NCBI GenBank assembly: GCA_002343075.1
Contig: DDRH01000028.1
Location: 63,719 to 127,718, forward strand
Direction of reading: 5' to 3'
DNA length: 64,000 nucleotides
Origin: Phycisphaerales bacterium UBA2421
GTDB taxonomy: Bacteria; Planctomycetota; Phycisphaerae; Tepidisphaerales; Tepidisphaeraceae
The notes beneath the pieces are model-generated. The model saw nothing but the letters and a program-made list of their open reading frames with translations. It ran no database searches and had not been told where the DNA came from. Below, one piece after another: positions 1-64,000 of the stretch (its first letter is position 1; each line of letters starts with the position of its first letter). A program made the position numbers and the translations under genes.

Positions 1-585
1 TTCCGCTTTTCGACCTACGCCACCTGGTGGATTCGCCAGGCAATCACCCGTGCCATCGCCGATCATGCCCGAACGATTCGTATTCCCGTGCACATGATCG
101 AGACCATGAGCAAGCTGCGCAACATCAGCAAAGCGCTCATGCAGGAGTTTGGCCGCGAGCCGACGATCGAAGAAATCGCCAAGAAGGGCAAAATGACGGT
201 CAGTGAAACCCGTCGTGTCCTCAAAATCTCGCGGCACCCGATCAGCCTCGACCGACCGGTCGGCGAGAGCGAGGACTCGTATTTCGGCGATTTTATCGAA
301 GATGAAAAGGCCGAGAATCCGGTTGAGTCGGCGACGCAGGAGATGCTGAAAGACAAGATCGAGCAGGTGCTGAAAACCCTGACGTATCGCGAGCGAGAGA
401 TCATCAAGCTCCGCTACGGCATTGGCGACGGGTACACCTACACGCTCGAAGAAGTCGGCCGCATCTTCAAAGTGACCCGCGAGCGGGTACGCCAGGTGGA
501 AGCCAAGGCCATCCGGAAACTGCAGCATCCGGTTCGGGCGAGGAAGCTCGAAGGCTTTCTGCCGGGTGGACAGCCGCAGCAATAG
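1..585 (+). CDS. rpoD: RNA polymerase sigma factor, primary (RpoD/SigA) type, 3' part
   Basis: The gene is cut by the left window edge; 194 codons are visible, open from base 1. The first visible residues ([13 protein letters not shown], then RTIRIPVHM) are conserved region 2.4, which reads the promoter -10 element. Region 3 follows ([12 protein letters not shown], then the [10 protein letters not shown] stretch typical of the region 3.2 finger). Region 4 is complete, with the [15 protein letters not shown] segment and the -35-binding helix-turn-helix [25 protein letters not shown] near the end. The domain set and wording fit a group 1 or 2 sigma-70 that directs housekeeping transcription. 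Whether it is the essential copy cannot be told without the N-terminus. A strong hairpin with a T-rich tail lies about 190 bases downstream. Confidence 0.93.
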
Positions 586-777
586 GGATTCAGATGAGCG
601 ACGGTACTTCGTTACTTGCGAACGATCCTCGCCGCATGGTTTCACTGCCGTCTCGCATTTTCATTGCTTTCGAGCAGAACGCATGAAAGTTGCTTGAGTA
701 CAAAGATGTAAAATCACTCGACGTGCCATCAACAACACAAAGTCGAACTTGATTAGTTTGAAACTTGAAAACGAATC

Positions 778-812
778 GAACTGGACGCGTGATGGTCCAG
801 TTCTTTCTTTTC
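778..812 (+). terminator. Rho-independent terminator after the sigma factor gene
   Basis: A perfect 9-bp stem (GAACTGGAC / GTCCAGTTC) with an 8-base loop is followed directly by TTTCTTTTC. It lies between the sigma factor gene and the oppositely oriented SnoaL-like gene, so it separates two converging transcripts. The 190 bases between the sigma stop codon and the stem hold no other gene that I can see. Confidence 0.8.
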
Positions 813-822
813 TACCGGGCCG

Positions 823-1230
823 CTATTCCGCGTCGTTGCTGACCGCGCGCGATTTCATCACTGCAAACACAATCGACGCATCGGCATAGCTCTCGAAGTA
901 GGTTACCTTCTCGTCGCGAACCATGAAGAGAAACGCTGACGGTACTTCCCAGTGGTCTTCCTCGCGCATTGGCCCATCAGGCGCGTATGTTCCCTCAGCG
1001 GTGCCGAAGATGCCCACTCCCTCCTCGTCGGCAATCACTCTCTGGACGGTGATCTTGTAGTCGGGGTGATTCTTGAACTGTGCTTCCCACGTCTCGCGGA
1101 TAAACTGCCGATCTCTGAAGTGCTCGCCCGATGAATTGACGTACTCGTACTGATCGTGCACCAGCGCCATGATGCCATCCACATCATGGGCGTTGATCCG
1201 TTCGATAAACTTCAGCACGGTTTTTTTCAT
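823..1230 (-). CDS. SnoaL/NTF2-like fold protein
   Basis: This 135-residue protein has the look of the SnoaL-like polyketide cyclase/NTF2 superfamily, a cone-shaped alpha+beta fold. It opens with the family's helix and loop (KKTVLKFIERINAHDVDGIMALV, near residues 2-24), followed by a predicted barrel with DHWEVPSAFLFMVRDEKVTYFESYAD near the end. Family members include small enzymes and ligand-binding proteins, so no substrate can be assigned. I chose the ATG at 1230 because GGTGA lies six bases before it and it matches where the family normally starts. A GTG at 1257 would add nine residues. The gene is monocistronic, converging on the sigma factor gene and divergent from the D-aminopeptidase. 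Confidence 0.7.
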   Translation of the reverse strand: MKKTVLKFIERINAHDVDGIMALVHDQYEYVNSSGEHFRDRQFIRETWEAQFKNHPDYKITVQRVIADEEGVGIFGTAEGTYAPDGPMREEDHWEVPSAFLFMVRDEKVTYFESYADASIVFAVMKSRAVSNDAE

Positions 1231-1377
1231 GGCGATCACCAAAATACGAGACTCCACCCGTGAACGCTACCCGTTGAATCAACCCCCGACAAGGTAAAAA
1301 TTCGCTCGACGTCTCTCGATTGGTGAATTCGCCCCGCAAATTATGAAACCTCTCCGAGTGTACCTAAACTCTCAACC

Positions 1378-2184
1378 ATGCGCGTTCTCATCATGGCCGA
1401 TATGGAAGGGGTAAGCGGGATCATCAACTGGGGTCAGGTAACCGGCGGCGAGCCGATGTACAACGAAGCCCGCCGACTTTACACCGCGGAGGTGAATGCC
1501 GCAGTTCGTGGTGCACGGGCCGCAGGGGCGACTGAAATCGTGGCGGTCGATTGTCACGGTGCCGGGAAAGAATGGAATTTCAACAGCTTTATCCCTGAAA
1601 TGATGGAATGCGACTGGGTCGCCGGCCACCCGTGGAGCCGATACACCGAACTTCTGGAGAAGGGCTGCCACGCTGCACTCATGGTCGGTATGCACGCCCG
1701 GGCGGGCACGCCCGACGGCGTCCTTTGTCACACAATCAGCACCACCACCTGGCGCAACCTCTTTTTCAACGATACCTGCGTAGGGGAGTTTGGCATTAAT
1801 GCCGCGCTCTGCGGGCACTTCGGCTGCCCCGTCGTACTCATCACCGGTGATACCGCCACCTGCGAAGAAGGCCGGTCCCTTCTTGGCCCCGGCCTTCATT
1901 CAGTCGTCGTCAAGCAGGGGCTTGGCCGATTCTCAGCCCGCAACACCCCTCCCAAAACTGCGTGCAGCCTCATCGAAGCGGGCGCACGCCTCTCGCTCCA
2001 AGGCCCGGTCCTGACAAAGCCCTACGTCCCGGCGAAGCCTACAACCATCACGATCGATCTCAGCACCTCAGACAGCGCTAACCGGTTCATGGGCCGGGCC
2101 GGCGTGCAAGTCGTAGAGCCTCTCAAGGTCGTCAGCCAAGCCCCGGACTGGATGACTGCATGGAATCAGATCTGGAACTTCTAA
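1378..2184 (+). CDS. dppA: D-aminopeptidase, DppA-like (peptidase family M55)
   Basis: The protein is 268 residues, the usual length for the M55 family of zinc D-aminopeptidases typified by Bacillus subtilis DppA, which release N-terminal D-amino acids from peptides such as cell-wall fragments. The N-terminal signature MADMEGVSG carries the expected metal ligands Asp8 and Glu10. AVDCHG supplies His60, VGMHARAG supplies His106, and GEFGINA supplies Glu137, in the spacing known from DppA. There is no signal peptide, so it is probably cytoplasmic. No dipeptide transporter lies next to it. It stands alone between a divergent SnoaL-like gene and a STAS gene, so a role in peptidoglycan or D-peptide recycling is inference from the family. 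Confidence 0.9.
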   Translation: MRVLIMADMEGVSGIINWGQVTGGEPMYNEARRLYTAEVNAAVRGARAAGATEIVAVDCHGAGKEWNFNSFIPEMMECDWVAGHPWSRYTELLEKGCHAALMVGMHARAGTPDGVLCHTISTTTWRNLFFNDTCVGEFGINAALCGHFGCPVVLITGDTATCEEGRSLLGPGLHSVVVKQGLGRFSARNTPPKTACSLIEAGARLSLQGPVLTKPYVPAKPTTITIDLSTSDSANRFMGRAGVQVVEPLKVVSQAPDWMTAWNQIWNF

Positions 2185-2355
2185 GAGCAACCACAACTTC
2201 CCAACCCTGCCTGTTCAGATAGTGCCCGCCAGCCGTTTCAGATCGATTGTCCCCACAGTTGGGCACGCGAAAATTGCGGAGGAAATCAAGCCCGCTTTCA
2301 ACATCTTTCGAGCCAGCGCGGTACACTCAGCCTCAGCTCAACTGCGGAGAATCTC

Positions 2356-2859
2356 ATGAGCCAGAGTACTTCCGGCGTTACGGTTGCCCCCACCTCCACC
2401 GGCTGTGTCATTGCGGTTCTCGGCCGCGGGACGGTCCGCGAGAGCCGGGCGATCATTGATTTTGTCACCCGGACATTCCAATCGGCACCAGAAACCCGCG
2501 TGACGATCGATCTCTCCGGGTGCGGCTATGTTGATAGCACATTTCTTGGCACGCTGATCGACCTTCACCGCCTCGCCGTTGCCGCCGGGCCGGATCGACT
2601 CTTTGTTGCGGGCTCGATGGAACATCGCAAAAAACTGCTCGGCATCGCCCGGTTGGAAAAGCTCATCCCCGGCATAGAGGCCGCCCCTCCCACTGCCGGG
2701 CCGAGTGTGCCGCTGGTGGCACCCGATGCGGCCCCAACCGACGTTCTTCGGCATATTATGCAATGCCATCAAAAGCTTGCCGAAATTGATTGCCCGATGC
2801 AGCAGGTCTTCGCCCGGATTGCGACGCAGATGGAGCGTGAGCTAGACCGAAGTTCCTGA
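2356..2859 (+). CDS. STAS domain protein (anti-sigma factor antagonist-like)
   Basis: Of 167 residues, the first 100 or so form a STAS domain like SpoIIAA/RsbV: a beta strand around VIAVLGRG, the helix ESRAIIDFVTRTF, then RVTIDLSGCGYVDSTFLGTLIDLHRLA. The last piece contains the conserved D-S-T/S site where anti-sigma kinases phosphorylate the family (DSTF, about residue 56). A roughly 60-residue C-terminal tail of unknown function follows, rich in Ala and Pro and then helical. Family members relieve anti-sigma factors in partner-switching pathways. No kinase or sigma partner sits beside it, so the pathway is unknown. Confidence 0.78.
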   Translation: MSQSTSGVTVAPTSTGCVIAVLGRGTVRESRAIIDFVTRTFQSAPETRVTIDLSGCGYVDSTFLGTLIDLHRLAVAAGPDRLFVAGSMEHRKKLLGIARLEKLIPGIEAAPPTAGPSVPLVAPDAAPTDVLRHIMQCHQKLAEIDCPMQQVFARIATQMERELDRSS

Positions 2860-2895
2860 ATTTCCACTTTACCGGAATTTTTTCCAGTTTACCGC

Positions 2896-2923
2896 TTGAC
2901 CCTAACCGATAAAAAGATAGAAT
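2896..2923 (+). promoter_or_regulatory. Candidate sigma-70 promoter for the cox3-like gene
   Basis: TTGACC at 2896-2901 and TAGAAT at 2918-2923 are separated by 16 bases, each one mismatch from the standard -35 and -10 boxes. The surrounding bases are AT-rich, unusual in this GC-rich window. A strong ribosome site (GGAGGT) lies seven bases before the ATG at 3003. The leader would be about 75 bases. Confidence 0.5.
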
Positions 2924-3002
2924 AGTCTTAAATGGCTGGCGGCGACTTGCCCCACCCGGGCGGCTGCCAACACATGCTTCCTATCACCCACGGAGGTCCG
3001 CC

Positions 3003-3617
3003 ATGTCAGCATTACCACTATCATCATCCCCTACTCTAAGAGAGCAGAGCTTTGCGAATGAGGACAGACCCATCGGGCTAATCGGCTCCACCGGGGTCGT
3101 CGTCTTCACAGCCTCAGCCGCCGTGCTGTTCGGGGCACTGCTCGCTGCCTATCTCGCAGTTCGAGCCAAGCAGGTGATCCCGATGCCGGCCCTTCCCTGG
3201 GCATTCTGGATCAGCACGGGCGCAGTGCTCATTTCAAGCCTGATTCTTGAGTATTCATTCCGCTCATCCAAACTCGGCCACCATCTCGCAGCCTACCGTG
3301 CGTTACTGGGAGCAACGGCGCTAAACTACATGTTCTTCGCTGTGCAAGCGGCGGGCATCGTAATGCTACTGCAATTGTCGCTGCCATTCCGGGGCACCAG
3401 CCAACCGCTTTACATCATTACGCTCGCGCTGCTCGGGCTGCATTTGCTTCATGCCACCGGGGCCTTGGTCGGGCTGTCGCTGGCATCGCTTCGGTCCGAG
3501 AAGCATCATTTTACGGCCGACAATATTGGACAAATTCGTCCGCTGAAGATCTACTGCCATTTCCTCGCCGGAATCTGGATGGTGATTTTCTGCGTGCTGA
3601 TCTTTGCCAACCTGTAG
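3003..3617 (+). CDS. Heme-copper oxidase subunit III-like membrane protein
   Basis: The 204-residue protein has five predicted membrane helices and the layout of cytochrome c oxidase subunit III. Conserved landmarks are LHLLHATGALVGL (family pattern LH..H...G) and the last helix YCHFLAGIWMVIFCVLIFANL, which corresponds to the usual YWHFvDgvWl segment, although the acidic residue there is replaced. Subunit III helps hold subunit I and its proton supply in aa3- and bo3-type oxidases. No subunit I or II gene is nearby. This is therefore either a lone subunit encoded away from its operon or a paralogue, possibly related to the NorE family. A good Shine-Dalgarno (GGAGGT) supports the start. Confidence 0.75.
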   Translation: MSALPLSSSPTLREQSFANEDRPIGLIGSTGVVVFTASAAVLFGALLAAYLAVRAKQVIPMPALPWAFWISTGAVLISSLILEYSFRSSKLGHHLAAYRALLGATALNYMFFAVQAAGIVMLLQLSLPFRGTSQPLYIITLALLGLHLLHATGALVGLSLASLRSEKHHFTADNIGQIRPLKIYCHFLAGIWMVIFCVLIFANL

Positions 3618-3699
3618 CGCCCGAGCATCCTGTCGCGCGTCCAGCTACGTCGGCTCGCGTAACCTGTACAAGCTGTGACGGGGCTTGGGTAGTTCGATC

Positions 3700-3733
3700 G
3701 GCGGCGGCCCGGAGGGGGCCGTCGCCCTTTTTT
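3700..3733 (+). terminator. Rho-independent terminator after the cox3-like gene
   Basis: An 11-bp GC-rich stem (GGCGGCGGCCC at 3700-3710 with GGGCCGTCGCC at 3716-3726, one G-T pair) closes a five-base loop and is followed by CTTTTTTC. It lies about 80 bases after the stop codon. Confidence 0.85.
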
Positions 3734-3822
3734 CTAATCCCGCAGATAATTTGCACTGCCCCGTGAACAATCCCGGGGTATGATCGTCATAGTCTTAAGC
3801 ATTCACACTGCTGAGGCTGACG

Positions 3823-4815
3823 ATGCGGATTTTCGTCTTTTCACTCCTCTTGACAGTTTCGTCGGTAACGCCTTCGGCCCGCGCCGAACCAATCTCGCGC
3901 AGGCCAGTTGATGCCGCAGCGTTGCAGCAGGTCGAGGATCGACTCATCGAACTACTTCCCGGCTGGCGCGCGGCCACCGTGGGCGTCATTTTGTCCCGAG
4001 GCGGAGCTGGAACGGGCGTTATCATTGACGAAACAGGTTTGGTGCTCACAGCGGGCCATGTGTCCGGCGAGCCGGGGCAGACTGCAGAGGTCATTCTCCC
4101 TGACGGCCGACGGCTTCGGGGTAAGGCACTCGGCCGAAACGGAGTCGAAGACGCCGGCATGGTGCGCATCCTCAATCCCGACGGCGAGAAGTTTCCGTTC
4201 GTCAATCGAGGCAACTCCGCAATGCTCAAGACGGGCCAATGGGTCGCCGCGCTCGGCCATCCTGGCGGGTGGAACAGAGATCGCCCTGCAGTCTTGCGAA
4301 TGGGCAGGGTGATACGCCAGAATATCTTCATCCAGACCGATGCTGTTCTGGTCGGTGGCGACAGCGGCGGGCCTCTTTTCGATCTAGACGGGAACCTCGT
4401 GGGCATTCACAGCCGCATTGGCACCTCGATCGCCGACAATCGCCACGTTCCGATCGACCGTTTCACCGCCAGTTGGGACCGGCTTGCCAAGGGCGAAGAC
4501 TGGAACCCCGCCAACCAACCTCTGGCCTGGGCGCGGAACCAGCCGTGGTTTGGCGTGAACGGAAGCGATGACCCGGCGGGCTATCGCGTGCAGATGGTGG
4601 ACGACTCCGGACCGGCCTCGCTGGCTGGAATACAGCCCGGCGACGTCATTGTGGCGTTCGCCGGCAAACCAATCGGCCGCGAAGGAACTTCGCACAGGCT
4701 CACAACGCTCATCGGCACATGTCGCATCGGCGATATCGTCGAGGTCGAACTTCTTCGAGACGGGTCCGACACATTGCGAATTCCTGTTAAGCTCGGCCGG
4801 CGGCCCGCGTCTTGA
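3823..4815 (+). CDS. HtrA/Deg-type serine protease with C-terminal PDZ domain
   Basis: The 330-residue protein starts with a Sec signal peptide (MRIFVFSLLLTVSSVTPSARA, cut near residue 21). A trypsin-fold protease domain (about residues 45-215) has the full catalytic triad: His79 in LTAGHV, Asp110 in EDAGMV and Ser181 in GGDSGGPL. A PDZ domain near residues 245-325 contains the carboxylate-binding loop region and the GIQPGDVIVAFAGKPI strand-turn. HtrA proteases degrade or refold damaged envelope proteins, so a periplasmic quality-control role is the family expectation. The gene is followed after 16 bases by a degenerate paralogue, probably in the same transcript. Confidence 0.88.
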   Translation: MRIFVFSLLLTVSSVTPSARAEPISRRPVDAAALQQVEDRLIELLPGWRAATVGVILSRGGAGTGVIIDETGLVLTAGHVSGEPGQTAEVILPDGRRLRGKALGRNGVEDAGMVRILNPDGEKFPFVNRGNSAMLKTGQWVAALGHPGGWNRDRPAVLRMGRVIRQNIFIQTDAVLVGGDSGGPLFDLDGNLVGIHSRIGTSIADNRHVPIDRFTASWDRLAKGEDWNPANQPLAWARNQPWFGVNGSDDPAGYRVQMVDDSGPASLAGIQPGDVIVAFAGKPIGREGTSHRLTTLIGTCRIGDIVEVELLRDGSDTLRIPVKLGRRPAS

Positions 4816-4831
4816 GTACTGCCACCTCCGC

Positions 4832-6025
4832 ATGCGGAATTCAACGAATATTTTCGTCTTTTTCTTGGTCCTCACCCTCGGCACAGCGGTCGCCTTGGCG
4901 GCACCGGCAGCCGAAGTTGAGCGTGACGAACGCGCCGTAGTCGTCGGCGACCGCGCCGCGCCCGCCCCCCCGCCTCCGGCAAACGAGATCGACTTGCGCC
5001 GGGCCATGGCCCCAGCATCAAAACAGGCGAGGTTGAGCGTGGTTGCGGTGGTTCGCAAAGGCGAGCAAGTGGCGCTCGGCGTGGTTGCTTCCGATGATGG
5101 TTACGTCGTTACAAAAGCAAGTGAGATTGGCGCGTCACCAGACGAACCGGTGAACCTGCGCCTCGCCGGTGGGGCGATCCGGCGCGCGAGGCTTGTCGGC
5201 GTGGCTGGCGAGCATGATCTGGCGCTGCTGAAGATCGACGGCGGGAAATTCTCCCCGGCGCAGTGGGCTAGCGGCGATGATGTGCCGCCGGGCAAGTGGG
5301 TGGCGTCGGTGGGCATGTCGGAACTTCCGCTGGCCGTGGGCATTGTGAGTGTGGGCCGGCGCACCATCCCCGCGGACGCGATCATGGGAGTCTTTCTCGC
5401 CGACATCGATGATGAATCGACCGGCGGCGCACTGATCGTTCGCGTCGACCCGCAAGGCAACGCCGCCAAGGCTGGCGTGCGCGGCGGCGACATCATCACC
5501 GCCGTCAATGAACGTACGATCGGCAAGCGAGAAGACGTGCTAACCGAAATCAGCCGACATCGCCCGGGCGATGTGGTCGTTCTAACCATGCTCCGCAACG
5601 ACGAGCGAGTGACTTCCAGGGTCACTCTCGCTAAACGGCCGCAGCCGAGCACTCGCAGCGTGCGCCAAAACACCATGGGAAGCCGCCTCAGCGACCGCAG
5701 ATCAGGTTTCACCGCGGTGCTGCAGCACGATGCGGTGAATCTGCAGCCTAGAGATTGTGGCTCCCCGCTGGTGACGCTTGCGGGTGAGATAGTCGGCATC
5801 AACATTGCCCGTGCCGGCCGCACCGAGACATTTGCAGTGCCCGCCTCGGTGGTGGTGAAGGTGATTGCGGAGCTGCGCCAAGCCGAAGCTGATCGAGCCG
5901 AGGCCGACCGGCCCGATGCGTCCGTTTTGTCCGACGAACAGCCGGCGACAGAAAAGCCCGACGCACCGTTGCCCGAGCCTTCATCGCCTGGCGCAGAGAA
6001 AACTCCCACAACCCAACCGACGTAG
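4832..6025 (+). CDS. HtrA-like pseudoprotease with PDZ domain inserted in the protease fold
   Basis: This 397-residue exported protein (signal peptide, residues 1-24) is related to its upstream neighbour but has lost the catalytic triad. The His site reads VTKASEI, so His is replaced by Ser97. Asp129 is kept (EHDLALL). The nucleophile motif reads RDCGSPL, with Cys309 in place of Ser and one Gly lost. The domain order is odd: barrel 1 (about residues 65-140) leads to the VGIVSVGRR strand, then a PDZ domain (about 185-270), and only then the nucleophile-bearing part (about 292-345). The C-terminus is a Pro/Glu-rich tail. I started it at the ATG at 4832, where the signal peptide begins; the frame is open upstream but overlaps the previous gene. 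It probably acts as a scaffold or regulator of the active protease. Confidence 0.72.
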   Translation: MRNSTNIFVFFLVLTLGTAVALAAPAAEVERDERAVVVGDRAAPAPPPPANEIDLRRAMAPASKQARLSVVAVVRKGEQVALGVVASDDGYVVTKASEIGASPDEPVNLRLAGGAIRRARLVGVAGEHDLALLKIDGGKFSPAQWASGDDVPPGKWVASVGMSELPLAVGIVSVGRRTIPADAIMGVFLADIDDESTGGALIVRVDPQGNAAKAGVRGGDIITAVNERTIGKREDVLTEISRHRPGDVVVLTMLRNDERVTSRVTLAKRPQPSTRSVRQNTMGSRLSDRRSGFTAVLQHDAVNLQPRDCGSPLVTLAGEIVGINIARAGRTETFAVPASVVVKVIAELRQAEADRAEADRPDASVLSDEQPATEKPDAPLPEPSSPGAEKTPTTQPT

Positions 6026-6223
6026 ATGATCCGCATTCGACACATTCTTGACCTCGAACTGAAGGAGAAGGTGCTCGAAGCGCTCGCGGCCCGCAGGGGC
6101 TGCTCGCCGGGGATGATTCCCGAATGGTTTGAACTGGACGACGCCGACTACGTCGATTTGCTCAATGACATCCGCGAGAAGGAAGAGGCACTCGATGTCG
6201 AGCGGCGCGATTCGCGGATGTAG
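6026..6223 (+). CDS. Small hypothetical acidic protein
   Basis: A 65-residue protein whose ATG directly follows the stop codon of the pseudoprotease gene, suggesting translation coupled to it. It is rich in charged residues and predicted mostly helical, with LELKEKVLEALAARRG and an acidic middle (PEWFELDDADYVDLLNDIREKEEALDVE split by Pro). There is no signal peptide, membrane segment or recognised domain. I do not recognise the family. The tight spacing and lack of rare features make it likely to be real. Confidence 0.5.
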   Translation: MIRIRHILDLELKEKVLEALAARRGCSPGMIPEWFELDDADYVDLLNDIREKEEALDVERRDSRM

Positions 6224-6373
6224 CGCGGCTGTTGCGCGACCCTCAAATTCACGATTTTTGCCGCGCATTTCACCCCTTTCTGTGCAGATAGCCGCCGATG
6301 AAGTCGATCGACTCCCTCAGCACCGAGCTTTCTTTCCTTCCGATCCTGTTTTGAAGGACTATGATCTGCAGTC

Positions 6374-7165
6374 ATGTCAGATTCACCTGCATGGAATGAC
6401 GAACTGCTGAACGCCAATCCGCACACCGCGGTGGATAAGCGGTCGCGCGTGCAGAAAATGTTCGCGGCAATCGCTCCAAGCTACGATCTCAACAACCGGC
6501 TGCACAGCTTCTGGCGCGATCAGGCCTGGCGGCGAACCGCGGTGAGGCTTGCCTCGCTTAAGCCGGATGATCGGGTGGTAGATGTAGCCTGCGGTACTGG
6601 AGACCTTGCACTGGCGATGCATACCGGTCTCTGGCCACGGCACGGCGAAATCGGGCCTGCCCGTGGCCAGGTTATCGGGGTCGATTTTACTTTCGAGATG
6701 CTGCCTCGGGCGGTGGAAAAATCGCAGGTCGCCGGCCAGCCGTCACAGGTCCATTATATCAACGGTGATGCGACCGCCCTGCCGCTACCCGATGCCTGCT
6801 GCGATGTCGTCTCAATCGCGTTCGGCATTCGTAATGTGCAGGAGCCAGACAAGGCGCTGAGAGAGTTCCGCAGAATCCTTCGTCCCGGCGGGCGCGTCAT
6901 CGTGCTCGAGTTCTCCGAGCCGACCAATCCGCTGATTCGCTCCCTCAATCGCCTTTACACCGGCAAGATCATGCCCATTACCGCAACAATGGTCAGCGGC
7001 GACAAATCGGGGGCCTACAAATATCTGCCCAAGAGCATCGGCACCTTCTGGAGCCGAGAGAAAATGGTGCAAATGCTCACAGAAGCTGGATTTGTTGAAA
7101 TCACGCAGCGGGCAATGACGTTTGGTGTTTGCATCTGCTACCGTGGCATGCTCGCACCGAAGTAG
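6374..7165 (+). CDS. ubiE: Demethylmenaquinone methyltransferase (UbiE/MenG)
   Basis: The 263-residue protein is a class I SAM-dependent methyltransferase of the UbiE/MenG type, which methylates demethylmenaquinone in the last step of menaquinone synthesis. The start (VQKMFAAIAPSYDLNNRL) is the family signature, motif I is VVDVACGTGDLAL (residues 68-80), and the second signature region includes SIAFGIRNVQEPDKALREF and LRPGGRVIVLEFSEP. The C-terminal YLPKSIGTFW segment and CICYRG ending also match. It begins a run of quinone genes (ubiX, mqnP, mqnE downstream on the same strand). A 16-residue insert around residues 86-100 (HTGLWPRHGEIGPARG) is longer than in most homologues. Confidence 0.93.
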   Translation: MSDSPAWNDELLNANPHTAVDKRSRVQKMFAAIAPSYDLNNRLHSFWRDQAWRRTAVRLASLKPDDRVVDVACGTGDLALAMHTGLWPRHGEIGPARGQVIGVDFTFEMLPRAVEKSQVAGQPSQVHYINGDATALPLPDACCDVVSIAFGIRNVQEPDKALREFRRILRPGGRVIVLEFSEPTNPLIRSLNRLYTGKIMPITATMVSGDKSGAYKYLPKSIGTFWSREKMVQMLTEAGFVEITQRAMTFGVCICYRGMLAPK

Positions 7166-7222
7166 ACGGCAGCAAAGTCGTCCGCTGCAAGCTGCTGCGA
7201 ACTTTTAACCAGCGGGGCTACT

Positions 7223-7681
7223 ATGAGTCCATCGAAGCACCTTGACACCCTCGACCGCCAGATTGCGCACTTCCTCGAGCGACATGGCACATGGCTGCTG
7301 CGGTGGTCGCTTGGCGTGATATTCATCTGGTTTGGTGCGCTGAAGTGGTTTGACCTAAGCCCCGCGACCGAGCTTGTCACGCGGACTGTTTACTGGATCC
7401 GGCCAGGAACCTTCATCCCCATTCTGGCAATCTGGGAAGTGCTTATTGGCGTTTGCCTGCTAATCCGACCCGCGGTCCGCGTTGCTCTGTTCCTGCTGGC
7501 TGCGCAAATGGGAGGCACATTTTTACCGCTGGTGCTGCTTCCGGAGGTGTGCTTCACCCGGGTGCCTTATGCACCGACGCTGGAGGGGCAATACATCCTC
7601 AAAAACCTGATTATCATCGCCGCGGCAATGGTCGTCGGCGGGACGGTGCGCCGGCCCAGCACACGATTTCAGCGATTATGA
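7223..7681 (+). CDS. DoxX-like integral membrane protein
   Basis: This 152-residue protein has four predicted membrane helices: GTWLLRWSLGVIFIWFGALKW, FIPILAIWEVLIGVCLLI, VALFLLAAQMGGTFLPLVLL and ILKNLIIIAAAMVVGG. The first helix (WLLRWSLGVIFIWFGALKWF) and the EVLIGVCLL segment resemble the DoxX/DoxD family or the related YkgB group. DoxX-like proteins have been tied to quinone-linked thiosulfate oxidation in one archaeon but are mostly uncharacterised. It sits between ubiE and ubiX, so a membrane or quinone link is plausible but unproven. Confidence 0.65.
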   Translation: MSPSKHLDTLDRQIAHFLERHGTWLLRWSLGVIFIWFGALKWFDLSPATELVTRTVYWIRPGTFIPILAIWEVLIGVCLLIRPAVRVALFLLAAQMGGTFLPLVLLPEVCFTRVPYAPTLEGQYILKNLIIIAAAMVVGGTVRRPSTRFQRL

Positions 7682-7716
7682 ACGCTCCGACCTCCGCGGG
7701 CTGCTAATATGTGCAC

Positions 7717-8319
7717 ATGGACATTGTCACCGCCATCACCGGCGCCAGCGGCGCACTGTTCGCCCAGCGGTTCATACAGGGACTGGTGGCCGGCGGGGTG
7801 AACGTGCACTTGGTCATCTCGCCCCTGGGCCGCAGGCTCTTACACGACGAACTGGGAATGGAGACACCCGACCTGGCCGCGCTGGCCGGACGGCCCGACG
7901 CGCGCATTACGCTCTATAACTACAACGACGTGGGCGCAAAAATTGCCAGCGGGAGCTTCATGCACGATGGCATGGTAATCGTCCCCTGCAGCAGCAACAC
8001 ACTTTGCGAAACGGCACACGGTCTGGGAAGCAATCTGATCAGCCGGGCCGCTGCCGTGACCATGAAAGAACGCCGTCGTCTGATCATCGCACACCGCGAA
8101 ATGCCCCTCTCACCGATGGATGTGACCGCGTATCAGCTGCTCACGCAAGCGGGGGCGATTGTTGCCCCATGCAACCCGGGATGGTATCTCAACCCGACGA
8201 CTATCGGCGAAGTCGTCGATTTCGTAGCGGGCAAGCTGCTCGATCTGGTGCATGTGAAACACAACTTTGACACCCGATGGGATCCAAAGAACATCCGCCC
8301 GCCTGTGAAGCTGGCATGA
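7717..8319 (+). CDS. ubiX: Flavin prenyltransferase UbiX
   Basis: A 200-residue flavoprotein of the UbiX/Pad1 family, which prenylates FMN to make the cofactor of UbiD-type decarboxylases. The N-terminal TAITGASGALFA is the FMN phosphate-binding loop. VPCSSNTLCETAHGLGSNLISRAA and the ERRRLIIAHREMPLSPM segment hold the prenyl phosphate-binding Lys/Arg/Glu and are the family's best landmarks. In futalosine-pathway organisms UbiX/UbiD-type enzymes serve the late decarboxylation. The ATG at 7717 fits the family; a GTG two codons upstream is also possible. Its stop codon overlaps the next start as ATGA. Confidence 0.93.
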   Translation: MDIVTAITGASGALFAQRFIQGLVAGGVNVHLVISPLGRRLLHDELGMETPDLAALAGRPDARITLYNYNDVGAKIASGSFMHDGMVIVPCSSNTLCETAHGLGSNLISRAAAVTMKERRRLIIAHREMPLSPMDVTAYQLLTQAGAIVAPCNPGWYLNPTTIGEVVDFVAGKLLDLVHVKHNFDTRWDPKNIRPPVKLA

Positions 8320-8696
8320 ACAACAAACAGACCCCGACACCGGCCATGCAACCGGTGTCATTGAGTGAAAACATGATCATTCTGAACCGCCAAGTCGATG
8401 AAGGAATTCTGATCGGCGAGAAGCTGCGCGTGACGCCGACCGATCTCGATGCCAATGGCGCGCGAATACACGTCCGAGGCGAACTGGTCGGCGGGGCCGA
8501 TGACGGTTTGACCATCGATCGCGCCTACGAACTGGCCGTCGGTTCGAGCATTCGGCTCGGCACGCTGGTGAACATCACGCTGATGAAGGTCATGCTCGAC
8601 GCCCCCCGACGGGTACAATTTGGCATTCAAGTGCCGCCGAATCTCACCGTTCATCAGAAAGAATCAGCCGACAACAAGCCCCGCGAGGACGACTAG
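8316..8696 (+). CDS. CsrA-like protein split by an internal insertion
   Basis: A 126-residue protein. After an 18-residue leader, residues 20-34 (MIILNRQVDEGILIG) match the first strand and turn of the RNA-binding regulator CsrA. Residues 83-114 (VNITLMKVMLDAPRRVQFGIQVPPNLTVHQKE, in two parts around the Pro) match the rest. Between them lie about 48 extra residues, themselves strand-rich (RIHVRGELVGGADDGLTIDRAYELAVG), at the point where CsrA normally runs straight on. The conserved Leu near the start (MIIL) is kept, but the RNA-contacting Arg of VHREE is Gln here (VHQKE). The ATG overlaps the ubiX stop by four bases, suggesting coupling. It may be an unusual post-transcriptional regulator; RNA binding is not assured. 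Confidence 0.6.
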   Translation: MNNKQTPTPAMQPVSLSENMIILNRQVDEGILIGEKLRVTPTDLDANGARIHVRGELVGGADDGLTIDRAYELAVGSSIRLGTLVNITLMKVMLDAPRRVQFGIQVPPNLTVHQKESADNKPREDD

Positions 8697-8697
8697 C

Positions 8698-9627
8698 ATG
8701 TCTCCCGCCGCCCGCGTGACGAGTTCTGCATCAGCGTGGACGCAACTCCGCGAGCTTGCCTCCGACATCAAGCTGAGCCACAGCATCTTCGCACTGCCTT
8801 GGGCATTACTCGCCACATTTCTGGCAGCGGGTGAATGGCATCGGGATGCCAGAAGCCAGCCTCACTTTCCTGGACAACTCGCTTTGATTGTGTTGTGCAT
8901 GGTAACTGCCCGAACGGTCGCCATGAGCGTTAATCGCCTTCTAGATGCCAAACTGGACGCCACCAACCCGCGCACCGCACGCCGGGCGATCCCCGCTGGC
9001 CGGCTCTCGATGCGATTCGGCTGGATGACAGCGGGCACCTGCGGATGCTGCTTCATCCTTGCCACCAGCCTCTTTGGCTTCGCTTACCAGAACTGGCTTC
9101 CCCTGATTTTGAGCGCTCCGGTGCTCTTGTTCATCAGCGCCTATCCGCTATTGAAACGATTCACTGGCCTTTGCCACTTTTACCTCGGCGCCTGTCTCGC
9201 CCTTGCGCCTGTATGCGCGTGGGTAGCCATTGCGGGAAACATCTCGCTCACGCCGCTGATCATGGCCGCTGCCGTGCTGTGCTGGACCGCAGGGTTTGAC
9301 ATCATTTATGCGTGCCAGGACTACGAATCCGACTTGCGCACAGGCGTCTTCAGCGTTCCGGCGAGGCTGGGCATCACCGGCGGGCTGCATGTGGCCCGCG
9401 CCACCCACCTCGCCTGCATTACCTTACTCATCGCGCTCGCGGTTTATGTACCACAGTTTCAGTGGCTCTTCGCGCTCGCGATTGCCATCGCCGGGGTTTT
9501 GCTGCTGGTGGAGCACCTCTTGGTCAAACCCAATGATCTATCGAAGGTCAACTTGGCTTTCTTCACGCTCAACGGGGTGATTTCGCTGGTGATCGGGGCG
9601 CTGGGGGTTGCCGATATTTACCTTTAA
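8698..9627 (+). CDS. mqnP: UbiA-family prenyltransferase, probably MqnP
   Basis: The 309-residue membrane protein has about eight predicted helices and both aspartate-rich prenyl diphosphate motifs of the UbiA superfamily: SVNRLLDAKLDATNPRTARR (residues about 80-99) and FDIIYACQDYESDLRTG (about 199-215). UbiA enzymes attach a polyprenyl chain to an aromatic acid. The neighbours (ubiE, ubiX, mqnE) are futalosine-pathway menaquinone genes, so MqnP, which prenylates 1,4-dihydroxy-6-naphthoate, is more likely than a ubiquinone enzyme. I chose the ATG at 8698, one base after the previous stop codon. The frame is open upstream inside the CsrA-like gene, but nothing there resembles the family. Confidence 0.88.
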   Translation: MSPAARVTSSASAWTQLRELASDIKLSHSIFALPWALLATFLAAGEWHRDARSQPHFPGQLALIVLCMVTARTVAMSVNRLLDAKLDATNPRTARRAIPAGRLSMRFGWMTAGTCGCCFILATSLFGFAYQNWLPLILSAPVLLFISAYPLLKRFTGLCHFYLGACLALAPVCAWVAIAGNISLTPLIMAAAVLCWTAGFDIIYACQDYESDLRTGVFSVPARLGITGGLHVARATHLACITLLIALAVYVPQFQWLFALAIAIAGVLLLVEHLLVKPNDLSKVNLAFFTLNGVISLVIGALGVADIYL

Positions 9628-9701
9628 CCGAGCTGGGCAGGTTTCAAAACTATTGTGCCTGCTAGATAGCACCGTGCGGCGGTCTTATACTTCTCAGTGT
9701 C

Positions 9702-10958
9702 ATGATCGACCTGCCGCATGTTTCTGATCGCCTTCTGGAGCCCATACGCGAGAAAGTCCTCGCGGGGGCTGACCTTTCGCTGGCGGACGGGGTGACGCTG
9801 TTTAAGACCCGGGATATCCACGGCGTAGGCAGACTGGCGCATTTTGTGCGCACTCAAATGCACGGCGACAAGGCATTCTACAACCGCAACAGGCACATCA
9901 ATTACACCAACGTTTGTGCCCTCTCGTGCAAATTCTGCTCGTTTTACCGCAAGCGCGGCGAAGCGGGCGCGTACGAAATGCCGGTCGAGCAGGTTGTGGC
10001 CACCGCGCGCCGGGCGGCTGATGCGGGCGCGACGGAAGTTCACATCGTCGGCGGGCTGCACCCGTGGCTGAAGTTTGACTATTACCTGAACATGCTCCGC
10101 GGGGTGCGGGCTGAGTGTCCCGCGCTGCACATCAAGGCGTTTACCGCGATCGAGATCATCCATTTCAGCAAGATCGCGCGCGTGAGCGTCCGCGACGTGC
10201 TCATCGCGCTCAGCGATGCCGGGCTGGGTAGCCTGCCCGGCGGCGGCGCTGAGATCTTCGATGACCGGGTGCATGACGAAGTCTTCAAAGGAAAAGTGAG
10301 AGCCGACCGCTGGTTTGATGTTCACCGCACCGCGCACAGCCTGGGTATCTACAGCAATGCGACCATGCTCTACGGGCACGTCGAAACGCTGGAGGAACGC
10401 GTCGGGCATTTGGTGAAGTTGCGAGAACTTCAGCAAGTGTCATTGCGAGAAAGAGACGAAGAGACGAAGAGACGAAGAGACGGAGTGGAAATCAGAAACG
10501 ACACGAATCCTGCTCCCACTTCGTGTCTCCCCGCGTTCTTCAACTGCCTGATTCCCCTGAGCTTCATCCCTGAAGATAGTGAGCTTGGCGCGTTGCCCGG
10601 ACCGACCGGACTGAGCGACCTGCGGACCCTCGCTGTGGCTCGGCTGATGATTCGCAACATTGCCCACATCAAGGCGTTTTGGATCATGCAGGGTGTGCAC
10701 CTTTCGCAACTCGCACTCGACTACGGCTGCGACGACCTCGACGGCACGGTCGTCTGGTACGACATCACCAAGCGCGAAGGCGACCGCGGGACAAATCATC
10801 AGGAACTTCATCTGAACGATATCAAGCGGTTGATTCGTGAGGCAGGGAAGGAACCCGTTGAACGCGACACGCTCTACAATCAGGTCGCCCGGGAACCCGG
10901 TTCCGACCGCGTGATCAATACCAAGTCAATCGTGCCCCGCGTGCCGGTGTCGGTTTAG
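9702..10958 (+). CDS. mqnE: Aminofutalosine synthase MqnE (radical SAM)
   Basis: A 418-residue radical SAM enzyme that joins SAM to the MqnA product, making aminofutalosine in menaquinone synthesis. The [4Fe-4S] cysteines are in YTNVCALSCKFCSFYRKRG (Cys72, Cys76, Cys79). VHIVGGLHPWLKFDYY, SLPGGGAEIF and NATMLYGHVET are strong MqnE/MqnC-family landmarks. The usual LRELQDETGGFQ.FIPLAF loop is interrupted: after LRELQ (residue 244) about 35 residues of repeat-encoded, Arg/Glu-rich sequence precede FFNCLIPLSF. The frame stays open, so the enzyme is probably intact with an extra loop. It ends the menaquinone gene run that starts at 6374. Confidence 0.92.
   Translation: MIDLPHVSDRLLEPIREKVLAGADLSLADGVTLFKTRDIHGVGRLAHFVRTQMHGDKAFYNRNRHINYTNVCALSCKFCSFYRKRGEAGAYEMPVEQVVATARRAADAGATEVHIVGGLHPWLKFDYYLNMLRGVRAECPALHIKAFTAIEIIHFSKIARVSVRDVLIALSDAGLGSLPGGGAEIFDDRVHDEVFKGKVRADRWFDVHRTAHSLGIYSNATMLYGHVETLEERVGHLVKLRELQQVSLRERDEETKRRRDGVEIRNDTNPAPTSCLPAFFNCLIPLSFIPEDSELGALPGPTGLSDLRTLAVARLMIRNIAHIKAFWIMQGVHLSQLALDYGCDDLDGTVVWYDITKREGDRGTNHQELHLNDIKRLIREAGKEPVERDTLYNQVAREPGSDRVINTKSIVPRVPVSV
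10434..10541 (+). repeat. In-frame insertion with 8-bp tandem repeat inside mqnE
   Basis: From 10453 to 10484 there are three exact copies of GAGACGAA and a fourth with one change. Read in rotated form this is GAAGAGAC, the same type of unit as in mqnC (GAAGCGAC). A complementary stretch (CCACTTCGTGTCTCC, 10516-10530) lies about 30 bases downstream, so the segment can fold back partly on itself. The period of 8 means each copy is read in a different frame, yet no stop codon arises. The segment occupies a loop that is about seven residues long in MqnE homologues as I know them. Confidence 0.7.
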
Positions 10959-11171
10959 GCCGTCGGTTGTCGCGTCAATCATCTCCTGGTGACGTCCCCT
11001 GTTTTTTGAGACAAGACAGCAGTTACGGCCGCAAGTGCATATCTGACAACGATTTATGCTGCATACTTTTTCGGTCCAGCCCGTCAGAGTTTGGTCTCCA
11101 ACTTGCCTTTTTGTGTGATTTCAGTACATTGCCCGGCTCGATTTTTCGACCCAAGAGCTTTGGAGATTTGT

Positions 11172-11477
11172 ATGCCCGCGCAAGCCACCGCTACCAAGAC
11201 CGTTCGCGTCACCGTCAGCAAGAACATCACCCGCGATTCGGCGCGCAAGACGATCGAGCGGCTTTTCATGCAAGACAAGGTGTTCGCAGCCCCACTCGTG
11301 GCACGCACCAAGAATTTCAAAGACAACCCCAAGCGCCGCGGGGGCACCATCTGGACAAAACGCGCCAACAAGATTCACCCCGGGCTCGAAAAAGGTGCCG
11401 CGGCCACGATCGCCGCGACCGCACAGCACCTGCGCGATCTTGAGAGCGTGAAGAGTTTTGTGACGGTCGCAAAGTAA
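11172..11477 (+). CDS. Small basic protein of unknown function
   Basis: A 101-residue, strongly basic protein (many Lys and Arg). It opens with a short Ala-rich leader and then KTVRVTVSKNITRDSARKTIERLFM, followed by FKDNPKRRGGTIWTKRANKIHPGLEKGAAATIAATAQHL. It has no signal peptide or membrane segment. Size, charge and the strong hairpin terminator right behind it suggest an abundantly made nucleic acid-binding or ribosome-associated protein, but I do not recognise it as a ribosomal protein and no known motif is clear. GGAG eight bases before the ATG at 11172 supports the start; the frame is open further upstream but lacks this site. Confidence 0.6.
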   Translation: MPAQATATKTVRVTVSKNITRDSARKTIERLFMQDKVFAAPLVARTKNFKDNPKRRGGTIWTKRANKIHPGLEKGAAATIAATAQHLRDLESVKSFVTVAK

Positions 11478-11544
11478 CGCCGCTGGAAATCAACATCGCC
11501 GCCGTCTCTCCGCGACCGGCGAACGCGGCAAAAGAACAATCAGA

Positions 11545-11575
11545 GCCGGACGTGCATGGCGCGTCCGGCATTTTT
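11545..11575 (+). terminator. Rho-independent terminator
   Basis: An 8-bp perfect stem (GCCGGACG / CGTCCGGC) around a nine-base loop is followed by ATTTTT. It lies 67 bases after the stop codon of the small basic protein gene. Confidence 0.75.
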
Positions 11576-11655
11576 CATACTATTCCCAAATATATCGCTG
11601 AGTTTCACCGGAGAAGGCGTGCTGATGCGTTCGTCGCCCGCATGTGCGCCGCTGT

Positions 11656-12078
11656 TCAGTTCGGCTTGCCGCTCAACAGTTCGAGCAGCGTATCGAGGCT
11701 GAACGGCTTCGGCATAAAATTGACGTCGATGGGCAGACCCCGCAGCGCGCCGGCCTCAAAATGTCCGCTGATGGCAATCACCCGGCTCGGGCGATGGCTG
11801 CTGGGCATATCCGACATTTCCTTGATCAGATCAAAGCCGTCTTTATGCGGCATGTGCAGGTCGGTGAGCAGGACGTCAAATCGTTCGTTGAGCAGATAAC
11901 GAATCGCCTCAGAACCATCTCGCGCGGTGACGACTTGCGCACCGGTATCACGAATCAGCCGGCTCATCACCATGCGCGTGGGCGCATGGTCTTCAACCAG
12001 GAGAATTCGTGGAGATGAACTGCGGTGTTTTGCCACCTCAGATGCCGAAGAAGAGAACATTCCGAATCCGCTGCACAT
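11656..12078 (-). CDS. Single-domain response regulator (CheY-like)
   Basis: A 140-residue protein made of one receiver domain after a short Ser-rich leader. The acidic pocket is ILLVED (Glu29, Asp30), the phospho-acceptor is Asp73 in LLTDLHMP, the switch Ser/Thr is in AISGH, and the conserved Lys is Lys124 in MPKPF. There is no output domain, so it signals through protein contacts as CheY or Spo0F do. No histidine kinase is adjacent. The next gene upstream on this strand (bpt) is over 100 bases away and functionally unrelated. Confidence 0.87.
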   Translation of the reverse strand: MCSGFGMFSSSASEVAKHRSSSPRILLVEDHAPTRMVMSRLIRDTGAQVVTARDGSEAIRYLLNERFDVLLTDLHMPHKDGFDLIKEMSDMPSSHRPSRVIAISGHFEAGALRGLPIDVNFMPKPFSLDTLLELLSGKPN

Positions 12079-12186
12079 CTTATTGCGGCTGCGTGGTACA
12101 TCCCGATTTCAGTGAGTTTAACATACGTTTTGATATTGCGTCGTACTTTTTCTTCACGCGCCAGCACCCGACAGCCCGCGTCACGG

Positions 12187-12966
12187 CTAATGGGTGACGC
12201 CTCGCCAGATGCCATCGCTCCAGAGCAACTCACAGGGCTTGTAAGCGATTTTGTAGCTCATTGAGGCTGCGTCAACGACCCAATAGCCCAGATATACGTG
12301 CGGGATCGCATGAACACGGCAGAACTCGATTTCCTGCAGCACACCAAAATGTCCCAGGCTGCGCCGGGGTTGGTCGGGATCGAAGTAGAAATACACACTG
12401 CTGAGCGACTGCTGGCTCAGGTCGCAGATTCCCACCGCCATGAGGTGACCGTTGGGGGTTCGATACTCAAACTCTGCGGTTTCCACCGGCGATTCGTAAA
12501 GAAACTGCTCCAATCCCTCCCGGCTGGCATCCTGCTCACCGTCGTGGCGGCTGTCGAGATATCGCTTGTAAAGAAGGTATTTCTCGTCAGTTAGACTTGG
12601 AGAGGAAACCGAGACGCGCAGATCGGCGTTTCGCCGAACTACGCGCCGCTGGGATTTACTTAGTTCAAATTGTTCAACCGGAATGCGAATCGGCACGCAC
12701 CTGCGACATTTTGCGCACACCGGCTGATAAATCATCCGCCCGCTACGACGGAAGCCGGCGTCCATGAAGCCATGATAGATCGAAGGATCCATCCGCCCCG
12801 CGGCCAGGGCGCGCAGTTGAGCGATTCGAGACGAGTTGTAGGCGCATGCCCCCGCGGGCAGCACGGTCAAGGGCACATCAACCGGCGCGGGAATCGCGGG
12901 GAAGTGAGACCAGTCGTGCGGCGAACAGTGTTCGGCAAACTCTGGCATTTTGAAGAACGCCGTCAT
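12187..12966 (-). CDS. bpt: Aspartate/glutamate leucyltransferase (bacterial protein transferase Bpt)
   Basis: The 259-residue protein matches the ATE/Bpt family, which transfers leucine from Leu-tRNA to proteins with N-terminal Asp or Glu, marking them for ClpS/ClpAP (N-degron pathway). Landmarks are DPSIYHGFMDAGFRRSGRMIY with the following CAKCRRCVPIRIP, which is the conserved Cys cluster, and KSQRRVVRRNADL. FEYRTPNGHLMAVGICDLSQQSLSSVYFYFDPDQ, interrupted by no gaps in the frame, is the GNAT-like core, and the YLGYWV segment closes the domain. The length is usual. The gene stands alone; no clpS is visible nearby. Confidence 0.88.
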   Translation of the reverse strand: MTAFFKMPEFAEHCSPHDWSHFPAIPAPVDVPLTVLPAGACAYNSSRIAQLRALAAGRMDPSIYHGFMDAGFRRSGRMIYQPVCAKCRRCVPIRIPVEQFELSKSQRRVVRRNADLRVSVSSPSLTDEKYLLYKRYLDSRHDGEQDASREGLEQFLYESPVETAEFEYRTPNGHLMAVGICDLSQQSLSSVYFYFDPDQPRRSLGHFGVLQEIEFCRVHAIPHVYLGYWVVDAASMSYKIAYKPCELLWSDGIWRGVTH

Positions 12967-13321
12967 TGATCACCGTCATGGAGTTGCGATTCAACCAGGG
13001 CGATGCTACCTGAGGGGAAAGTACGTATCTCACCGGCCGGGACTGCCATGCGCCTTCTGGCGCGCACTGAGGTGGGCCCTGGCTCGATCCAGATCCCATG
13101 AAATGCCATTTCCGACCTCGACTTCCCGACGATCGCTCCACAGCGACCGTTTGAGCCGAATCACGTCAGCGTCTTCCTGTGCCGCATGCCGCCGATCGCG
13201 GCCGCTCTCTCTGGTTACGTTGAGGCGAAGCAGCCGACTTTTACAGTCGCGTCCAGATGCTCCCGGTACTTTGATGGAGCTTTTTCTGCACGCTCAAAAC
13301 TCCGAGCGATGAATCATGACA
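12967..13321. other. Intergenic stretch between bpt and glyA
   Basis: These 355 bases lie upstream of bpt and downstream of glyA (both on the minus strand). Short open frames exist on both strands, but none has a plausible ribosome site, a recognisable product or codon use like its neighbours. I see no tRNA-like cloverleaf and no strong terminator. It presumably holds the bpt promoter. Confidence 0.4.
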
Positions 13322-14563
13322 TTAATGCGGCATCGGAAACTTCCCCGCAAACGCCGCCACTTCGCTGCGGATTCTGGCCAATTCTGCGGGATCGTCTTTA
13401 GCGCAGATTCCGCGATCAATGAACACCGCAACTTGCTTCATATCCGCCTCCTTCAGTCCGCGGGTCGTCAGTGCGGGTGTGCCCAGGCGCACGCCGCTGG
13501 TGAGCTTGGGCGGCCGCGGGTCGTTGTGGATTGCGTTCTTGTTGCAGATCATCCCCGCTGCTTCCAAGGCCTTTTCGGCATCGGCACCGGTAAAGGCCTC
13601 ATTCTTCGCCCGCAGATCGACCAGCATCAGGTGGTTATCCGTGCCGCCCGACTGCAGCCGATAGCCGGCTGCCATCAGGCCTTCTGCAAGTGCCCGGGCG
13701 TTTCTAACAATCTGCGCTGCGTACGTCTTGAATTCCGGCTTCAGTGCCTCGCCAAATGCCACCGCCTTGGCGGCGATGATATGCATGAGTGGCCCGCCCT
13801 GACTGCCCGGAAATACACTTCGATTGATGAGTTTCGCCAGCTCTTCGCTGTCAGTCATAATCAACCCGCCGCGGGGGCCGCGCAGGGTCTTGTGGGTAGT
13901 GGTTGTGACGACGTGCGCGTGGGGGAACGGCTGTGGGTGCGCCCCACCGACGCACAGCCCGGCGATGTGTGCCACATCCGCCATCAGCAGCGCTCCCACT
14001 TCATCGGCAATCGCCCGGAACTTCGCAAAGTCTATCACGCGCGGATAGGCGCTGTAACCGCAGAGAATCGCCTTCGGCTTCGTCTCTTTCGCCACAGCGA
14101 GCACGCTGTCGTAGTCAAGTGTCTCGGTCTTATCGTCAAGCTGATAATGCGATGGGCGATAAAAGATCGCCGAGGCATTGAGCTTCATGCCATGCGACAG
14201 GTGTCCGCCGCTTGCAAGGTTGATGCTGATAAACGGGTCGCCGGGCTTCATCATTGCCATCATTGCGGCAAGATTCGCATTGGCCCCGGAGTGCGGCTGC
14301 ACATTGGCAAACTGGCAGCCAAAAAGCCGTTTCGCACGATCGATCGCAAGGTTTTCGATCTCGTCGTAGTATCCGCAACCGCCGTAGTATCGTGCTCCGG
14401 GATAGCCTTCGGCATACTTGTTGGTGAGACACGTCCCGGCGGCCTCCATGACGGCTTTGGAAACGTGGTTTTCGCTGGCAATCAGTTCGAGGGTGCTTTC
14501 CTGCCTGCGGGCCTCGGCATCGATCAGTTCTGCGATCTTCGTATCTGAATCTTTCAAAGTCAT
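13322..14563 (-). CDS. glyA: Serine hydroxymethyltransferase
   Basis: A 413-residue PLP enzyme that interconverts serine and glycine and loads tetrahydrofolate with one-carbon units. It shows the SHMT hallmarks: [41 protein letters not shown], and the PLP-lysine site [25 protein letters not shown] is close to the C-terminus. Length and motif order are standard. I started it at the ATG at 14563, which gives the family's usual N-terminus ([17 protein letters not shown]). An in-frame extension to 14692 overlaps the divergent gene and is not family-like. A 410-codon open frame on the opposite strand is only a mirror of this gene. Confidence 0.96.
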
Positions 14564-14618
14564 GGGCAGAATTGTATCCCATCCCGGCCCGGCTGTCAGT
14601 TGGTAAGATAGAACAACG

Positions 14619-16772
14619 ATGGATCGACGCGTCCACAACCAAGGCGATATCCGCGCCAAAGCAATCGTTGGCATGCTGCTCGCCGCGAGCACGGCGATTA
14701 TTGCGGGAGTTTACCTGCACAACCGTCCTGCGCCGGAGCCTGTCGCCTCAACCCAACCCGCGACGGCAACTTCGCCGGCGACCGCCCCTCGACCAGCCCC
14801 GCCGCCCGACCCGCCAGCCGTGACTTGGATGGATGTCGTTCACCGCAACAACAAGTCGGTCGCCACCACCCAGCCGCTCAATTTTCCGGTCGATCTTCGC
14901 GATGCAGCCCGGCTGATCGTCGCCGACCCGGTTTACCTCTGCCCTCGCGGCGATTTGTGGGTGACCCGCGCCGATGCCGAACCCACGCCCGGAATCATCA
15001 AGAACGCGGCCCGCCAGCAGGTGCATGTGCTTCGCGAACAGGTCCTGTTTGTACAGTGGAATTTTACGGGCGGGGGCGCGTCGCCCGTGCTGGTGGTGCG
15101 AGAAGGGGACAACCTGATTCGCCTGGATCGAAATGGACGCGAGCCGATTCCGTTCAGGCGACAGTATGACTGGGCCCGCGCGTTCACATGGCTGGATAAG
15201 GTGCTGGTGCCGGCCGGAGATGGAGCGTCGGTCATCGATCTCCACGCGCTCACCGAAACGCACGTGCCGCTGCCGTCGTCGGAAGCCTCGGCGGCAGATC
15301 CTTCGCCCATCAGAATCGTGCTTGACCCGCGCGGCGTCCTTGCCTGGCGCGTAAACGGCCCGGCGGCACGATTTTTGGATGGGAAGTGGTCGCCGTTGAA
15401 CGATCCCGCTGCGTGGCCGCCGCGCGTCGTAGAGTTAATCCCCATGCTCGATGGAAGTGTGGTGCAACTGCTGCGCGCACCAAGGCCGGCCGCCGGTCTC
15501 GATGCGGCGATGCAAGAATCGATCGAACTTGCCAGCACTTCACTCGCTTTGGGCATCGATGCGAGCGCGGCCGTAGACGAACCCGCTATCCTGAAACTCG
15601 TTGGACAGCTTTCCGATGATGACGCCAAGCTGCGCGATGCCGCCTCCGCCGAGCTATCGCGGTACGGCCCGGCCATCTGGTCAATCCTCTCGCGCGAACG
15701 ACCTCGCCAACCACTCGAAGGCCAGGGCCGAATCGATGAGCTGCTCGCATCACAGGCCAGGCCCAAGCTAGGCCGGCTCTCGCCCGTCAGCGACGATCTA
15801 CAAACCGCCGGCTATCTCCGCGACGGCGGTGTGGTTTTGTACTCCAGCGCCGGAGTTGAAGTGGGTCGCGGCGGCAACGAGACTCGACTCGAGGCTCCCG
15901 CATGGATCGCTATTCGCCCCGGCCGCTCGGTTCGGCTGCTACCTCCCAGGCTTGTGGCCGATGCACAGCCCGGCAAGACTCGATTCGAGGCGTGGGGCGA
16001 CGAGTGGATCGTCAACGACGATCTCTCCGGGCCGCGCCGGAACATGGGCAACCATCTCATGCCACTCATCAACGAAGACCTGCGAAGGTTTGACACATTT
16101 CAAGGCATCGACGCGCGTGGCCGCTGGCTGCTGCGAGACACGCAGACCAGCGAGACGCTCGTTATCGATCCGTTCATCGCCGATGAAACACCGCGCTTGC
16201 CCGTCTGGTCGATTACGGTCGCCGAGGGGGCAACCGGATGGAACGACCAGGATTGGCCGGTGCAAAAGTCCGGCGGGGCCTGGGCGCTGGCTGAAGACCG
16301 TTGGCAGGTGATGAAGGATGACGAGCCGATGCGCACCTATGTAATTGAGGACGCTCCCGCCACAACGCCCGCCGAGACGGTCTTGCTCACCGAGGCCGAT
16401 GGAACGACTTGGTTTGACGGAGAAACGCACCTCCGTTTTCGCCGCGGGGAGGTCGGGACCGATTACGAACTGCCGCCGGAGGCACTCGGTTCGGGCCACG
16501 CAACACTCATTCGCGCTGCGGGGCGGCTTTTCTTGTTCAATTCGCCTGGCCGGGTGCTTCGCTTTCGAGAAACACCTGGCTCATCTGAGCCGCTCAAGCT
16601 TGAAGCCGTCTTCACACAAGGCGTGCCGCTGACCGACGAACCGGCGCGAATCTGGCTCGATCCCGCGGGGCGAATCGTGATGGCTTACGGGCAGAACAAG
16701 CTCGCGATCATGTTCCCCGAGGGAAGGGTTCCACCCAGCATTGCGAAAATGATGCCCGCCGAACAGGAATAG
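14619..16772 (+). CDS. Large membrane-anchored protein of unknown function
   Basis: I do not recognise this 717-residue protein. It has one hydrophobic segment near the start ([19 protein letters not shown], residues 15-33), then a Pro/Ala/Thr-rich linker (about 35-65), so it is probably anchored with the rest outside the cytoplasm. The body is strand-rich, with repeated short blocks such as [11 protein letters not shown] and [10 protein letters not shown] and several value-at-a-position phrases, reminiscent of a beta-propeller without a clear repeat signature. A helical patch near residues 325-380 ([22 protein letters not shown]) looks HEAT-like. It is divergent from glyA across 55 bases. 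Confidence 0.6.
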
Positions 16773-16882
16773 TGCTCCGGCAGTTTATTCGTGGGCAGTT
16801 TACCGGTTTCGCTACTCTGCGCATTGACATTTCACGCCTTGGCATCAACATTCGCCAATTCGCGAGCGCACTGCAAGAACTC

Positions 16883-17374
16883 ATGTCTATTCATCGCCCC
16901 ATCGCCGCAAGCCACCGCATCCCGACCGACGCACGGGTTGCCATCGTCGCGGCGCGGTTTAACGGACGCTTTGTCGATGAGTTGTTGCGCGGCGCGACTG
17001 ATCGGCTGAAGGTTCATGGGCTGGACGGCGATCGCGTGGAGATTCACCGTGTGCCGGGCGCTTTCGAGCTTCCGGTTGCGGCGAAACAGTTGATCGATAC
17101 CGGACGTTTCGGCGCGGTGATTTGTCTCGGTTGTGTCATTCGTGGCGAAACAGCGCATTTTGAGTATGTGGCCGGGGAAGCAGCGCGGGGTATACAGCAG
17201 GTGGCCGTCAGCACCGGCATCCCGATCATCTTCGGGGTGCTTACGACAGAGAACGAAGCACAAACCCTGGACCGTCTCGGCGGTGCCCACGGCCACGCCG
17301 GCGAAAGCGCCGCCGACGCCGCGGCGGAAATGCTGGCACTGCGCGAGCAAATCGCCGCGGGCAAGCAGTTCTGA
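16883..17374 (+). CDS. ribH: 6,7-dimethyl-8-ribityllumazine synthase
   Basis: The 163-residue protein is lumazine synthase, which condenses the ribityl-uracil with dihydroxybutanone phosphate in the second-last step of riboflavin synthesis. Landmarks are VAIVAARFNGRFVDELL with its aromatic stacking residue, VPGAFELPVAAKQL, the CLGCVIRGETAHFEYV stretch with the phosphate-binding RGET and catalytic His, and IIFGVLTTENEAQTLDRLGG. I chose the ATG at 16883, which gives a normal-length protein. It heads a ribH, unknown, nusB, ftsY order; ribH next to nusB is common in bacteria. Confidence 0.95.
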   Translation: MSIHRPIAASHRIPTDARVAIVAARFNGRFVDELLRGATDRLKVHGLDGDRVEIHRVPGAFELPVAAKQLIDTGRFGAVICLGCVIRGETAHFEYVAGEAARGIQQVAVSTGIPIIFGVLTTENEAQTLDRLGGAHGHAGESAADAAAEMLALREQIAAGKQF

Positions 17375-17559
17375 TCCTCGCCCATGCGACGCTTATCGGA
17401 CGCCGACGCATCCTCACCCACACGGCGACTGCGCAGAAAATGCCACATTCTAAGTCATGCCGACGTGTTATCGGACGGCAGTTTGTGTGTTGAACTCACC
17501 CTGCATCAAAGCCTTGCAGAATCATCAATTACGATCATCAACTGGCCGATAACAAGGCT

Positions 17560-18513
17560 ATGTCTCGTTCGCCGAAGTTCGCCACCCTCGTCGCCGTCGG
17601 CCCGGGGCCTGCGGAGATTGACCGTGTCGCCGACCTGGTGGATGCGATCGCTCACTGCGAACTCGGACCCAGCTACTTCGTGATGGTGGATGACGCGCGA
17701 TGCGCCCGCGACCTGACGCGCGAAGTGCGCTTTCCCATCACCATCTCCCCGGTGAGCATCTGGCACGACCGATCCGCCCAACACACTGGCTACAGCCGCG
17801 GCAAGGGCATCTGCAGTGTGATTCTCACGGGTCTCTCATGGATCGCTCGACACGCTGACGACGCAAAGTTTGTGCTTAAGATGGATACCGACGCGCTGGC
17901 GATCGCGCCATTCGCCGAAAGAGTCGCCGCCCGCCTCGCCGCCGACCCGCGCGTCGGAATGCTCGGCGCGCACACTATCACCCCCAATGGCACCCCCCGC
18001 GACACTTCCCGAGGTGCCGAAACGATCCGTGCGATTCATCGCCCGCCGATCCCCTGGCTCCGACCGCGGCGCGCCTGTCGAGTATTGCGCGACCGCCTTA
18101 CCGGCGGCAGGCTGAAGCCCATTCGCACCGCGATCTCCGCAGCACGGCAGAACGGCTACGCCTACGGCGAACACTGCCTTGGCGGCGCATACGCATTGGC
18201 TGGCGAACTCGTGCGCCGGATGCACTCGTCGGGACACCTCGATCAACCGCAAGCCTGGCTCAATATCGATAGCCCGGAAGATGTGATGATGGGTATGTAT
18301 ACCCGCGCTGTCGGTCTGACCTTGGCCAACTGTGTCGATTCCGGCGATGTGTTCGGCGTGCGCCACGAGGGGTTGCCCTTCATGCCACAGGAATGTATCT
18401 CCCGAGGCTATGGCATCATTCATGCCGTGAAGAACGATCCCCGCATCAGCGAGCGCGAGATCCGCTCACACTTTGCAGCACTTCGAAAGAGCCGCCGCGG
18501 CGTGGCGGCGTAA
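17560..18513 (+). CDS. GT-A-like putative glycosyltransferase
   Basis: A 317-residue soluble protein that I can place only by fold hints. VLKMDTDALAI (residues about 104-114) looks like the DxD metal site of GT-A glycosyltransferases. It is preceded by a nucleotide-binding-like N-terminus (FATLVAVGPGPAEIDR and YFVMVDDAR), and GGAYALAGELVRRM followed by SPEDVMMGMY resembles the acceptor-side motif (ED base) of several GT families. There is no signal peptide or membrane segment. It sits between ribH and nusB, which breaks the usual adjacency of those genes. A sugar-transfer role is a guess from motifs. Confidence 0.5.
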   Translation: MSRSPKFATLVAVGPGPAEIDRVADLVDAIAHCELGPSYFVMVDDARCARDLTREVRFPITISPVSIWHDRSAQHTGYSRGKGICSVILTGLSWIARHADDAKFVLKMDTDALAIAPFAERVAARLAADPRVGMLGAHTITPNGTPRDTSRGAETIRAIHRPPIPWLRPRRACRVLRDRLTGGRLKPIRTAISAARQNGYAYGEHCLGGAYALAGELVRRMHSSGHLDQPQAWLNIDSPEDVMMGMYTRAVGLTLANCVDSGDVFGVRHEGLPFMPQECISRGYGIIHAVKNDPRISEREIRSHFAALRKSRRGVAA

Positions 18514-18633
18514 CCTCTCCCAGCATTCCTGCGTGAGTCTGACGTTTGCTCGCACGGTCGGCGGAACATGGCCTGGGCGGTTGTTCGGGCGTCGATGCTG
18601 CAAGTTGAGCATACACCGCCTATACTGCTGCTC

Positions 18634-19080
18634 GTGAGACCGGAGCACAAAAGTCGTGAAGTGGCGCTGCAGATTCTCTTTGTCTGGGACTCTGCCGGGG
18701 CTGACGAGGATGCCATCGCCATTCAGATTGCCGAAGAATACAGCGGCAATGCTGACATTCGATCGCGCGCCATCGAAATGGCACGTGGCACCTGGATCCA
18801 GCGGGAAATGCTCGACCGGCGGATCGAACTCATCGCCCCGCAATGGCCCCCGCGGCGGCAACCGGCGGTCGATCGCAGCATCATCCGCCTTGCCGGCTAC
18901 GAAATGACCGCTACAAAAACCCCGGCGAAAGTGGTGATCGACGAGGCGATCGAGCTGGCAAAGCACTATTCAACTGAAAACTCGGCGAGTTTCATCAACG
19001 GCGTGCTCGATGCGCTGCTGAAAGAACATCAATCCTTAACCGGCACGGAAGCGTCCGGCCGCGAAGGCGCGGAATCGTAG
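18634..19080 (+). CDS. nusB: Transcription antitermination factor NusB
   Basis: The 148-residue all-helical protein matches NusB, which with NusE/S10 binds boxA RNA in antitermination complexes on rRNA operons. The family start SREVALQILFVWD is present, as are RRQPAVDRSIIRLAGYEM and TPAKVVIDEAIELAKHYSTENSASFINGVLD, split here by no frame change; the last is the NusB signature. I chose the GTG at 18634 because homologues begin just before the SRE.AL helix. An ATG at 18568 would add 22 unlikely residues. It precedes ftsY on the same strand. Confidence 0.88.
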   Translation: MRPEHKSREVALQILFVWDSAGADEDAIAIQIAEEYSGNADIRSRAIEMARGTWIQREMLDRRIELIAPQWPPRRQPAVDRSIIRLAGYEMTATKTPAKVVIDEAIELAKHYSTENSASFINGVLDALLKEHQSLTGTEASGREGAES

Positions 19081-19126
19081 CCGCGACTCTGCCTCTCGTG
19101 TCCGTTGTCTACGATCCGTAACGAAA

Positions 19127-20068
19127 ATGGGTTTCTTTTCCAAAACACTCGACAAGCTCAAGACCGCACTCACCAAGACCAAGGAGGTGCTTACCACCGA
19201 CGTGCGCACGTTGTTCGTGCCCGGGCGGTCGATCGATGACGCCTTTCTGGATGAGATGGAAGAAAAGCTCATCCGCGCAGACATGGGCGTGAAACGCGTG
19301 CAGCTTCTAAAGACGGCGGTCCGCGATAGCTGGAAAGCGGGGAAGATCAAGAATGCCGAGCAGGCAGAAGGCGTGGTGCGGGAGCAACTTCTATCCCTCT
19401 TTCCCGCCGAGGCGAGCGAATTGACGCTTGCTTCCGTCGGCCCCACTGTAATCCTCGTTGCGGGGATCAACGGCGCGGGCAAAACCACTTCCATCGCCAA
19501 ACTCGCCTGGATTCTTAAGAATCAGATGAACAAGCGGGTAATGGTCTGCGCCAGCGACACCTTCCGCGCCGCGGCGGTCGATCAGTTGGCGACGTGGGCC
19601 GACCGCATCGGCGTCGATATCGTCAAACACAAGCAAGGCGCCGACCCGGCAGCGGTGGCATACGATGCCTGCGAGGCCGCTAAGTCGCGCGGGGTGGATG
19701 TGCTCATCGTCGATACCGCGGGGCGCCTGCATACCCAACAGCATCTGATGGCCGAACTGACGAAGATTCGCAACGTCGTTGCAAAAAAGATCGATGGCGC
19801 GCCCCACGAGGTGTTGCTGGTGCTGGACGCCACGACCGGGCAGAACGGCGTGTTGCAGGCCCGCAACTTCGGAGCGGCAATCGACGTGAGCGGCATTATC
19901 CTCGCAAAACTGGACGGAACCGCCAAAGGCGGCGTAGTGATTGCGATCAAAGATCAGCTCGATATCCCCGTCAAGTTTATCGGGCTTGGCGAGACGCCGC
20001 AGGATATCGAGACATTTGACGGAACCCGCTTTGTCGGGGCGCTGTTTGACGAGCCAAAATCGGTCTGA
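19127..20068 (+). CDS. ftsY: Signal recognition particle receptor FtsY
   Basis: A 313-residue SRP GTPase that docks ribosome-SRP complexes at the membrane. It has a short N-domain (residues 1-100, with FLDEMEEKLIRADMGV) and the full G-domain: G1 GINGAGKTT (113-121), DTFRAAAVDQL, G3 DTAGRLHTQ near 197, the TKLD-equivalent AKLDGTAKGG near 258, and the closing FIGLGETPQDIETFDG. The long acidic A-domain of E. coli FtsY is missing, as in many bacteria. It lies 46 bases after nusB. Confidence 0.96.
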   Translation: MGFFSKTLDKLKTALTKTKEVLTTDVRTLFVPGRSIDDAFLDEMEEKLIRADMGVKRVQLLKTAVRDSWKAGKIKNAEQAEGVVREQLLSLFPAEASELTLASVGPTVILVAGINGAGKTTSIAKLAWILKNQMNKRVMVCASDTFRAAAVDQLATWADRIGVDIVKHKQGADPAAVAYDACEAAKSRGVDVLIVDTAGRLHTQQHLMAELTKIRNVVAKKIDGAPHEVLLVLDATTGQNGVLQARNFGAAIDVSGIILAKLDGTAKGGVVIAIKDQLDIPVKFIGLGETPQDIETFDGTRFVGALFDEPKSV

Positions 20069-20182
20069 CCCAGGATTTTGCGGTTCGGACGGTTTCCATT
20101 AGACTGAATTTCATAATTTGGTGTTTGCCGGATGATGCTTTTAGCCGATTCCATTAATAAACCGAGCGGGGAAGTACGCGAC

Positions 20183-20848
20183 ATGCCGTACCGGGCGGGA
20201 AATTCGCCGGACGATATGCCCCATAAACCAAAAATATTCATCGTTGACGACGACCCGGATATCATCCGGCTCTTCGAAAGTTCCCTGCAATCAATGGGAA
20301 CGCCGATTCACTCATTCGCATCGGCCGAGGATTTTCTGGCCGCCGTTAAGCCGAAGGATTTTGGGTGCCTTATTCTCGATCTCGCCCTGCCCAACATGAG
20401 CGGCACCGAGTTGCAGAGGATGCTGGTGGAAGCCGGCACCGAACTAAAAATCGTCATCGTGTCGGGTTTTGCGGACGTACCGTCGGTGGTGCAGGCATTT
20501 CGAGCCGGCGCGGTGGATGTGATCCAGAAGCCGATCGGCCGCGATTCCATCCGCGAGGCTGTTCGACGCGCGATGGCCAAGGCGCAGGCAGATCACGAGT
20601 TTCGCCTGAAGCGCGACGCAGCCGTCGAGATCATCGACCGGCTCTCTCCGCGTGAAAAGGAAGTCCTGGCGCGATTGGTCGCCGGCCGAGCCAATAAGCA
20701 GGCCGCGGTTGACCTGGAACTAAGCGTTCGCACGGTTGAAGTGCATCGGGCGCACATTATGGCCAAACTGAGCGTACGGAGCTTTGCCGAAGCCATGCAC
20801 CTCTGGCTCCTGGCCCAGTCCGAACCGCGGACGGGCAAGACAAACTGA
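20183..20848 (+). CDS. FixJ/TodR-like two-component response regulator
   Basis: The 221-residue protein has a receiver domain (about residues 15-130 from this start) with the pocket FIVDDD, the phospho-acceptor Asp66 in LILDLALPN, and a Lys in IQKPIG. A LuxR/FixJ-type helix-turn-helix follows: LSPREKEVLARLVAGRANKQAAVDL, then SVRTVEVHRAHIM. FixJ-type regulators activate target genes when phosphorylated. No kinase is adjacent. I chose the ATG at 20183 because GGGGAAG lies eight bases before it; an ATG at 20132 is also possible. Confidence 0.85.
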   Translation: MPYRAGNSPDDMPHKPKIFIVDDDPDIIRLFESSLQSMGTPIHSFASAEDFLAAVKPKDFGCLILDLALPNMSGTELQRMLVEAGTELKIVIVSGFADVPSVVQAFRAGAVDVIQKPIGRDSIREAVRRAMAKAQADHEFRLKRDAAVEIIDRLSPREKEVLARLVAGRANKQAAVDLELSVRTVEVHRAHIMAKLSVRSFAEAMHLWLLAQSEPRTGKTN

Positions 20849-20896
20849 CCCGCCCGCACATTCACGCTCATCACGCGCAATCGCCACCCGCCACGA

Positions 20897-23002
20897 TCAC
20901 CCAACCGTGAGCGTCTTCAGATATTCTTCAAATGATGCGCGTTGCTGCTCCAGAAGCTCAGCCAGCCGATCGCGCTCGGTCTGCATCTGTTCGATTTGCG
21001 TTTCCTGCTCGTTGAGCTTCTTCAACAACCGAGTGTAGTACTCGCTCTTATTCTCGACTGTGCGCATGTTTTCCCGAATCCGATTCTGTTCGTTGGTAAC
21101 GGTGCCCAGCCGCTGACCAAGCTCGTTAATCTGCCGTTGCGTGGTGTTCATGGACCTTTTGAACTCGGCAGCCTTGACCAGTGCATCGCGAACCTCTTTG
21201 CTGATTTCGCCCGACCGGCTGTAGGCCAACACCTGCTCCACATCCATAGGCAGAATTGTCACCGACTCGGTAGCCACCAGTTCTTCTTTCACCGTCAGGA
21301 AAGCGCCTTTGCCCGCTTCCACAGGCGTCTTGAACCGGTAAAGCGTCTCGGTCGATTCTTCGGGTTTCGGGGAATCGATCAGCTTCCAGCCCTGCCGCAA
21401 CGGATGCTCGACGAGCAACGTCTTGTCTTTATCGGCCTTATTCTCGGCTAGGTAGGTCTGCGTGCTCACATATTTCCGCTGGACATGCAAAATGCCTTCG
21501 CTGATCTTTCCACTCATGACACTGTTGGTGCTGCTATTCTTGGTTGAGTCAACGCGCATCTGCAGATCGATGCCATACGAAAGGAGCCGCTGCTGCCCGG
21601 GCGGGACATTGTCAATCTGCGCGTCGCCGGCGTAGGTCCCCGCTTCGAGCACGGTAATGGGACCGGTGAGGAGGTGTTTGTCGGTGGAATTGGTCAGCCG
21701 GGCACCGTTAAGCGGGTTTTTCTGGAGCACCTGCGCGTTATAGATAGAGAGTTTTTCGACGGTGACCTCATCAGTGACGATCGGCAGCATCGCCGACTTC
21801 TGACGAGCCAATGAGACACTGTCGACGGTGTAGCTGAACAGTTCCCCGACCTTCTCCGCGGTCGCGACGGACCTGACGGATGATGTGGCATCGATCCGGG
21901 TGCCCGCGGACTGCTCGAATGAGTCTGCCGCGAGTCCAGACATGGCGGCGGCCGGTGCCTCCGGTCGCGACATAAACGTTCCACCGAGCGCGAGGTTGCG
22001 CCGTCGATTCGCCCCTTCGGCCTTCGCTATTGAATCCTGCCCCATTGCCTCGTCATACATCTGCGGTTTCAAGCTCGCGTAAAGCTCCGGCTGCACCACG
22101 GGCCTTGGAATGTACAACGGCGAGTACAAATCCATCACAAAGCTGATTGGCCGCCCGGAAACAAGGCTCAGGTTCACGTCTTTCCAGTCATTATCTGTCT
22201 GATTTTCAACGATGGCCCACCCTTGCAAAATCGGTTTTGTATCCTGCTCGCCCAGAACAAGCCGGTACGACGTCTTCCACACCGGCGTTTCCACCACATA
22301 GCCGATTCGTACCCTGCGGGCATCTTTGCCGGCAAAGTTGATCGTCACCGGTTTCTTGTCCTGATCGCGAGACTGCGCCAAAGCCGACAGTGCCTTGGCC
22401 AACTCTTCCTGCAGGCCCGCGTCTTCCAGTCGAAGGTCGGAGAGGGCGTCAAGCTCGATCGACTTGATCGTCGCCCCGTTCAGAAGGTTGAGCACATGAC
22501 GTTCGACTGTCTGCTCTTTCACAACGAGCGTCTTAGCTTCAACCCCCAGGATCGTCCCCGCGGCGCTCTCCCCGCCGAACTTTACTGTGACATTGGCGCC
22601 CCGAAGCTGATTGAGCAACTGCGCCAGCGACGGGTTGCCGGTGATGTCGACTTGGAAACTGCGGAGCGTCTTTTCCACCGGGTCAAGCGAAGGATAAGTG
22701 ACTGTGGAAACCGTCCCGCCGTCCATGTCCTGCAGAATGAGCGACTTGAGAATGTCGTTAATCTGCGCCGCTTTGAAGCGCAGCTCAGTTGCCCCATCGC
22801 CAAACACCTGCCCGCTGTGCTCAAAATAGCCCACGCCGGAGGAGAAGAGTACGACCTGGCTAACCGGGACTTCCTGTGTTTCGGGTGCCGGTTGCACGAC
22901 GGGTTGATTGTTTGGTTGACCTTTTGCCATATCAGAACCGTATCCAACGCCTGCAACGGCGAGTGCGAGAATGATGGAACGCGAGAAAGAACGCGAGTTC
23001 AT
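20897..23002 (-). CDS. Secreted DUF4139-like protein
   Basis: The 701-residue protein has a signal peptide (SIILALAVAGVGYGSDMAKG, about residues 7-26). A DUF4139-like arrangement follows: VVLFSSGVGYFEHSGQV, ILKSLILQDMDGG, KPVTINFAGKDARRVRIGY, then ETPVWKTSYRLVLG and ENQTDNDWKDVNLSLVSGRP, which are the most family-like blocks. The C-terminal 110 residues are a long coiled coil (QRQINELGQRLGTV through ETQIEQMQTERDRLAELLE). DUF4139 proteins are poorly understood envelope proteins; some eukaryotic relatives are called mucoidy inhibitor-like. GGAGGT seven bases before the ATG at 23002 fixes the start. Confidence 0.7.
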   Translation of the reverse strand: MNSRSFSRSIILALAVAGVGYGSDMAKGQPNNQPVVQPAPETQEVPVSQVVLFSSGVGYFEHSGQVFGDGATELRFKAAQINDILKSLILQDMDGGTVSTVTYPSLDPVEKTLRSFQVDITGNPSLAQLLNQLRGANVTVKFGGESAAGTILGVEAKTLVVKEQTVERHVLNLLNGATIKSIELDALSDLRLEDAGLQEELAKALSALAQSRDQDKKPVTINFAGKDARRVRIGYVVETPVWKTSYRLVLGEQDTKPILQGWAIVENQTDNDWKDVNLSLVSGRPISFVMDLYSPLYIPRPVVQPELYASLKPQMYDEAMGQDSIAKAEGANRRRNLALGGTFMSRPEAPAAAMSGLAADSFEQSAGTRIDATSSVRSVATAEKVGELFSYTVDSVSLARQKSAMLPIVTDEVTVEKLSIYNAQVLQKNPLNGARLTNSTDKHLLTGPITVLEAGTYAGDAQIDNVPPGQQRLLSYGIDLQMRVDSTKNSSTNSVMSGKISEGILHVQRKYVSTQTYLAENKADKDKTLLVEHPLRQGWKLIDSPKPEESTETLYRFKTPVEAGKGAFLTVKEELVATESVTILPMDVEQVLAYSRSGEISKEVRDALVKAAEFKRSMNTTQRQINELGQRLGTVTNEQNRIRENMRTVENKSEYYTRLLKKLNEQETQIEQMQTERDRLAELLEQQRASFEEYLKTLTVG

Positions 23003-23588
23003 AAGACCTCCAGTGTGCCGCAATGCAGGGATGATGTTACCCATAAGCGACTGAGACGACGAACCTGCCGAAAAGTTCGCCGGTAAACTCGCAAGCAGTT
23101 CCGCCGTTGGGACTCGGCTTTAGGGAGCCGAGTCGGGTTGGTCGTTTCCGCAGTTTGACCCCGGCATACGAGATAATACGGGCCGCTTCGACTTTTCTGC
23201 AGTAATTGACAGCGGGCTGCTATTCAAGAATGCGTAAAACGATGGAAGCTTTCTGTATCTTCCGGCGTCTGATGTGAGTACGATAGGGTCGAATTTGAAG
23301 ATTGCTTGCCAGCAAGGCTGCACTTGCTGGAAGTCTGGTCGATGTGGCGGACACGGGCGGCGCTTGAGCCGTTGCCGAGCTTGGGTCCGGTGCTTTATTC
23401 AGACAAGTTTCTCACAATTCTCGGTTGGCGATGGCTGAACCCGCCATCATTTTACTTTTATTTTCGCTCCCGGTTGCCAACTGAGGGTGAAGTGAGTGAC
23501 AAACCTGTGTACAGCCCCCGACGGTCGGCAAGCCACGCCGATCGTCGGCCATGTTGCCAGTCCTCAAAATCTACCCTCCCGCCGAGTT
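23003..23588. other. Intergenic stretch with two hairpins
   Basis: These 586 bases separate two minus-strand genes. I find no gene I would support; a 96-codon plus-strand frame at 23306-23596 has no ribosome site and an implausible product. Two hairpins stand out. A perfect 9-bp stem with a six-base loop (GACTCGGCT / AGCCGAGTC) is at 23111-23134. A 12-bp stem at 23518-23548 lies just behind the kelch surface protein gene. Confidence 0.5.
23518..23548 (-). terminator. Hairpin behind the kelch surface protein gene
   Basis: A 12-bp stem with one mismatch (CCGACGGTCGGC at 23518-23529, GCCGATCGTCGG at 23537-23548) encloses seven bases, 40 bases after the stop codon of the minus-strand gene. There is no U-run on the minus-strand side, so it may be a weak or factor-assisted terminator or an RNA 3'-end stabiliser. 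Confidence 0.4.
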
Positions 23589-25514
23589 CTAGATAAAGGC
23601 GCCGATCCATGTGTCGGCACGGAAGCCCGATCCACCAGTGCTCATGATGATCGTATCGCCGAGGCTCGCCGCAATGCCCGCGGTGATGTTCTTGGGCAGA
23701 TTGGTGAGCGTGCTCCATGAGTTGGTCGCCGGGTTGTAGGCCTCGACCTTGTTAAGCGTCGCCCCGGTAATCTCACCACCAATGATGATGATGCGCCCCT
23801 TGTGCGCGATGGTCGACGCATTGGCATGACTCCGCGCGCTGGTGAGCGATTTCACGCTGGTCCATGTGTTGGTTGACGGGTTGTATCGGAAGACGTCGCT
23901 CTTAAACACGCTTGACGCGTCCTGACCGGTCTGCCCACCGACGGCGTAAATCAGACCATCGAGCGCCACCGCACCGAAGTGATTTCGCGCTGCTGGCATC
24001 GATGCCTTCGTTGCCCAGCCGGCGGCGGTGTTGTCGAGATTGAGCGACCAGTGCTCGGCCTTGTCTTTGCGCGCCGCGTCGCTGCCTCCGAAGAAGTGAA
24101 GCGTGCGGCCGATGAGCACCATCTGCCCGCTGCCCCGCGCCTGAGGCAGATTGGGCAGCGTGCTCCAGGAATCGTTGCTGCTGTCGTAAACAAAGGCCTT
24201 GTTGGTCGCGAACGCCTGCGGGCCGGTCGGGCCTTGCGCGCCGGGGGGATAGCCGCCGGCGACGTACATGAATCGGTCGTCCTGCGCCGTCGCAGCATGG
24301 GTGAGCTCCAGTGGCGCGTCATTCAGTTGCGTCCATTGGTTTGTCGCGGGGTTGTAGACATGCGCCACTTTACTCGGACGATACTGAGAATTGAGATACC
24401 CGCCGAAAGTATAGAATTTGCCGTTAAACACCGCACCGAACCCCTCGGCGCGAGCCACCGGATTGTTTGCCTTGGTCGTCCACTTCAGTGTGCCCAATGC
24501 CGGGTTGGGAGTGGGCGTCGGAGCGGTATCATTGTCGGCGATGGTAATGGTCGCCGATGAGTTGAACGCGTTGCTGTAGTCCATCGCGGTGGTGAGCGCG
24601 ATCGAGACTGTTTCATTGCTTTCCACGAGCGTGTCATCGATCGGACTGACGAGAATGCTGGTTGTGGCACTCCCCGCAGCGAAGATTGCCTGCCCGCTGA
24701 GCAGAGTATAGTCGCTGCCGTTGGTGGCCGTCCCGCTGACTGCATAGTTGACGATGAGGCTGCCCGCAGTTGAGCCAGTGCGCGAGAGGGTGAACGTCCC
24801 CGGATTGTTCGATTCCCCCGCCGACGCATCACTTGCGGCAACACTCACCACCGGCAGTCGGTTGGACCCGCCGACAATCTCAACAAACGCAATCTTGTTG
24901 TTCTTCGCGCCCGTCGCATTGCTGATGGTAAGCCGGCCGTCGGTCACATTGACAGTAACGGTTCCTTCGGCAAACCGATTGGAAGTCGTCGGCGTGGCGT
25001 TAACCGCGAGCGTCCCCTCGACATTCACTTTGAACACGCTGTCAAAGTAGCCCGGATCGCCCGCGACGACGCGCACGGTGTATTGCCCGTTGGGCACCGC
25101 AAACTCCCAGGAGTAGTTTGCCCCGTTCTTCTGAAAATGGTGAAACGTGTCGTATCGCTGATCGTCGAGTTGATTGCGGTCGCGACCGTCGCGGTTGTCC
25201 GCCGACCAGCCGTAGGTGAGGCCATTGCTGCGCAGGCCGTAAGGCGCGCCGGTGTCGACACGGTGAAAATCGGGCACTGGAGTCGAGCCATCCGGCTGAA
25301 AGCTGAAGCGGCGCACGAACGCCGGCGTCGACTGCGCCGTCGGGGTGTCCGTCGACGTTAAAAGCCCCATCGTCGCCGCCACGGCGCGCTCAACGTAGGC
25401 TTCGCGCGCCATCGCTTCTGCGTCGCCGAAGTGATCGGCGCAAAAGAGCGAACGCGTTTCGAGCAGTTCGACAATCCGTGCAATTGACTTCGCCCGTGTG
25501 ACTAACTTCTTCAT
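23589..25514 (-). CDS. Planctomycete surface protein: sorting motif, malectin-like, Calx-beta and kelch repeats
   Basis: A 641-residue secreted or surface protein. Residues 14-26 (RIVELLETRSLFC) match the short N-terminal motif planctomycetes use in place of a normal signal peptide start. A malectin-like carbohydrate-binding domain follows (about residues 65-225; YSWEFAVPNGQYTVRVVAGDP and KIAFVEIVGG). A Calx-beta domain comes next (about 235-325; AGESNNPGTFTLSRTG and IDDTLVESNETVSIAL). At least five kelch blades fill the rest (FGAVFNGKFYTFGGY, RFMYVAGGYPPG, GRTLHFFGGSD, DGLIYAVGGQ, KGRIIIIGGE). The parts suggest binding to sugars or other surface partners. No enzyme domain is seen. Confidence 0.82.
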   Translation of the reverse strand: MKKLVTRAKSIARIVELLETRSLFCADHFGDAEAMAREAYVERAVAATMGLLTSTDTPTAQSTPAFVRRFSFQPDGSTPVPDFHRVDTGAPYGLRSNGLTYGWSADNRDGRDRNQLDDQRYDTFHHFQKNGANYSWEFAVPNGQYTVRVVAGDPGYFDSVFKVNVEGTLAVNATPTTSNRFAEGTVTVNVTDGRLTISNATGAKNNKIAFVEIVGGSNRLPVVSVAASDASAGESNNPGTFTLSRTGSTAGSLIVNYAVSGTATNGSDYTLLSGQAIFAAGSATTSILVSPIDDTLVESNETVSIALTTAMDYSNAFNSSATITIADNDTAPTPTPNPALGTLKWTTKANNPVARAEGFGAVFNGKFYTFGGYLNSQYRPSKVAHVYNPATNQWTQLNDAPLELTHAATAQDDRFMYVAGGYPPGAQGPTGPQAFATNKAFVYDSSNDSWSTLPNLPQARGSGQMVLIGRTLHFFGGSDAARKDKAEHWSLNLDNTAAGWATKASMPAARNHFGAVALDGLIYAVGGQTGQDASSVFKSDVFRYNPSTNTWTSVKSLTSARSHANASTIAHKGRIIIIGGEITGATLNKVEAYNPATNSWSTLTNLPKNITAGIAASLGDTIIMSTGGSGFRADTWIGAFI

Positions 25515-25703
25515 GGTGATGCCTCAGTACAATCCGGCTAGCCAGAAGATTACCCCATGAATGGTCGCCCGGCGATTGAATTCAGCGAATGCAAGTCGGT
25601 TCGATTGCTGAAATCCGCGTCCGGAAAATAGCGCCGGCGTGACGCCGCCCACACAATAACACGGCGCCGGGAGGGGGAAGTCCCATAAACCACTGAAGCA
25701 GCA

Positions 25704-25967
25704 TTACTTAGAGTTTTCTTCCGGCAGTTCGTCGAATCGTCGTGGCGTGTTTGTTGATCCAGATCGAAAGAGGAGCCGTGACGACGTACCTTCGAGTGAA
25801 ACCCAGCGCTCATCGGCAACCGGCAGAGTGAATTCCCGCGCCGGCGACCCCGCTGCCGCTACCGTATTGCGCAAAACTGGCGCGCGGAACACTACAATCG
25901 AGAAAGAAAATACGAACAACGCAACAGCGGCGACGAGTCCGCAACGGGCGACCAATCGAGACGGCAT
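25704..25967 (-). CDS. Small membrane protein of unknown function
   Basis: An 87-residue protein with a single hydrophobic segment near the start (CGLVAAVALFVFSFSIVVF, residues 9-27) followed by a short polar domain. It could be a bitopic membrane protein or an exported protein with an uncleaved signal. GGTGGAGAAG precedes the ATG at 25967 at a good distance. I do not recognise the family. It lies between the kelch protein gene and the M24 peptidase gene, all on the minus strand, but gaps of about 180 bases on each side do not suggest a tight operon. Confidence 0.5.
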   Translation of the reverse strand: MPSRLVARCGLVAAVALFVFSFSIVVFRAPVLRNTVAAAGSPAREFTLPVADERWVSLEGTSSRLLFRSGSTNTPRRFDELPEENSK

Positions 25968-26143
25968 GACGCACTTCTCCACCTCTCCATTCGATGCGCC
26001 TCCAACGCAAAGAATGGACCTGAAAAATACCCACGATCGACCCGCAAGCAATCAGTAAATTCCGCAATTCAGATTAAGATTGGTCCGATATTCTTCGCAA
26101 CCTGCACATGCTCCCAAGAGAGCAACGACCAGACGAGGCCGGC

Positions 26144-27241
26144 CTACGAGCCGGCGAGAACAAAATCCAGCGGATACGCCGACAGCTGTTCAGATCCCGA
26201 ATCAGTAATGAGAAAGATGTCCTCCAGTCGTACCCCTCCGTTGATGGTCTGGCCATACAGCCCCGGCTCAAGCGTGATCAGGTCACCCGCCGCGAGCGTA
26301 TCATTCCAGTTTCGGTTCACGCGCGGCTGCTCGTGGGCGTTAAGCCCGATGCCATGCCCGAGATGATGTTCAAACTTCAGCCCCTCAAAATCATGCAACC
26401 GAGCGATCGCCAATTCATGTAACGCTGCACACGAGACGCCCGGACGAAGCTGCGGCAGGACGAGATCAAACACTTCAAGCACGCGCGCGTGCGCGCGACG
26501 CTGCAGCGGTGTGGGTTCACCGCCGACACAAAACGTGCGACACATATCGGCGATGTAACCGTTGGCGCCGAAGCCGAGATCGAGCGGCATCAGCTCTCCG
26601 GCCTCGATCGCGCGCTCGCGCGGCAAACCCCCGCCGGTTCCAGATTGAAAGTCATTCCCCAGCCACCCAATCGGCCGCCCCGCAAATTTCACTGCGGCGG
26701 CATGGCACTCTGCACACACCTCGACCTCGGTCATTCCCGGGCGAAGCGCCGCTCGAATGCGCTCATAGATCGTCTGAACTCCAGCGATGCTTTCTTTGAT
26801 CAGTCGAATGTCCAACGCATCTTTCGTCCGCCGGAGCGAGAGCAGGGGCTGCATGAGGTTGACGCTCTCACGCTGCCCAACCAGCGAAAACGCGTCCGCC
26901 CCACACACCCCCGTCTGCGGGAAACACGAACCCAGCGCCGCGATCGCTTCGCCGACCGGATGATCAACGAGCGTGCCGGCACGGTTTGAGACATAAGTGC
27001 GCATCGAAGCAACAGTTGCGCCGGAGACATCACCCTCGGCATGAGCGAGTGTGGTTGCGCCGTCGGCGTCGATCCAAAGCGCGCCCGGGCGATGGCGCAC
27101 GGGACGAAAACCGGTGAGATATTGAACATTCTCCGGCGTAGTTATCAGCGCGCCGGGCAACTGCGCGTTCACCAGAAGTTGCACAAAGCGGTGCTGGCGC
27201 GCGCGGATGAGCGTGATATCCGGTTCGCTGTATTGCATCAT
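26144..27241 (-). CDS. M24-family metallopeptidase (Xaa-Pro aminopeptidase/prolidase-like)
   Basis: The 365-residue protein has the creatinase N-terminal domain (about residues 8-130) and the pita-bread catalytic domain (about 140-360). The usual dinuclear metal ligands can be placed in order: Asp in PLDLGFGANGYIADMCRTF (two Asp), His in HHLGHGIGLNAHE, Glu in ITLEPGLYG, and Glu in GVRLEDIFLIT. Such enzymes cleave the bond before proline at peptide N-termini. It lies 18 bases after modB on the same strand, so it may ride on the molybdate transporter transcript, though a link in function is not apparent. Confidence 0.87.
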   Translation of the reverse strand: MMQYSEPDITLIRARQHRFVQLLVNAQLPGALITTPENVQYLTGFRPVRHRPGALWIDADGATTLAHAEGDVSGATVASMRTYVSNRAGTLVDHPVGEAIAALGSCFPQTGVCGADAFSLVGQRESVNLMQPLLSLRRTKDALDIRLIKESIAGVQTIYERIRAALRPGMTEVEVCAECHAAAVKFAGRPIGWLGNDFQSGTGGGLPRERAIEAGELMPLDLGFGANGYIADMCRTFCVGGEPTPLQRRAHARVLEVFDLVLPQLRPGVSCAALHELAIARLHDFEGLKFEHHLGHGIGLNAHEQPRVNRNWNDTLAAGDLITLEPGLYGQTINGGVRLEDIFLITDSGSEQLSAYPLDFVLAGS

Positions 27242-27259
27242 TCACCTCCTCCACGTTGG

Positions 27260-27922
27260 CTATCGTTGCCTGGATAGCGTCGATCGATTGTAGAACAGGG
27301 CGATGGTCGTTGAGATGACAATCAAGAGTATCACCGCTGGCCATGCATGGGACATCTGGCCCTGATCGTAGTCGAGATAGATGCTGATCGGGAGCGTTGG
27401 CCTGCTTGACTGCATTCCAAAGACCATTGCCGTTGCGCCAAACTCGCCAAGGGCGCGTGCGAAGCCAAGCATCAACCCGCTGGCGAGACCGCGCGCTGCC
27501 ATTGGCAGACTGACATGCCAGAACATTTGCAGCGTGCCGGCGCCATTGATGCGGGCGATGTCTTCCATCTCGCGCTCCACACTCGCGAACGCGGCGCGCG
27601 TGGGGAGATAAATCAACGGAATTGCCACAAGTGCGGCGGCGATGACTGCACCTTCGATGCGAAACAATATCGAGTAGTCAAACCGGGCAAACAACCATCG
27701 CCCGGGCCAGCCGCGCGCACCTAGCGCCATGATAATCAGGTAGCCCACCACGGTCGGCGGGAGAACCATGGGCAAGACGATCAGACCTTCGACAAGGCTC
27801 ATCGCAAAATAGCGACGACGCGTGTGCAGATAAGCCAGCGGCACTGCAATGATCACCGCAACCAATGTGGCCAGCACCGTGATGCGCAGCGAGAGCAGCA
27901 GTGGGGGCAGCAGGGCATCCAT
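27260..27922 (-). CDS. modB: Molybdate ABC transporter permease ModB
   Basis: The 220-residue membrane protein has five or six predicted helices and the permease signature contacting the ATPase: ARINGAGTLQMFWHVSLPMAARGLASGLML (EAA-type loop, written here with its frame intact), followed by ALGEFGATAMVFG, which is typical of ModB. TVVGYLIIMALGARGWPG is also characteristic. It forms the membrane channel for molybdate. The ATG follows the modA stop codon without a gap (TGA then ATG). No modC ATPase gene follows; the next gene is an M24 peptidase. Confidence 0.92.
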   Translation of the reverse strand: MDALLPPLLLSLRITVLATLVAVIIAVPLAYLHTRRRYFAMSLVEGLIVLPMVLPPTVVGYLIIMALGARGWPGRWLFARFDYSILFRIEGAVIAAALVAIPLIYLPTRAAFASVEREMEDIARINGAGTLQMFWHVSLPMAARGLASGLMLGFARALGEFGATAMVFGMQSSRPTLPISIYLDYDQGQMSHAWPAVILLIVISTTIALFYNRSTLSRQR

Positions 27923-28699
27923 TCATTTCCGGCTTTCAGCGGGCACAGCAAAACCAAATTCGGCCAGCCGCGCCTGCCCCGGTTCGGCCAGCAAATCATG
28001 CAAGAACGCCCGGGCTTCCTCGGCGCGCGGTGACCGCGCCACCACCGCCGCGGGAAATGCAATGGGCGCGTGCAGCGCCGGATCGATCTCGCAAACAATC
28101 TTCACCTTATCCCCCGAAAGCTTCGCATCGCTGGCATAAACGATGCCGACATTCACCTCGCCGCGCTCGACATAGCCAAGCACCTGACGCACATTGGCCG
28201 CGGTGATGATGCGATCTGCGAGCAGGGAACTTAGCCCCGCATTGCTCAGGGCTTCAAACGCATATGCGCCTGCAGGAACAGTCTTGGGTTCACCGATGGC
28301 GATGCGCCTGACCTGCGAATCATCGAGATCCGCCAGCGAGCCGGCATTGATGTTGCTTTCCCCGGGCGCAATCAGCACGAGCCGGTTGGATGCGACATCG
28401 CGCCGCGTTGCGGCATCGATTGCGCCCTTTTCTTGCAACCGATCCATCTGCTTCACCCCGGCGCTGATGAAGAGATCGACCGGCGCGCCATGGAGAATCT
28501 GCTGTTCAAGCTGACCCGATGAACCAAACACAAACTCCACCTCACCTTTGCCGGCAGCTTTTCGATCGGAAGCGACTTGGACGAGCGCATCTTTCATACT
28601 CACCGCTGCCGCCACGGTGAGAGTCCCGGCGCGCGAGATTGCGGCAACACTCAGTAATGTGACAACCGCAATCCATCGGATCATGCGACGCTCTTTCAT
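27923..28699 (-). CDS. modA: Molybdate-binding protein ModA
   Basis: The 258-residue periplasmic binding protein has a signal peptide (MIRWIAVVTLLSVAAISRA) and the ModA core: LTVAAAVSMKDALVQVA at the mature start, VEFVFGSSGQLEQQI (with the SSG oxyanion site), GAPVDLFISAGVKQMDRL, and NVGIVYASDA near the end. It hands molybdate or tungstate to ModB for uptake, needed for molybdenum cofactor enzymes. The ATG at 28699 or the one at 28684 could start the protein. It precedes modB directly. Confidence 0.92.
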   Translation of the reverse strand: MKERRMIRWIAVVTLLSVAAISRAGTLTVAAAVSMKDALVQVASDRKAAGKGEVEFVFGSSGQLEQQILHGAPVDLFISAGVKQMDRLQEKGAIDAATRRDVASNRLVLIAPGESNINAGSLADLDDSQVRRIAIGEPKTVPAGAYAFEALSNAGLSSLLADRIITAANVRQVLGYVERGEVNVGIVYASDAKLSGDKVKIVCEIDPALHAPIAFPAAVVARSPRAEEARAFLHDLLAEPGQARLAEFGFAVPAESRK

Positions 28700-28863
28700 A
28701 GCGACCCCGAATGCCCGCGAGCCGACTCGCTGTTGAGACACGGCGGCAGCAGAGAGTTGGGACATTGGAAGCTGAACCAACCGTGGTTCTGCTCGTAGCT
28801 GCCTGCTGTCCGCTGTCGGCTCTCTGCCAGCGTGCCGAGCATTCATTATGCACCCAAGACCGG

Positions 28864-29709
28864 TCAAACACGAGTCGTCGTCAGTGGGATGCCGGCTTGC
28901 TGGCAAACGGCCTTGAGCGCATCGGCGGCAACATTGAAAAGCGACTCGCCGGTTTCGCCGTGCGAGTGCCCCGCGACTTTCAAGTGCGGCTCGAGACTCA
29001 GGCACCCGCGATACCCGCTGGCGTACGCGTCTTTCAGAATCGGAAGCAACTGCCCGTCACCCTGCCCGGCGGGCACCACCCTGCCGGTTCCCTTCACCGC
29101 GTCTTTGATATGAATGTGCGTGGTGAACGGCTTGAGCTGAGGCCAGATCGCGAGCGGATCTTCCCCGCATTGCACAAAATTCGCGAAGTCAAACGCTGTC
29201 CGAAGCTTGGGGGAGTTGATCGCTTGCATGAGATCGACACACCGGGTGCCGGTATCGCCGTAAATCCCCTTTTCATTCTCATGCACGAGCGTTACGGGCA
29301 GGTCCGTGATGTAATCGACCTTCATCTTAAACCGGGCAATCACCTCATCGCGATGAGGTGCGATCGCCCCCGCGCCCTCCCCACCCGGCGGATAGTAGCT
29401 GAACACACGGATGAGCGGCGCGTTAAAAAACAAAGCCGCGTCCACTGCAATCTTGAATCTCGCAAAGTGCTCCTCCCACGGCTGATCGATCGCGACCTTC
29501 CCCACCGGCGACCCGATCGACACGACGCCCATCTTCGCCTCGGCCAGCTTGATCTTGATCGCGCGGCGCGTTTCCAGATCAAAGTCGAGCACGTTCTTGG
29601 AGTACGCGCCGCGCAACTCCACAAGTGTCACGCCGTTTGCCCGACAGACGCGGGTTTGTTCGTCAAAATCCGGGGAGATTTCATCTGCGAAAGCGCCGAG
29701 GGTTAGCAT
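28864..29709 (-). CDS. Xylose isomerase-like TIM-barrel protein (sugar phosphate isomerase/epimerase family)
   Basis: A 281-residue protein of the AP endonuclease 2/xylose isomerase-like TIM-barrel superfamily. It starts LGAFADEISPDFDEQTRVCRANG, a common opening for this group. Predicted metal ligands are Glu in VTLVHENEKGIYG, Asp in AFDFANFVQCGED, His in FTTHIHIKD, and Glu in CLSLEPHLK. Members isomerise or epimerise sugars and inositols, but the substrate cannot be told from sequence. It lies 164 bases upstream of modA on the same strand. I took the ATG at 29709, which gives the usual N-terminus. Confidence 0.78.
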   Translation of the reverse strand: MLTLGAFADEISPDFDEQTRVCRANGVTLVELRGAYSKNVLDFDLETRRAIKIKLAEAKMGVVSIGSPVGKVAIDQPWEEHFARFKIAVDAALFFNAPLIRVFSYYPPGGEGAGAIAPHRDEVIARFKMKVDYITDLPVTLVHENEKGIYGDTGTRCVDLMQAINSPKLRTAFDFANFVQCGEDPLAIWPQLKPFTTHIHIKDAVKGTGRVVPAGQGDGQLLPILKDAYASGYRGCLSLEPHLKVAGHSHGETGESLFNVAADALKAVCQQAGIPLTTTRV

Positions 29710-29794
29710 ATGACTTATCCTTAGTTCAATCTGTCGGCTCGTCAAGGCGGCATCAGTGGAGTTCGACTTGATGCACGCCGCCGCAACCCAATGT

Positions 29795-31336
29795 TCACAC
29801 CACACCCATCGCCTGACTCAACCGGCGCACTTCGTTCACACTCATTCCGCCCAGCTTCGGGATGCGCGTAGAGCCCATCGGCGGGATGATGGCGTGGCCG
29901 AGGCCCAGACGAGATGCCTCGCGCAGTCGCTGTTCCAACTGCCCGACAGCACGCACCTCGCCGGCCAGACCAAGTTCTCCTAGGGCCAGCATGCCGATGG
30001 GCAACGGTCGATTGAGGTGCGCACTCGCTATTGCAAGCGCGCATGCAAGGTCGGCAGCCGGCTCGATAATCTTCACACCCCCGACGACATTGACATACAC
30101 GTCGTCCGCTGCCAGTTTCAGCCCGCCGCGTTTTTCCAGCACTGCCAGGATCATGCTCACCCGGTCGCTGCTATACCCACTCACCTTGCGCTTCGCCGCG
30201 CCGATCACACTGCTCGCCGTCAGTGCCTGCACTTCCACGAGCATCACCCGCGAGCCAGTCACTGTCGCCGTCAACACGCTCCCGCTGACCGACTCCCCGT
30301 CGTGCGGTTCGACAAACAGTTTCCCGGGGTCGTCAATTGCCTGCAACCCTGTGCCGGTCATCTCAAAAATGCCCACCTCATGCGTGCTGCCAAAACGGTT
30401 CTTGATGCATCGCACAATGCGATGACTGTGGTGGCGATCGCCTTCAAAATAGACCACGGTGTCTACGATGTGCTCAATGATCTTCGGCCCCGCAAGCGTG
30501 CCAGCCTTGGTGACATGCCCCACTACAATCACGGCGGTGCCCGTGAGCTTCGCGAGGTAGACCAGATCCATGCAGCAATCGCGCAGCTGCGTCACACTGC
30601 CCGGCGCCGCGGGTAGTTCCGGCTTGTAGATCATCTGGATCGAGTCGATCACCACGACCCGCGGCGCGTGCTTGCGAATCTGATTCAGAATGCGTTCGAG
30701 ATTCGTCTCTGCGAGGATGAGCAGGTTCGGCGAGGTGATGCCGAGTCGCGCGGCGCGCATCTTGGTCTGCCGGGCCGATTCTTCGCTGGTGACATAAAGG
30801 ACTGGAGGAGAAAGCGAGCCGACAAGATCACGAGTCGGGCGCGTGTCGGATTCTATCTGGCGGGATTGAGGGGAAGCACTTCTTCCTTCAGCTCCTTCGC
30901 CTCTCTGTTTCTCTGATGCAGTTCTCTGCGCTCCGAGCTTCCCCGCCACTTGCAACAGAAGCGTGCTCTTGCCAATGCCCGGCTCGCCGCCGACGAGCGT
31001 CGCACTGCCGGGCACGATGCCCCCGCCGAGCACGCGGTCAAACTCCGGCACACCTGTGGGAGCCCGCGGCGCGTCGGCGGCGCTGATGTTATCGAGCGTT
31101 GTCGCCTCGGCGCCGCGCATCAGGTCGCCGGTCGCGCGCGGGCTGTCGGGATCCTGCTCGAACCCCTCCCGCGACAGGCGATCCGGCAACAAAGACCCCG
31201 GCTTGTGCCGATCTTCCGTCGGGGGGGTGAACTCCTGAAGCGCGTCCCATGTGCCGCAGTCGGGACACTTTCCAAACCACTTCGGATGCACGCTGCCACA
31301 GTTGTTACACAGAAACTGCTTGCGAATTTTCGCCAT
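29795..31336 (-). CDS. radA: DNA repair protein RadA
   Basis: A 513-residue RadA/Sms, a RecA-related ATPase and helicase that extends recombination intermediates. In order: an N-terminal zinc finger (CNNCG at 10-14, CPDCG at 24-28), Walker A GEPGIGKST (117-125), the ESAR/RAARLG region, the RadA-specific KNRFGSTHE motif, and a C-terminal Lon-like domain. An extra segment of about 40 residues (135-178, Ser/Arg/Gln-rich) lies between the Walker A helix and the LYVTSEES strand, where homologues have a few residues. The ATG at 31336 follows a 22-bp perfect palindrome. Confidence 0.95.
   Translation of the reverse strand: MAKIRKQFLCNNCGSVHPKWFGKCPDCGTWDALQEFTPPTEDRHKPGSLLPDRLSREGFEQDPDSPRATGDLMRGAEATTLDNISAADAPRAPTGVPEFDRVLGGGIVPGSATLVGGEPGIGKSTLLLQVAGKLGAQRTASEKQRGEGAEGRSASPQSRQIESDTRPTRDLVGSLSPPVLYVTSEESARQTKMRAARLGITSPNLLILAETNLERILNQIRKHAPRVVVIDSIQMIYKPELPAAPGSVTQLRDCCMDLVYLAKLTGTAVIVVGHVTKAGTLAGPKIIEHIVDTVVYFEGDRHHSHRIVRCIKNRFGSTHEVGIFEMTGTGLQAIDDPGKLFVEPHDGESVSGSVLTATVTGSRVMLVEVQALTASSVIGAAKRKVSGYSSDRVSMILAVLEKRGGLKLAADDVYVNVVGGVKIIEPAADLACALAIASAHLNRPLPIGMLALGELGLAGEVRAVGQLEQRLREASRLGLGHAIIPPMGSTRIPKLGGMSVNEVRRLSQAMGVV
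30803..30934 (-). repeat. In-frame insertion inside radA
   Basis: About 130 bases encode a segment lacking in RadA homologues as I know them. In the coding direction it begins purine-rich (runs such as CAGAGAAACAGAGAGGCGAAG), passes a mixed middle, and ends pyrimidine-rich (GTCGGCTCGCTTTCTCCTCC). That layout resembles the mqnE and mqnC insertions, but no clear 8-bp period or good inverted arms survive. It may be an old, decayed copy or unrelated. Confidence 0.45.
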
Positions 31337-31769
31337 GCCAAGCATCCTACCGGTGAATTGTTCCGCGCGGAACAATTGCGCAAATCGGGCCGCGCCGCGA
31401 TATAACTCCCGAATTCATAATTATTTACATTCGGCAGTTTCTACATATGGATCGCGCGCCTCCCTAACAGCTTCGCCACCTTTTGTTATCTCGATCACAC
31501 TTAGTCTGTGGCCCATGTCACGTCGTAATGTGGCATCCGGAAAGCGATCGGCCCCCAGGGAGCTTGCAGCGGGCCTGCCCCGCAGGCAACGCTGCCGCGG
31601 ACGAAAATGGGGCCCTTTAAGGCGACAAAATATCACCATTCAGTAATTTTAGTGACTCGATTCGCACCGCAGCATTCCGCGATCGCCCGACACGCTCTCC
31701 CCACAACCCGCGGAGTCGGCAGGTTCATTGCGCATCGCCTTTTTCTCCCGGCACGCTTAAAATTCACCC
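31337..31769. other. Intergenic stretch between radA and the LPS-kinase-like gene
   Basis: These 433 bases separate divergent genes and so hold both promoters. They contain the 22-bp palindrome at 31356-31377 and a two-tier palindromic hairpin at 31566-31595 (outer GCAGCG / CGCTGC, inner CCTGC / GCAGG). The middle is AT-richer than the surroundings. No gene is supported. Confidence 0.45.
31356..31377. promoter_or_regulatory. Perfect 22-bp palindrome upstream of radA (candidate repressor operator)
   Basis: Two 11-base halves (AATTGTTCCGC and GCGGAACAATT) meet exactly, centred about 30 bases before the radA ATG, where a repressor could block transcription. The half-site TGTTC/GAACA is the one described for LexA of Verrucomicrobia, a phylum related to planctomycetes, but there the halves are four bases apart and here six. 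It may be a LexA-type or another dimer-binding site. Confidence 0.5.
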
Positions 31770-33248
31770 GTGACGCAGCAGCAGCTTCTCGATGCGCTTT
31801 CCAATCTTCCCTCCGTTGGCGAACTGGTGAAAGATCGCGGGAATCGGCAGGTGTGGCGCGTCCAGCTTGGAGCGACGCCATACTTTCTCAAGTGGTATCC
31901 TCGGGCCGGGAACGCGATCAAGCGCAAGCTGGTCGGCAACCCCGCCCTGCTCGAATTCACCAGGCTCATTGCGCTTCAGCAGGCCGCCATCGCTTCCCCG
32001 AGGGCGATCGCGGTGCTGCGCGGGTTTAAGATCAACAGCGTCCCCGGCGATGCCGTAATTCTGCAGGCAATCGAACCCTCTGTCCCGCTGGATAAGTATC
32101 TGAATGATCTGGAGTTGCGCGGCGAACCCGTACCCGACCGACCGCTGCTGGCGCGGCAACTGATTGACCTGATTTATCATCTCGGCAAAGCCAAACTCGG
32201 ACATAATGATCTGCATCTGGGCAACATCCTGCTTTCACAGGGCAAGCTTTTTCTGCTCGACGGCTACGCGGTGCGCAACGGGGGTCTGAAGATGAGCCAC
32301 GTGCTCATGCTCGGGCACAGCGCCGGACGATGGGCAACCCGCACCGAGATGGTGCGCGGGTGGCGACTGCTGATGGCGAGCGACAGCCGCCCGCCGTCGG
32401 CCAACCCGGTCAGCGAGGAGATGAGCCGGAAGTTTCTCGACCGCACCCGCGGCGGCAACGCCTACTTCGGCATCATCAAGCTCGATGACCTGCACGGACG
32501 CTTTTTCAAGCGAGTTAAAGCACCTCGGTGGTGGTCGCCAGTGAGCGAACTGCAGATCACCGAAGCCGATTGGATCAGCCAATGGCCCATCATTCGCGAG
32601 AAGCTGCAGCGGGAAGAGTATCCCGCCATCAAGCGGTCGGCGAGTGGAGATGTGTTTGAAGGCACAATCCAGCTCGCCGGGCGCGATATTGATGTCATCT
32701 TCAAGCTGCCGAAGCGCAAGACCTTCATCAAGCGGGTCAGCAGCTTCTTTCGCAGTAAGAACTCACGGAGTTGGACCAAGGCCTGGAAAGTGATGATTCG
32801 CAATTTCCCGGTTGAGTGGCCCCTTCTTCTGGCAGAGAAGACGATCGTGGGATATCCGTTACGTACACTTTTGATCCTGGCGCGCGTGCCGGGGCCGACC
32901 CTGGAAGAAGCCGACCTCGATTCGATGCCGCCGGTCGACCGCGAGCGATTCTTCCGCCGGCTTGGCCGCACTCTGCGACGTCTCGAACTCGCCGGGTTCG
33001 GACACTTTGACGCCAAAAGCAGCAACTGGATTGTGCTGGCCGACGAAAGGCGCGGGCCCACACCGGTCATTATCGACGTTGATGGAATACGACATTATCG
33101 CACCGATGGCGAGGGCATCGAGCGCCTCCTGCGAAGCATGAAGCTTCACCGGCAGTACACTAGGCAAGACAGTTACTGGCTCTGCAAGGGATATGCGCCA
33201 TTTGCCCGGGTGCTGGATGAGACAACGCAAACTGCTGAAGGACAATAA
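31770..33248 (+). CDS. Protein with two LPS-kinase-like domains
   Basis: The 492-residue protein contains two kinase-fold halves related to the WaaP/RIO-like LPS core kinases. The first (about residues 20-230) has Lys41 (YFLKWY), the catalytic loop GHNDLHLGN (Asp147, Asn152) and Asp164 in LLDGY. The second (about 285-470) has Lys312 (VIFKLPK), the loop GHFDAKSSN (Asp414, Asn419) and Asp436 in IIDVDG. Both loops look complete. The next gene is a heptosyltransferase-like enzyme, so phosphorylation of LPS core sugars is the natural guess. The start is a GTG at 31770; no membrane segment is seen. Confidence 0.7.
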   Translation: MTQQQLLDALSNLPSVGELVKDRGNRQVWRVQLGATPYFLKWYPRAGNAIKRKLVGNPALLEFTRLIALQQAAIASPRAIAVLRGFKINSVPGDAVILQAIEPSVPLDKYLNDLELRGEPVPDRPLLARQLIDLIYHLGKAKLGHNDLHLGNILLSQGKLFLLDGYAVRNGGLKMSHVLMLGHSAGRWATRTEMVRGWRLLMASDSRPPSANPVSEEMSRKFLDRTRGGNAYFGIIKLDDLHGRFFKRVKAPRWWSPVSELQITEADWISQWPIIREKLQREEYPAIKRSASGDVFEGTIQLAGRDIDVIFKLPKRKTFIKRVSSFFRSKNSRSWTKAWKVMIRNFPVEWPLLLAEKTIVGYPLRTLLILARVPGPTLEEADLDSMPPVDRERFFRRLGRTLRRLELAGFGHFDAKSSNWIVLADERRGPTPVIIDVDGIRHYRTDGEGIERLLRSMKLHRQYTRQDSYWLCKGYAPFARVLDETTQTAEGQ

Positions 33249-33286
33249 CTGCAGCGGGCGTTTCATTCGCCGCGCGCCCGCCTAGA

Positions 33287-34336
33287 ATGCCCGCACGCAT
33301 GTCGCTCGCCACGATTCAGCCGCGAAGGATCCTGCTCATCAAGCCCAGCGCGCTCGGCGATGTCGTGCATACACTGCCCATTCTCCGGTTGCTGCGCCGG
33401 CGGTTCCCTGTGGCACATATTGCCTGGCTGATCGATCCGGCGTTTGCCAATCTCATCGAAGGCCATCCTGATCTGAATGAGATCATTCCGTTTCGAAAAA
33501 AACATTATGCCCAAAGCTGGCGCGATCGCGCCGCGGCGGCCGATCTGTTCAGTTTCAAAGGCGACCTGCGCGACCGCCGTTTTGATCTGGCCATCGACCT
33601 GCAGGGGTTGTTCCGAAGTGCGTGGCTGGCGTTCTACTCCGGCGCGCCGGTGCGAGTTGGGTTTGGAAATGCGCGCGAGATGTCTCCATTTTTTTACACG
33701 CACCGTGTTCCGGTGCGCAACCTCGAAGTACATGCAATCGATCGCTACGCCGCTCTTGCCGCGGCGCTCGGTTGCGCGCCGGGGCCGCTGGAGTTTGATT
33801 TTGCAACCACCGACGCAGACCGCACGCAGTTGTGCCGCCGGGCGGAAAATTGCGGGCTGAGTCTTGATGGCGGCGGCCGTGCGGTACTTTTGCCGGGCAC
33901 AAACTGGGAAACCAAGAAATGGCCGTTAAAGCACTTCGAGGCACTCGTGCCTATGTTGCGAGATCGCTTCGGCCTCGCTTCAATCGTTGCCGGCGGGCCT
34001 GATGCGCCCGCTATTGCCGGGGCGAGGAGTCTCGTCGGTCAAACCACGCTCAAGCAACTCGTTGCACTGCTCGAGCGGGCCGATGTGGTCATCGCCAATG
34101 ACACCGGCCCCATGCACATCGCTTCGGCGTTGGGTCGGCCGTTGGTGTCGGTGTTTGGACCGACCAATCCCGTGCGCACCGGCCCATACAAACGCATGGA
34201 TTCCGTCGTGCGGCTCAACGTAGCCTGCTCGCCGTGCTATTCACGAAAATGCAGCCACCAGAGTTGCCTGCAATGGCTCACCGCGGAGATGGTGTGTGAT
34301 CGGGTGGCAGTGGCGTTGGCGGCAGGCCACAAATAG
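33287..34336 (+). CDS. Glycosyltransferase family 9 (LPS heptosyltransferase-like)
   Basis: A 349-residue GT-B enzyme of family 9, like WaaC/WaaF, which adds heptose to lipid A-core. The N-terminal RRILLIKPSALGDVVHTLPILRLLR (written here as two parts around SALGDVVH) is the strongest signature. VLLPGTNWETKKWPLKHFEAL and VIANDTGPMHIASALGRPLVSVFGPT are the nucleotide-sugar half. A Cys-rich patch (CSPCYSRKCSHQSCL) near the end matches heptosyltransferases. It may start at this ATG or the one at 33299. It follows the kinase-like gene after 38 bases; hldE, which makes the donor sugar, lies 6 kb away. Confidence 0.85.
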   Translation: MPARMSLATIQPRRILLIKPSALGDVVHTLPILRLLRRRFPVAHIAWLIDPAFANLIEGHPDLNEIIPFRKKHYAQSWRDRAAAADLFSFKGDLRDRRFDLAIDLQGLFRSAWLAFYSGAPVRVGFGNAREMSPFFYTHRVPVRNLEVHAIDRYAALAAALGCAPGPLEFDFATTDADRTQLCRRAENCGLSLDGGGRAVLLPGTNWETKKWPLKHFEALVPMLRDRFGLASIVAGGPDAPAIAGARSLVGQTTLKQLVALLERADVVIANDTGPMHIASALGRPLVSVFGPTNPVRTGPYKRMDSVVRLNVACSPCYSRKCSHQSCLQWLTAEMVCDRVAVALAAGHK

Positions 34337-34347
34337 GCCGATTCGCG

Positions 34348-34755
34348 TCATGCCGGCTTGTTCACTCGATAGTTACCCTCGAGAATCGCCCCCGCCCCCA
34401 CTGCCAGCGCGGGGGCGGTGACATCACCCTTAATCTCCGCCTCCGGCCCGACCATCACCGGCCCGCGGCTGATAATGGTGCCCTTCACCTTGCCGCGCAC
34501 CACCATCCCGCCGCACTGCAATTTGTCGGCAACCACATTGCCCTTCTTTTCAACGGTGATGATCCCCACCGTATCAATCGCCCGGCGGGCCTCATATTGC
34601 TTGATCGTCACGTCTTCAACGCGCAACGACTTGTTGCAATGCCGGCAGGTGATGGTCATCGCCTTGCGGCTAATCTCCTGCGATTGACTGCAGTAGAGGC
34701 AGACAATCGTCTGCCCGTCATCCGGCTGCGACGATGTAAGCGGCGAATGAGCCAT
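34348..34755 (-). CDS. Bactofilin-like protein with N-terminal zinc ribbon
   Basis: The 135-residue protein has two parts. Residues about 19-43 hold CLYC and CRHC pairs that look like a zinc ribbon. Residues about 55-130 show the bactofilin/DUF583 pattern of short hydrophobic steps (GGMVVRGKVKGTIISRGPVMVGPEAEIKGDVTAPALAVGAGAILEG, in pieces), the right-handed beta-helix that polymerises into filaments. The zinc ribbon is not part of classical bactofilins. The gene follows a second bactofilin gene on the same strand and converges with the GT9 gene 11 bases away. Confidence 0.75.
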   Translation of the reverse strand: MAHSPLTSSQPDDGQTIVCLYCSQSQEISRKAMTITCRHCNKSLRVEDVTIKQYEARRAIDTVGIITVEKKGNVVADKLQCGGMVVRGKVKGTIISRGPVMVGPEAEIKGDVTAPALAVGAGAILEGNYRVNKPA

Positions 34756-34862
34756 ATGCAATCAAGAATTGGACAAGGCGGAGGCTCCGCGGGGGTGAAC
34801 CCGGTCGCCGCACGCAGAGCACAGCGGTCAAGCTGCGTCACCCACTTTCATCCCGACAGGAT

Positions 34863-35291
34863 CTACTTCACCTGCTCCACCTGCCGCCCGGCACCTGCAA
34901 TGTTGGGATTGACGCTGACACTCACTTTCGGGGGCATGCCATTGGCGCCGCGCTTGCCGGCTTCGGGGCCGACCGATACATGACCATTGAACGACGCGCC
35001 CTCTTCCACGACGAGCTTGGTGGCCTGCAGATCGCCCTCGTAACGAGCCGATGCTTTCAACTCGATGCGGTCGCTGGCGGTGAGGTTGCCCTTCACTTCG
35101 CCTTCGACAACGATCGCGCCCGCGTCCACGTCGGCGGCCAGACGGGCCTCCTTCGCCACATGCAGCTTGCCGTTGGTGTTGATCTTTCCTTCAAACCGCC
35201 CCTGCAACCGAAGGCCTTTTTCGAAGGTCATTTCGCCTTTGAACGAAGCGTCCGGTCCGATAACTGTTGGAAATTCGCCGATGTCTGCCAT
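34863..35291 (-). CDS. Bactofilin (polymer-forming cytoskeletal protein)
   Basis: A 142-residue protein with the complete bactofilin core (residues about 8-110): TVIGPDASFKGEMTF, LRLQGRFEGKI, LHVAKEARLAADVDAG, IVVEGEVKGNLTA, IELKASARYEGDLQA and LVVEEGASFNG, each one turn of the beta-helix. Short flexible tails flank it, as is usual. Bactofilins form filaments that shape cells or place envelope proteins. It is upstream of the zinc-ribbon bactofilin on the same strand across 107 bases, so the two may be co-expressed and co-assemble. Confidence 0.87.
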   Translation of the reverse strand: MADIGEFPTVIGPDASFKGEMTFEKGLRLQGRFEGKINTNGKLHVAKEARLAADVDAGAIVVEGEVKGNLTASDRIELKASARYEGDLQATKLVVEEGASFNGHVSVGPEAGKRGANGMPPKVSVSVNPNIAGAGRQVEQVK

Positions 35292-35355
35292 GGTGTGCCT
35301 CCTGCACGAAAGGGTTACAACTGAATACGTTGCATTACGGTTGAATCAACGATTG

Positions 35356-36996
35356 CTATGCAAGTTCGCTGGTTAGATCGATGGAAACTGCAAACAAGTC
35401 CTGCAACCCGACCGCCTTCCGCTTGGGGTTGCCCCCGTTGGGGTTGAAACTGGCGGTGTTGCGGAAAATTCCGCCGGACTCCACTGTGTTGTTGATTGTA
35501 TTGACGTCGATCGCCAACCCCCAATCATCCCCAGACCCACCGAAGCGGACCGCATTTAGAAAAGTGCCGGCGTCGGCGGTATAGCGTGCGACAAATGCGT
35601 CAAAACTCGAGTCACGGCGGTTGTCGTCTTTGAAATCGTCATCGCCCAGAATGCTCTGAAGCGTGTCGGTTGCGGTACTACCGTTGAACTCGATCTGCCC
35701 TGCGAATGAACCAGTGACAATCAGGGTGTTGTCAGCCACGCGCAATTGCGAAACCGCCTCGTAATCATCTCCGGCAATCGGCATGGCCCACTGCAGGTTG
35801 CCACGGAGGCCGATCTGCGCGACGTATGCATCCAGCAGGCTCACGCCCTGCCGTTCTTTGTTGTTGTCAAACTCATCGCCGTCTTCCCGCGCTCGAAAGT
35901 TGGCGACGCCCGGGCCGGGGTCGAGATCGGCAAACTCCTCGAAGTAGCCGGTGAGGAAGATGCGGCCCTGCGGATCGATTGCGAGGCTATCGCCGGCGTC
36001 GTATCGCTCTCCGCCGAAGGGTTTGATGTAGTCGAGCTTGCCGCGCGGGCTGAGTCGTAGCAAGAAGCCGTCGGTGCCGCCGATCGCCTCCACAATCAAC
36101 TTGCTACGGCTGGGATCCCAATCGGCCTCGCCGGCAAAGCTGCCGGTAACGTAGACATTTCCAGAGCCGTCGAGAGCGATGCCTTCGCCGGAGTCGCGGT
36201 CGAGCAAATCGACGCCATCGCCCCCGGCATTGTAAACCCACTGCAGCCGGGCGATGGGGGCGGAATCAGTCTGTTGGAACTTGGCGACAAAGATGTCGTC
36301 GCGGCCCTTGGCAACGACGCTCTTCACCTGTTTCGTTGGGTTAAAATCGGCTTCACGGGTGAAGTAGCCGGTGGCAATAACCGCACCATCGTCGGTAATG
36401 GCGATGTCTTTCACGGTATCATCAAACACCCCGCCGAAAGTGCTGGCCCAGAGAAAGTTGCCGTCGATGGTGTATGCGGCAATGAACGCGTCGTGATACC
36501 CTTCCGACCTGCGATTGACCGTGCCCGCTTCACTTCCATCAAAGTCGACCGTGCCCTGAAAACTTCCAGCGATGTAAAGGTTGCCATCCGAGCCTAACCG
36601 GAGGGTGGAGAGGTACTCGCCTTGTTTGTCGATGGTGGGACCGACTCGGTTTCGGAAGTCGGAGATATCGGCCTGCACCGTTGAGTAGAAAAATTCCTCG
36701 TCAATGCGGCCGGCGTCGGCACCGATCTGGAATGCCCAGACCAAAGCCCCGGTTGCGGCGTAACGGGCGACGAACAAGTCGCTCTGGCCGCGCGCGGTCA
36801 GCACCGAATTGCCACTCGCTGGCGCGGCGGGGTTGGAAAAATCAACGGTCCCGGAAAACTGTCCCGCAAGAATGCGCCCGCCGTCGGGGGCTGTTTCTAC
36901 GGCGTTCGTGGCGTCATTGATCGATCCCCCGAGCGTGAGCAGGTTCGAGGTGAGCAGCCTACGATTCTCGAGCAGTTCCACTGCGGCGCGTGTCAT
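35356..36996 (-). CDS. Planctomycete surface protein with beta-propeller-like repeats
   Basis: A 546-residue protein that begins with the planctomycete sorting motif (AAVELLENRRLLTS, residues 4-17), as does the kelch protein at 23.6-25.5 kb. The rest is built of repeated blocks of about 50-60 residues with the wording LYIAGSFQGTVDF, VIATGYFTREADF, VYVTGSFAGEADW, IFLTGYFEEFADL and LIVTGSFAGQIEF. Each is followed by DAFVARY- or DIFVAKF-type strands, an SBBP/propeller pattern. The start at 36996 is preceded by AAGGGA at a good distance. In-frame upstream ATGs overlap the divergent eda gene and lack the motif. Confidence 0.8.
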   Translation of the reverse strand: MTRAAVELLENRRLLTSNLLTLGGSINDATNAVETAPDGGRILAGQFSGTVDFSNPAAPASGNSVLTARGQSDLFVARYAATGALVWAFQIGADAGRIDEEFFYSTVQADISDFRNRVGPTIDKQGEYLSTLRLGSDGNLYIAGSFQGTVDFDGSEAGTVNRRSEGYHDAFIAAYTIDGNFLWASTFGGVFDDTVKDIAITDDGAVIATGYFTREADFNPTKQVKSVVAKGRDDIFVAKFQQTDSAPIARLQWVYNAGGDGVDLLDRDSGEGIALDGSGNVYVTGSFAGEADWDPSRSKLIVEAIGGTDGFLLRLSPRGKLDYIKPFGGERYDAGDSLAIDPQGRIFLTGYFEEFADLDPGPGVANFRAREDGDEFDNNKERQGVSLLDAYVAQIGLRGNLQWAMPIAGDDYEAVSQLRVADNTLIVTGSFAGQIEFNGSTATDTLQSILGDDDFKDDNRRDSSFDAFVARYTADAGTFLNAVRFGGSGDDWGLAIDVNTINNTVESGGIFRNTASFNPNGGNPKRKAVGLQDLFAVSIDLTSELA

Positions 36997-37081
36997 TCGC
37001 GTATCCCTTCCTTGCTTTAGCCGACGGCGGGCAAGAGCATATCGCCATCGTGAAACAAACGCGAGACTTCGGAGCCGCTTC

Positions 37082-37732
37082 ATGCACGAAAAAGCAACCA
37101 ACCTGCAAAGGATGATCGATTGCGGGGTGATCGCAATCGTTCGCACGCAATCGGCCGACACCGCCAGGGCCATCGCCCGCGCCGCCATCACCGGCGGGGC
37201 TGGCGGGATTGAGATCACCCTCACCACACCAGACGGGCTGGAGATCATCGCCGAGTTGTCGCGGGAGTTTGGCCAGCGGTGCATCATTGGCGCGGGAACG
37301 GTGCTCAACGCCACAACCTGCACCGCAGCCCTGCGCGCCGGAGCGAAGTTCATTGTTTCGCCCTCGTATGACCCGCAAACGCTCCAGTTGGCACTAAAAT
37401 CGGGGGCAATCAGCATTCCTGGAGCATTTACACCTGCCGAGATCCTCACGGTCTCGCGCGCTGGTGCGGACTTAATCAAGGTCTTTCCGAGCACAAGCGT
37501 AGGTCCGGCGTACTTTCGCGACCTGCTGCGCCCGCTGCCCCATTTGAAGCTCATCGCAACCGGCGGGGTCACGATGAATGACGCGGCAGAGTGGATCCAG
37601 TCCGGCAGCATCCTGGTAGGCGTCGGCGGCGATCTCATTCCGGAGGGCGCGATCGAACGAGGCGACTGGGACGCCGTCTCGGCGCGAACGGCGGCGTTCG
37701 TCGAGACCGTCCGGCTGGCGCGCGTCCGATAA
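37082..37732 (+). CDS. eda: KDPG/KHG aldolase (Eda)
   Basis: The 216-residue class I aldolase splits 2-keto-3-deoxy-6-phosphogluconate into pyruvate and glyceraldehyde 3-phosphate (Entner-Doudoroff pathway), or acts on related 2-keto-4-hydroxyglutarate. GVIAIVRTQSADTARAIA opens the barrel, with the conserved Glu in GGIEITLTTP, RCIIGAGTVLNA, FIVSPSYDP, AGADLIKVFPSTSVGPAYFR with the Schiff-base Lys, and IATGGVTMNDAAEW. The length is normal. No edd or sugar kinase gene is adjacent. It starts 85 bases from the divergent surface-protein gene. Confidence 0.9.
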   Translation: MHEKATNLQRMIDCGVIAIVRTQSADTARAIARAAITGGAGGIEITLTTPDGLEIIAELSREFGQRCIIGAGTVLNATTCTAALRAGAKFIVSPSYDPQTLQLALKSGAISIPGAFTPAEILTVSRAGADLIKVFPSTSVGPAYFRDLLRPLPHLKLIATGGVTMNDAAEWIQSGSILVGVGGDLIPEGAIERGDWDAVSARTAAFVETVRLARVR

Positions 37733-37753
37733 ACGCGTTGTTCTTGCCCTGCA

Positions 37754-38533
37754 ATGGCCCATCAAGAATTGTTGACGCTATCACCGATAGCAATAAACAA
37801 GGTGAACTCTTCGCTTATGCCTCTCGCCCAAGTCACGCAGACGGCTGCAAACGCTGCCGCCGACCTTGCGACTCAGCAGCCGACGTCGTTTCTGTCGTGG
37901 CTGCGCGCGCCGTGGCTGTTGCCCGAGCAGGCCGACCTACTAATCTGGTGCCGCGATATGAATCCCGGTGCTGCAACGCTGTTGGTGGTCGCAGGGATCG
38001 TTTACCTGTTATTTGGCCTGTACATGTTTAAGTGGCTGGTGACGCTCAACGCGGCGCTGATGGGGGCCTATTTTGGCTCGCTCGTCGGCAGGACAGGCGA
38101 TGCCGCGGTCGCCGGCGCCTTTATGGGGGGTTTTGCGGCCGCGGTGGCGACCTGGCCTCTTATGAAGTACGCCGTCACCATCATGGGAGCGATTTTCGGC
38201 GCGCTCCTGGGAATCAGCATCTGGCGCAGCGCCGGGCTCGACCCCGGCTACGCATGGTCCGGCGGGCTGACCGGGTTGATCTTCTTTGGCATGCTGAGCT
38301 TTCTCGTATTTCGAGTCAGCGTAATGAGTTACACGAGTTTGCAGGGTTCGGTGATGCTGATTTTCGGCATCATCAGCCTGATCTATCGCTCGCCGGACAT
38401 CGGCACCCGTCTTACTGACGCAATGACCTTCAAGCCGTTCATCCTCCCCGCCGCCATTTTCATCCCTGCGATCGCGGGCATGTTCTACCAAAGCCAATCC
38501 GGCGGCGGTGAGGTCGACGCAAAGAAAAAGTAG
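37754..38533 (+). CDS. Polytopic membrane protein (TMEM198/DUF4203-like)
   Basis: The 259-residue protein has about seven predicted membrane helices starting near residue 74 (ATLLVVAGIVYLLFGLYMF). Small-residue-rich helices follow (GAYFGSLVGR, AGAFMGGFAAAVATWPLM, IMGAIFGALLGISIWR). The overall wording resembles the DUF4203/TMEM198 family, whose role in bacteria is unknown. The N-terminal 55 residues are polar and Gln/Ala-rich. It lies 21 bases after eda and about 140 before the BI-1 gene, all on one strand. Confidence 0.6.
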   Translation: MAHQELLTLSPIAINKVNSSLMPLAQVTQTAANAAADLATQQPTSFLSWLRAPWLLPEQADLLIWCRDMNPGAATLLVVAGIVYLLFGLYMFKWLVTLNAALMGAYFGSLVGRTGDAAVAGAFMGGFAAAVATWPLMKYAVTIMGAIFGALLGISIWRSAGLDPGYAWSGGLTGLIFFGMLSFLVFRVSVMSYTSLQGSVMLIFGIISLIYRSPDIGTRLTDAMTFKPFILPAAIFIPAIAGMFYQSQSGGGEVDAKKK

Positions 38534-38577
38534 CGTGCACCCTTTGCATTGGCCATATGGCTTAACCCGTTGAAATA

Positions 38578-38605
38578 CTGACATTTCATTCGCGATTGAT
38601 ATACT
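38578..38605 (+). promoter_or_regulatory. Candidate sigma-70 promoter for the BI-1-like gene
   Basis: CTGACA at 38578-38583 and TATACT at 38600-38605 are 16 bases apart, each one mismatch from consensus. They lie 68 bases before the ATG of the BI-1-like gene in an AT-richer patch. Confidence 0.5.
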
Positions 38606-38672
38606 TCCGCTGGTTGCTGCCGCGCACGGGAATCGTGGTAGCCAGCCACTTTCTCAGGGAAGGACCTTTTTT

Positions 38673-39395
38673 ATGAGCATGTTTCCGAGCGAACAGGCGC
38701 GAAAGCCGATCGAGCTTGAATATGGCACGACCGACAAGAGCACATTTAACTTCTTCAACACCGTGTATGCGTGGATGGCCGTCGGGCTGGCGGTGACGGC
38801 GTGCGTGGGAATCATGGTTTCGCGCTCGCCACAAGTCATGAAGTTCATGTTTGCGAACCAGTACGTCTACGTCGCGGCCATTCTGGGCAGCGTGGCGATC
38901 GCCTGGAGTGTTGGGTCGGTGGCACTGCGCGTCAGTGCGATGGCGGGGCTGGGGATGTTCCTTGTTTACGCTGCACTGGTGGGAGTGCTCACCAGCTACA
39001 TTTATGTCGCCTACAGCATGGACACGATCGGCGCGGCCTTCCTCATGACCGCGGGGGTCTTCGGCGGGATGAGTGTTTACGGGTTTATCACCAAGCGCGA
39101 CCTGACGTCGATTGGCTCGATCCTGGTCATGTGCTTCTGGGGACTGCTGCTGGCGTCAATCGTCAATATTTTCCTTGCGAGCAACGCCCTGAGTTGGGTC
39201 ATTACTTATGCCGTGCTGGCGGTGTTCATCGGCCTGACCGCGTACGACACGCAAAAGCTCAAGAACATCGCCCAGCAACTCGACGGTGACCCGGCCACGC
39301 TACAGCGATATGCCGTGATCGGCTCGCTCAATCTTTACGTTGATTTTATCAACATCTTCCTGGCGATCGTTCGCATCCTCGGCTCGCGAAAGTAA
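38673..39395 (+). CDS. Bax inhibitor-1/YccA-like membrane protein
   Basis: The 240-residue protein has seven predicted helices and the BI-1 family pattern. It has a short polar N-terminus ending FNTVYAWMAVGLAVTACVG, a middle YAALVGVLTSYIYVAY, TAGVFGGMSVYGFITKRDLTSIG, and the C-terminal FIGLTAYDTQKLKNIAQQL with the paired Asp region and the last helix LYVDFINIFLAIVRILG. Bacterial members (YccA, YbhL, BsYetJ) are membrane proteins linked to FtsH control or calcium leak. It has its own promoter and a strong terminator. Confidence 0.9.
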   Translation: MSMFPSEQARKPIELEYGTTDKSTFNFFNTVYAWMAVGLAVTACVGIMVSRSPQVMKFMFANQYVYVAAILGSVAIAWSVGSVALRVSAMAGLGMFLVYAALVGVLTSYIYVAYSMDTIGAAFLMTAGVFGGMSVYGFITKRDLTSIGSILVMCFWGLLLASIVNIFLASNALSWVITYAVLAVFIGLTAYDTQKLKNIAQQLDGDPATLQRYAVIGSLNLYVDFINIFLAIVRILGSRK

Positions 39396-39451
39396 AAGCA
39401 CCCGCCGAGCCACGACCGCCGAAGAGCAAGCCAACACGCGCTACGACGACA

Positions 39452-39483
39452 AAAAGCCCCGGGCAATTCTGCCCGGGGCTTTT
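39452..39483. terminator. Strong bidirectional terminator
   Basis: A 14-bp perfect stem (AAAAGCCCCGGGCA / TGCCCGGGGCTTTT) with a four-base loop, A-rich before and T-rich after, sits between the plus-strand BI-1 gene and a minus-strand gene. It can stop transcription from both sides. Confidence 0.92.
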
Positions 39484-39527
39484 CTCTCAATTTGAATGAC
39501 AATCACCGCACTCGGTGCGACGACAGT

Positions 39528-40088
39528 TTACTTCGCATCAACCGCAGTCACTTCCATGGTTGTGTTGCTGGCCATCGCGCCGGTGGTGCTGCTCACGGTC
39601 TTGAGCATCATGCCGGGCACATCGGTGCTGGTCCACACCTTGGCTACGATCTCCATGCCATTCTGATTACCGGTCGACTCGATCACCTTCGCAGCATAAT
39701 CCTTGCCGGCGATGGTGACATTTTCTTCGCTTTCCTTCACTTCAAAACCGGCCTTCTTGGCTTCTTCAACCGGCGTGCCTTGTCCCTCGGGTGCCTTGGC
39801 TGGAATCTCGAGTTTCTGCGCCGGCGTGTCCATGGTGTTGCCCATCATGGTCATCTTGTTCTTGATCTCGACGACCACCTTCTCGTCAGACTTTTCCAGG
39901 AGGGTCTGGGTGATTTCCATCTCCGTCTTCTGGCCAGCCGCTTCGGTGACACCCTTGATGGTCACGCTCGAGCCGACACCATGCTTGGCCCATGAATCGT
40001 ATTGCGGGCTGTTTTCTGCCCGAGCCCACGACGCACCGATCGCCAGACACGAAACGGCAGCAAGTGAGAGAATTTTCGAAAGACGCAT
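39528..40088 (-). CDS. Small secreted protein of unknown function
   Basis: A 186-residue protein with a clear signal peptide (MRLSKILSLAAVSCLAIGASWARA, cut after residue 24). The mature part is strand-rich and rich in Thr, Lys and Glu (VTIKGVTEAAGQKTEMEITQTLLE). It has no transmembrane segment and no lipobox. I do not recognise the family; the style (a single domain asking how a substrate changes) resembles periplasmic DUF-type proteins. It ends at the shared terminator, and hldE begins over 300 bases further on. Confidence 0.6.
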   Translation of the reverse strand: MRLSKILSLAAVSCLAIGASWARAENSPQYDSWAKHGVGSSVTIKGVTEAAGQKTEMEITQTLLEKSDEKVVVEIKNKMTMMGNTMDTPAQKLEIPAKAPEGQGTPVEEAKKAGFEVKESEENVTIAGKDYAAKVIESTGNQNGMEIVAKVWTSTDVPGMMLKTVSSTTGAMASNTTMEVTAVDAK

Positions 40089-40417
40089 GTGTTCTCCTAA
40101 CAGAGTTTTTTGGAACGCATTTTCCGCCCACCATCACCGCCGGACGTCCGGGCTGACGAGCGCGTGCCTTAAGGGCGACAATCACCCCGGGGCAGGATCA
40201 TCATTGCGAGACGATCCGCCCAAAGCCCGGCATTCTCGTTGAAAAATGGGTGAGCAGCAATTCCAGGACATTTTCGCCCGGCCGACCGCGAGCGCCATTG
40301 CTCACGATTTAACCGCCGGGCGTTCATAAGACATAGCAGAACCGGAAAGGTTGGCGGGTGCAAGCGATGCGATAAATTATGCGATGTCGTTCACCCCAAA
40401 CTCGGCTCGGCGGGAAG

Positions 40418-41899
40418 CTATCTGTAAGCGTCCACAATCCGCTGAATGACGTTGGATGTGCTTTTCCCATCGATCAGCGGGGCGAGCGCGACCTTACCGC
40501 CGCGCGCTTCTACAATCTCCCAGCCGACGACGTTTTCTTTGGTATAATCTGCCCCTTTTACCAAAACGTCCGGCTGAATCGCCTCGATGAGTTGCAGCGG
40601 CGTGTCTTCGTCGAAACGGATGAGGTAGTCGATGCTCTCTAACTCCTCAAGCACGCCCACCCGGTCGGCTTCGTTGATCACCGGTCGCTTTTCGCCCTTC
40701 AGCCTGCGGATGGACGCGTCAGTGTTCACACCCACCACCAGCACATCGCCTTGACGCTTGGCAAACTGAAAATACTTCACATGCCCCAAATGGATGATAT
40801 CGAAACACCCGTTGGTAAACACCATCCGTTTGCCTGCGGCGCGGTGCAGTGACAACTCCTGCAGCAGCGGCTCCAGCTTTCGCTCTTTTCCCAGGTGGCC
40901 GTGCACTTCGGTCATCAGTTCCTGAAGGATTTCGCCCGGGCTGACGGGCACGGCACCAAACTTCTCCACTTCCAGCCCGCCGGCGAGGTTGGCCAGCGTG
41001 ACCGACTCGCTCCAGTCGGCCCCGGCAGCGCGTGCCACGGCGAGCATGGCGAGCACCATGTCGCCCGCTCCGGTGACATCAAACACCTGTCGCGCCTTGG
41101 TGTGCAACCACCGCCGCTGGCCGTCGGTGGTGGCTAGGTACGCCCCGTCCTTGTCGAGGGTGACGACCGCACAATCTACATTCAGCGCCGCAAGCAGCCG
41201 GTCGCCTGCCTCGCGAAACTGCTCTTCTGTGCGCGGCGCGATGCCAGTTGCCCGCTTGGTTTCTGTACGGTTGAGCTTGATGCAGGTTGCCCCGGCGTAC
41301 TTTGAATAGTCTGGAATATTGGCCGGATCGATGAGCGTGGCCTTGCCGTGTCTTCGCGCGAGTTGAATTGCCGCCTGGCACAGCCGCGGGGTGACGACGC
41401 CCTTGTTGTAGTCCTCAATGCAGAACACATCGCACGCGGGCATTAGGCGCTCTAGCTGCTGAAACAAGGCATCTTCGACATCAGCCGACACTGCAGCCGC
41501 GTTCTCGCTGTCGAGCCGGAGCATGGTTTGGGGATGCCGGTGCTGGGCCGAACCCACGAGCCGCATCTTGCAAGTCGTTGGTCTGTCAGCACTTGCAACC
41601 AATCCAGTGGTTTCCGCGCCGATGGATTGAAGCTCGCGCGTGAGCCGAAGCGCCACCTCGTCGGCCCCGACAATCCCCACCACGCTGACCGTCGCGTTTA
41701 ACGCCGCCAGGTTCGCCGCGACCGACCCCGCCCCGCCCAGTCGCCACTCTTCATTCTGAAAATGGAGCACCGGCACCGGCGCCTCGGGCGAAAGCCGCTC
41801 GGCGTTGCCGTAGACGTAGCGATCCATCATAAAGTCACCCAGCAGAAGAACTTTGCTCTGCGGGAGATTCTCGATGAGATCAATCAGGCGCGTGGACAT
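40418..41899 (-). CDS. hldE: Bifunctional heptose kinase/adenylyltransferase HldE
   Basis: The 493-residue fusion performs two steps in ADP-heptose synthesis for LPS. The N-terminal PfkB-type kinase (about residues 1-325) phosphorylates heptose 7-phosphate; it shows LLLGDFMMDRYVYG, the GGAGSVAANLAALN sugar site and the DVTGAGDMVLA anion hole with catalytic Asp. The C-terminal nucleotidyltransferase (about 350-490) has the HxGH-type motif TNGCFDIIHLGHVKYF, and ends GKSTSNVIQRIVDAYR. Both halves look complete. Together with the heptosyltransferase-like gene at 33.3 kb it argues for a heptose-containing LPS. Confidence 0.94.
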   Translation of the reverse strand: MSTRLIDLIENLPQSKVLLLGDFMMDRYVYGNAERLSPEAPVPVLHFQNEEWRLGGAGSVAANLAALNATVSVVGIVGADEVALRLTRELQSIGAETTGLVASADRPTTCKMRLVGSAQHRHPQTMLRLDSENAAAVSADVEDALFQQLERLMPACDVFCIEDYNKGVVTPRLCQAAIQLARRHGKATLIDPANIPDYSKYAGATCIKLNRTETKRATGIAPRTEEQFREAGDRLLAALNVDCAVVTLDKDGAYLATTDGQRRWLHTKARQVFDVTGAGDMVLAMLAVARAAGADWSESVTLANLAGGLEVEKFGAVPVSPGEILQELMTEVHGHLGKERKLEPLLQELSLHRAAGKRMVFTNGCFDIIHLGHVKYFQFAKRQGDVLVVGVNTDASIRRLKGEKRPVINEADRVGVLEELESIDYLIRFDEDTPLQLIEAIQPDVLVKGADYTKENVVGWEIVEARGGKVALAPLIDGKSTSNVIQRIVDAYR

Positions 41900-42022
41900 G
41901 AAGACAAAATCCTACAGGTGTTCAGCTCAAATCGTAACCGCACGCTTGTCACCAACACTTCCCTCTTGTGATGTCCCCCTCCTGCTTCGTGCGCGCCTCT
42001 GCGGTGAATGGATCGCCTTTGC

Positions 42023-43120
42023 CTAAAGCGTGTTCAGATAATCGATCAATGCTCTGAACCGCCCCTGATCTTTCTTGTTGAAACCGAACACCAGCCGCGG
42101 CATGTGGGCCAACGGTTCTTCCTCGGCCTCGACGGGCAATGCCGCGGTAACGCGATATTCGCTGCCCCCCGGAGAAACGATATCGGAGAATTTTCCCTTT
42201 ATGTCGGCCAACTGCGCGTCGGACGGCGCGCGTTGCAGGCGAATGATCACGTCGTCGCGGAAGTATCGCACGCTGTGAAAATTCTTGTAGAAATTCACAA
42301 CCTCTTCGACTGCGGCGTCGACGCTATCGGTGATCTTGTAGAGGTGAAAATCCTCTGGGCTGATTAGTTTTCTGCCGAGCAGGTGGGTTTTGACATATTC
42401 CTGCCACGCCGTCCAAAACTGTCCCCCGGGCCGATCGACCATGACAATAGGCATGGGGGTGCTCTTGCCCGTCTGGATAAGCGTTAGAACCTCAAAGCCT
42501 TCATCCATCGTGCCAAACCCTCCGGGAAAGAGCACGACCGCGTGGCTCGATCGCAAGAACATCAGCTTGCGGGTGAAGAAATACTTAAAATTGATGAGTT
42601 TGGGATCGTCGGCGATGAATTCGTTGGTCTTTTGTTCAAACGGCAGGCGGATCGCCAGCCCGAAAGAAGGATCGCGCCCCGCCCCGCCGTGCCCGGCAGC
42701 CATGATCCCTCCACCGGCACCCGTAGTCACCATCCACTTCTTCTCCGCCATCTTCCGGGCAAACTCGGCGGCGGCGATATAGTCCGGATCGCTTTCTGGC
42801 GTGCGCGCCGAACCGAAAATGCTCACCTTGCGCACGTCGCGATAAGGCACAAAAATCTTCAGTGCATAGCGCAATTCCTTAAACGACCGGTTAACCAGCT
42901 TGATATCGCCGCGATTGGAACCGTCGCGAAGCAGCTTCAGTGAGTTGGCCACCAACTCAGCGATCAGGTCACCGTCTTCCAGCTTCTTGAGTTCCTCGAC
43001 CAGCTTGTTGGCCGCATTATGAACTTCCGAAAACTCCGCCTGCGTAGGCAGCCTCGGCCGCTCTGCGGTTTCGCTGGATTGTTCGATCGTGGGGTTGTCG
43101 GTGGTATCAGATTCTTTCAT
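42023..43120 (-). CDS. LOG-family Rossmann-fold protein (TIGR00730-like)
   Basis: The 365-residue protein contains the LOG/lysine decarboxylase-like Rossmann core: [34 protein letters not shown] and the signature [24 protein letters not shown] (PGGxGTxxE). Some members hydrolyse nucleotide 5'-monophosphates such as cytokinin ribotides to free base and ribose phosphate. It is longer than the typical 180-200 residues, with an N-terminal helical extension of about 95 residues and a C-terminal region of about 90, as in the larger subgroup. The substrate is unknown. Confidence 0.8.
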
Positions 43121-43248
43121 GCGTTCCTGAAAAGATTGCGAACCGCGGCAAAGTACCCGGAACGCAACGGCAAATCAAAATCGTGCCCACGAACACCCGC
43201 GCGGTCGGCACTCGATTCGCCCGGACGATCCTCGTATCATCCGCAGCC

Positions 43249-43692
43249 ATGAACAAACCAGTTTTATTCACACTCGCCCTCGCAGCGATCGCAATGACTT
43301 CGTATCTGTTCGCAGAGCCAGCGACACAACCATCGGGAGACAAAGTGACTACACCATCGGGCCTGACGATCATTACCACCGAAAAGGGCGGCGATTATGT
43401 TACGCAAGCGGGCGACCATGTTTGGGTGCACTACGCCGGTCGGCTGGAGGATGGCACCGAGTTTGACAACTCGATGAAGCGCGGTGACCCGATCGACCTT
43501 ACACTTGGGCAGGGCAGAGTGATCGCCGGGTGGGAAGAAGGACTGCTCGGCATGCGGCTCGGCGAAAAGCGGCAGTTGATCATTCCGCCGGCGCTAGGTT
43601 ACGGCGAACGGGGAGCCGGTGGCGCGATTCCACCCAATGCGACGCTGATTTTCGATCTTGAGCTGGTTGGCGTGCGGAAGGGCAATCGGTAA
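43249..43692 (+). CDS. FKBP-type peptidyl-prolyl cis-trans isomerase, exported
   Basis: A 147-residue protein with a signal peptide ([22 protein letters not shown]) and one FKBP domain (about residues 38-143). It shows [76 protein letters not shown], in pieces, with the aromatic pocket residues kept. It would speed proline isomerisation in the envelope. The ATG at 43249 gives the signal peptide; an open frame extends upstream into the divergent LOG gene region. Confidence 0.93.
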
Positions 43693-44246
43693 GTCGACGC
43701 GGCGGAGCAAGGCGAGCGCGATCCGCAGCGATGCCCGGCTACGCGGTGACGCCCGCGAGGTGGCCGGCGCGGCAAAGCTGCAAGATTGCCCGCGCACAGG
43801 CGATGCTGCGAGAACGGCGGTATCCCGCGAGGTGCAAAATCATTACTGCCGACCTGAAATCTCGGGTTGACGATCTGTAAAATCAGTATTGACAGACGCT
43901 TACGCCCTGTGTGGCCTGGCGCACATATTTCTGTGGTTTTGCAAGATTATTCTTGCAATGCTCACCGCAGACGCTAGTATCTAGAGATCACCTCGGGTTT
44001 TTCTGGCATAACCCGTTGAAGTGTGTCGCGTCAAAGTAGCACCTCAGTAATGACGTGACAGAATGTTTGAACGAAGTTTCAAATTGAGCGGCGCGTTTTC
44101 CGATTCTGGTCGGTCGATGCGTCCTGAAGTTCGTTTCTGAGGTGATTCGATTGCTCGTGTTCTCTTGCGTTAGGGGTGCAGGAGGCTGGCACGGACGGTC
44201 GCTTAGGAGAAACTGCGTAAGCCCCGTTTAAGGATGAGGGAGAGTT
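43693..44246. other. Long leader region before the PEP-CTERM gene
   Basis: These 554 bases hold no supported gene. The second half is unusually AT-rich and contains a 20-bp palindrome at 43939-43958. The PEP-CTERM gene's ribosome site (GAGGGAGAG) lies at the end. The length suggests regulated expression. Confidence 0.45.
43939..43958. promoter_or_regulatory. Palindrome upstream of the PEP-CTERM gene (candidate operator)
   Basis: Two perfect 8-base arms (TTGCAAGA / TCTTGCAA) are separated by TTAT. The whole lies in an AT-rich patch about 290 bases before the PEP-CTERM gene. The size and symmetry fit a dimeric regulator; it could also be an RNA hairpin in a long leader. Confidence 0.4.
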
Positions 44247-44942
44247 ATGATGAGCAAAGTTTCTAAGCTTATGATCGCCGCGGGAGCGGCGCTGCTCGGC
44301 TTGGCTTCGGCCTCGCAGGCGGCGTTTGTCCCGTGGACGCAGCCCAGCGGCACGGTGCCCGGGCTGTTCAGTTACTCGAACGGCGGTAGCTCGGATGGCC
44401 TCTTCGGCAATCCAATCATCGTCGGATCGAGCTTCACCTTCTTCCCGACTAACTTCAAGGCACAAACGGTTGCCGGCGCAGCGGGTCATCTTGACTCACG
44501 CCTGTCGTTTCAGATTGATGTCGCCCCCGGCGCCATCGATCTGCTGAGCGTTTCAGTTACCGAACTCGGCGACTACACGATCAGCAACGGCGGTAACGTG
44601 CAGGCACTGGCCAGCTTGTTCCTGACCAACCTTGAACAGCCGATCAGCCTGCCGGGCAACCCGCAGACTGGTTCAGATTCGTTCCTTCGCAGCGTTGCAG
44701 CACCCACGACCGAATCAGGTCAGTGGACGCTCAACGTCGTGAAGACGCTTCCGAACGGCTGGAAGTCGGTCCGCTTCGACCTTGATAACGTGCTTGATGC
44801 AAGCGTCCCCGGCGCTGGCAGCTCGGCGTTTATCGAGAAGAAGATCGGTGGCGTCACGATCACCATCAACGTTCCCGAGCCGACTTCGATCGGCGCTGCC
44901 CTTCTGGGCATGGGCGCGCTGGTGATTCGCCGCCGCAAGTAA
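44247..44942 (+). CDS. PEP-CTERM sorting domain protein
   Basis: The 231-residue exported protein has a signal peptide (LMIAAGAALLGLASASQA, about residues 8-25) and ends in a PEP-CTERM tail: VPEPTSIGAALLGMGALVIRRRK (about 209-231), i.e. the PEP motif, a membrane helix and a basic end. That tail is the exosortase substrate signal, so the protein is probably cut and delivered to the surface or matrix. The middle is strand-rich and Gly/Ser/Thr-rich with no known enzyme motif. No exosortase gene is in the window. Confidence 0.88.
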   Translation: MMSKVSKLMIAAGAALLGLASASQAAFVPWTQPSGTVPGLFSYSNGGSSDGLFGNPIIVGSSFTFFPTNFKAQTVAGAAGHLDSRLSFQIDVAPGAIDLLSVSVTELGDYTISNGGNVQALASLFLTNLEQPISLPGNPQTGSDSFLRSVAAPTTESGQWTLNVVKTLPNGWKSVRFDLDNVLDASVPGAGSSAFIEKKIGGVTITINVPEPTSIGAALLGMGALVIRRRK

Positions 44943-45023
44943 TCTTGTCTTGCTGAGCCGTTACTTCGCTGTAGCGTTTCAGCCAGATTCGATTTTCAGT
45001 GCAACTCAACATTGCAACAGACT

Positions 45024-45059
45024 AGAACCCCGTCGAGAAATCGACGGGGTTCTTCGTTG
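45024..45059 (+). terminator. Rho-independent terminator after the PEP-CTERM gene
   Basis: A 13-bp perfect stem (AGAACCCCGTCGA / TCGACGGGGTTCT) closes on GAAA, an especially stable tetraloop, and is followed by TCGTTGG. The T-run is short but the stem is very strong. Confidence 0.8.
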
Positions 45060-45143
45060 GGGGGTTCTTTGCTGAACAGAATTGCAGAACCGGTATCGGT
45101 TCAGGTTTGGTGACCACCGGGGAAACACGCCTGCTATCGCCGC

Positions 45144-46040
45144 CTACCGTGCCGTTGGCATCACCGCCGCCCGCAGCCAATCCATCGGCGGGGAGTGGCG
45201 GCCGCATTCGGGGCATGGGATGGCCTCATACTGCGCCTGGCAATGTGGACAAGCCCCCGCTGTCGCCACCATGTCGAATTGCTGCCCGCAGGCGTCGCAT
45301 CGCCAGCCCGGCACTGCAGGAGGATGACTACCGCAGCCAGGACACGCTGCGTGCCGGTGCCTCGGCAGATTTTCCCATTTCATGCCCGCGCGCGCCCGCT
45401 GAAAGCCTGCGAGCGATTGCCAGAGCGCGAAGCCCGCCATCACGCTCAGCCAGATCATTGCCAGCCGGAGCGAGATCAGCAGGCCCACCGCGCTTGCCGC
45501 CACACCGATCATGGAAGCAATCAGCAGGCTATTGGTTGGCCCGATCATGAACCACAAAATCGAGCGCAATATCTGCCCGCCGTCGAGGGGATAGACCGGC
45601 AGCAGGTTGAAGACGAGTAGAGCGATGTTAATGACCGCGATGATGAACAGAAATTCGCCAAGGTTGCCGCGGGTTTCACCGAAAACGCCGCCGTTATAGA
45701 GCCACGCTGCAGCGACCGTGGGTGCGATGAGAATGACATTGACCAACGGGCCTGCAACAATCGACCAGAGATGCGCCCCCGGTCGCGGCGGCGGTTGCAC
45801 AAATGCCACCCCGCCGAGGGGCCAGAGCATAATCGTGTCCGCACGCCCGCCGGCCTGCCGGCAGGCCAGGGCATGTCCGAATTCATGCAGCAGAACAATC
45901 AAAAACAACGTCAAATACTCCGCCGCCGCCCAGCCGACATGGGAATATGTGTCGTACCGAAGCTTCAACTGAAAATAAGCGATGATCGCCCACGTCCAGT
46001 GCAGGTAAACATTGATCCCCCGAAACGCAAAGATTTTCAT
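45144..46040 (-). CDS. Site-2 protease (M50) with C-terminal zinc ribbons
   Basis: The 298-residue membrane metalloprotease has the zinc site LHEFGHALACRQAGG and the second site LLPVYPLDGGQILRSIL (NPDG-type, read here as PLDGG), with about six helices, typical of site-2 proteases that cut proteins inside the membrane. Unusually, the last 70 residues carry four Cys pairs (CPGC, CDAC, CPHC, CPEC), i.e. two zinc ribbons likely on the cytoplasmic side. The ATG at 46040 fits homologues; an ATG at 46061 is possible. Confidence 0.82.
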   Translation of the reverse strand: MKIFAFRGINVYLHWTWAIIAYFQLKLRYDTYSHVGWAAAEYLTLFLIVLLHEFGHALACRQAGGRADTIMLWPLGGVAFVQPPPRPGAHLWSIVAGPLVNVILIAPTVAAAWLYNGGVFGETRGNLGEFLFIIAVINIALLVFNLLPVYPLDGGQILRSILWFMIGPTNSLLIASMIGVAASAVGLLISLRLAMIWLSVMAGFALWQSLAGFQRARAGMKWENLPRHRHAACPGCGSHPPAVPGWRCDACGQQFDMVATAGACPHCQAQYEAIPCPECGRHSPPMDWLRAAVMPTAR

Positions 46041-46125
46041 CGCTCCAGACGGCGTAGGCATGTCACTATGTTAGGCATCAATCGTTCTGGCGACAGGACC
46101 ATTCGCCCGCATCACGCCGGAAGGC

Positions 46126-47580
46126 TTACTGCAACAGCGGCAACTGAACTTTCACATTTCGATCGGCCCCATCATCCAGGCCGGGCGCGGCACCGATGAA
46201 TTCTTTGTCGATCCTAGCGACGTTGCGAACGCGCGGCTGCGCGGGCGGTTGCAGGTCTGGCGAAGTCGGGCCGTCGTGGCGGGCCAACACGTTGTAGTAT
46301 TGATCCCGCTGGGCCGGAATCCACCCGGCGTCGCGAATCAGGCGGCAGATTTCTCTTTCTTCCAGCTTGTACGTCGTCCCGGCGGCGCTGACGACGTTTT
46401 CTTCCATCATCACGCTGCCCATATCGTTTGCCCCGTAAAAAAGCGCCAGTTGGCCAATCTTCGGGCCCATCGTCACCCAACTGCTCTGCAGGCTCTTGAT
46501 ATTGTCAAAATAGAGCCGTGCGATGGCGAGGATGCGCAGATACTCATCGGCCCCGGCCATTCGCACCACCCGCCCACGCAGAATGTCTTCATTATCGCTT
46601 TCATCAAACGGGCCATGCACATCAGGATCCCACTCCGCGGCACGACCAAGCGGCGTGTTTTCCCGCTGGAAGGGCCAATGAATGAAGGCGGTGTAAGAAC
46701 CTGGTAAGGGCGATGAAGCGACGGAGCGACGAAGGAACGAAGGGAACTCAGACCGCGCAAAAACGCCAGGCCAAAGCCGCATCACTTCACGCACGCGATT
46801 CTCAACCTCTTCCCCTCCGTCGCTCCGTCGCTCCGTCGCTTCGTCGCTTCCCAGCGCCAGCGCATAATCCTGCATATCCCGCAGCGCCGACATATGTTCG
46901 ATCCGCTCGCGCACAAACTCGATGTGGCCCATCATCATTGTGCAACTGGTGTTGAGGCCCTCTTCATGCGCGACGCGCATCACGCGCAGCCAGTCGTCGC
47001 CGGTTGCCTTGCCGATGCCGATACGCCGCCGGATGCGCGGCGAGAAGATCTCCCCCCCGCCGCCGGGAATGGTCATCAGGCCGGCGGCCTTGAAGCGACG
47101 AATGATGTCGCGAACATCCATCTGAAAAAACCGCTCAAACTCCACAAACTCCGGCGGGCTGAACGCATGGATATGCACCGTCGGAAACTCGGTGCGGATG
47201 TACCGCAGCAAATCCTCATACCACTCGATCGGCAAAGCGTCATTCATCCCCCCCTGCATGAGAATCTGCGTCCCGCCGATACCAACCAACTCTTTGATCT
47301 TCTCGCCGATGACATCGAACGACAGGGTATAGCTGTCTGTGTCTTCATGATCGCGACGGAAGGCGCAAAACGTGCACTTGGCGGTGCAGACATTGGTGTA
47401 ATTGATATTGCGGTCGATGACGTAGGTGCGGTAATCCTGCGGGTGCAACCGCTGCGTAACCGCGTGTGCCCACTGGCCCAGGTCGTGCAGGGAGGCGCGC
47501 TGATGAAGCTCCATCGCCTGCGCATCCGTCAGCCGCGCGGTGCCAGCGATGATCGGGTCGATATCAAAACTCAGTTTCAT
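46126..47580 (-). CDS. mqnC: Cyclic dehypoxanthinyl futalosine synthase MqnC (radical SAM)
   Basis: A 484-residue radical SAM enzyme that cyclises dehypoxanthinyl futalosine in menaquinone synthesis. The cluster cysteines are in YTNVCTAKCTFCAFRRD (Cys65, Cys69, Cys72). ILMQGGMNDALPIEWYEDLL, VHIHAFSPPE, MTIPGGGGEIFSPR and MMMGHIEF are diagnostic. In place of the usual short loop after LRDMQD, about 55 extra residues (239-295) precede YTAFIHWPFQRENT. The extra part is coded by repeat-rich DNA. The C-terminus runs about 45 residues past most homologues. The start at 47580 gives a standard N-terminus. Confidence 0.92.
   Translation of the reverse strand: MKLSFDIDPIIAGTARLTDAQAMELHQRASLHDLGQWAHAVTQRLHPQDYRTYVIDRNINYTNVCTAKCTFCAFRRDHEDTDSYTLSFDVIGEKIKELVGIGGTQILMQGGMNDALPIEWYEDLLRYIRTEFPTVHIHAFSPPEFVEFERFFQMDVRDIIRRFKAAGLMTIPGGGGEIFSPRIRRRIGIGKATGDDWLRVMRVAHEEGLNTSCTMMMGHIEFVRERIEHMSALRDMQDYALALGSDEATERRSDGGEEVENRVREVMRLWPGVFARSEFPSFLRRSVASSPLPGSYTAFIHWPFQRENTPLGRAAEWDPDVHGPFDESDNEDILRGRVVRMAGADEYLRILAIARLYFDNIKSLQSSWVTMGPKIGQLALFYGANDMGSVMMEENVVSAAGTTYKLEEREICRLIRDAGWIPAQRDQYYNVLARHDGPTSPDLQPPAQPRVRNVARIDKEFIGAAPGLDDGADRNVKVQLPLLQ
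46696..46866. repeat. In-frame inverted-repeat insertion inside mqnC, with 8-bp tandem units
   Basis: Two arms of 37-38 bases (46710-46746 and 46810-46847) are inverted copies with about 31 of 37 positions matching, separated by 63 bases. Each arm is itself a row of 8-base units: in the coding direction GAAGCGAC twice, GGAGCGAC twice, then GGAGG. The same kind of unit (GAAGAGAC) fills the mqnE insertion. The frame stays open across both arms and the spacer, adding about 55 codons to the enzyme. Confidence 0.8.
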
Positions 47581-47815
47581 AGCTGCCTCAGTGTAGACAA
47601 CCCGCCCCTCGATGAAAACAACGGCTGAAGGCGACGGAAAGATTTGAAAGTACCGGCATAGGAGCCGAAAACCGGGCCAACGAACCGCCGACCCCCTCCG
47701 CGGGAGCGTCCTTGGGCGCGGCGGGAACTGCACCGGAAGCAGTTGGGGGATTTGCCCATGCGAATTTCCTGTTGCGGTTGTTACAATGCGATGCAACCAA
47801 CGTCGAATCGCTCTT

Positions 47816-48343
47816 ATGAAACATCACGCAATTCTCATCGCATCGGGTGCCGACCGGCCGGGTATTCTGGATGAAGTATCGCAGTTCGTCTTCGAACGCG
47901 GGGCAAATATCTCAGATAGCAAGCTGCTGAGCATGCGCGGCACGTTCATCATGATGGTCCTGCTTGATGCCGACGACCCGGCAACGGTCGAACGCATCGG
48001 CACCGAACTGCCTGGAATGAGCGCCACCGCCAACCTTGCCCTGGAGCTGCGCGCAGCAGGCCCCGCGACCGGCGATGGCAGCAGCTTCCGCTATCGATTT
48101 ACCGCAACCGGTGCCGACAAGGCGGGAATTCTCAACAAACTGTCGCACCTCTTTCGCGTTCTAAACGTGAATATTGATGACGTACACACGCATGTCGGCG
48201 TCATTCAGAGCATGGTTCGACCGCAGTTTGAGCTTGAACTGTTGCTAAGCGTGCCGCGGGATACGCCGGTGACCCGGCTTCGCGAGTATCTCGACACGCT
48301 CTGCACAGAAATGAGCATTCACTGGGAACTGCGGCCTGCATAA
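47816..48343 (+). CDS. Tandem ACT-domain regulatory protein (GcvR-like)
   Basis: The 175-residue protein has two ACT domains: ILIASGADRPGILDEVSQFVFERGANISDSKLLSM (about residues 4-40 on) and RYRFTATGADKAGILNKLSHLFRVLNVNIDDVHTHV (about 95-130 on). The GADRPGIL and GADKAGIL turns are the ligand-binding loops typical of the family. The arrangement matches GcvR, the glycine cleavage system repressor, or related sensors that bind amino acids. It precedes ldh by three bases, suggesting co-expression. The target is unknown. Confidence 0.8.
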   Translation: MKHHAILIASGADRPGILDEVSQFVFERGANISDSKLLSMRGTFIMMVLLDADDPATVERIGTELPGMSATANLALELRAAGPATGDGSSFRYRFTATGADKAGILNKLSHLFRVLNVNIDDVHTHVGVIQSMVRPQFELELLLSVPRDTPVTRLREYLDTLCTEMSIHWELRPA

Positions 48344-48346
48344 GCC

Positions 48347-49300
48347 ATGACGCAAGCGACCGGGTCCAAGCTCGCCATTATCGGCGCCGGGAGCGTCGGT
48401 GCCACGATCGCCTATGCCTGCATGATGCGCGGCGTGGCGCCGAAAATCGCGCTCTATGACATCGACAGCAAAAAGGTGAATGCGCAGGTGCTCGATCTGA
48501 ATCACGGCCTGCAGTTTGTCCCACCGGTGATGTTGGAAGGCTCGGCTGAGCTTGCCGTCTGCAAAGATGCGTCGGTCGTTGTCATCACAGCCGGCGCCAA
48601 GCAGAAGCCCGGGCAATCCCGGATGGAACTTGCTGCAGCCAACACCGCAATTTGTCGTGATTTACTGCCAAAACTGCTTTCGATTGCGCCAAATGCGATT
48701 TATCTGCTCGTCACCAACCCCGTCGATGTCATCACCTACGTCGCGTTAAGGATCACCGGCCTGCCCCCCGCGCGTGTTTTCGGCAGCGGGACGGTACTCG
48801 ACAGCTCGCGGTTTCGGTTTCTCATCGCCCGGCGGTTGCGCGTGGCGACGCAAAACGTACACGCATACATCGCCGGCGAGCATGGTGACAGCGAGGTGCC
48901 GCTCTGGAGCAGCGCCACCATCAGCGGCATCCCGCTGCATGAGTGGGCCGTGCCGGGACACGGCAAGCTAACCGTTCGCGATCGCACGGAGATCTTTCAA
49001 AATGTGAAAACTGCCGCTTATCAGGTGATCGAAGGCAAGGGTGCCACCAATTACGCCATCGGCCTGGCAACGACGCAGATTCTCCAGGCGATTTTGAGTC
49101 ATCAAAATCGCGTGTTGCCTGTCAGTTCGCTTATCCATGGCATTGCGGAAGTTGAAAACGCCTGCCTAAGCATGCCAAGCATCGTAGGAAATGCAGGGGT
49201 TGAGCCGGCATTGCCAATCCCTTTGAATGCCAACGAACGGGCCGGGCTGCAAAACAGCGCCGAAGTCATCCGTGCGGCCATTGCGGCGGTGGGGTTCTGA
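48347..49300 (+). CDS. ldh: L-lactate/malate dehydrogenase family, probably L-lactate dehydrogenase
   Basis: The 317-residue NAD-dependent enzyme has the Rossmann start KLAIIGAGSVGATIAYACMMRG, the NAD-specific Asp (LYDIDSKK), the mobile loop GAKQKPGQSRMEL, and VTNPVDVITYVA. The catalytic His is in YIAGEHGDSEVPLWS. In the loop the substrate-choosing residue is Gln in KQKPGQSR, the lactate rather than malate type (malate enzymes have Arg). It reduces pyruvate to lactate in fermentation or the reverse. It is coupled to the ACT-domain gene three bases upstream. Confidence 0.9.
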   Translation: MTQATGSKLAIIGAGSVGATIAYACMMRGVAPKIALYDIDSKKVNAQVLDLNHGLQFVPPVMLEGSAELAVCKDASVVVITAGAKQKPGQSRMELAAANTAICRDLLPKLLSIAPNAIYLLVTNPVDVITYVALRITGLPPARVFGSGTVLDSSRFRFLIARRLRVATQNVHAYIAGEHGDSEVPLWSSATISGIPLHEWAVPGHGKLTVRDRTEIFQNVKTAAYQVIEGKGATNYAIGLATTQILQAILSHQNRVLPVSSLIHGIAEVENACLSMPSIVGNAGVEPALPIPLNANERAGLQNSAEVIRAAIAAVGF

Positions 49301-49325
49301 TGGTGCGCGCCGAGGGGCGGCTGGT

Positions 49326-49946
49326 TTAGACGGATGTGGATTCTCGCACGCCCAGATCCACTTTTACACCCAGCAGTTCTTCCAGCAGCCGAAACTTTTT
49401 TCGACGCGAGAAGAACTTTTTCGCCCGCCGGCAATCGGTGGCGAGGTGGCAGCGGATTTTGAGCTTGCCGTCGCGGAGCTTAAACCGGACGGCGGGCGCG
49501 TCGTGCTGCCGGCCATCGAGGGCGTCGGCGGCGCGGAGAATCGCCAACACCTGCCGCATCGCCCGACGGGGGTCTGTCGGCTTGAGAATGTCGTCATAAC
49601 CCACCTCGGGCACCGCCCCGCGATGATGCCGAGTGAGATACGCCAGGCACCGTCGCTCGAGGTCGCTCAATGGCAGCAGCCGGTCGACCAGCAACATCTC
49701 GCACCCGATCTGAGGGTGCCTCCGATCGCACACAGCCCGGCCAACATCGTGGACGAGCGCGCCGAGCCGGAGCATCCGCCGATCAAACCGGCCAAGCCGG
49801 TGTTTCACATGCGTGAGCCGGTAGAGTTGTTCGGCCAGCACGAGTACGCGCGATTCGTGCCCGACCGAGCCGAGCCGCCGGTGCACCCACCGGGTGAGCG
49901 ATCGTTCTTTTGAAGAGTGAGACGGCAGGATATTGGATGGACCCAT
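49326..49946 (-). CDS. HD-domain protein, Ppx/GppA C-terminal-like
   Basis: The 206-residue protein has an HD-type metal phosphohydrolase domain. RMLRLGALVHDVGRAV supplies the HD pair, and the earlier VGHESRVLVLAEQLYRLT and later YLTRHHRG and AILRAADALDGRQ match the C-terminal domain of exopolyphosphatase/guanosine pentaphosphatase (Ppx/GppA). The sugar-kinase-fold N-terminal half of Ppx is absent, so this is a stand-alone domain. Its last 60 residues are Lys/Arg-rich. It converges with ldh across 25 bases. The substrate is unknown. Confidence 0.7.
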   Translation of the reverse strand: MGPSNILPSHSSKERSLTRWVHRRLGSVGHESRVLVLAEQLYRLTHVKHRLGRFDRRMLRLGALVHDVGRAVCDRRHPQIGCEMLLVDRLLPLSDLERRCLAYLTRHHRGAVPEVGYDDILKPTDPRRAMRQVLAILRAADALDGRQHDAPAVRFKLRDGKLKIRCHLATDCRRAKKFFSRRKKFRLLEELLGVKVDLGVRESTSV

Positions 49947-50042
49947 AGGTTGCTTCCATTCAACCGATCGTCCGAATCGAGCGAGTCTTTTATTAAGACT
50001 GCGCTACAAAACAGGATCTCGTCTGCCGGTTCGATAAAAAGC

Positions 50043-50094
50043 GCGGCGCCGGCATTGTCGCAAGGCGATGAGGCCTGGCCCTCCCCGGCGCCGC
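50043..50094. other. Long-range 10-bp inverted repeat
   Basis: GCGGCGCCGG (50043-50052) and CCGGCGCCGC (50085-50094) are perfect complements across 32 bases, in the stretch between the HD gene and the CDF gene. There is no T-run. It may be an RNA structure in the leader of one of these divergent genes. Confidence 0.3.
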
Positions 50095-50338
50095 AGGATC
50101 GCTAACGGCATCTGAGTTACCGAAACAATCTTATCGAAATGCATCGACCGCCGTCCAGCACGGGCGTGAACTTTCTCGGGTCAGAATCTCCTTTACCGAA
50201 ACGATTTCCCTGTGCGTGATGAAGGCTTTGCTGGCAGTCGCCCCGCTCTGCCGGCCTGCCGCTGGCATTGGCGGCGCGACATGCTTCGCGTTGCCGCACT
50301 TGATTCGGGCTCTTGGTGGCTCTCCAATTGGTTCATCG

Positions 50339-51289
50339 ATGCATCACCGCACCCTCCATCCGCAGACAGCGGCGCTCGAAGTTCGAGCGGCGGTGGGTTC
50401 GCTCGTGGTGGGAATCGTGCTGATGGTGACAAAGTTCGTCGCCTACGCCCTCACCGACTCCGCGGCGATTTTTTCAGACGCCATCGAAAGCATCGTCAAT
50501 GTGCTCGCTGGCGGATTTGCCGTTTACGCAGTGGTGTTAGCGCACCGCCCTGCCGATGAGTCGCACCCATACGGTCATGGCAAGGTGGAGTTTCTCGCTG
50601 CCGGGTTTGAAGGCGGGATGATCCTCCTCGCTGCCATCTTTATCGCGTGGCGCGGGGTGGAGGTGATGATCACCGGCCAGCGCGTTCAGCGCATTGATGC
50701 CGGGCTGGGTCTCATTGTTCTCGCTATGGTGGTCAACGCTGCAATGGGCGTAATGCTGACTCGGCTTGGCAAGAAGCACGGCTCGATCACCCTGGAAGCT
50801 GATGGAAAACACCTGCAATCCGATGCCATTACCAGCGTCGCGGTACTCGTGTCGCTGATTCTGGTGAGGCTCACCGACCTTCATCGGATCGATGCGGTGT
50901 GCGCGCTGCTGGTGGCGGGATATCTTGTTTGGATCGCGATCGACCTGCTCAAGCGTTCTGCCGCCGGGCTGATGGACGCGCAGGACACGGCCGATGCGCG
51001 ATTGTTGAGGACGATCCTTGACGCCCATGTGGCACCATCCGGAAACGAGCCACTCATCTGCAGCTATCATAAGCTGCGGCATCGGCACAGCGGGCGATAT
51101 CACTGGGTCGACTTCCAATTGGTCGTGCCAGCCAGCATGAAAGTTGATCAAGGTCATCAGATTGCCAGCGAGATAGAAGGCGAGATTGAAAGGGCACTCG
51201 GGGCAGGTGACGCCACCGCTCATGTCGAGCCATGCATCAGTCTCGATTGCCCGCGTTGTCATACACCGAGTAAAAACCATGTTTCCTGA
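50339..51289 (+). CDS. Cation diffusion facilitator (CDF) metal exporter
   Basis: The 316-residue protein has six predicted helices and the CDF zinc-site pairs: TDSAAIFSDAIES in helix 2 and ADGKHLQSDAITS in helix 5. The HPYGHGKVEFLAAGFEG loop is the family signature. The cytoplasmic C-terminal domain ends with CISLDCPRCHTPSKNHVS, a Cys/His-rich tail that may bind metal. CDF proteins export Zn, Co, Fe or Mn in exchange for protons. I chose the ATG at 50339 as the usual N-terminus; an open frame runs upstream to 50216. It overlaps the next gene by 11 bases. Confidence 0.87.
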   Translation: MHHRTLHPQTAALEVRAAVGSLVVGIVLMVTKFVAYALTDSAAIFSDAIESIVNVLAGGFAVYAVVLAHRPADESHPYGHGKVEFLAAGFEGGMILLAAIFIAWRGVEVMITGQRVQRIDAGLGLIVLAMVVNAAMGVMLTRLGKKHGSITLEADGKHLQSDAITSVAVLVSLILVRLTDLHRIDAVCALLVAGYLVWIAIDLLKRSAAGLMDAQDTADARLLRTILDAHVAPSGNEPLICSYHKLRHRHSGRYHWVDFQLVVPASMKVDQGHQIASEIEGEIERALGAGDATAHVEPCISLDCPRCHTPSKNHVS

Positions 51290-52814
51290 CACTATTCTTT
51301 ACAACGGCAATATCATCACCCTCAACGAGCGGCGCCCGCACGCTTCGGCGCTGGCGATCTACGGCGAGCGCATCACGTTTGTCGGCCCCGATGAACCCAC
51401 ACTGCTGCAAGCCGGATCGCGCACGAGGCAAATCAACCTCAACGGCAAAACCGTTGTGCCCGGCTTTTGCGATTCGCACATTCATCTGGTCTGGTTTGGC
51501 ATGAATCTGCTCACCCAGGCCGACCTCATCGGCTCCGAAAGCATGAGTGAAGTGCTCGAGCGACTCGCCGACATCGCCGCGAAGTCGGCGGGGTGGATTC
51601 GCGGGCACGGGTTTGACCAGAGCAAACTAACCGAAGGGCAGTTTCCCACGCGGCAGCAGTTGGACACCGTCTCGGCCGACCGGCCAATCGTCATTTCGCG
51701 CGTGTGTGGCCATGCCGGTGTGGCCAACTCTGCGGCCATCGCACTGCTCTCCCCGACCGAGCGCGCCGCGGGCGATGAATCTACTGGGCTTTATACCGAA
51801 CAGGCGCTCTGGACGATTTACCGTTACATTCCCCAACCGACTGACGAACAGATGGCCGAGGCGATTCTCGCCGCCGGAAAGGTCTTGCTCGACACGGGCA
51901 TCACCTCTGTACAGACACTTCTCGACACGCCCGAGCAGATGCGCGGCTTTACGCAGTTGCACCGTGCCGGCGCGTTGCCCGTCCGCGCGACAGTTATGCC
52001 GCCGTGGTCTGCGGTCGAGGAACTGTCGCGCAACGGCATTCGCACAGGATTTGGCGATCAGTGGCTGAAGATCGGTGCGGCCAAGCTCTTTTCGGATGGC
52101 TCGCTGGGCGCACATACGGCCCTGCTGGCCGAACCATACACCGACCGGCCCGATACTTCCGGCCTGCGCATTTACCCACCCGACGAGCTGAAACGCAGGG
52201 CACTGGTCGCGCAAGCAGCCGGCTTTCAGGTGGCGATTCATGCCATCGGCGATCAGGCGGTGAATGAGACGATCGATGCGATCGAGTATGCGCTCCAAAA
52301 CGACCGGCAGTCGCGCGACAACGTCTATCACCGGCATAGAATCGAACATGCAAGCCTGGCAAGCCCCGCCGCGGTCGAGCGGCTTGCACGGTTACAGATC
52401 GTCACAACGTTTCAGCCCCAGTTTGTCACCAGCGATACATGGACGCCAGTGCGCATCGGTCCGGCGCGCGTGCCCTGGGCATATCCATTCAAGTCGATCC
52501 TGTCGGCGGGCATTCCGGGAACACTTTCGAGCGACTGCCCCGTCGAACGGCCCGACGCGTTCGAGTGTCTTGCGAGCGCTGTGGGCCGCCACCGCTGGTC
52601 GATGGATGAGAGGCTCTCGCCGTTACAGGCGATTGAGGTTTATTGTCTCGGCAGCGCATACGCCGGGCACGCCGAGGATCGGCAAGGCTCGCTGGAGACC
52701 GGCAAACTCGCGGATTTGGTCGTGTTATCGAATGACCCGGCGCGACTCACCGCTGAGCAGTTGCGCGCGACGCGGGCCGAGCAAGTCTGGCTGGGTGGAA
52801 AACGCGTTCGTTGA
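51279..52814 (+). CDS. Amidohydrolase family 3 protein (YtcJ-like)
   Basis: The 511-residue metal-dependent hydrolase starts with the small beta-sandwich (TILYNGNIITLNERRPHASALAI) and GKTVVPGFCDSHIHLVWFG, with the HxH metal motif. Further landmarks are ISRVCGHAGVANS, KLFSDGSLGAHTALL, FQVAIHAIGDQAVNETIDA, HRHRIEHASLAS and GTLSSDCPVE, all in the order of the YtcJ/amidohydrolase 3 group. Members hydrolyse diverse C-N bonds; the substrate is unknown. It overlaps the end of the CDF gene, so the two are probably co-translated, but a shared function is not evident. Confidence 0.82.
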   Translation: MFPDTILYNGNIITLNERRPHASALAIYGERITFVGPDEPTLLQAGSRTRQINLNGKTVVPGFCDSHIHLVWFGMNLLTQADLIGSESMSEVLERLADIAAKSAGWIRGHGFDQSKLTEGQFPTRQQLDTVSADRPIVISRVCGHAGVANSAAIALLSPTERAAGDESTGLYTEQALWTIYRYIPQPTDEQMAEAILAAGKVLLDTGITSVQTLLDTPEQMRGFTQLHRAGALPVRATVMPPWSAVEELSRNGIRTGFGDQWLKIGAAKLFSDGSLGAHTALLAEPYTDRPDTSGLRIYPPDELKRRALVAQAAGFQVAIHAIGDQAVNETIDAIEYALQNDRQSRDNVYHRHRIEHASLASPAAVERLARLQIVTTFQPQFVTSDTWTPVRIGPARVPWAYPFKSILSAGIPGTLSSDCPVERPDAFECLASAVGRHRWSMDERLSPLQAIEVYCLGSAYAGHAEDRQGSLETGKLADLVVLSNDPARLTAEQLRATRAEQVWLGGKRVR

Positions 52815-52846
52815 GTCGTAGCGGAGTTGTGGTAGCGAATTGCCGG

Positions 52847-53911
52847 TCAGGCAGACGGTGCGCCGTCCTGCATTCCGAAGCCCGTCACCGCGCCGCTGGC
52901 CGTCGCCGCGGGGCGTGCCGGGGCGTCGATCGTCTGCTTTTCGATGTAAGCACCTGCCAGCCAAAGGTTTACTGGGCGCGACGCGGCATGATCAGCCAGG
53001 ACACGCGCGATCGACTCTGCGAAGTGTGTCATGGGCACGAAATAGCCGGAGCACGGAACCGTGTCGCCCGTGGCACCAGCGCACCCGACCGACACACGCT
53101 GCGGCACGGTGATATCTTGTCGCGCAAGCACGTTCATAATGTCGGCCGCGGCGAAAGTGCAGCCGCAGATGATCGCGGTCGCGCCATGCTCAACCGCCGC
53201 GGGCGCGTCGTTGCAGCTCCCGTTCTCAACAGTCGCACCGCTGTCGTATCGAACGACGATCTGCCGCACTACATCATGCAAAGGTGACAGACCATCCCCC
53301 TCGGCTACGAAGAAGCGGCGGTGACCCAGCAATGCCATTTCGCGCGCCAGGTTTGCAGCCCCCAACTGCCGGTCAATCGCGACCGAATGGGTTGAGTACG
53401 CGCTCGCCTGTCTTGCGACAACAACGGTGGGGACGCTTCGCACCAGAAGGTCGCGAATCGCGGCGTCGGGCGTCTTGGTTGAAACATCAATGACCGCACT
53501 TACCCCCGCAATATCGCTCGGCCGCAGCGATTGTATCGCCGATGCAGCCACCAACTCCGGATTTAATCTAGCCAGGTGATCGTGAAGGAAGTGGCGCTTC
53601 GCCGGGTCATCGACGAGCAAGAGCCATTTTCCCATTTTTGCAGCCGGTTCGGGTTCGGTCCCGCGCACATAGGTCCCACGACCGATCGAACGATCGAGCA
53701 GCCCCTCGGCAGCGAGATCGGTCAGCGCTTTGCTGAGCGTTTTCGCGTTGACCCGAAAGCGCTTGGCCAATTGGCGCTCGCCGGGCAGTTTGCCCTGTAG
53801 GTCGCCCGAGCGAATCGCCTCGCGCAGCCGCTCGCGCAGCCGCTGAAACTTATAGCTCAGTCGCTGACTCTTACCGTCCTGCTCAAAAGATGAATCCGAC
53901 TCGTCTGGCAT
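52847..53911 (-). CDS. GntR-LacI chimeric transcription regulator
   Basis: A 354-residue regulator with a GntR-type winged helix at the N-terminus (about residues 20-85: LREAIRSGDLQGKLPGERQLAKRFRVNAKTLSKALTDLAAEGLL, in pieces, and SIGRGTYV) and a LacI/periplasmic-binding-like sensor domain (about 95-340: VSAVIDVSTKTPDA, VPTVVVAR, LGHRRFFVAEGDG, GATAIICGCTFAAADIM). This architecture is known from AraR of Bacillus. The sensor would bind a sugar or similar ligand. It converges with the amidohydrolase gene; no transporter is adjacent. The ATG at 53911 fits best. Confidence 0.8.
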   Translation of the reverse strand: MPDESDSSFEQDGKSQRLSYKFQRLRERLREAIRSGDLQGKLPGERQLAKRFRVNAKTLSKALTDLAAEGLLDRSIGRGTYVRGTEPEPAAKMGKWLLLVDDPAKRHFLHDHLARLNPELVAASAIQSLRPSDIAGVSAVIDVSTKTPDAAIRDLLVRSVPTVVVARQASAYSTHSVAIDRQLGAANLAREMALLGHRRFFVAEGDGLSPLHDVVRQIVVRYDSGATVENGSCNDAPAAVEHGATAIICGCTFAAADIMNVLARQDITVPQRVSVGCAGATGDTVPCSGYFVPMTHFAESIARVLADHAASRPVNLWLAGAYIEKQTIDAPARPAATASGAVTGFGMQDGAPSA

Positions 53912-53959
53912 TTCTATTTCCAAGTGTCGTAACCAACCCTTGCGAATGCACAAAACCAC

Positions 53960-54289
53960 ACGCCAACTTTGCGGCAGCGCTCACCGTACACGCGGAATCT
54001 CCTCACGCCCTGTGCAGCGGCACAAAATCGGGGACGCGTGTCAGGCAGGCGTAGTCGGACTACCCGCCCAATGAGAGAGAGGTTTGATCGTTCCCGAACC
54101 TGAAGTTTATCTTGGTCGTCGGGTCTTCTGCAAGCATTGTTTCAAGTTTGCCACGATTTTCGTGCCCAACCCGGTGCTACTGATCAACGCCAGCTTATCC
54201 AAACCGCCGTACTGAAGCGTGCACACAAAAGTTTCAAGTGGCTGGACCCGGCTGCGGAGGCCCGAACAGGCAAACAGTAGCGGCGGGGA
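53960..54289. other. Intergenic stretch between the MBL hydrolase and the GntR/LacI gene
   Basis: These 330 bases lie upstream of the GntR/LacI gene and downstream of the MBL gene (both minus strand). No gene, tRNA or strong hairpin is evident; it presumably contains the regulator's promoter. Confidence 0.35.
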
Positions 54290-55201
54290 TTAAACCGGGA
54301 CACTCATTCCGTCTGCGGCATGGATGACTTCCGCATCCCAATCCAGCCCGCGGAGAATTTGCTTTGTGTGAACCAGCTTCTGATCCAGAAATGCATCGTC
54401 ATGCAGCGGGTCGTGGTGCACCACGATCCATTTCTTCACGTTGCATAGTTTGCAGAGCAGACACAAACTGGAAAGCGACGAATGCCCCCAACCGATGCGC
54501 CCGCTGTACTCTTCATCGGTGTATTGCGCTTCGGCAATCAGCACATCAACATTCTCGATGAACTTCAGGATGCGCGAATACGGTTCGAGAAGATCCGGCC
54601 GCAGAGGGACATCTTGTGGCATCCCCAGGTAGCCCTTTAGAAACTCATTGTCGCTGAGATACGCCACCGACTTGCCGCTTGGCCCTGTCACCCGAAACCC
54701 CGCGCTGGCACAGGGGTGATCGGTGGCAACCCACGAGACGGCCAGCGGGCCGATGGGAATTGTCGCACTCTGGTCGTCCAGATCATGGAAACGCAGCGCC
54801 GCGGTCACTTCCTTCAGCGCGACCGGGAAGAACTCGTGTTTCATCATGTCGGCAAAGCGGTCGATCAGGTCGCTGCCCGCCTCCGCGGGGCCGTAGATAT
54901 CCACTTCATTGCCCGGCACATAAATGGGGGTGAAAAATGGAAAGCCCTGAATGTGATCCCAGTGAGTATGGCTGATGAACAGCGCATGCTTGGCCGGGCC
55001 GCGCTTCACGAGATCCTGCCCGAGCGGATAAATCCCCGTGCCGGCGTCGATTATGACGCGGTGACCGTCCATGAAGACTTCAATACAGGGCGTATTCCCC
55101 CCGTGGCGCACGAACTGCTGACCCGAAATCGGGATCGACCCGCGCGTGCCCCAAAGCCGACAATATGCCTGACTATTCCCTACTTGTCCGGCGGCGGACA
55201 T
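54290..55201 (-). CDS. MBL-fold metallohydrolase (RNase Z/PhnP-like group)
   Basis: The 303-residue protein belongs to the beta-lactamase-fold hydrolases: LWGTRGSIPIS opening (typical of a stand-alone MBL group), RHGGNTPCIEV, VIIDAGTGIYPLG, and the metal motif FISHTHWDHIQGFPFF (HxHxDH). ATDHPCASAGFRV, SDNEFLKG and WGHSSLSSLCLL supply later ligands, with HHDPLHDD at the end. Members cleave phosphodiester or other esters. No operon partner or substrate can be named. It is a single gene. Confidence 0.8.
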   Translation of the reverse strand: MSAAGQVGNSQAYCRLWGTRGSIPISGQQFVRHGGNTPCIEVFMDGHRVIIDAGTGIYPLGQDLVKRGPAKHALFISHTHWDHIQGFPFFTPIYVPGNEVDIYGPAEAGSDLIDRFADMMKHEFFPVALKEVTAALRFHDLDDQSATIPIGPLAVSWVATDHPCASAGFRVTGPSGKSVAYLSDNEFLKGYLGMPQDVPLRPDLLEPYSRILKFIENVDVLIAEAQYTDEEYSGRIGWGHSSLSSLCLLCKLCNVKKWIVVHHDPLHDDAFLDQKLVHTKQILRGLDWDAEVIHAADGMSVPV

Positions 55202-55433
55202 CCCGACTCCTCACTCTCCCCGAGGCGTCATGCTACCGGCACCTCAATCGCGACACAAAACTTTATCCTGTAAACAGATATCGACACTTCTACGGCACAT
55301 GATCGCAACAAAAACGTCGCCCGGAAACTTTCGTTCACGGGCGACGCAAAACTGTTCAAAATATCACACTCGACAGGTGCCCCCAAAGACCGAACGCCCA
55401 AGGGTACCACAGACGGCAGACCGCAGGGCCAGC

Positions 55434-55697
55434 CTATTCCGCGGCGGCGGCGGGCTTGTAGTTGCGGCGCTTCGGCTTGGTAATCAGGCCCATCTTCAAT
55501 GCCTTCGTGCTGACCTTAATCCGCACAATGCGGCCATTGATTACCGCACGCACCTTTTGAATGTTGGCCCGAAACTTGCGAGCCGTAATGCCCGTGCACT
55601 TGGTCCCCACCCCGCCGAGGTACTTTGCCTTGCCTCGATGGGTCTTCTGGTTGCCAAAAGACGTATGACGGCCTGTAAAATGACATACACGGGGCAT
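55434..55697 (-). CDS. rpmB: Ribosomal protein bL28
   Basis: The 87-residue basic protein matches bL28 of the large ribosomal subunit. It opens MPRVCHFTGRHTSFGNQKTHRG, keeping the C.xTG pattern and the loop before the NxxSH/NxxTH element. The rest, RKFRANIQKVRAVINGRIVRIKVSTKALKMGLITK, in pieces, follows the family, which ends in the ISTRALR.GLI segment (here VSTKALKMGLI). The C-terminus has an extra RRNYKPAAAAE tail. It is single, as usual for this gene in many bacteria. Confidence 0.85.
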   Translation of the reverse strand: MPRVCHFTGRHTSFGNQKTHRGKAKYLGGVGTKCTGITARKFRANIQKVRAVINGRIVRIKVSTKALKMGLITKPKRRNYKPAAAAE

Positions 55698-55830
55698 GCG
55701 ACACTTCCTTCTAGTTCAATCAAAGCCGACATTCACGGTCGAAAATCGGGCCGAGTAATTTATCCGAGCCAGTTGGGTTTTGCAAACAGACCCTAAGTGG
55801 CTTGAAAATCGTCACTTACGGCAGGTACCC

Positions 55831-55877
55831 AATAAAAGCGACCGTCGGCCGTCAACAGCAACACGGCCGACGATCGC
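55831..55877 (-). terminator. Rho-independent terminator of the secretin gene
   Basis: On the minus strand a 15-bp stem with one G-T pair (GCGATCGTCGGCCGT / ACGGCCGACGGTCGC) and a ten-base loop is followed by TTTTATT. It begins 43 bases after the secretin stop codon. Confidence 0.85.
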
Positions 55878-55920
55878 TCTTGTCACCCTGCCGACGTTTT
55901 TCGGCGTCCAGGGTGCGGGC

Positions 55921-58900
55921 TTACTGGGCCCGCTCGCTCAACAGCGGGAACTGCTTGGCTTCCTGTTCACGCTGGATGATGATCGTCGGTTTCACCAGGA
56001 TGAGCAGAACCTGATCGTCCTTGGCCATTGAGCGATTGGTGAACAATCGCTTCAGGAATGGGATTTTGCTCAAGACCGGCACGCCCGATTCACGTTCAAT
56101 CTCCGCGGCGAGGCTCTGCCCGCCGAGCAGAAGCGTCCCGCCGTCGGGCACGCTGACGGTTGTCCTCACTTCGGTGATCTGAATTTCCGGCTGCTGAATG
56201 AACCCAGTTGCCACGCCTGCGTTGCCATCATCACCCGTGCCACCTGCAGTCGCCTGGGCGACTTGGAAGTTGACGAGGTTCAGCAACTGCGCCACCTGCG
56301 GGCGGAGCGTAAGGGTGACATATTTTCGGTCAGAACTGACGGTCGCCTGAACGTCCAGAATCGCGCCAGTGTTTACCAATGCCGGTGTCGGGTCGAAGCC
56401 GACAGCGCCGGTGCCGACGATCGGCTGCAGGTCGCTGACATATGCCCGCTGGGTCGAGATCAAAACATAAGCCCGCTGGCCATTGAAGAGCGTCACCCGC
56501 GGTGCGGTGATGGTGCTCACGCTCTGCGATGCCTGCGTCGCACGAATCAACGCCGTCACCTGGAAATCATCAAGGAAGGTAATTCCAGTTGACAGCGCCG
56601 GGCCAGCGCCCGTAGTGCCTCCGATCACCGACGCGAGATTGCCCGGCAGGCTCGTATCGAGGTTGCTGGCTTGTGTAAATCCGAACGAGTTCTGCAACAC
56701 CCTTACCACGCCCGGGGTTGGATTCGGGTTGGTCGGCGAGATGCTCGTCGGATCAAAGAACCGATCCTGATCGAGGTTGGCAAAGGCGAAATCAAAGTCC
56801 ACGCCGACATCTTCCAGGAAGTTACGCTGTACGCTCAGGAACCGCGCTTCGATGGTTACCTGAATGGCGCGGGTCTCACGCAATTGCTCCAGCAGGCGAA
56901 CCAGTTGACGCTGATTTTCCGGCGTCTGCGTGACGATGAGCTGCCCCTGCAACTCGCGAAGGCTGCCGACTGCCCCGCCGTTGTCTTTCCAGCTATCGCT
57001 GGCGACGGTGTCTTGAATCAGCCGGATGATCTCATCGACAAGCTCGACGCGTGTCGGGCCTTCGTCATCCTCACCCCCGCCGCCGCCGCCGAACAGGTTG
57101 CCACCGCCACCACCGCCTCGACCTGCTGACTGTTGCTGCTGCAGGTTAAAGTCGGGGGCGTTGTCAAAGTCGGGAATGTTGATGATCAGATCGCGAATGT
57201 CATAAACGCGGGTAACCACGTTTGCCGACAGATCTTCTTCCGTGCTGATGGTGATAACGCCTTCATCGATCGTGTAGCCGAGGCGGACCGTGCCCCCGCC
57301 GACTTCATTCAGCACGGTGTTGAGCACCTTGGCAAACTTGACATCGCGCAGCCGGGCCGACACCTGCGTGTCCTTGGCAATGCCGGCCGCTTCAAGGGCG
57401 CGCCAGTTGACGAAGATATTGGCCTGGCTCACGTCGCGCAGGAAATCGACCACATCGCTGAACGCAACATTGCTGAAGTTGATTTCCGGCAACTTGCGAT
57501 CGAGCGCGATCGCGACGCCCTGATCTTCCTGGCTCGCACCGCGTTCGGCTTCGACCGTGCGCTCGCGGCGCTCGGAAAGTTCCGGCCAGTTTTCTGGATA
57601 GCGGAGAATGTCATTATACGGAATTCGCTTTTCTTCGTTCTCGATCAGCACATCGGTCATCTGGCGATCAAACGTCTCGCGATACTTTCGCTGTTTGGCG
57701 AATTGAGCCTGATCGAGCAGGAACGGACGCATTCCATTGGCGTAATCGTCGTTGCGATCGAGCACCAGAATCTGATCAACCGCGGCCAGGGCCTGCGCCC
57801 AGTCGCGTTGCCGGGTGTGCTCCATCGCAGTCCGGCGGAGGGTCTTGATTGTCGCGATTCGCTGCTCACGCTCGGCCTGTTCTTTCGCCTTCTGCAGCGC
57901 GACCGCTTCTTCCGAAGCGCTCTGGGCGGCGGCCGACTCAAAACTGAGGCGGCTTTGTTCCAGTCGATTCTGCGTTTCGGCGATCACGGCATCAAATCGA
58001 TTTAACTCTGCGGTCTGGAAAATCGTCGGGTCGGTCGCGCGGGCAATGCGGGCCTGCGAGATCGCGGCTTCGGCGTCCTTGTAGTTGGTGGCGCTGATGT
58101 TGCGATTGGCCGTATTGATCGCATTGTCGAACGAAAAGCTGATCGCCTCACGACGCGTAAGAATCTGCTTTTCCTGCTCGGCCAGCAAGTCGCGCGCGGC
58201 CGGTTGGCGATTGGTCAACTGCAGCATGCGGTTACGGCCGTTGCTGGCTTCGGAATTGGCCGGATCGAGCGCGGCGGCCTGGGTATATAGCGTCAGCGCT
58301 TCATCTAGCTTGCTGGCGGCGGCGGCTTCATCGGCTTGATTCACAAGCTCCCGCGCATCGAATGCACGCTTCTCGGCCTCGGCCCGAGTCAACTCAGCCG
58401 TGCGGCGAAGGTCGTCCTGCACCGTCGGCATTGCTTCGGCGGGCGCTGGCTCGGTCGCAAGCGGCTCGGAGGTGACGACCGGCGCTTCGGTAACAACAGG
58501 AGGCTCACCAACTGCACCCGTTGTAACACCTGAAGCAACGGGCGCGCTGCCGGTAGACGGTGTCTCCACGGCGGGTTCGACCGCTGGCTCAACCGGCGGC
58601 GCTGCCTTCGCCTGCGCTTCCATGCGGGCCAATTCGGCTGCAGCTTCGGCTTCCTTGGCAGCGATGGCGGCGGCTTCGGCTTCCCGGGCAGCGCGCTCGG
58701 CGGCTTCGCGCTCGGCTGAGGCCTGCGCCTCAACCATCGCGCGCTGCGCGTCGGCCTGCTCCTTGGCATCCATCCGGGCCAGCATTTTCGCGGGCGAATC
58801 CTCGAAAAGCCCGGGCCGATAGTTCAGATTGTTCGCGAGCGTGAGATTTTCACGCGCCGCAACCCAATCGCCTCGGCGATATTGGTCGCGACCCATGACG

Positions 58901-59865
58901 TACGCGTCTTTGGCCCGCTTTTTCACATCACCGACCGCGGCCTTGGCAGCCTGTTCCTGATACGGCTCAGACGCCCTGGCAGCCGCTTCGGGTGTCGGGG
59001 GGACTTCCGTCGCAGTCACTTCCTTCACCGCGACCGCGGGACCCGTGAAACCGGCGGCAATGCGCTCGTTGGTTTCGCTCAAATAGTCGCTGACGCTCTT
59101 CTCGAACAATCCGGCGCGGTAGTTCGAGGCCTTCAATTGCTCAAACTTCGGCTTGGCTTCCGCATAGCGACCGGCCTTAAAATCGGCCTTTGCCACCGCG
59201 TAAAGTCCTTTGAGATCAGTGGTTGCGCGACGGGCGACGTTTTCCGCCACCGCAATCTGCTCGCGTGCCTTGGCGCGCGTGCCTTCATCGACAAAGCGGT
59301 TTTCAGCGGCTTGGCGATAGTTTTCAATTGCGGCGACGGAATTGCCCGCGGCAAGCTCGGCTTCACCCTTTTCAAATGCGGCCCGCGCCGCGCGACGCTG
59401 GGTGGCCCCAGTTTCGGCCTTCGTGAGCATGTCGGCAAAGGTCTGACGCGTGGCGTCGTCCCAGCTCGCGTCCGGCTCCACCTGCTGGAGTGTTGCCAGC
59501 GACTCTTCATATTGCTTGTTATTTAGCTCGTCGACGCCTTTCTTGAGCAGTTCCTGCGCGCTGAGTGGCGTCGGTTGGAGGGACAGGTTGATCGCGATCG
59601 GCTGATCATCCACCGTACGAACGCCCGACTCGACCAGCGCCGAGCCTCGACCGCCAGCGGGCCGGTCTTCGGCGTGCACGCCGAGCGGCGAAATCGCCAT
59701 CACGGGCACAGCCAACGCCACCGCGGCAGCAAGCCGGGCAAGTCGGCCCCGCGAGCACCGCCGCAACTGCGACGCAGTCGGCCGCAGGGCCGGCGCGGGC
59801 GTTTGCGCTTGGGTAAAAGGAATGGTGGAGAAACGCGATGACGGGTCGAGATCGTTGAAGAACAC
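55921..59865 (-). CDS. Giant secretin-like outer membrane protein with N-terminal TPR/coiled-coil region
   Basis: A 1314-residue protein. A signal-like segment (LARLAAAVALAVPVMAISPLGVHA, about 43-66) leads to TPR-like repeats (about 95-340; LLKKGVDELNNKQYEESLATL) and a long Ala/Glu-rich coiled coil (about 360-470). More TPR-like helices follow (to about 800). A secretin N-domain part (VDFLRDVSQANIFVNW) precedes the C-terminal secretin domain (about 1010-1300; VSVPDGGTLLLGGQ and IPFLKRLFTNR). Secretins form the outer membrane pore for type II secretion or type IV pili. The GTG at 59865 has GGAGGA six bases before it. The divergent gene is pilT. Confidence 0.82.
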   Translation of the reverse strand: MFFNDLDPSSRFSTIPFTQAQTPAPALRPTASQLRRCSRGRLARLAAAVALAVPVMAISPLGVHAEDRPAGGRGSALVESGVRTVDDQPIAINLSLQPTPLSAQELLKKGVDELNNKQYEESLATLQQVEPDASWDDATRQTFADMLTKAETGATQRRAARAAFEKGEAELAAGNSVAAIENYRQAAENRFVDEGTRAKAREQIAVAENVARRATTDLKGLYAVAKADFKAGRYAEAKPKFEQLKASNYRAGLFEKSVSDYLSETNERIAAGFTGPAVAVKEVTATEVPPTPEAAARASEPYQEQAAKAAVGDVKKRAKDAYVMGRDQYRRGDWVAARENLTLANNLNYRPGLFEDSPAKMLARMDAKEQADAQRAMVEAQASAEREAAERAAREAEAAAIAAKEAEAAAELARMEAQAKAAPPVEPAVEPAVETPSTGSAPVASGVTTGAVGEPPVVTEAPVVTSEPLATEPAPAEAMPTVQDDLRRTAELTRAEAEKRAFDARELVNQADEAAAASKLDEALTLYTQAAALDPANSEASNGRNRMLQLTNRQPAARDLLAEQEKQILTRREAISFSFDNAINTANRNISATNYKDAEAAISQARIARATDPTIFQTAELNRFDAVIAETQNRLEQSRLSFESAAAQSASEEAVALQKAKEQAEREQRIATIKTLRRTAMEHTRQRDWAQALAAVDQILVLDRNDDYANGMRPFLLDQAQFAKQRKYRETFDRQMTDVLIENEEKRIPYNDILRYPENWPELSERRERTVEAERGASQEDQGVAIALDRKLPEINFSNVAFSDVVDFLRDVSQANIFVNWRALEAAGIAKDTQVSARLRDVKFAKVLNTVLNEVGGGTVRLGYTIDEGVITISTEEDLSANVVTRVYDIRDLIINIPDFDNAPDFNLQQQQSAGRGGGGGGNLFGGGGGGEDDEGPTRVELVDEIIRLIQDTVASDSWKDNGGAVGSLRELQGQLIVTQTPENQRQLVRLLEQLRETRAIQVTIEARFLSVQRNFLEDVGVDFDFAFANLDQDRFFDPTSISPTNPNPTPGVVRVLQNSFGFTQASNLDTSLPGNLASVIGGTTGAGPALSTGITFLDDFQVTALIRATQASQSVSTITAPRVTLFNGQRAYVLISTQRAYVSDLQPIVGTGAVGFDPTPALVNTGAILDVQATVSSDRKYVTLTLRPQVAQLLNLVNFQVAQATAGGTGDDGNAGVATGFIQQPEIQITEVRTTVSVPDGGTLLLGGQSLAAEIERESGVPVLSKIPFLKRLFTNRSMAKDDQVLLILVKPTIIIQREQEAKQFPLLSERAQ

Positions 59866-60498
59866 GATCTTCCTCCTCACAACTTGTAGCCGGTAGATGG
59901 GGTCGGTGCGTCCACACTCCCGTCGGCCGGCTGAACTTCCCACGCGTTACGGCAGGTCGATCAACCCCGTGCGTCGACGCCGACGCCAGAGCCGAGTAGG
60001 ACAACATTGCTCGGTAGATCGAAGCATGCGCGGGAATCTCAACTCGATGCAAGTCCTTGGTGCCAAATCATTTAGAGCGAGCAGGCGGCAGTCTCGCCAC
60101 ACCCGGAAACGGTCAAAAGACGGTCAAAACAAAACACGCAAAACAATGCAGGTCTCGTGCAGATCCGCAGCTCTCATGCCGCTTAACAGTCGCCCCCCTG
60201 ACTTCTGACCCGGCGTTCACCGGGCCGGTTAGGGGCAAAACCAACATTCTTTTCGCCCGCCAAACCGGTGCGACCCGGATTGACTTGCGGCGCGGAAATC
60301 TAACCGAACGCAATGGGCGTTTCAAATAAAATGGGTTGTATCAACGGTGGTAAGCGACGTCCCAATATGATTGAGGCAATTCTCCAGAAAGACCTGCCAG
60401 ACGCGGCAAACCGGCGAGGGGTCATGTGAGCGTCGGCGCCAGTGCTCAATCTGGGGCCAGCCGGTATCATTCGTGGAAACTTCGAGAGGTAGGGACTC
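59866..60498. other. Divergent intergenic region between the secretin and pilT genes
   Basis: These 633 bases hold no supported gene. They must contain the promoters of both genes. A short direct repeat ACGGTCAAAA occurs twice near 60108-60127. No terminator or tRNA is evident. The length is unusual for this compact window and could hide a small RNA. Confidence 0.4.
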
Positions 60499-61602
60499 AT
60501 GATCGATCTTCAGGGATTGCTCAAATTTGGCGTCGATAACAGCGCCTCCGACATCCACATCCAGGCCGGCCTTCCGCCGAGGGTGCGGATTGGCGGGGTG
60601 ATGCGCGCCGTGACCCTCCCGCCGCCGGATGATGACACGGTGCGGAAGTTTATCGCCAGCCTGGCGCCTCCTCGCATGCAGGAAGACCTTGATCAACGCC
60701 TGATCGACGGAATGGACTTTTCCCATTCCGGGCCCGGCGGGGAGCGGTTTCGGTGTTCGGGCTATCAGCACCTGGGCTTGGCGGGGTTGGCGATGCGCGT
60801 GGTGAAGGGGAAAATCCCGACTATCAGCGAACTCAACCTCCCGCCGGCGGTTTCCGACATCGCCATTGCCCGCCGCGGGCTTACCCTCGTCACCGGGACC
60901 ACCGGCAGCGGGAAATCCACCACCCTGGCGGCGATGATCGATCTCATTAACCAGTCGTTTCCCGCGAAAATAATCTGTATTGAAGACCCCGTGGAGTACC
61001 TGCACACGCCCAAGCAGGCGATGATCTCGCAGCTTGAGGTTGGCAGCGATACGCCCAGTTTTGACAAGGCTTTACGACAATCGCTTCGGCAAGACCCTGA
61101 TGTGATTCTGGTCGGCGAACTGCGCGACGTCGATACCCTGAAAATCGCCCTGCGCGCCGCAGACACAGGCCATCAGGTCTTTTCCACGGTTCACTCGGCC
61201 AGCGCGCCCCAGACGGTGGAACGCATTATCGCAATGTTCCCCCCGGCGGAGCACAAACTCCTGCTCACCCAGCTTGCAACCAACCTTGAAGCGATCATCT
61301 CACAGCGGCTGCTCATCTGCCGCGACAACAAGCGCCGCCCGGCGGTCGAAATCCTCCGTGGCGGGCCGGTGCCCACGAAATACATCCTCGAAGGCCGTGC
61401 CATGGAACTCGGCGATTACCTCAAAACCGCCGGCAACGGCCAGCAGACCTTCGATCAGGACTTGCTGGGAATGTTCAAGAGGGAGCTGATCACCTATGCC
61501 GAGGCCATGCACAACGCCAGCAGCCCAGAAAGCCTGCAAATGAGCCTCCGCGGCATCGCTGGCAGCGGCGCGGTCAGCGAGACGGTCAAACGCGGGGGGT
61601 AG
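60499..61602 (+). CDS. pilT: PilT-like type IV pilus retraction ATPase
   Basis: The 367-residue AAA-type ATPase matches PilT/PilU, which power pilus retraction. It has [17 protein letters not shown] at the start, Walker [10 protein letters not shown] (133-141), the Asp box [41 protein letters not shown] (Walker B with catalytic Glu; given in parts) and a His box region [15 protein letters not shown]. The C-terminal motif AIRNLIRE, needed for retraction in classical PilT, is not recognisable; the matching place reads [16 protein letters not shown]. It may be a PilU-like or otherwise divergent PilT. GAGGTAGGG precedes the ATG. Confidence 0.9.
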
Positions 61603-61713
61603 TGATTCTCAAGACGCACCCGTTGTTCTTGACGACGGAACCACGCAGTTTTCCATTCACTAAATGACCGCTTTGCCTCGGCGCGCTCAGGCTCATACGA
61701 TTCCCGACTCAAA

Positions 61714-64000
61714 ATGAGCAGCAGCAACCAAAAACAGATCCGCATCAAGGGCGCCCGCGAGCACAATCTCAAAAATCTCCAGATCGAAATCCCTCGCGAT
61801 AAGCTCGTCGTCATCACCGGACTTTCCGGCAGCGGCAAGAGTACCCTCGCATTTGACACCGTATACGCAGAGGGCCAGCGGAAATACATGGAATCGCTGT
61901 CGGCGTACGCGCGGCAGTTTCTGGACATGCTCCAGAAGCCCGACATTGACGAAATCGAGGGCCTGCCGCCCACCATTGCCATCGAACAGCGGTCGGCATC
62001 GTCCAATCCGCGGTCGACTGTCGCCACAACCACAGAGATTTATGATTACCTGCGCGTCCTCTTCGCTCGCGCCGGCACGCCGCACTGCTGGGTTTGTGGA
62101 AAGACCGTGGCTTCTCAAAGCGCATCGCAAATCGTCGATGCGGTCATGCAGCACCCCGCCGGCACGAAAGTGATGATCCTCGCCCCGCTGGTTCGGCAGC
62201 AGAAGGGAGAACACAAGGAAACCTTCGCCGCGATTCACAAGCAGGGGTTTGTGCGCGCCCGCGTTGATGGGGAGATCCTGGAACTGCAATCGCCGGACAA
62301 AGCGCCGGCGCTGGCAAAGACCTTTAAGCACGATATCGAAGCGGTGGTCGATCGAATCGTGCTCAAACCCGAAATCAGGAGCCGATGTGCCGATTCGATC
62401 GAGACGGCCCTCAAGCTGTCGCAGGGACTGGTCATCCTCGCGGTCGAATCGGCTGGCAAGTGGGCCGATCAGCTTTACAGCGAAAAGTTTGCCTGCGCCG
62501 ATCACCCCGAAGCCAGCCTGCCCGAACTTGAGCCGCGCGTCTTCAGCTTCAACTCGCCCCAAGGGGCGTGCCCGACGTGCCACGGCCTGGGGACCGTGCA
62601 GGAGTTTGACCCGGACATGGTCGTGCCCGATGACTCCCTCACACTTGAAACGGGCGCGATCGAGCCGTGGCGAAAAAATGGCAAGCGGATGAATGTGTTC
62701 TACAGCCGGGTGCTGCGGCAGTTCTGCAAGGATTTTGGCATCGGTTACTCCGTGCCGGTCAGGGAAATTGATAAGAAGGTGAAGGATGTGCTCTTCTTCG
62801 GCACCACAGCCAAGGGCGATTTGGGCACGGGCACGGATTTTGAAGGGATCATTCCCAACCTGCAGCGGCGGTTTGTGAGCACCGAGAGCGAGTGGGTCAA
62901 GCACAAGCTGCAGGATTACATGTCAGAGCAGCCGTGCGAATCCTGCCGCGGCACGCGGCTGAAGCCCGAAGTGCTGGCTGTGCGAATCCGTAGCACGGGT
63001 TTTCAACCCGTTCTTCCTGCGCTATCCAGCACCGAGCCACCGAAAAAAAAGCCGAAGAATAATGCTAAGAATGGGTTGGAAACCCATGCTACGGTGCCAC
63101 TCCCCGGCTCATCCATCCACGACATCACCGTGATGACCGTCGAGAGGGCCAAGGCGTTTTTTGAGAATCTCAAGCTGAGCAAGGAAGGAACCAAGATCGC
63201 CGAGCCGATCGTGCGCGAGATCGGCGCGCGCCTCGGGTTCATGGTCGATGTCGGCCTGGGTTATCTCACCCTCGACCGAAAGACCGGTTCGCTCTCCGGC
63301 GGGGAGGCGCAGCGCATCCGGCTGGCCACGCAGGTCGGCAGCGGGCTGGTTGGGGTGGCTTATGTGCTGGACGAACCGACCATCGGACTGCATCAGCGCG
63401 ACAACACCCGCCTGATTCGCACGCTGCTCCGCCTGCGCGATATCGGCAACAGCGTCATTATGGTGGAACACGACGAAGACTGTATCCGCGCCGCCGACCA
63501 TTTGATCGATATCGGCCCGGGTGCCGGGATTCACGGCGGGACGGTCGTTGCACAGGGCGACATGCCCGCAGTGCTCAAGCAAAGGGCGAGCGTTACGGTC
63601 CAATACATCACCGGCGAGAAGCAGATTCTCGTCCCCCCGGCCCGGCGGCCCGTCAACCCCGCCAAAGCCGCGATCGAACTGAAAGGCTGCACCGCCAACA
63701 ACTTAAAGAGCGTCGATGTAAAGATTCCCCTCGGTGGGCTGGTTTGCGTCACCGGCGTGAGCGGCAGTGGAAAATCGACGCTGGTCAATCAGACTCTTCT
63801 ACCCGCGCTCAAACGCAAGATCTATAACAGCCGGGTGCGCGCCGGCGCACACAAGACCATCAACGGCCTCAAGCAGATTGATAAAGTCATCGAAATCGAT
63901 CAATCCCCCATCGGCCGGACACCGCGGAGCAACCCTGCGACCTACACCGGCGTTTTTGATGACATCCGCAAGACATTTTCACAAACCCGCGAAGCCAAGA
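61714..64000 (+). CDS. uvrA: Excinuclease ABC subunit A (UvrA), 5' part
   Basis: The gene is cut by the right edge; about 762 codons are visible. UvrA finds DNA damage for nucleotide excision repair. It has the first Walker [10 protein letters not shown], a zinc-finger pair (CWVC), the second zinc module CPTC and CESCRG, the ABC signature [12 protein letters not shown], Walker [16 protein letters not shown] (read around [11 protein letters not shown]), and the second Walker [10 protein letters not shown]. An in-frame extra segment with inverted repeats interrupts the [23 protein letters not shown] stretch. The ATG at 61714 gives a normal start ([13 protein letters not shown]). Confidence 0.95.
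62988..63094. repeat. REP-like inverted repeat pair inside uvrA
   Basis: Two 28-base arms (62988-63015 and 63067-63094) are inverted copies with 25 of 28 positions identical, separated by 51 bases. Each arm is also a small hairpin: ACGGGTT/AACCCGT on the left, ATGGGTT/AACCCAT on the right. The C-to-T change in one is matched by a G-to-A change in its partner, which preserves pairing. The whole is in frame with uvrA and adds about 35 codons without a stop. Confidence 0.85.

Follow-up and report, generated by a model that had tools for sequence, protein, structure and literature searches.

The arrays of short tandem units that interrupt mqnE and mqnC, two menaquinone-synthesis genes in a likely planctomycete, are probably gene-less copies of the arms of elements that encode an IVP protein (PF05635) between inverted arrays. 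Judged from their sequences, such arms would have spread in the genome and been kept only at harmless, in-frame loops. Arrays of one kind would then coincide in mqnE and mqnC because one permissive loop is common to both genes, in a genome with a resident family of elements. The IVP is a small four-helix protein, named after insertions in ribosomal RNA genes.

Where do the two arrays lie? The mqnE gene (aminofutalosine synthase, a radical SAM enzyme; 9702..10958, + strand; TIGR03700, 443 bits, above cut-off) carries an in-frame insert of about 28 codons at 10446..10529 (+), where the native loop passes from SL to PAFFN. The ends of this insert, placed from relatives with loops of 5–6 residues, are accurate to a few codons, the kinship being too distant for reading the exact junction. 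Loop lengths were taken from this sequence and those of 20 relatives (G010 was unmatched). Aligned with the solved MqnE 6xi9, the loop measures 35 residues against 5, which locates the insertion on a structure, as the first-pass annotation had suggested. Within the insert the array arm, AAAGAGAC(GAAGAGAC)3 followed by GGAGTGG, spans 10450..10488 (+). It has no strong inverted partner (inverted score 16).

The array of mqnC (cyclic dehypoxanthinyl futalosine synthase; 46126..47580, − strand; TIGR03699, 428.8 bits) is one half of an inverted pair. The left, sense arm, (GAAGCGAC)2(GGAGCGAC)2GGAGGGG, lies at 46812..46850 (−; read in the coding sense from 46850 to 46812). Beyond a native core, WPGVFARS (46750..46773, −), that occurs in family members with and without arrays, there is a second array overlooked by the first-pass annotation. 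This right arm (46715..46746) is the left arm reverse-complemented, with GAAGCGAC GGAGCGAC GAAGGAAC GAAGGGAA as its + strand sequence. An alignment of 40 MqnC sequences, chosen from the 120 matches listed, shows W270–V273 of the core to be nearly invariant, and F274 and S277 to be invariant. An AlphaFold model from the same 40 sequences, of middling confidence (mean pLDDT 64), places the insert between helix 223–244 and strand 297–301, with a confident helix, 256–269, at the core; we build no further claim upon it. That the arms surround native sequence is not explained by a simple insertion.

Both arrays are placed between an LR-x-x-Q helix and an F/Y-x-x-F-I-P/H strand, and the arms are identical at 33 of 40 aligned positions. 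The earlier observation of related arrays, built of GAAGAGAC in mqnE and GAAGCGAC in mqnC and set in one homologous loop, stands.

Are such arrays confined to these two genes? In the window, that is, the whole stretch of 64,000 nucleotides analysed, there are 10 matches to GAAGNGACGAAGNGAC (at most two mismatches) against 0.64 expected, and none of 100 shuffles reached 10. The genome-wide search that the first reading had called for found arrays beyond mqnE and mqnC: 41 pattern matches over 7 contigs, against 2 for the reversed-pattern control. The motif occurs also in carB, metH, dnaE and pilin-type genes. Several of these arms end inward in GRAGG(G) after 4–5 units, and dnaE, pilin 2 and the IVP element of a genome of another genus (G019) share one arm letter for letter over 38 nt. 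In dnaE, inverted GAAGCGAC arms flank a PF05635 (23S-rRNA-IVP) gene (116 bits); the match covers residues 1–98 of 102 and is to the sole Pfam family found. The mqnE and mqnC arrays themselves hold no PF05635/S23 open reading frame, and GAAGAGAC arms are on none of the three IVP genes of this genome. Pfam scans of DnaE, MqnE, MqnC, CarB and MetH detected no intein Hint or splicing domain.

Flanking by mirror-image arms of 7–8-nt units extends to IVP genes of many phyla; PF05635 matches were present in 43 of the 51 genomes searched. Inverted arms were detected at 42 of 50 IVP loci from near this genome (L103, which has no flank, and L132 were left out) and at 59 of 75 named IVP loci (80 were taken, five having too little flank); the other 8 and 16 loci had no arms at threshold. 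The background was 2 of 631 sliding windows, and 2.0–2.2% of mismatched arm pairs. The flank searched was 300 nt for both counts, for the correlations given below and for matching mqnC motifs to IVP arms, 250 nt for the first scan (again without L103) and 400 nt for plasmid loci. Cyanobacterial plasmid S23 genes had heptamer inverted arms at all five loci checked, about three of them independent. The number of copies per arm has a median of 4.7 and a tail to about 11, so that we claim no strict repeat number and have dropped the idea of a fixed one. The solved IVP-family entries 2gsc and 2rld have 5 chains each.

Does the unit follow the protein? By these sequence comparisons it tends to, weakly in the named set alone. 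Similarity of IVP proteins correlates with similarity of arms at r = 0.32 for n = 41 (0 of 5000 permutations; −0.04 with reversed arms) and at r = 0.19 for n = 100 (0 of 2000). For the 59 named loci alone r is a weak 0.11 (3 of 2000), the reversed-arm control being equally high at 0.10. L124, the orthologue of L122, was excluded, and L144 was given its strand manually. In 4 of the 6 genomes compared, the mqnC motif matches the arm motif of an IVP of the same genome (a result reached in 7 of 720 permutations); mqnC of G007 and G009 matched none of their own IVP arms, among the 5 of 6 and 5 of 8 IVPs compared.

Four tandem copies of GAAGCGAC are present in 13 of 298 genomes of the class, patchily over families. 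Scores for IVPs like that of L037 are higher in 12 array-positive genomes than in 24 array-negative ones hand-picked from the same families (Mann–Whitney, 3e-5). Scores of at least 105 bits, marking a GAAGCGAC-clade IVP, occur in 8 of the 12 GAAGCGAC-array-positive genomes vs 1 of the 24, a line set post hoc on seen scores, whereas the Mann–Whitney test needs no line. For two loci at contig ends, L249 and L256, the position scored was assumed; L249 coincides with the L141 locus, which has an arm score of 76. Among the eight array-positive genomes with an L037-like IVP, that of G019 alone bears GAAGCGAC arms; the other seven bear sister units or, in G112, GGGAAC. Exact matching of units therefore fails in those genomes.

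How do IVP genes sit inside the genes of their hosts? In a survey of 25 loci, the IVP gene is spanned by a same-strand open frame at 19, of which 14 are in dnaE. One (L257) has an opposite-strand frame only and was not counted, and none was scored at L277, L150, L149, L262 or L260; opposite-strand frames occur in addition at L113, L252 and L263. All 19 lie at offset +2, with no stop in that frame, while the +2 frame lacks stops in 7 of 123 other IVPs. A single offset throughout, free of stops, suggests from sequence that the host frame reads through. Three methylase genes and an acetyltransferase-like frame (L115, its match just below cut-off) also house IVPs, and others lie outside long open frames; the host frame of L264 matches no Pfam family. 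The units GAAGCGAC, GAAGAGAC and GAAGGCAC are stop-free in all six frames, which would ease in-frame entry into genes in comparison with stop-containing units; stop-containing arms occur at L152, an IVP gene within an open frame, and stop-containing motifs in mqnC of G001, G004 and G007.

Thirteen of the 14 dnaE elements seem to occupy one site, shared by 13 genomes of several families with differing arm motifs, so that many may be one old insertion whose arm motif has changed. Might the arrays as a whole be old residents? Arms and IVP would then have been passed down vertically at a handful of permissive sites, hardly moving if at all, their motif changing in concert in place, for example by fold-back copying from arm to arm. 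Besides the dnaE site, the elements of L122 and L124, which occupy one orthologous place and so yield no empty site, and the native sequence enclosed by the mqnC arms agree with such a history. It leaves unaccounted for the same motif in unrelated genes of one genome, the patchy occurrence (13 of 298 genomes) and the variety of IVP settings outside dnaE. We consider it unlikely as the whole explanation, if still a serious contender. No pair of filled and empty sites was found among close strains in the genomes compared, nor did any insert there show a target duplication, which counts against movement of the arms.

The loop itself might also breed repeats. Growth by slippage in tolerant, disordered loops, with the shared motif a coincidence or a product of base-composition bias, would suit what is seen in relatives. 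In 62 MqnC/MqnE-type open frames (truncated L044 and L081 included), every array of period 7–8 and at least 3.4 copies lies in this hypervariable loop, save two in the distant gene L089, upstream of its likely start; the G009 array was placed by its sequence. The site preference proposed earlier is thus supported, in the sense of a permissive loop. The motifs vary from genome to genome, and the loops of G003, G013 and G004 contain a single array or two unlike ones. On the terms of the first-pass annotation, convergence would be favoured if most MqnE and MqnC of the class had an equally long loop full of repeats, in DNA otherwise unrelated. The relatives go half of that way: the loop is long in 20 of 20 readable family relatives of MqnC, and arrays occupy it in 10 of 22 mqnC genes (one of the 12 without is truncated) and 4 of 23 mqnE genes, this genome included. 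Plain convergence leaves unexplained that several of these motifs match IVP arms.

Slippage does not predict inverted pairing within a genome. At the left and right spots of mqnC in 20 genomes (truncated G005 left out, G010 unmatched), the reverse-complement score averages 23.2 within a genome vs 12.7 across genomes (0 of 20000 permutations); pairing is kept though motifs differ. Nor does slippage predict that several loci share a whole 38-nt arm, matches with IVP arms of the same genome, or the two nested array pairs in mqnE of G001 and G022. Inverted pairing, arm identity and IVP-arm matches lead us to reject plain low-complexity convergence as the main cause, and slippage drift of any kind seems to us improbable.

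Are the arrays instead retained for a hairpin in the mRNA, serving pausing, the timing of folding or control by RNase III, with the loops incidental? The inverted pair of mqnC folds strongly (RNA fold z −5.0), its pairing persists as motifs change, and the stem of the Coxiella 23S intervening sequence (IVS) is cut by RNase III (PMC4990558). But mqnE, at z −0.87, lacks a pairing partner, more than half of the mqnC genes have no array, and cutting would presumably break a coding mRNA. A strong hairpin as the common feature, true of mqnC, fails for mqnE, and we think such a function most improbable as the cause. Gene conversion between mqnE and mqnC through paralogue similarity, raised in the first-pass annotation and favoured by the shared loop, shared orientation and similar arms, we reject as highly implausible, since local alignment of the 150-nt flanks gives only weak similarity (scores of 19 and 15), positions 5–6 of the unit are consistently AG in one gene and CG in the other, and arms of this kind also occur in several unrelated genes.

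How, then, might elements with an IVP gene and inverted arms supply gene-less copies? In the mechanism that we propose, gene-carrying members hold the IVP gene between two mirror-image arms of 7–8-nt units, and gene-less copies of the arms would spread through the genome, to be retained only where extra in-frame residues do no harm. Each IVP may recognise its own unit, perhaps with one unit per subunit, on a single-stranded or hairpin form of the arm, and such recognition would assist in copying or positioning arms. Movement, binding and excision all belong to the inferred part of this account. Stop-containing units would need altered copies for in-frame entry. The genome, which hosts GAAGCGAC elements, would once have hosted GAAGAGAC elements of the same clade.

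A broader proposal is advanced tentatively, as possible rather than probable: that these are selfish elements, Bacteria-wide, with a protein–repeat code. An IVP pentamer would read some four to five of its own units, one per subunit; protein and arms would co-diversify; surface loops of essential enzymes would receive gene-less arms mobilised in trans; and the dnaE form would be overprinted, host ribosomes traversing the IVP gene in one fixed, second frame.

Parts of this arrangement have precedents. Rickettsia palindromic elements are palindromic inserts kept in frame within protein genes; to our knowledge they have neither a cognate protein gene nor a tandem-array build. Cyanobacterial short tandemly repeated repetitive sequences form heptamer arrays at many places. 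Apart from retroelements, no established function of IVP proteins is known to us.

In the 23S rRNA IVS of Coxiella and Leptospira, as here, a PF05635 protein lies between complementary ends; in Coxiella the terminal stem is 28 bp long, and tandem heptamers (GACAGAT) precede the open reading frame (PMC4990558). The dnaE element likewise encloses a PF05635 open reading frame, and a long stem is present in mqnC and most IVP elements and absent in mqnE. The settings, however, are mqnE, mqnC, dnaE, carB, metH and pilin-type genes rather than 23S rRNA, and the elements described here add tandem arrays whose unit tends to track the IVP, an open second frame within open reading frames, and gene-less arms elsewhere. 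REPtrons, too, have a gene flanked by inverted repeats and gene-less palindromic copies elsewhere, some inside open reading frames (PMC3733652). Yet RAYT is an HUH tyrosine transposase, whereas the dnaE-borne IVP matches PF05635 alone in the Pfam scan, and REPs are single palindromes of 20–40 bp, unlike arms of tandem 7–8-mers. The TAACTGA repeats of Beggiatoaceae are heptamer arrays at many places, mostly intergenic direct repeats, and the parts of that report drawn on here mention no IVP or S23 gene (PMC4679880); the cyanobacterial plasmid S23 genes, by contrast, have inverted heptamer arms. PF05635 resembles Avd, the accessory protein of diversity-generating retroelements (PMC10053308). In the titles and abstract openings of the openly licensed PMC literature we found no link between PF05635 genes and inverted tandem arms outside rRNA.

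If the arms are cognate sites, one system would take in the puzzling IVP family, the tandem heptamers found in many genomes and the odd repeat peptides within conserved enzymes. Such a system would offer a natural protein that reads repeats in modular fashion, and an example of a selfish gene that persists in a second frame within the gene of a polymerase.

How did related arrays come to occupy one homologous loop in mqnE (9702–10958, + strand) and mqnC (46126–47580, − strand)? Both enzymes were confirmed as named. The mqnE array, AAAGAGAC(GAAGAGAC)3GGAGTGG (10450–10488), and the first mqnC array, in sense (GAAGCGAC)2(GGAGCGAC)2GGAGGGG (46850–46812), occupy the loop after the LR-x-x-Q helix, which has 5 residues in the solved MqnE 6xi9. 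The window contains 10 matches to the double unit against 0.64 expected (≤2 mismatches). The shared location noted in the first-pass annotation is borne out. It overlooked a second mqnC array (46715–46746), which is the reverse complement of the first and lies past the conserved native core WPGVFARS. The annotation also proposed copying between the genes as an alternative to site preference. Copying is not needed, since this loop is where the family's genes have such arrays and the element is resident in the genome. That mqnE and mqnC have different units points to separate events.

Close MqnC homologues bear the names Tepidisphaeraceae or Phycisphaerae, which makes the source a likely planctomycete. 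Every one of the family's 20 MqnC proteins that could be read has a long loop, and in 40 aligned MqnC sequences two sharply bounded variable runs bracket the core. Counting the source genome, loop arrays (period 7–8, at least 3.4 copies) occur in 10 of 22 mqnC and 4 of 23 mqnE genes; 7 of 21 matched mqnE sequences have loops of 5–6 residues. Across 20 genomes, the source included (G005, with a truncated gene, was excluded and G010 was not matched), the two spots on either side of the mqnC core gave a mean reverse-complement score of 23.2 within genomes versus 12.7 across them, reached by 0 of 20000 permutations; the direct-repeat control gave 13.2 versus 11.9. Clear inverted pairs were found in the source genome and G019 (GAAGCGAC in both), G001 (AGGACTG), G007 (GAAGGAT), G009 (GATTGCC) and G020 (GGGTATC), the remainder having a single array, unlike arrays, another palindrome or nothing. 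In G003 a GAAGGCAC-type pair lies in mqnE and the same motif in mqnC. The mqnE loops of G001 and G022 (L078, L079) each hold two nested inverted pairs, GACGCGGG outside and TGCAAAG inside, as though an element had inserted itself into an earlier one. In mqnC of G021 (L058) the left spot is a single palindrome (GCCGGTGGTCTT...) from a different repeat family; thus other elements use the same loop.

What is the element? It is a gene for the small four-helix protein IVP (PF05635) between inverted arms. PF05635 is present in 43 of 51 genomes, the source included. Inverted arms (score ≥30) flank 42 of 50 IVP loci and 59 of 75 testable named loci, drawn from the best 80 of 588 and spanning many phyla, isolates included; background was 2.0% and 2.2% for mismatched pairs and 2/631 for sliding windows. 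All five cyanobacterial plasmid loci checked had them (23 records found; two pairs are close copies). TRF arrays make up 183 of 200 arms, with period 7 (140), 8 (38) or 9 (5), and IVP arms have a median of 4.7 copies. There are five chains in each of the solved structures of the family, 2gsc and 2rld, and PMC4990558 terms the Xanthomonas protein a homopentamer.

Throughout the source genome (4.47 Mb, 67 contigs, window included) the three-unit pattern (≤2 mismatches) matches 41 times and its reversed control twice. The 41 matches fall on 7 contigs, at 14 places: mqnE (1), mqnC (1), dnaE (3), carB (2), metH (1), the leader of what we take from sequence to be pilin-type genes (3), an unknown ORF on C53 (1), beside a presumably sugar-epimerase-like ORF on C6 (1), and C66:36231 (1). 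Read inwards, these arms have 4–5 units, several terminated by GRAGG(G). One 38-nt arm, AGAGCGAC(GAAGCGAC)2GGAGCGACGAAGGG, is identical in dnaE, the second pilin-type gene and, in a different genus, the G019 IVP element. One inverted pair in dnaE encloses a PF05635 gene (116 bits); in mqnC and the C-terminal part of dnaE, arms flank native sequence. The three pilin-type genes are consecutive (L032:3700–8040, contig C59), and each array directly precedes the likely processing site, so that leader residues are array-encoded. Two more repeat-like stretches in dnaE of L031, at residues ~170–215 and ~365–400 (RNLKPEIRINNEARM...; EAPRHGKG...CLRALAPSC), resemble remnants of further families of arrays. 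The near-identical repeat GATGAATGATGAATTATGAATGATGA recurs at many places (L237–L246 and others), mostly lacking an inverted partner. Of the 43 matches to stop-containing ATGA-type arrays, 19 rows were checked, and 17 of these are not crossed by any long open frame; the other two are a single place adjoining that array's IVP gene.

Nineteen IVP genes lie within other open frames, 14 of them in dnaE. At L031 (contig C66 of the source genome) the gene (5020–5550) is overprinted in a second frame within a 1344-aa dnaE open frame (3480–7514, − strand). Thirteen of the 14 apparently share one site, between LGML-T-CI-x-KCF and IPPEDPAVYDM, with different arm motifs; both ends were read in 10 of them plus L113. 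A second site is that of L254 in G107, whose L277 occupies the first; these two L037-like genes lie ~1.5 kb apart on contig C4, within a single dnaE region. Of the five other cases, three lie in methylase genes of unrelated bacteria, one N6/N4 (L152) and two Eco57I-type (L177, L270), and follow the same frame rule as dnaE; L115 sits in a frame resembling an acetyltransferase (match below cut-off) and L264 in one that was not recognised. In 19 of 19 the host frame is on the same strand, offset +2, and stop-free across the IVP gene; the 14 dnaE cases are not independent, and the 19 represent at most six independent hosts. For 123 IVP genes outside such frames, +2 is free of stops in 7 and one of the reverse frames in 15; openness by chance would therefore give +2 no advantage. 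Of 101 arms, 12 are free of stop triplets on both strands; five of the six in-ORF IVPs among the 101 belong to these 12, L152 being the exception.

Do arrays elsewhere in a genome match its IVP arms? The mqnC motif does so in 4 of 6 genomes (7/720 permutations, a subset of their IVPs compared). Four copies of GAAGCGAC (≤1 mismatch) occur in 13 of 298 class genomes, the source included, from five families. L037-like IVPs scored better in the 12 array-positive genomes than in 24 genomes chosen from those without the array (Mann–Whitney 3e-5), reaching at least 105 bits in 8 versus 1 (Fisher 1.3e-4). Among those eight only G019 bears GAAGCGAC on its own IVP; most of the rest carry sister units of the GAAGNNAC type (GC, AG, CC, GG), G112 has GGGAAC, and the array-negative G054 has a GGGCATC-like unit. 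These cases speak against exact unit matching.

The anatomy of the element, the pairing of its arms, their clade-level co-occurrence and the frame rule are seen in the sequences. Elements and arms would move, with IVP recognising the unit, possibly one arm unit per subunit; arms around native segments in mqnC and the C-terminal part of dnaE might, at a guess, come from fold-back copying of one arm across the segment.

Does the arm motif follow the protein? In relatives, arm and protein similarity correlate (r=0.32, 0/5000 permutations; reversed arms −0.04), arms being alike in 50% of pairs at protein similarity >0.55 versus 4% at <0.25. With named loci added, r is 0.19 (0/2000), with 64% alike at >0.65 versus 5% at <0.25; named loci by themselves give a weak signal (r 0.11, 3/2000; reversed arms 0.10). 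Relatedness of whole elements could produce this correlation, which does not thereby establish that the protein reads the arm. What the correlation does show is that the IVP gene and its arms travel as a unit.
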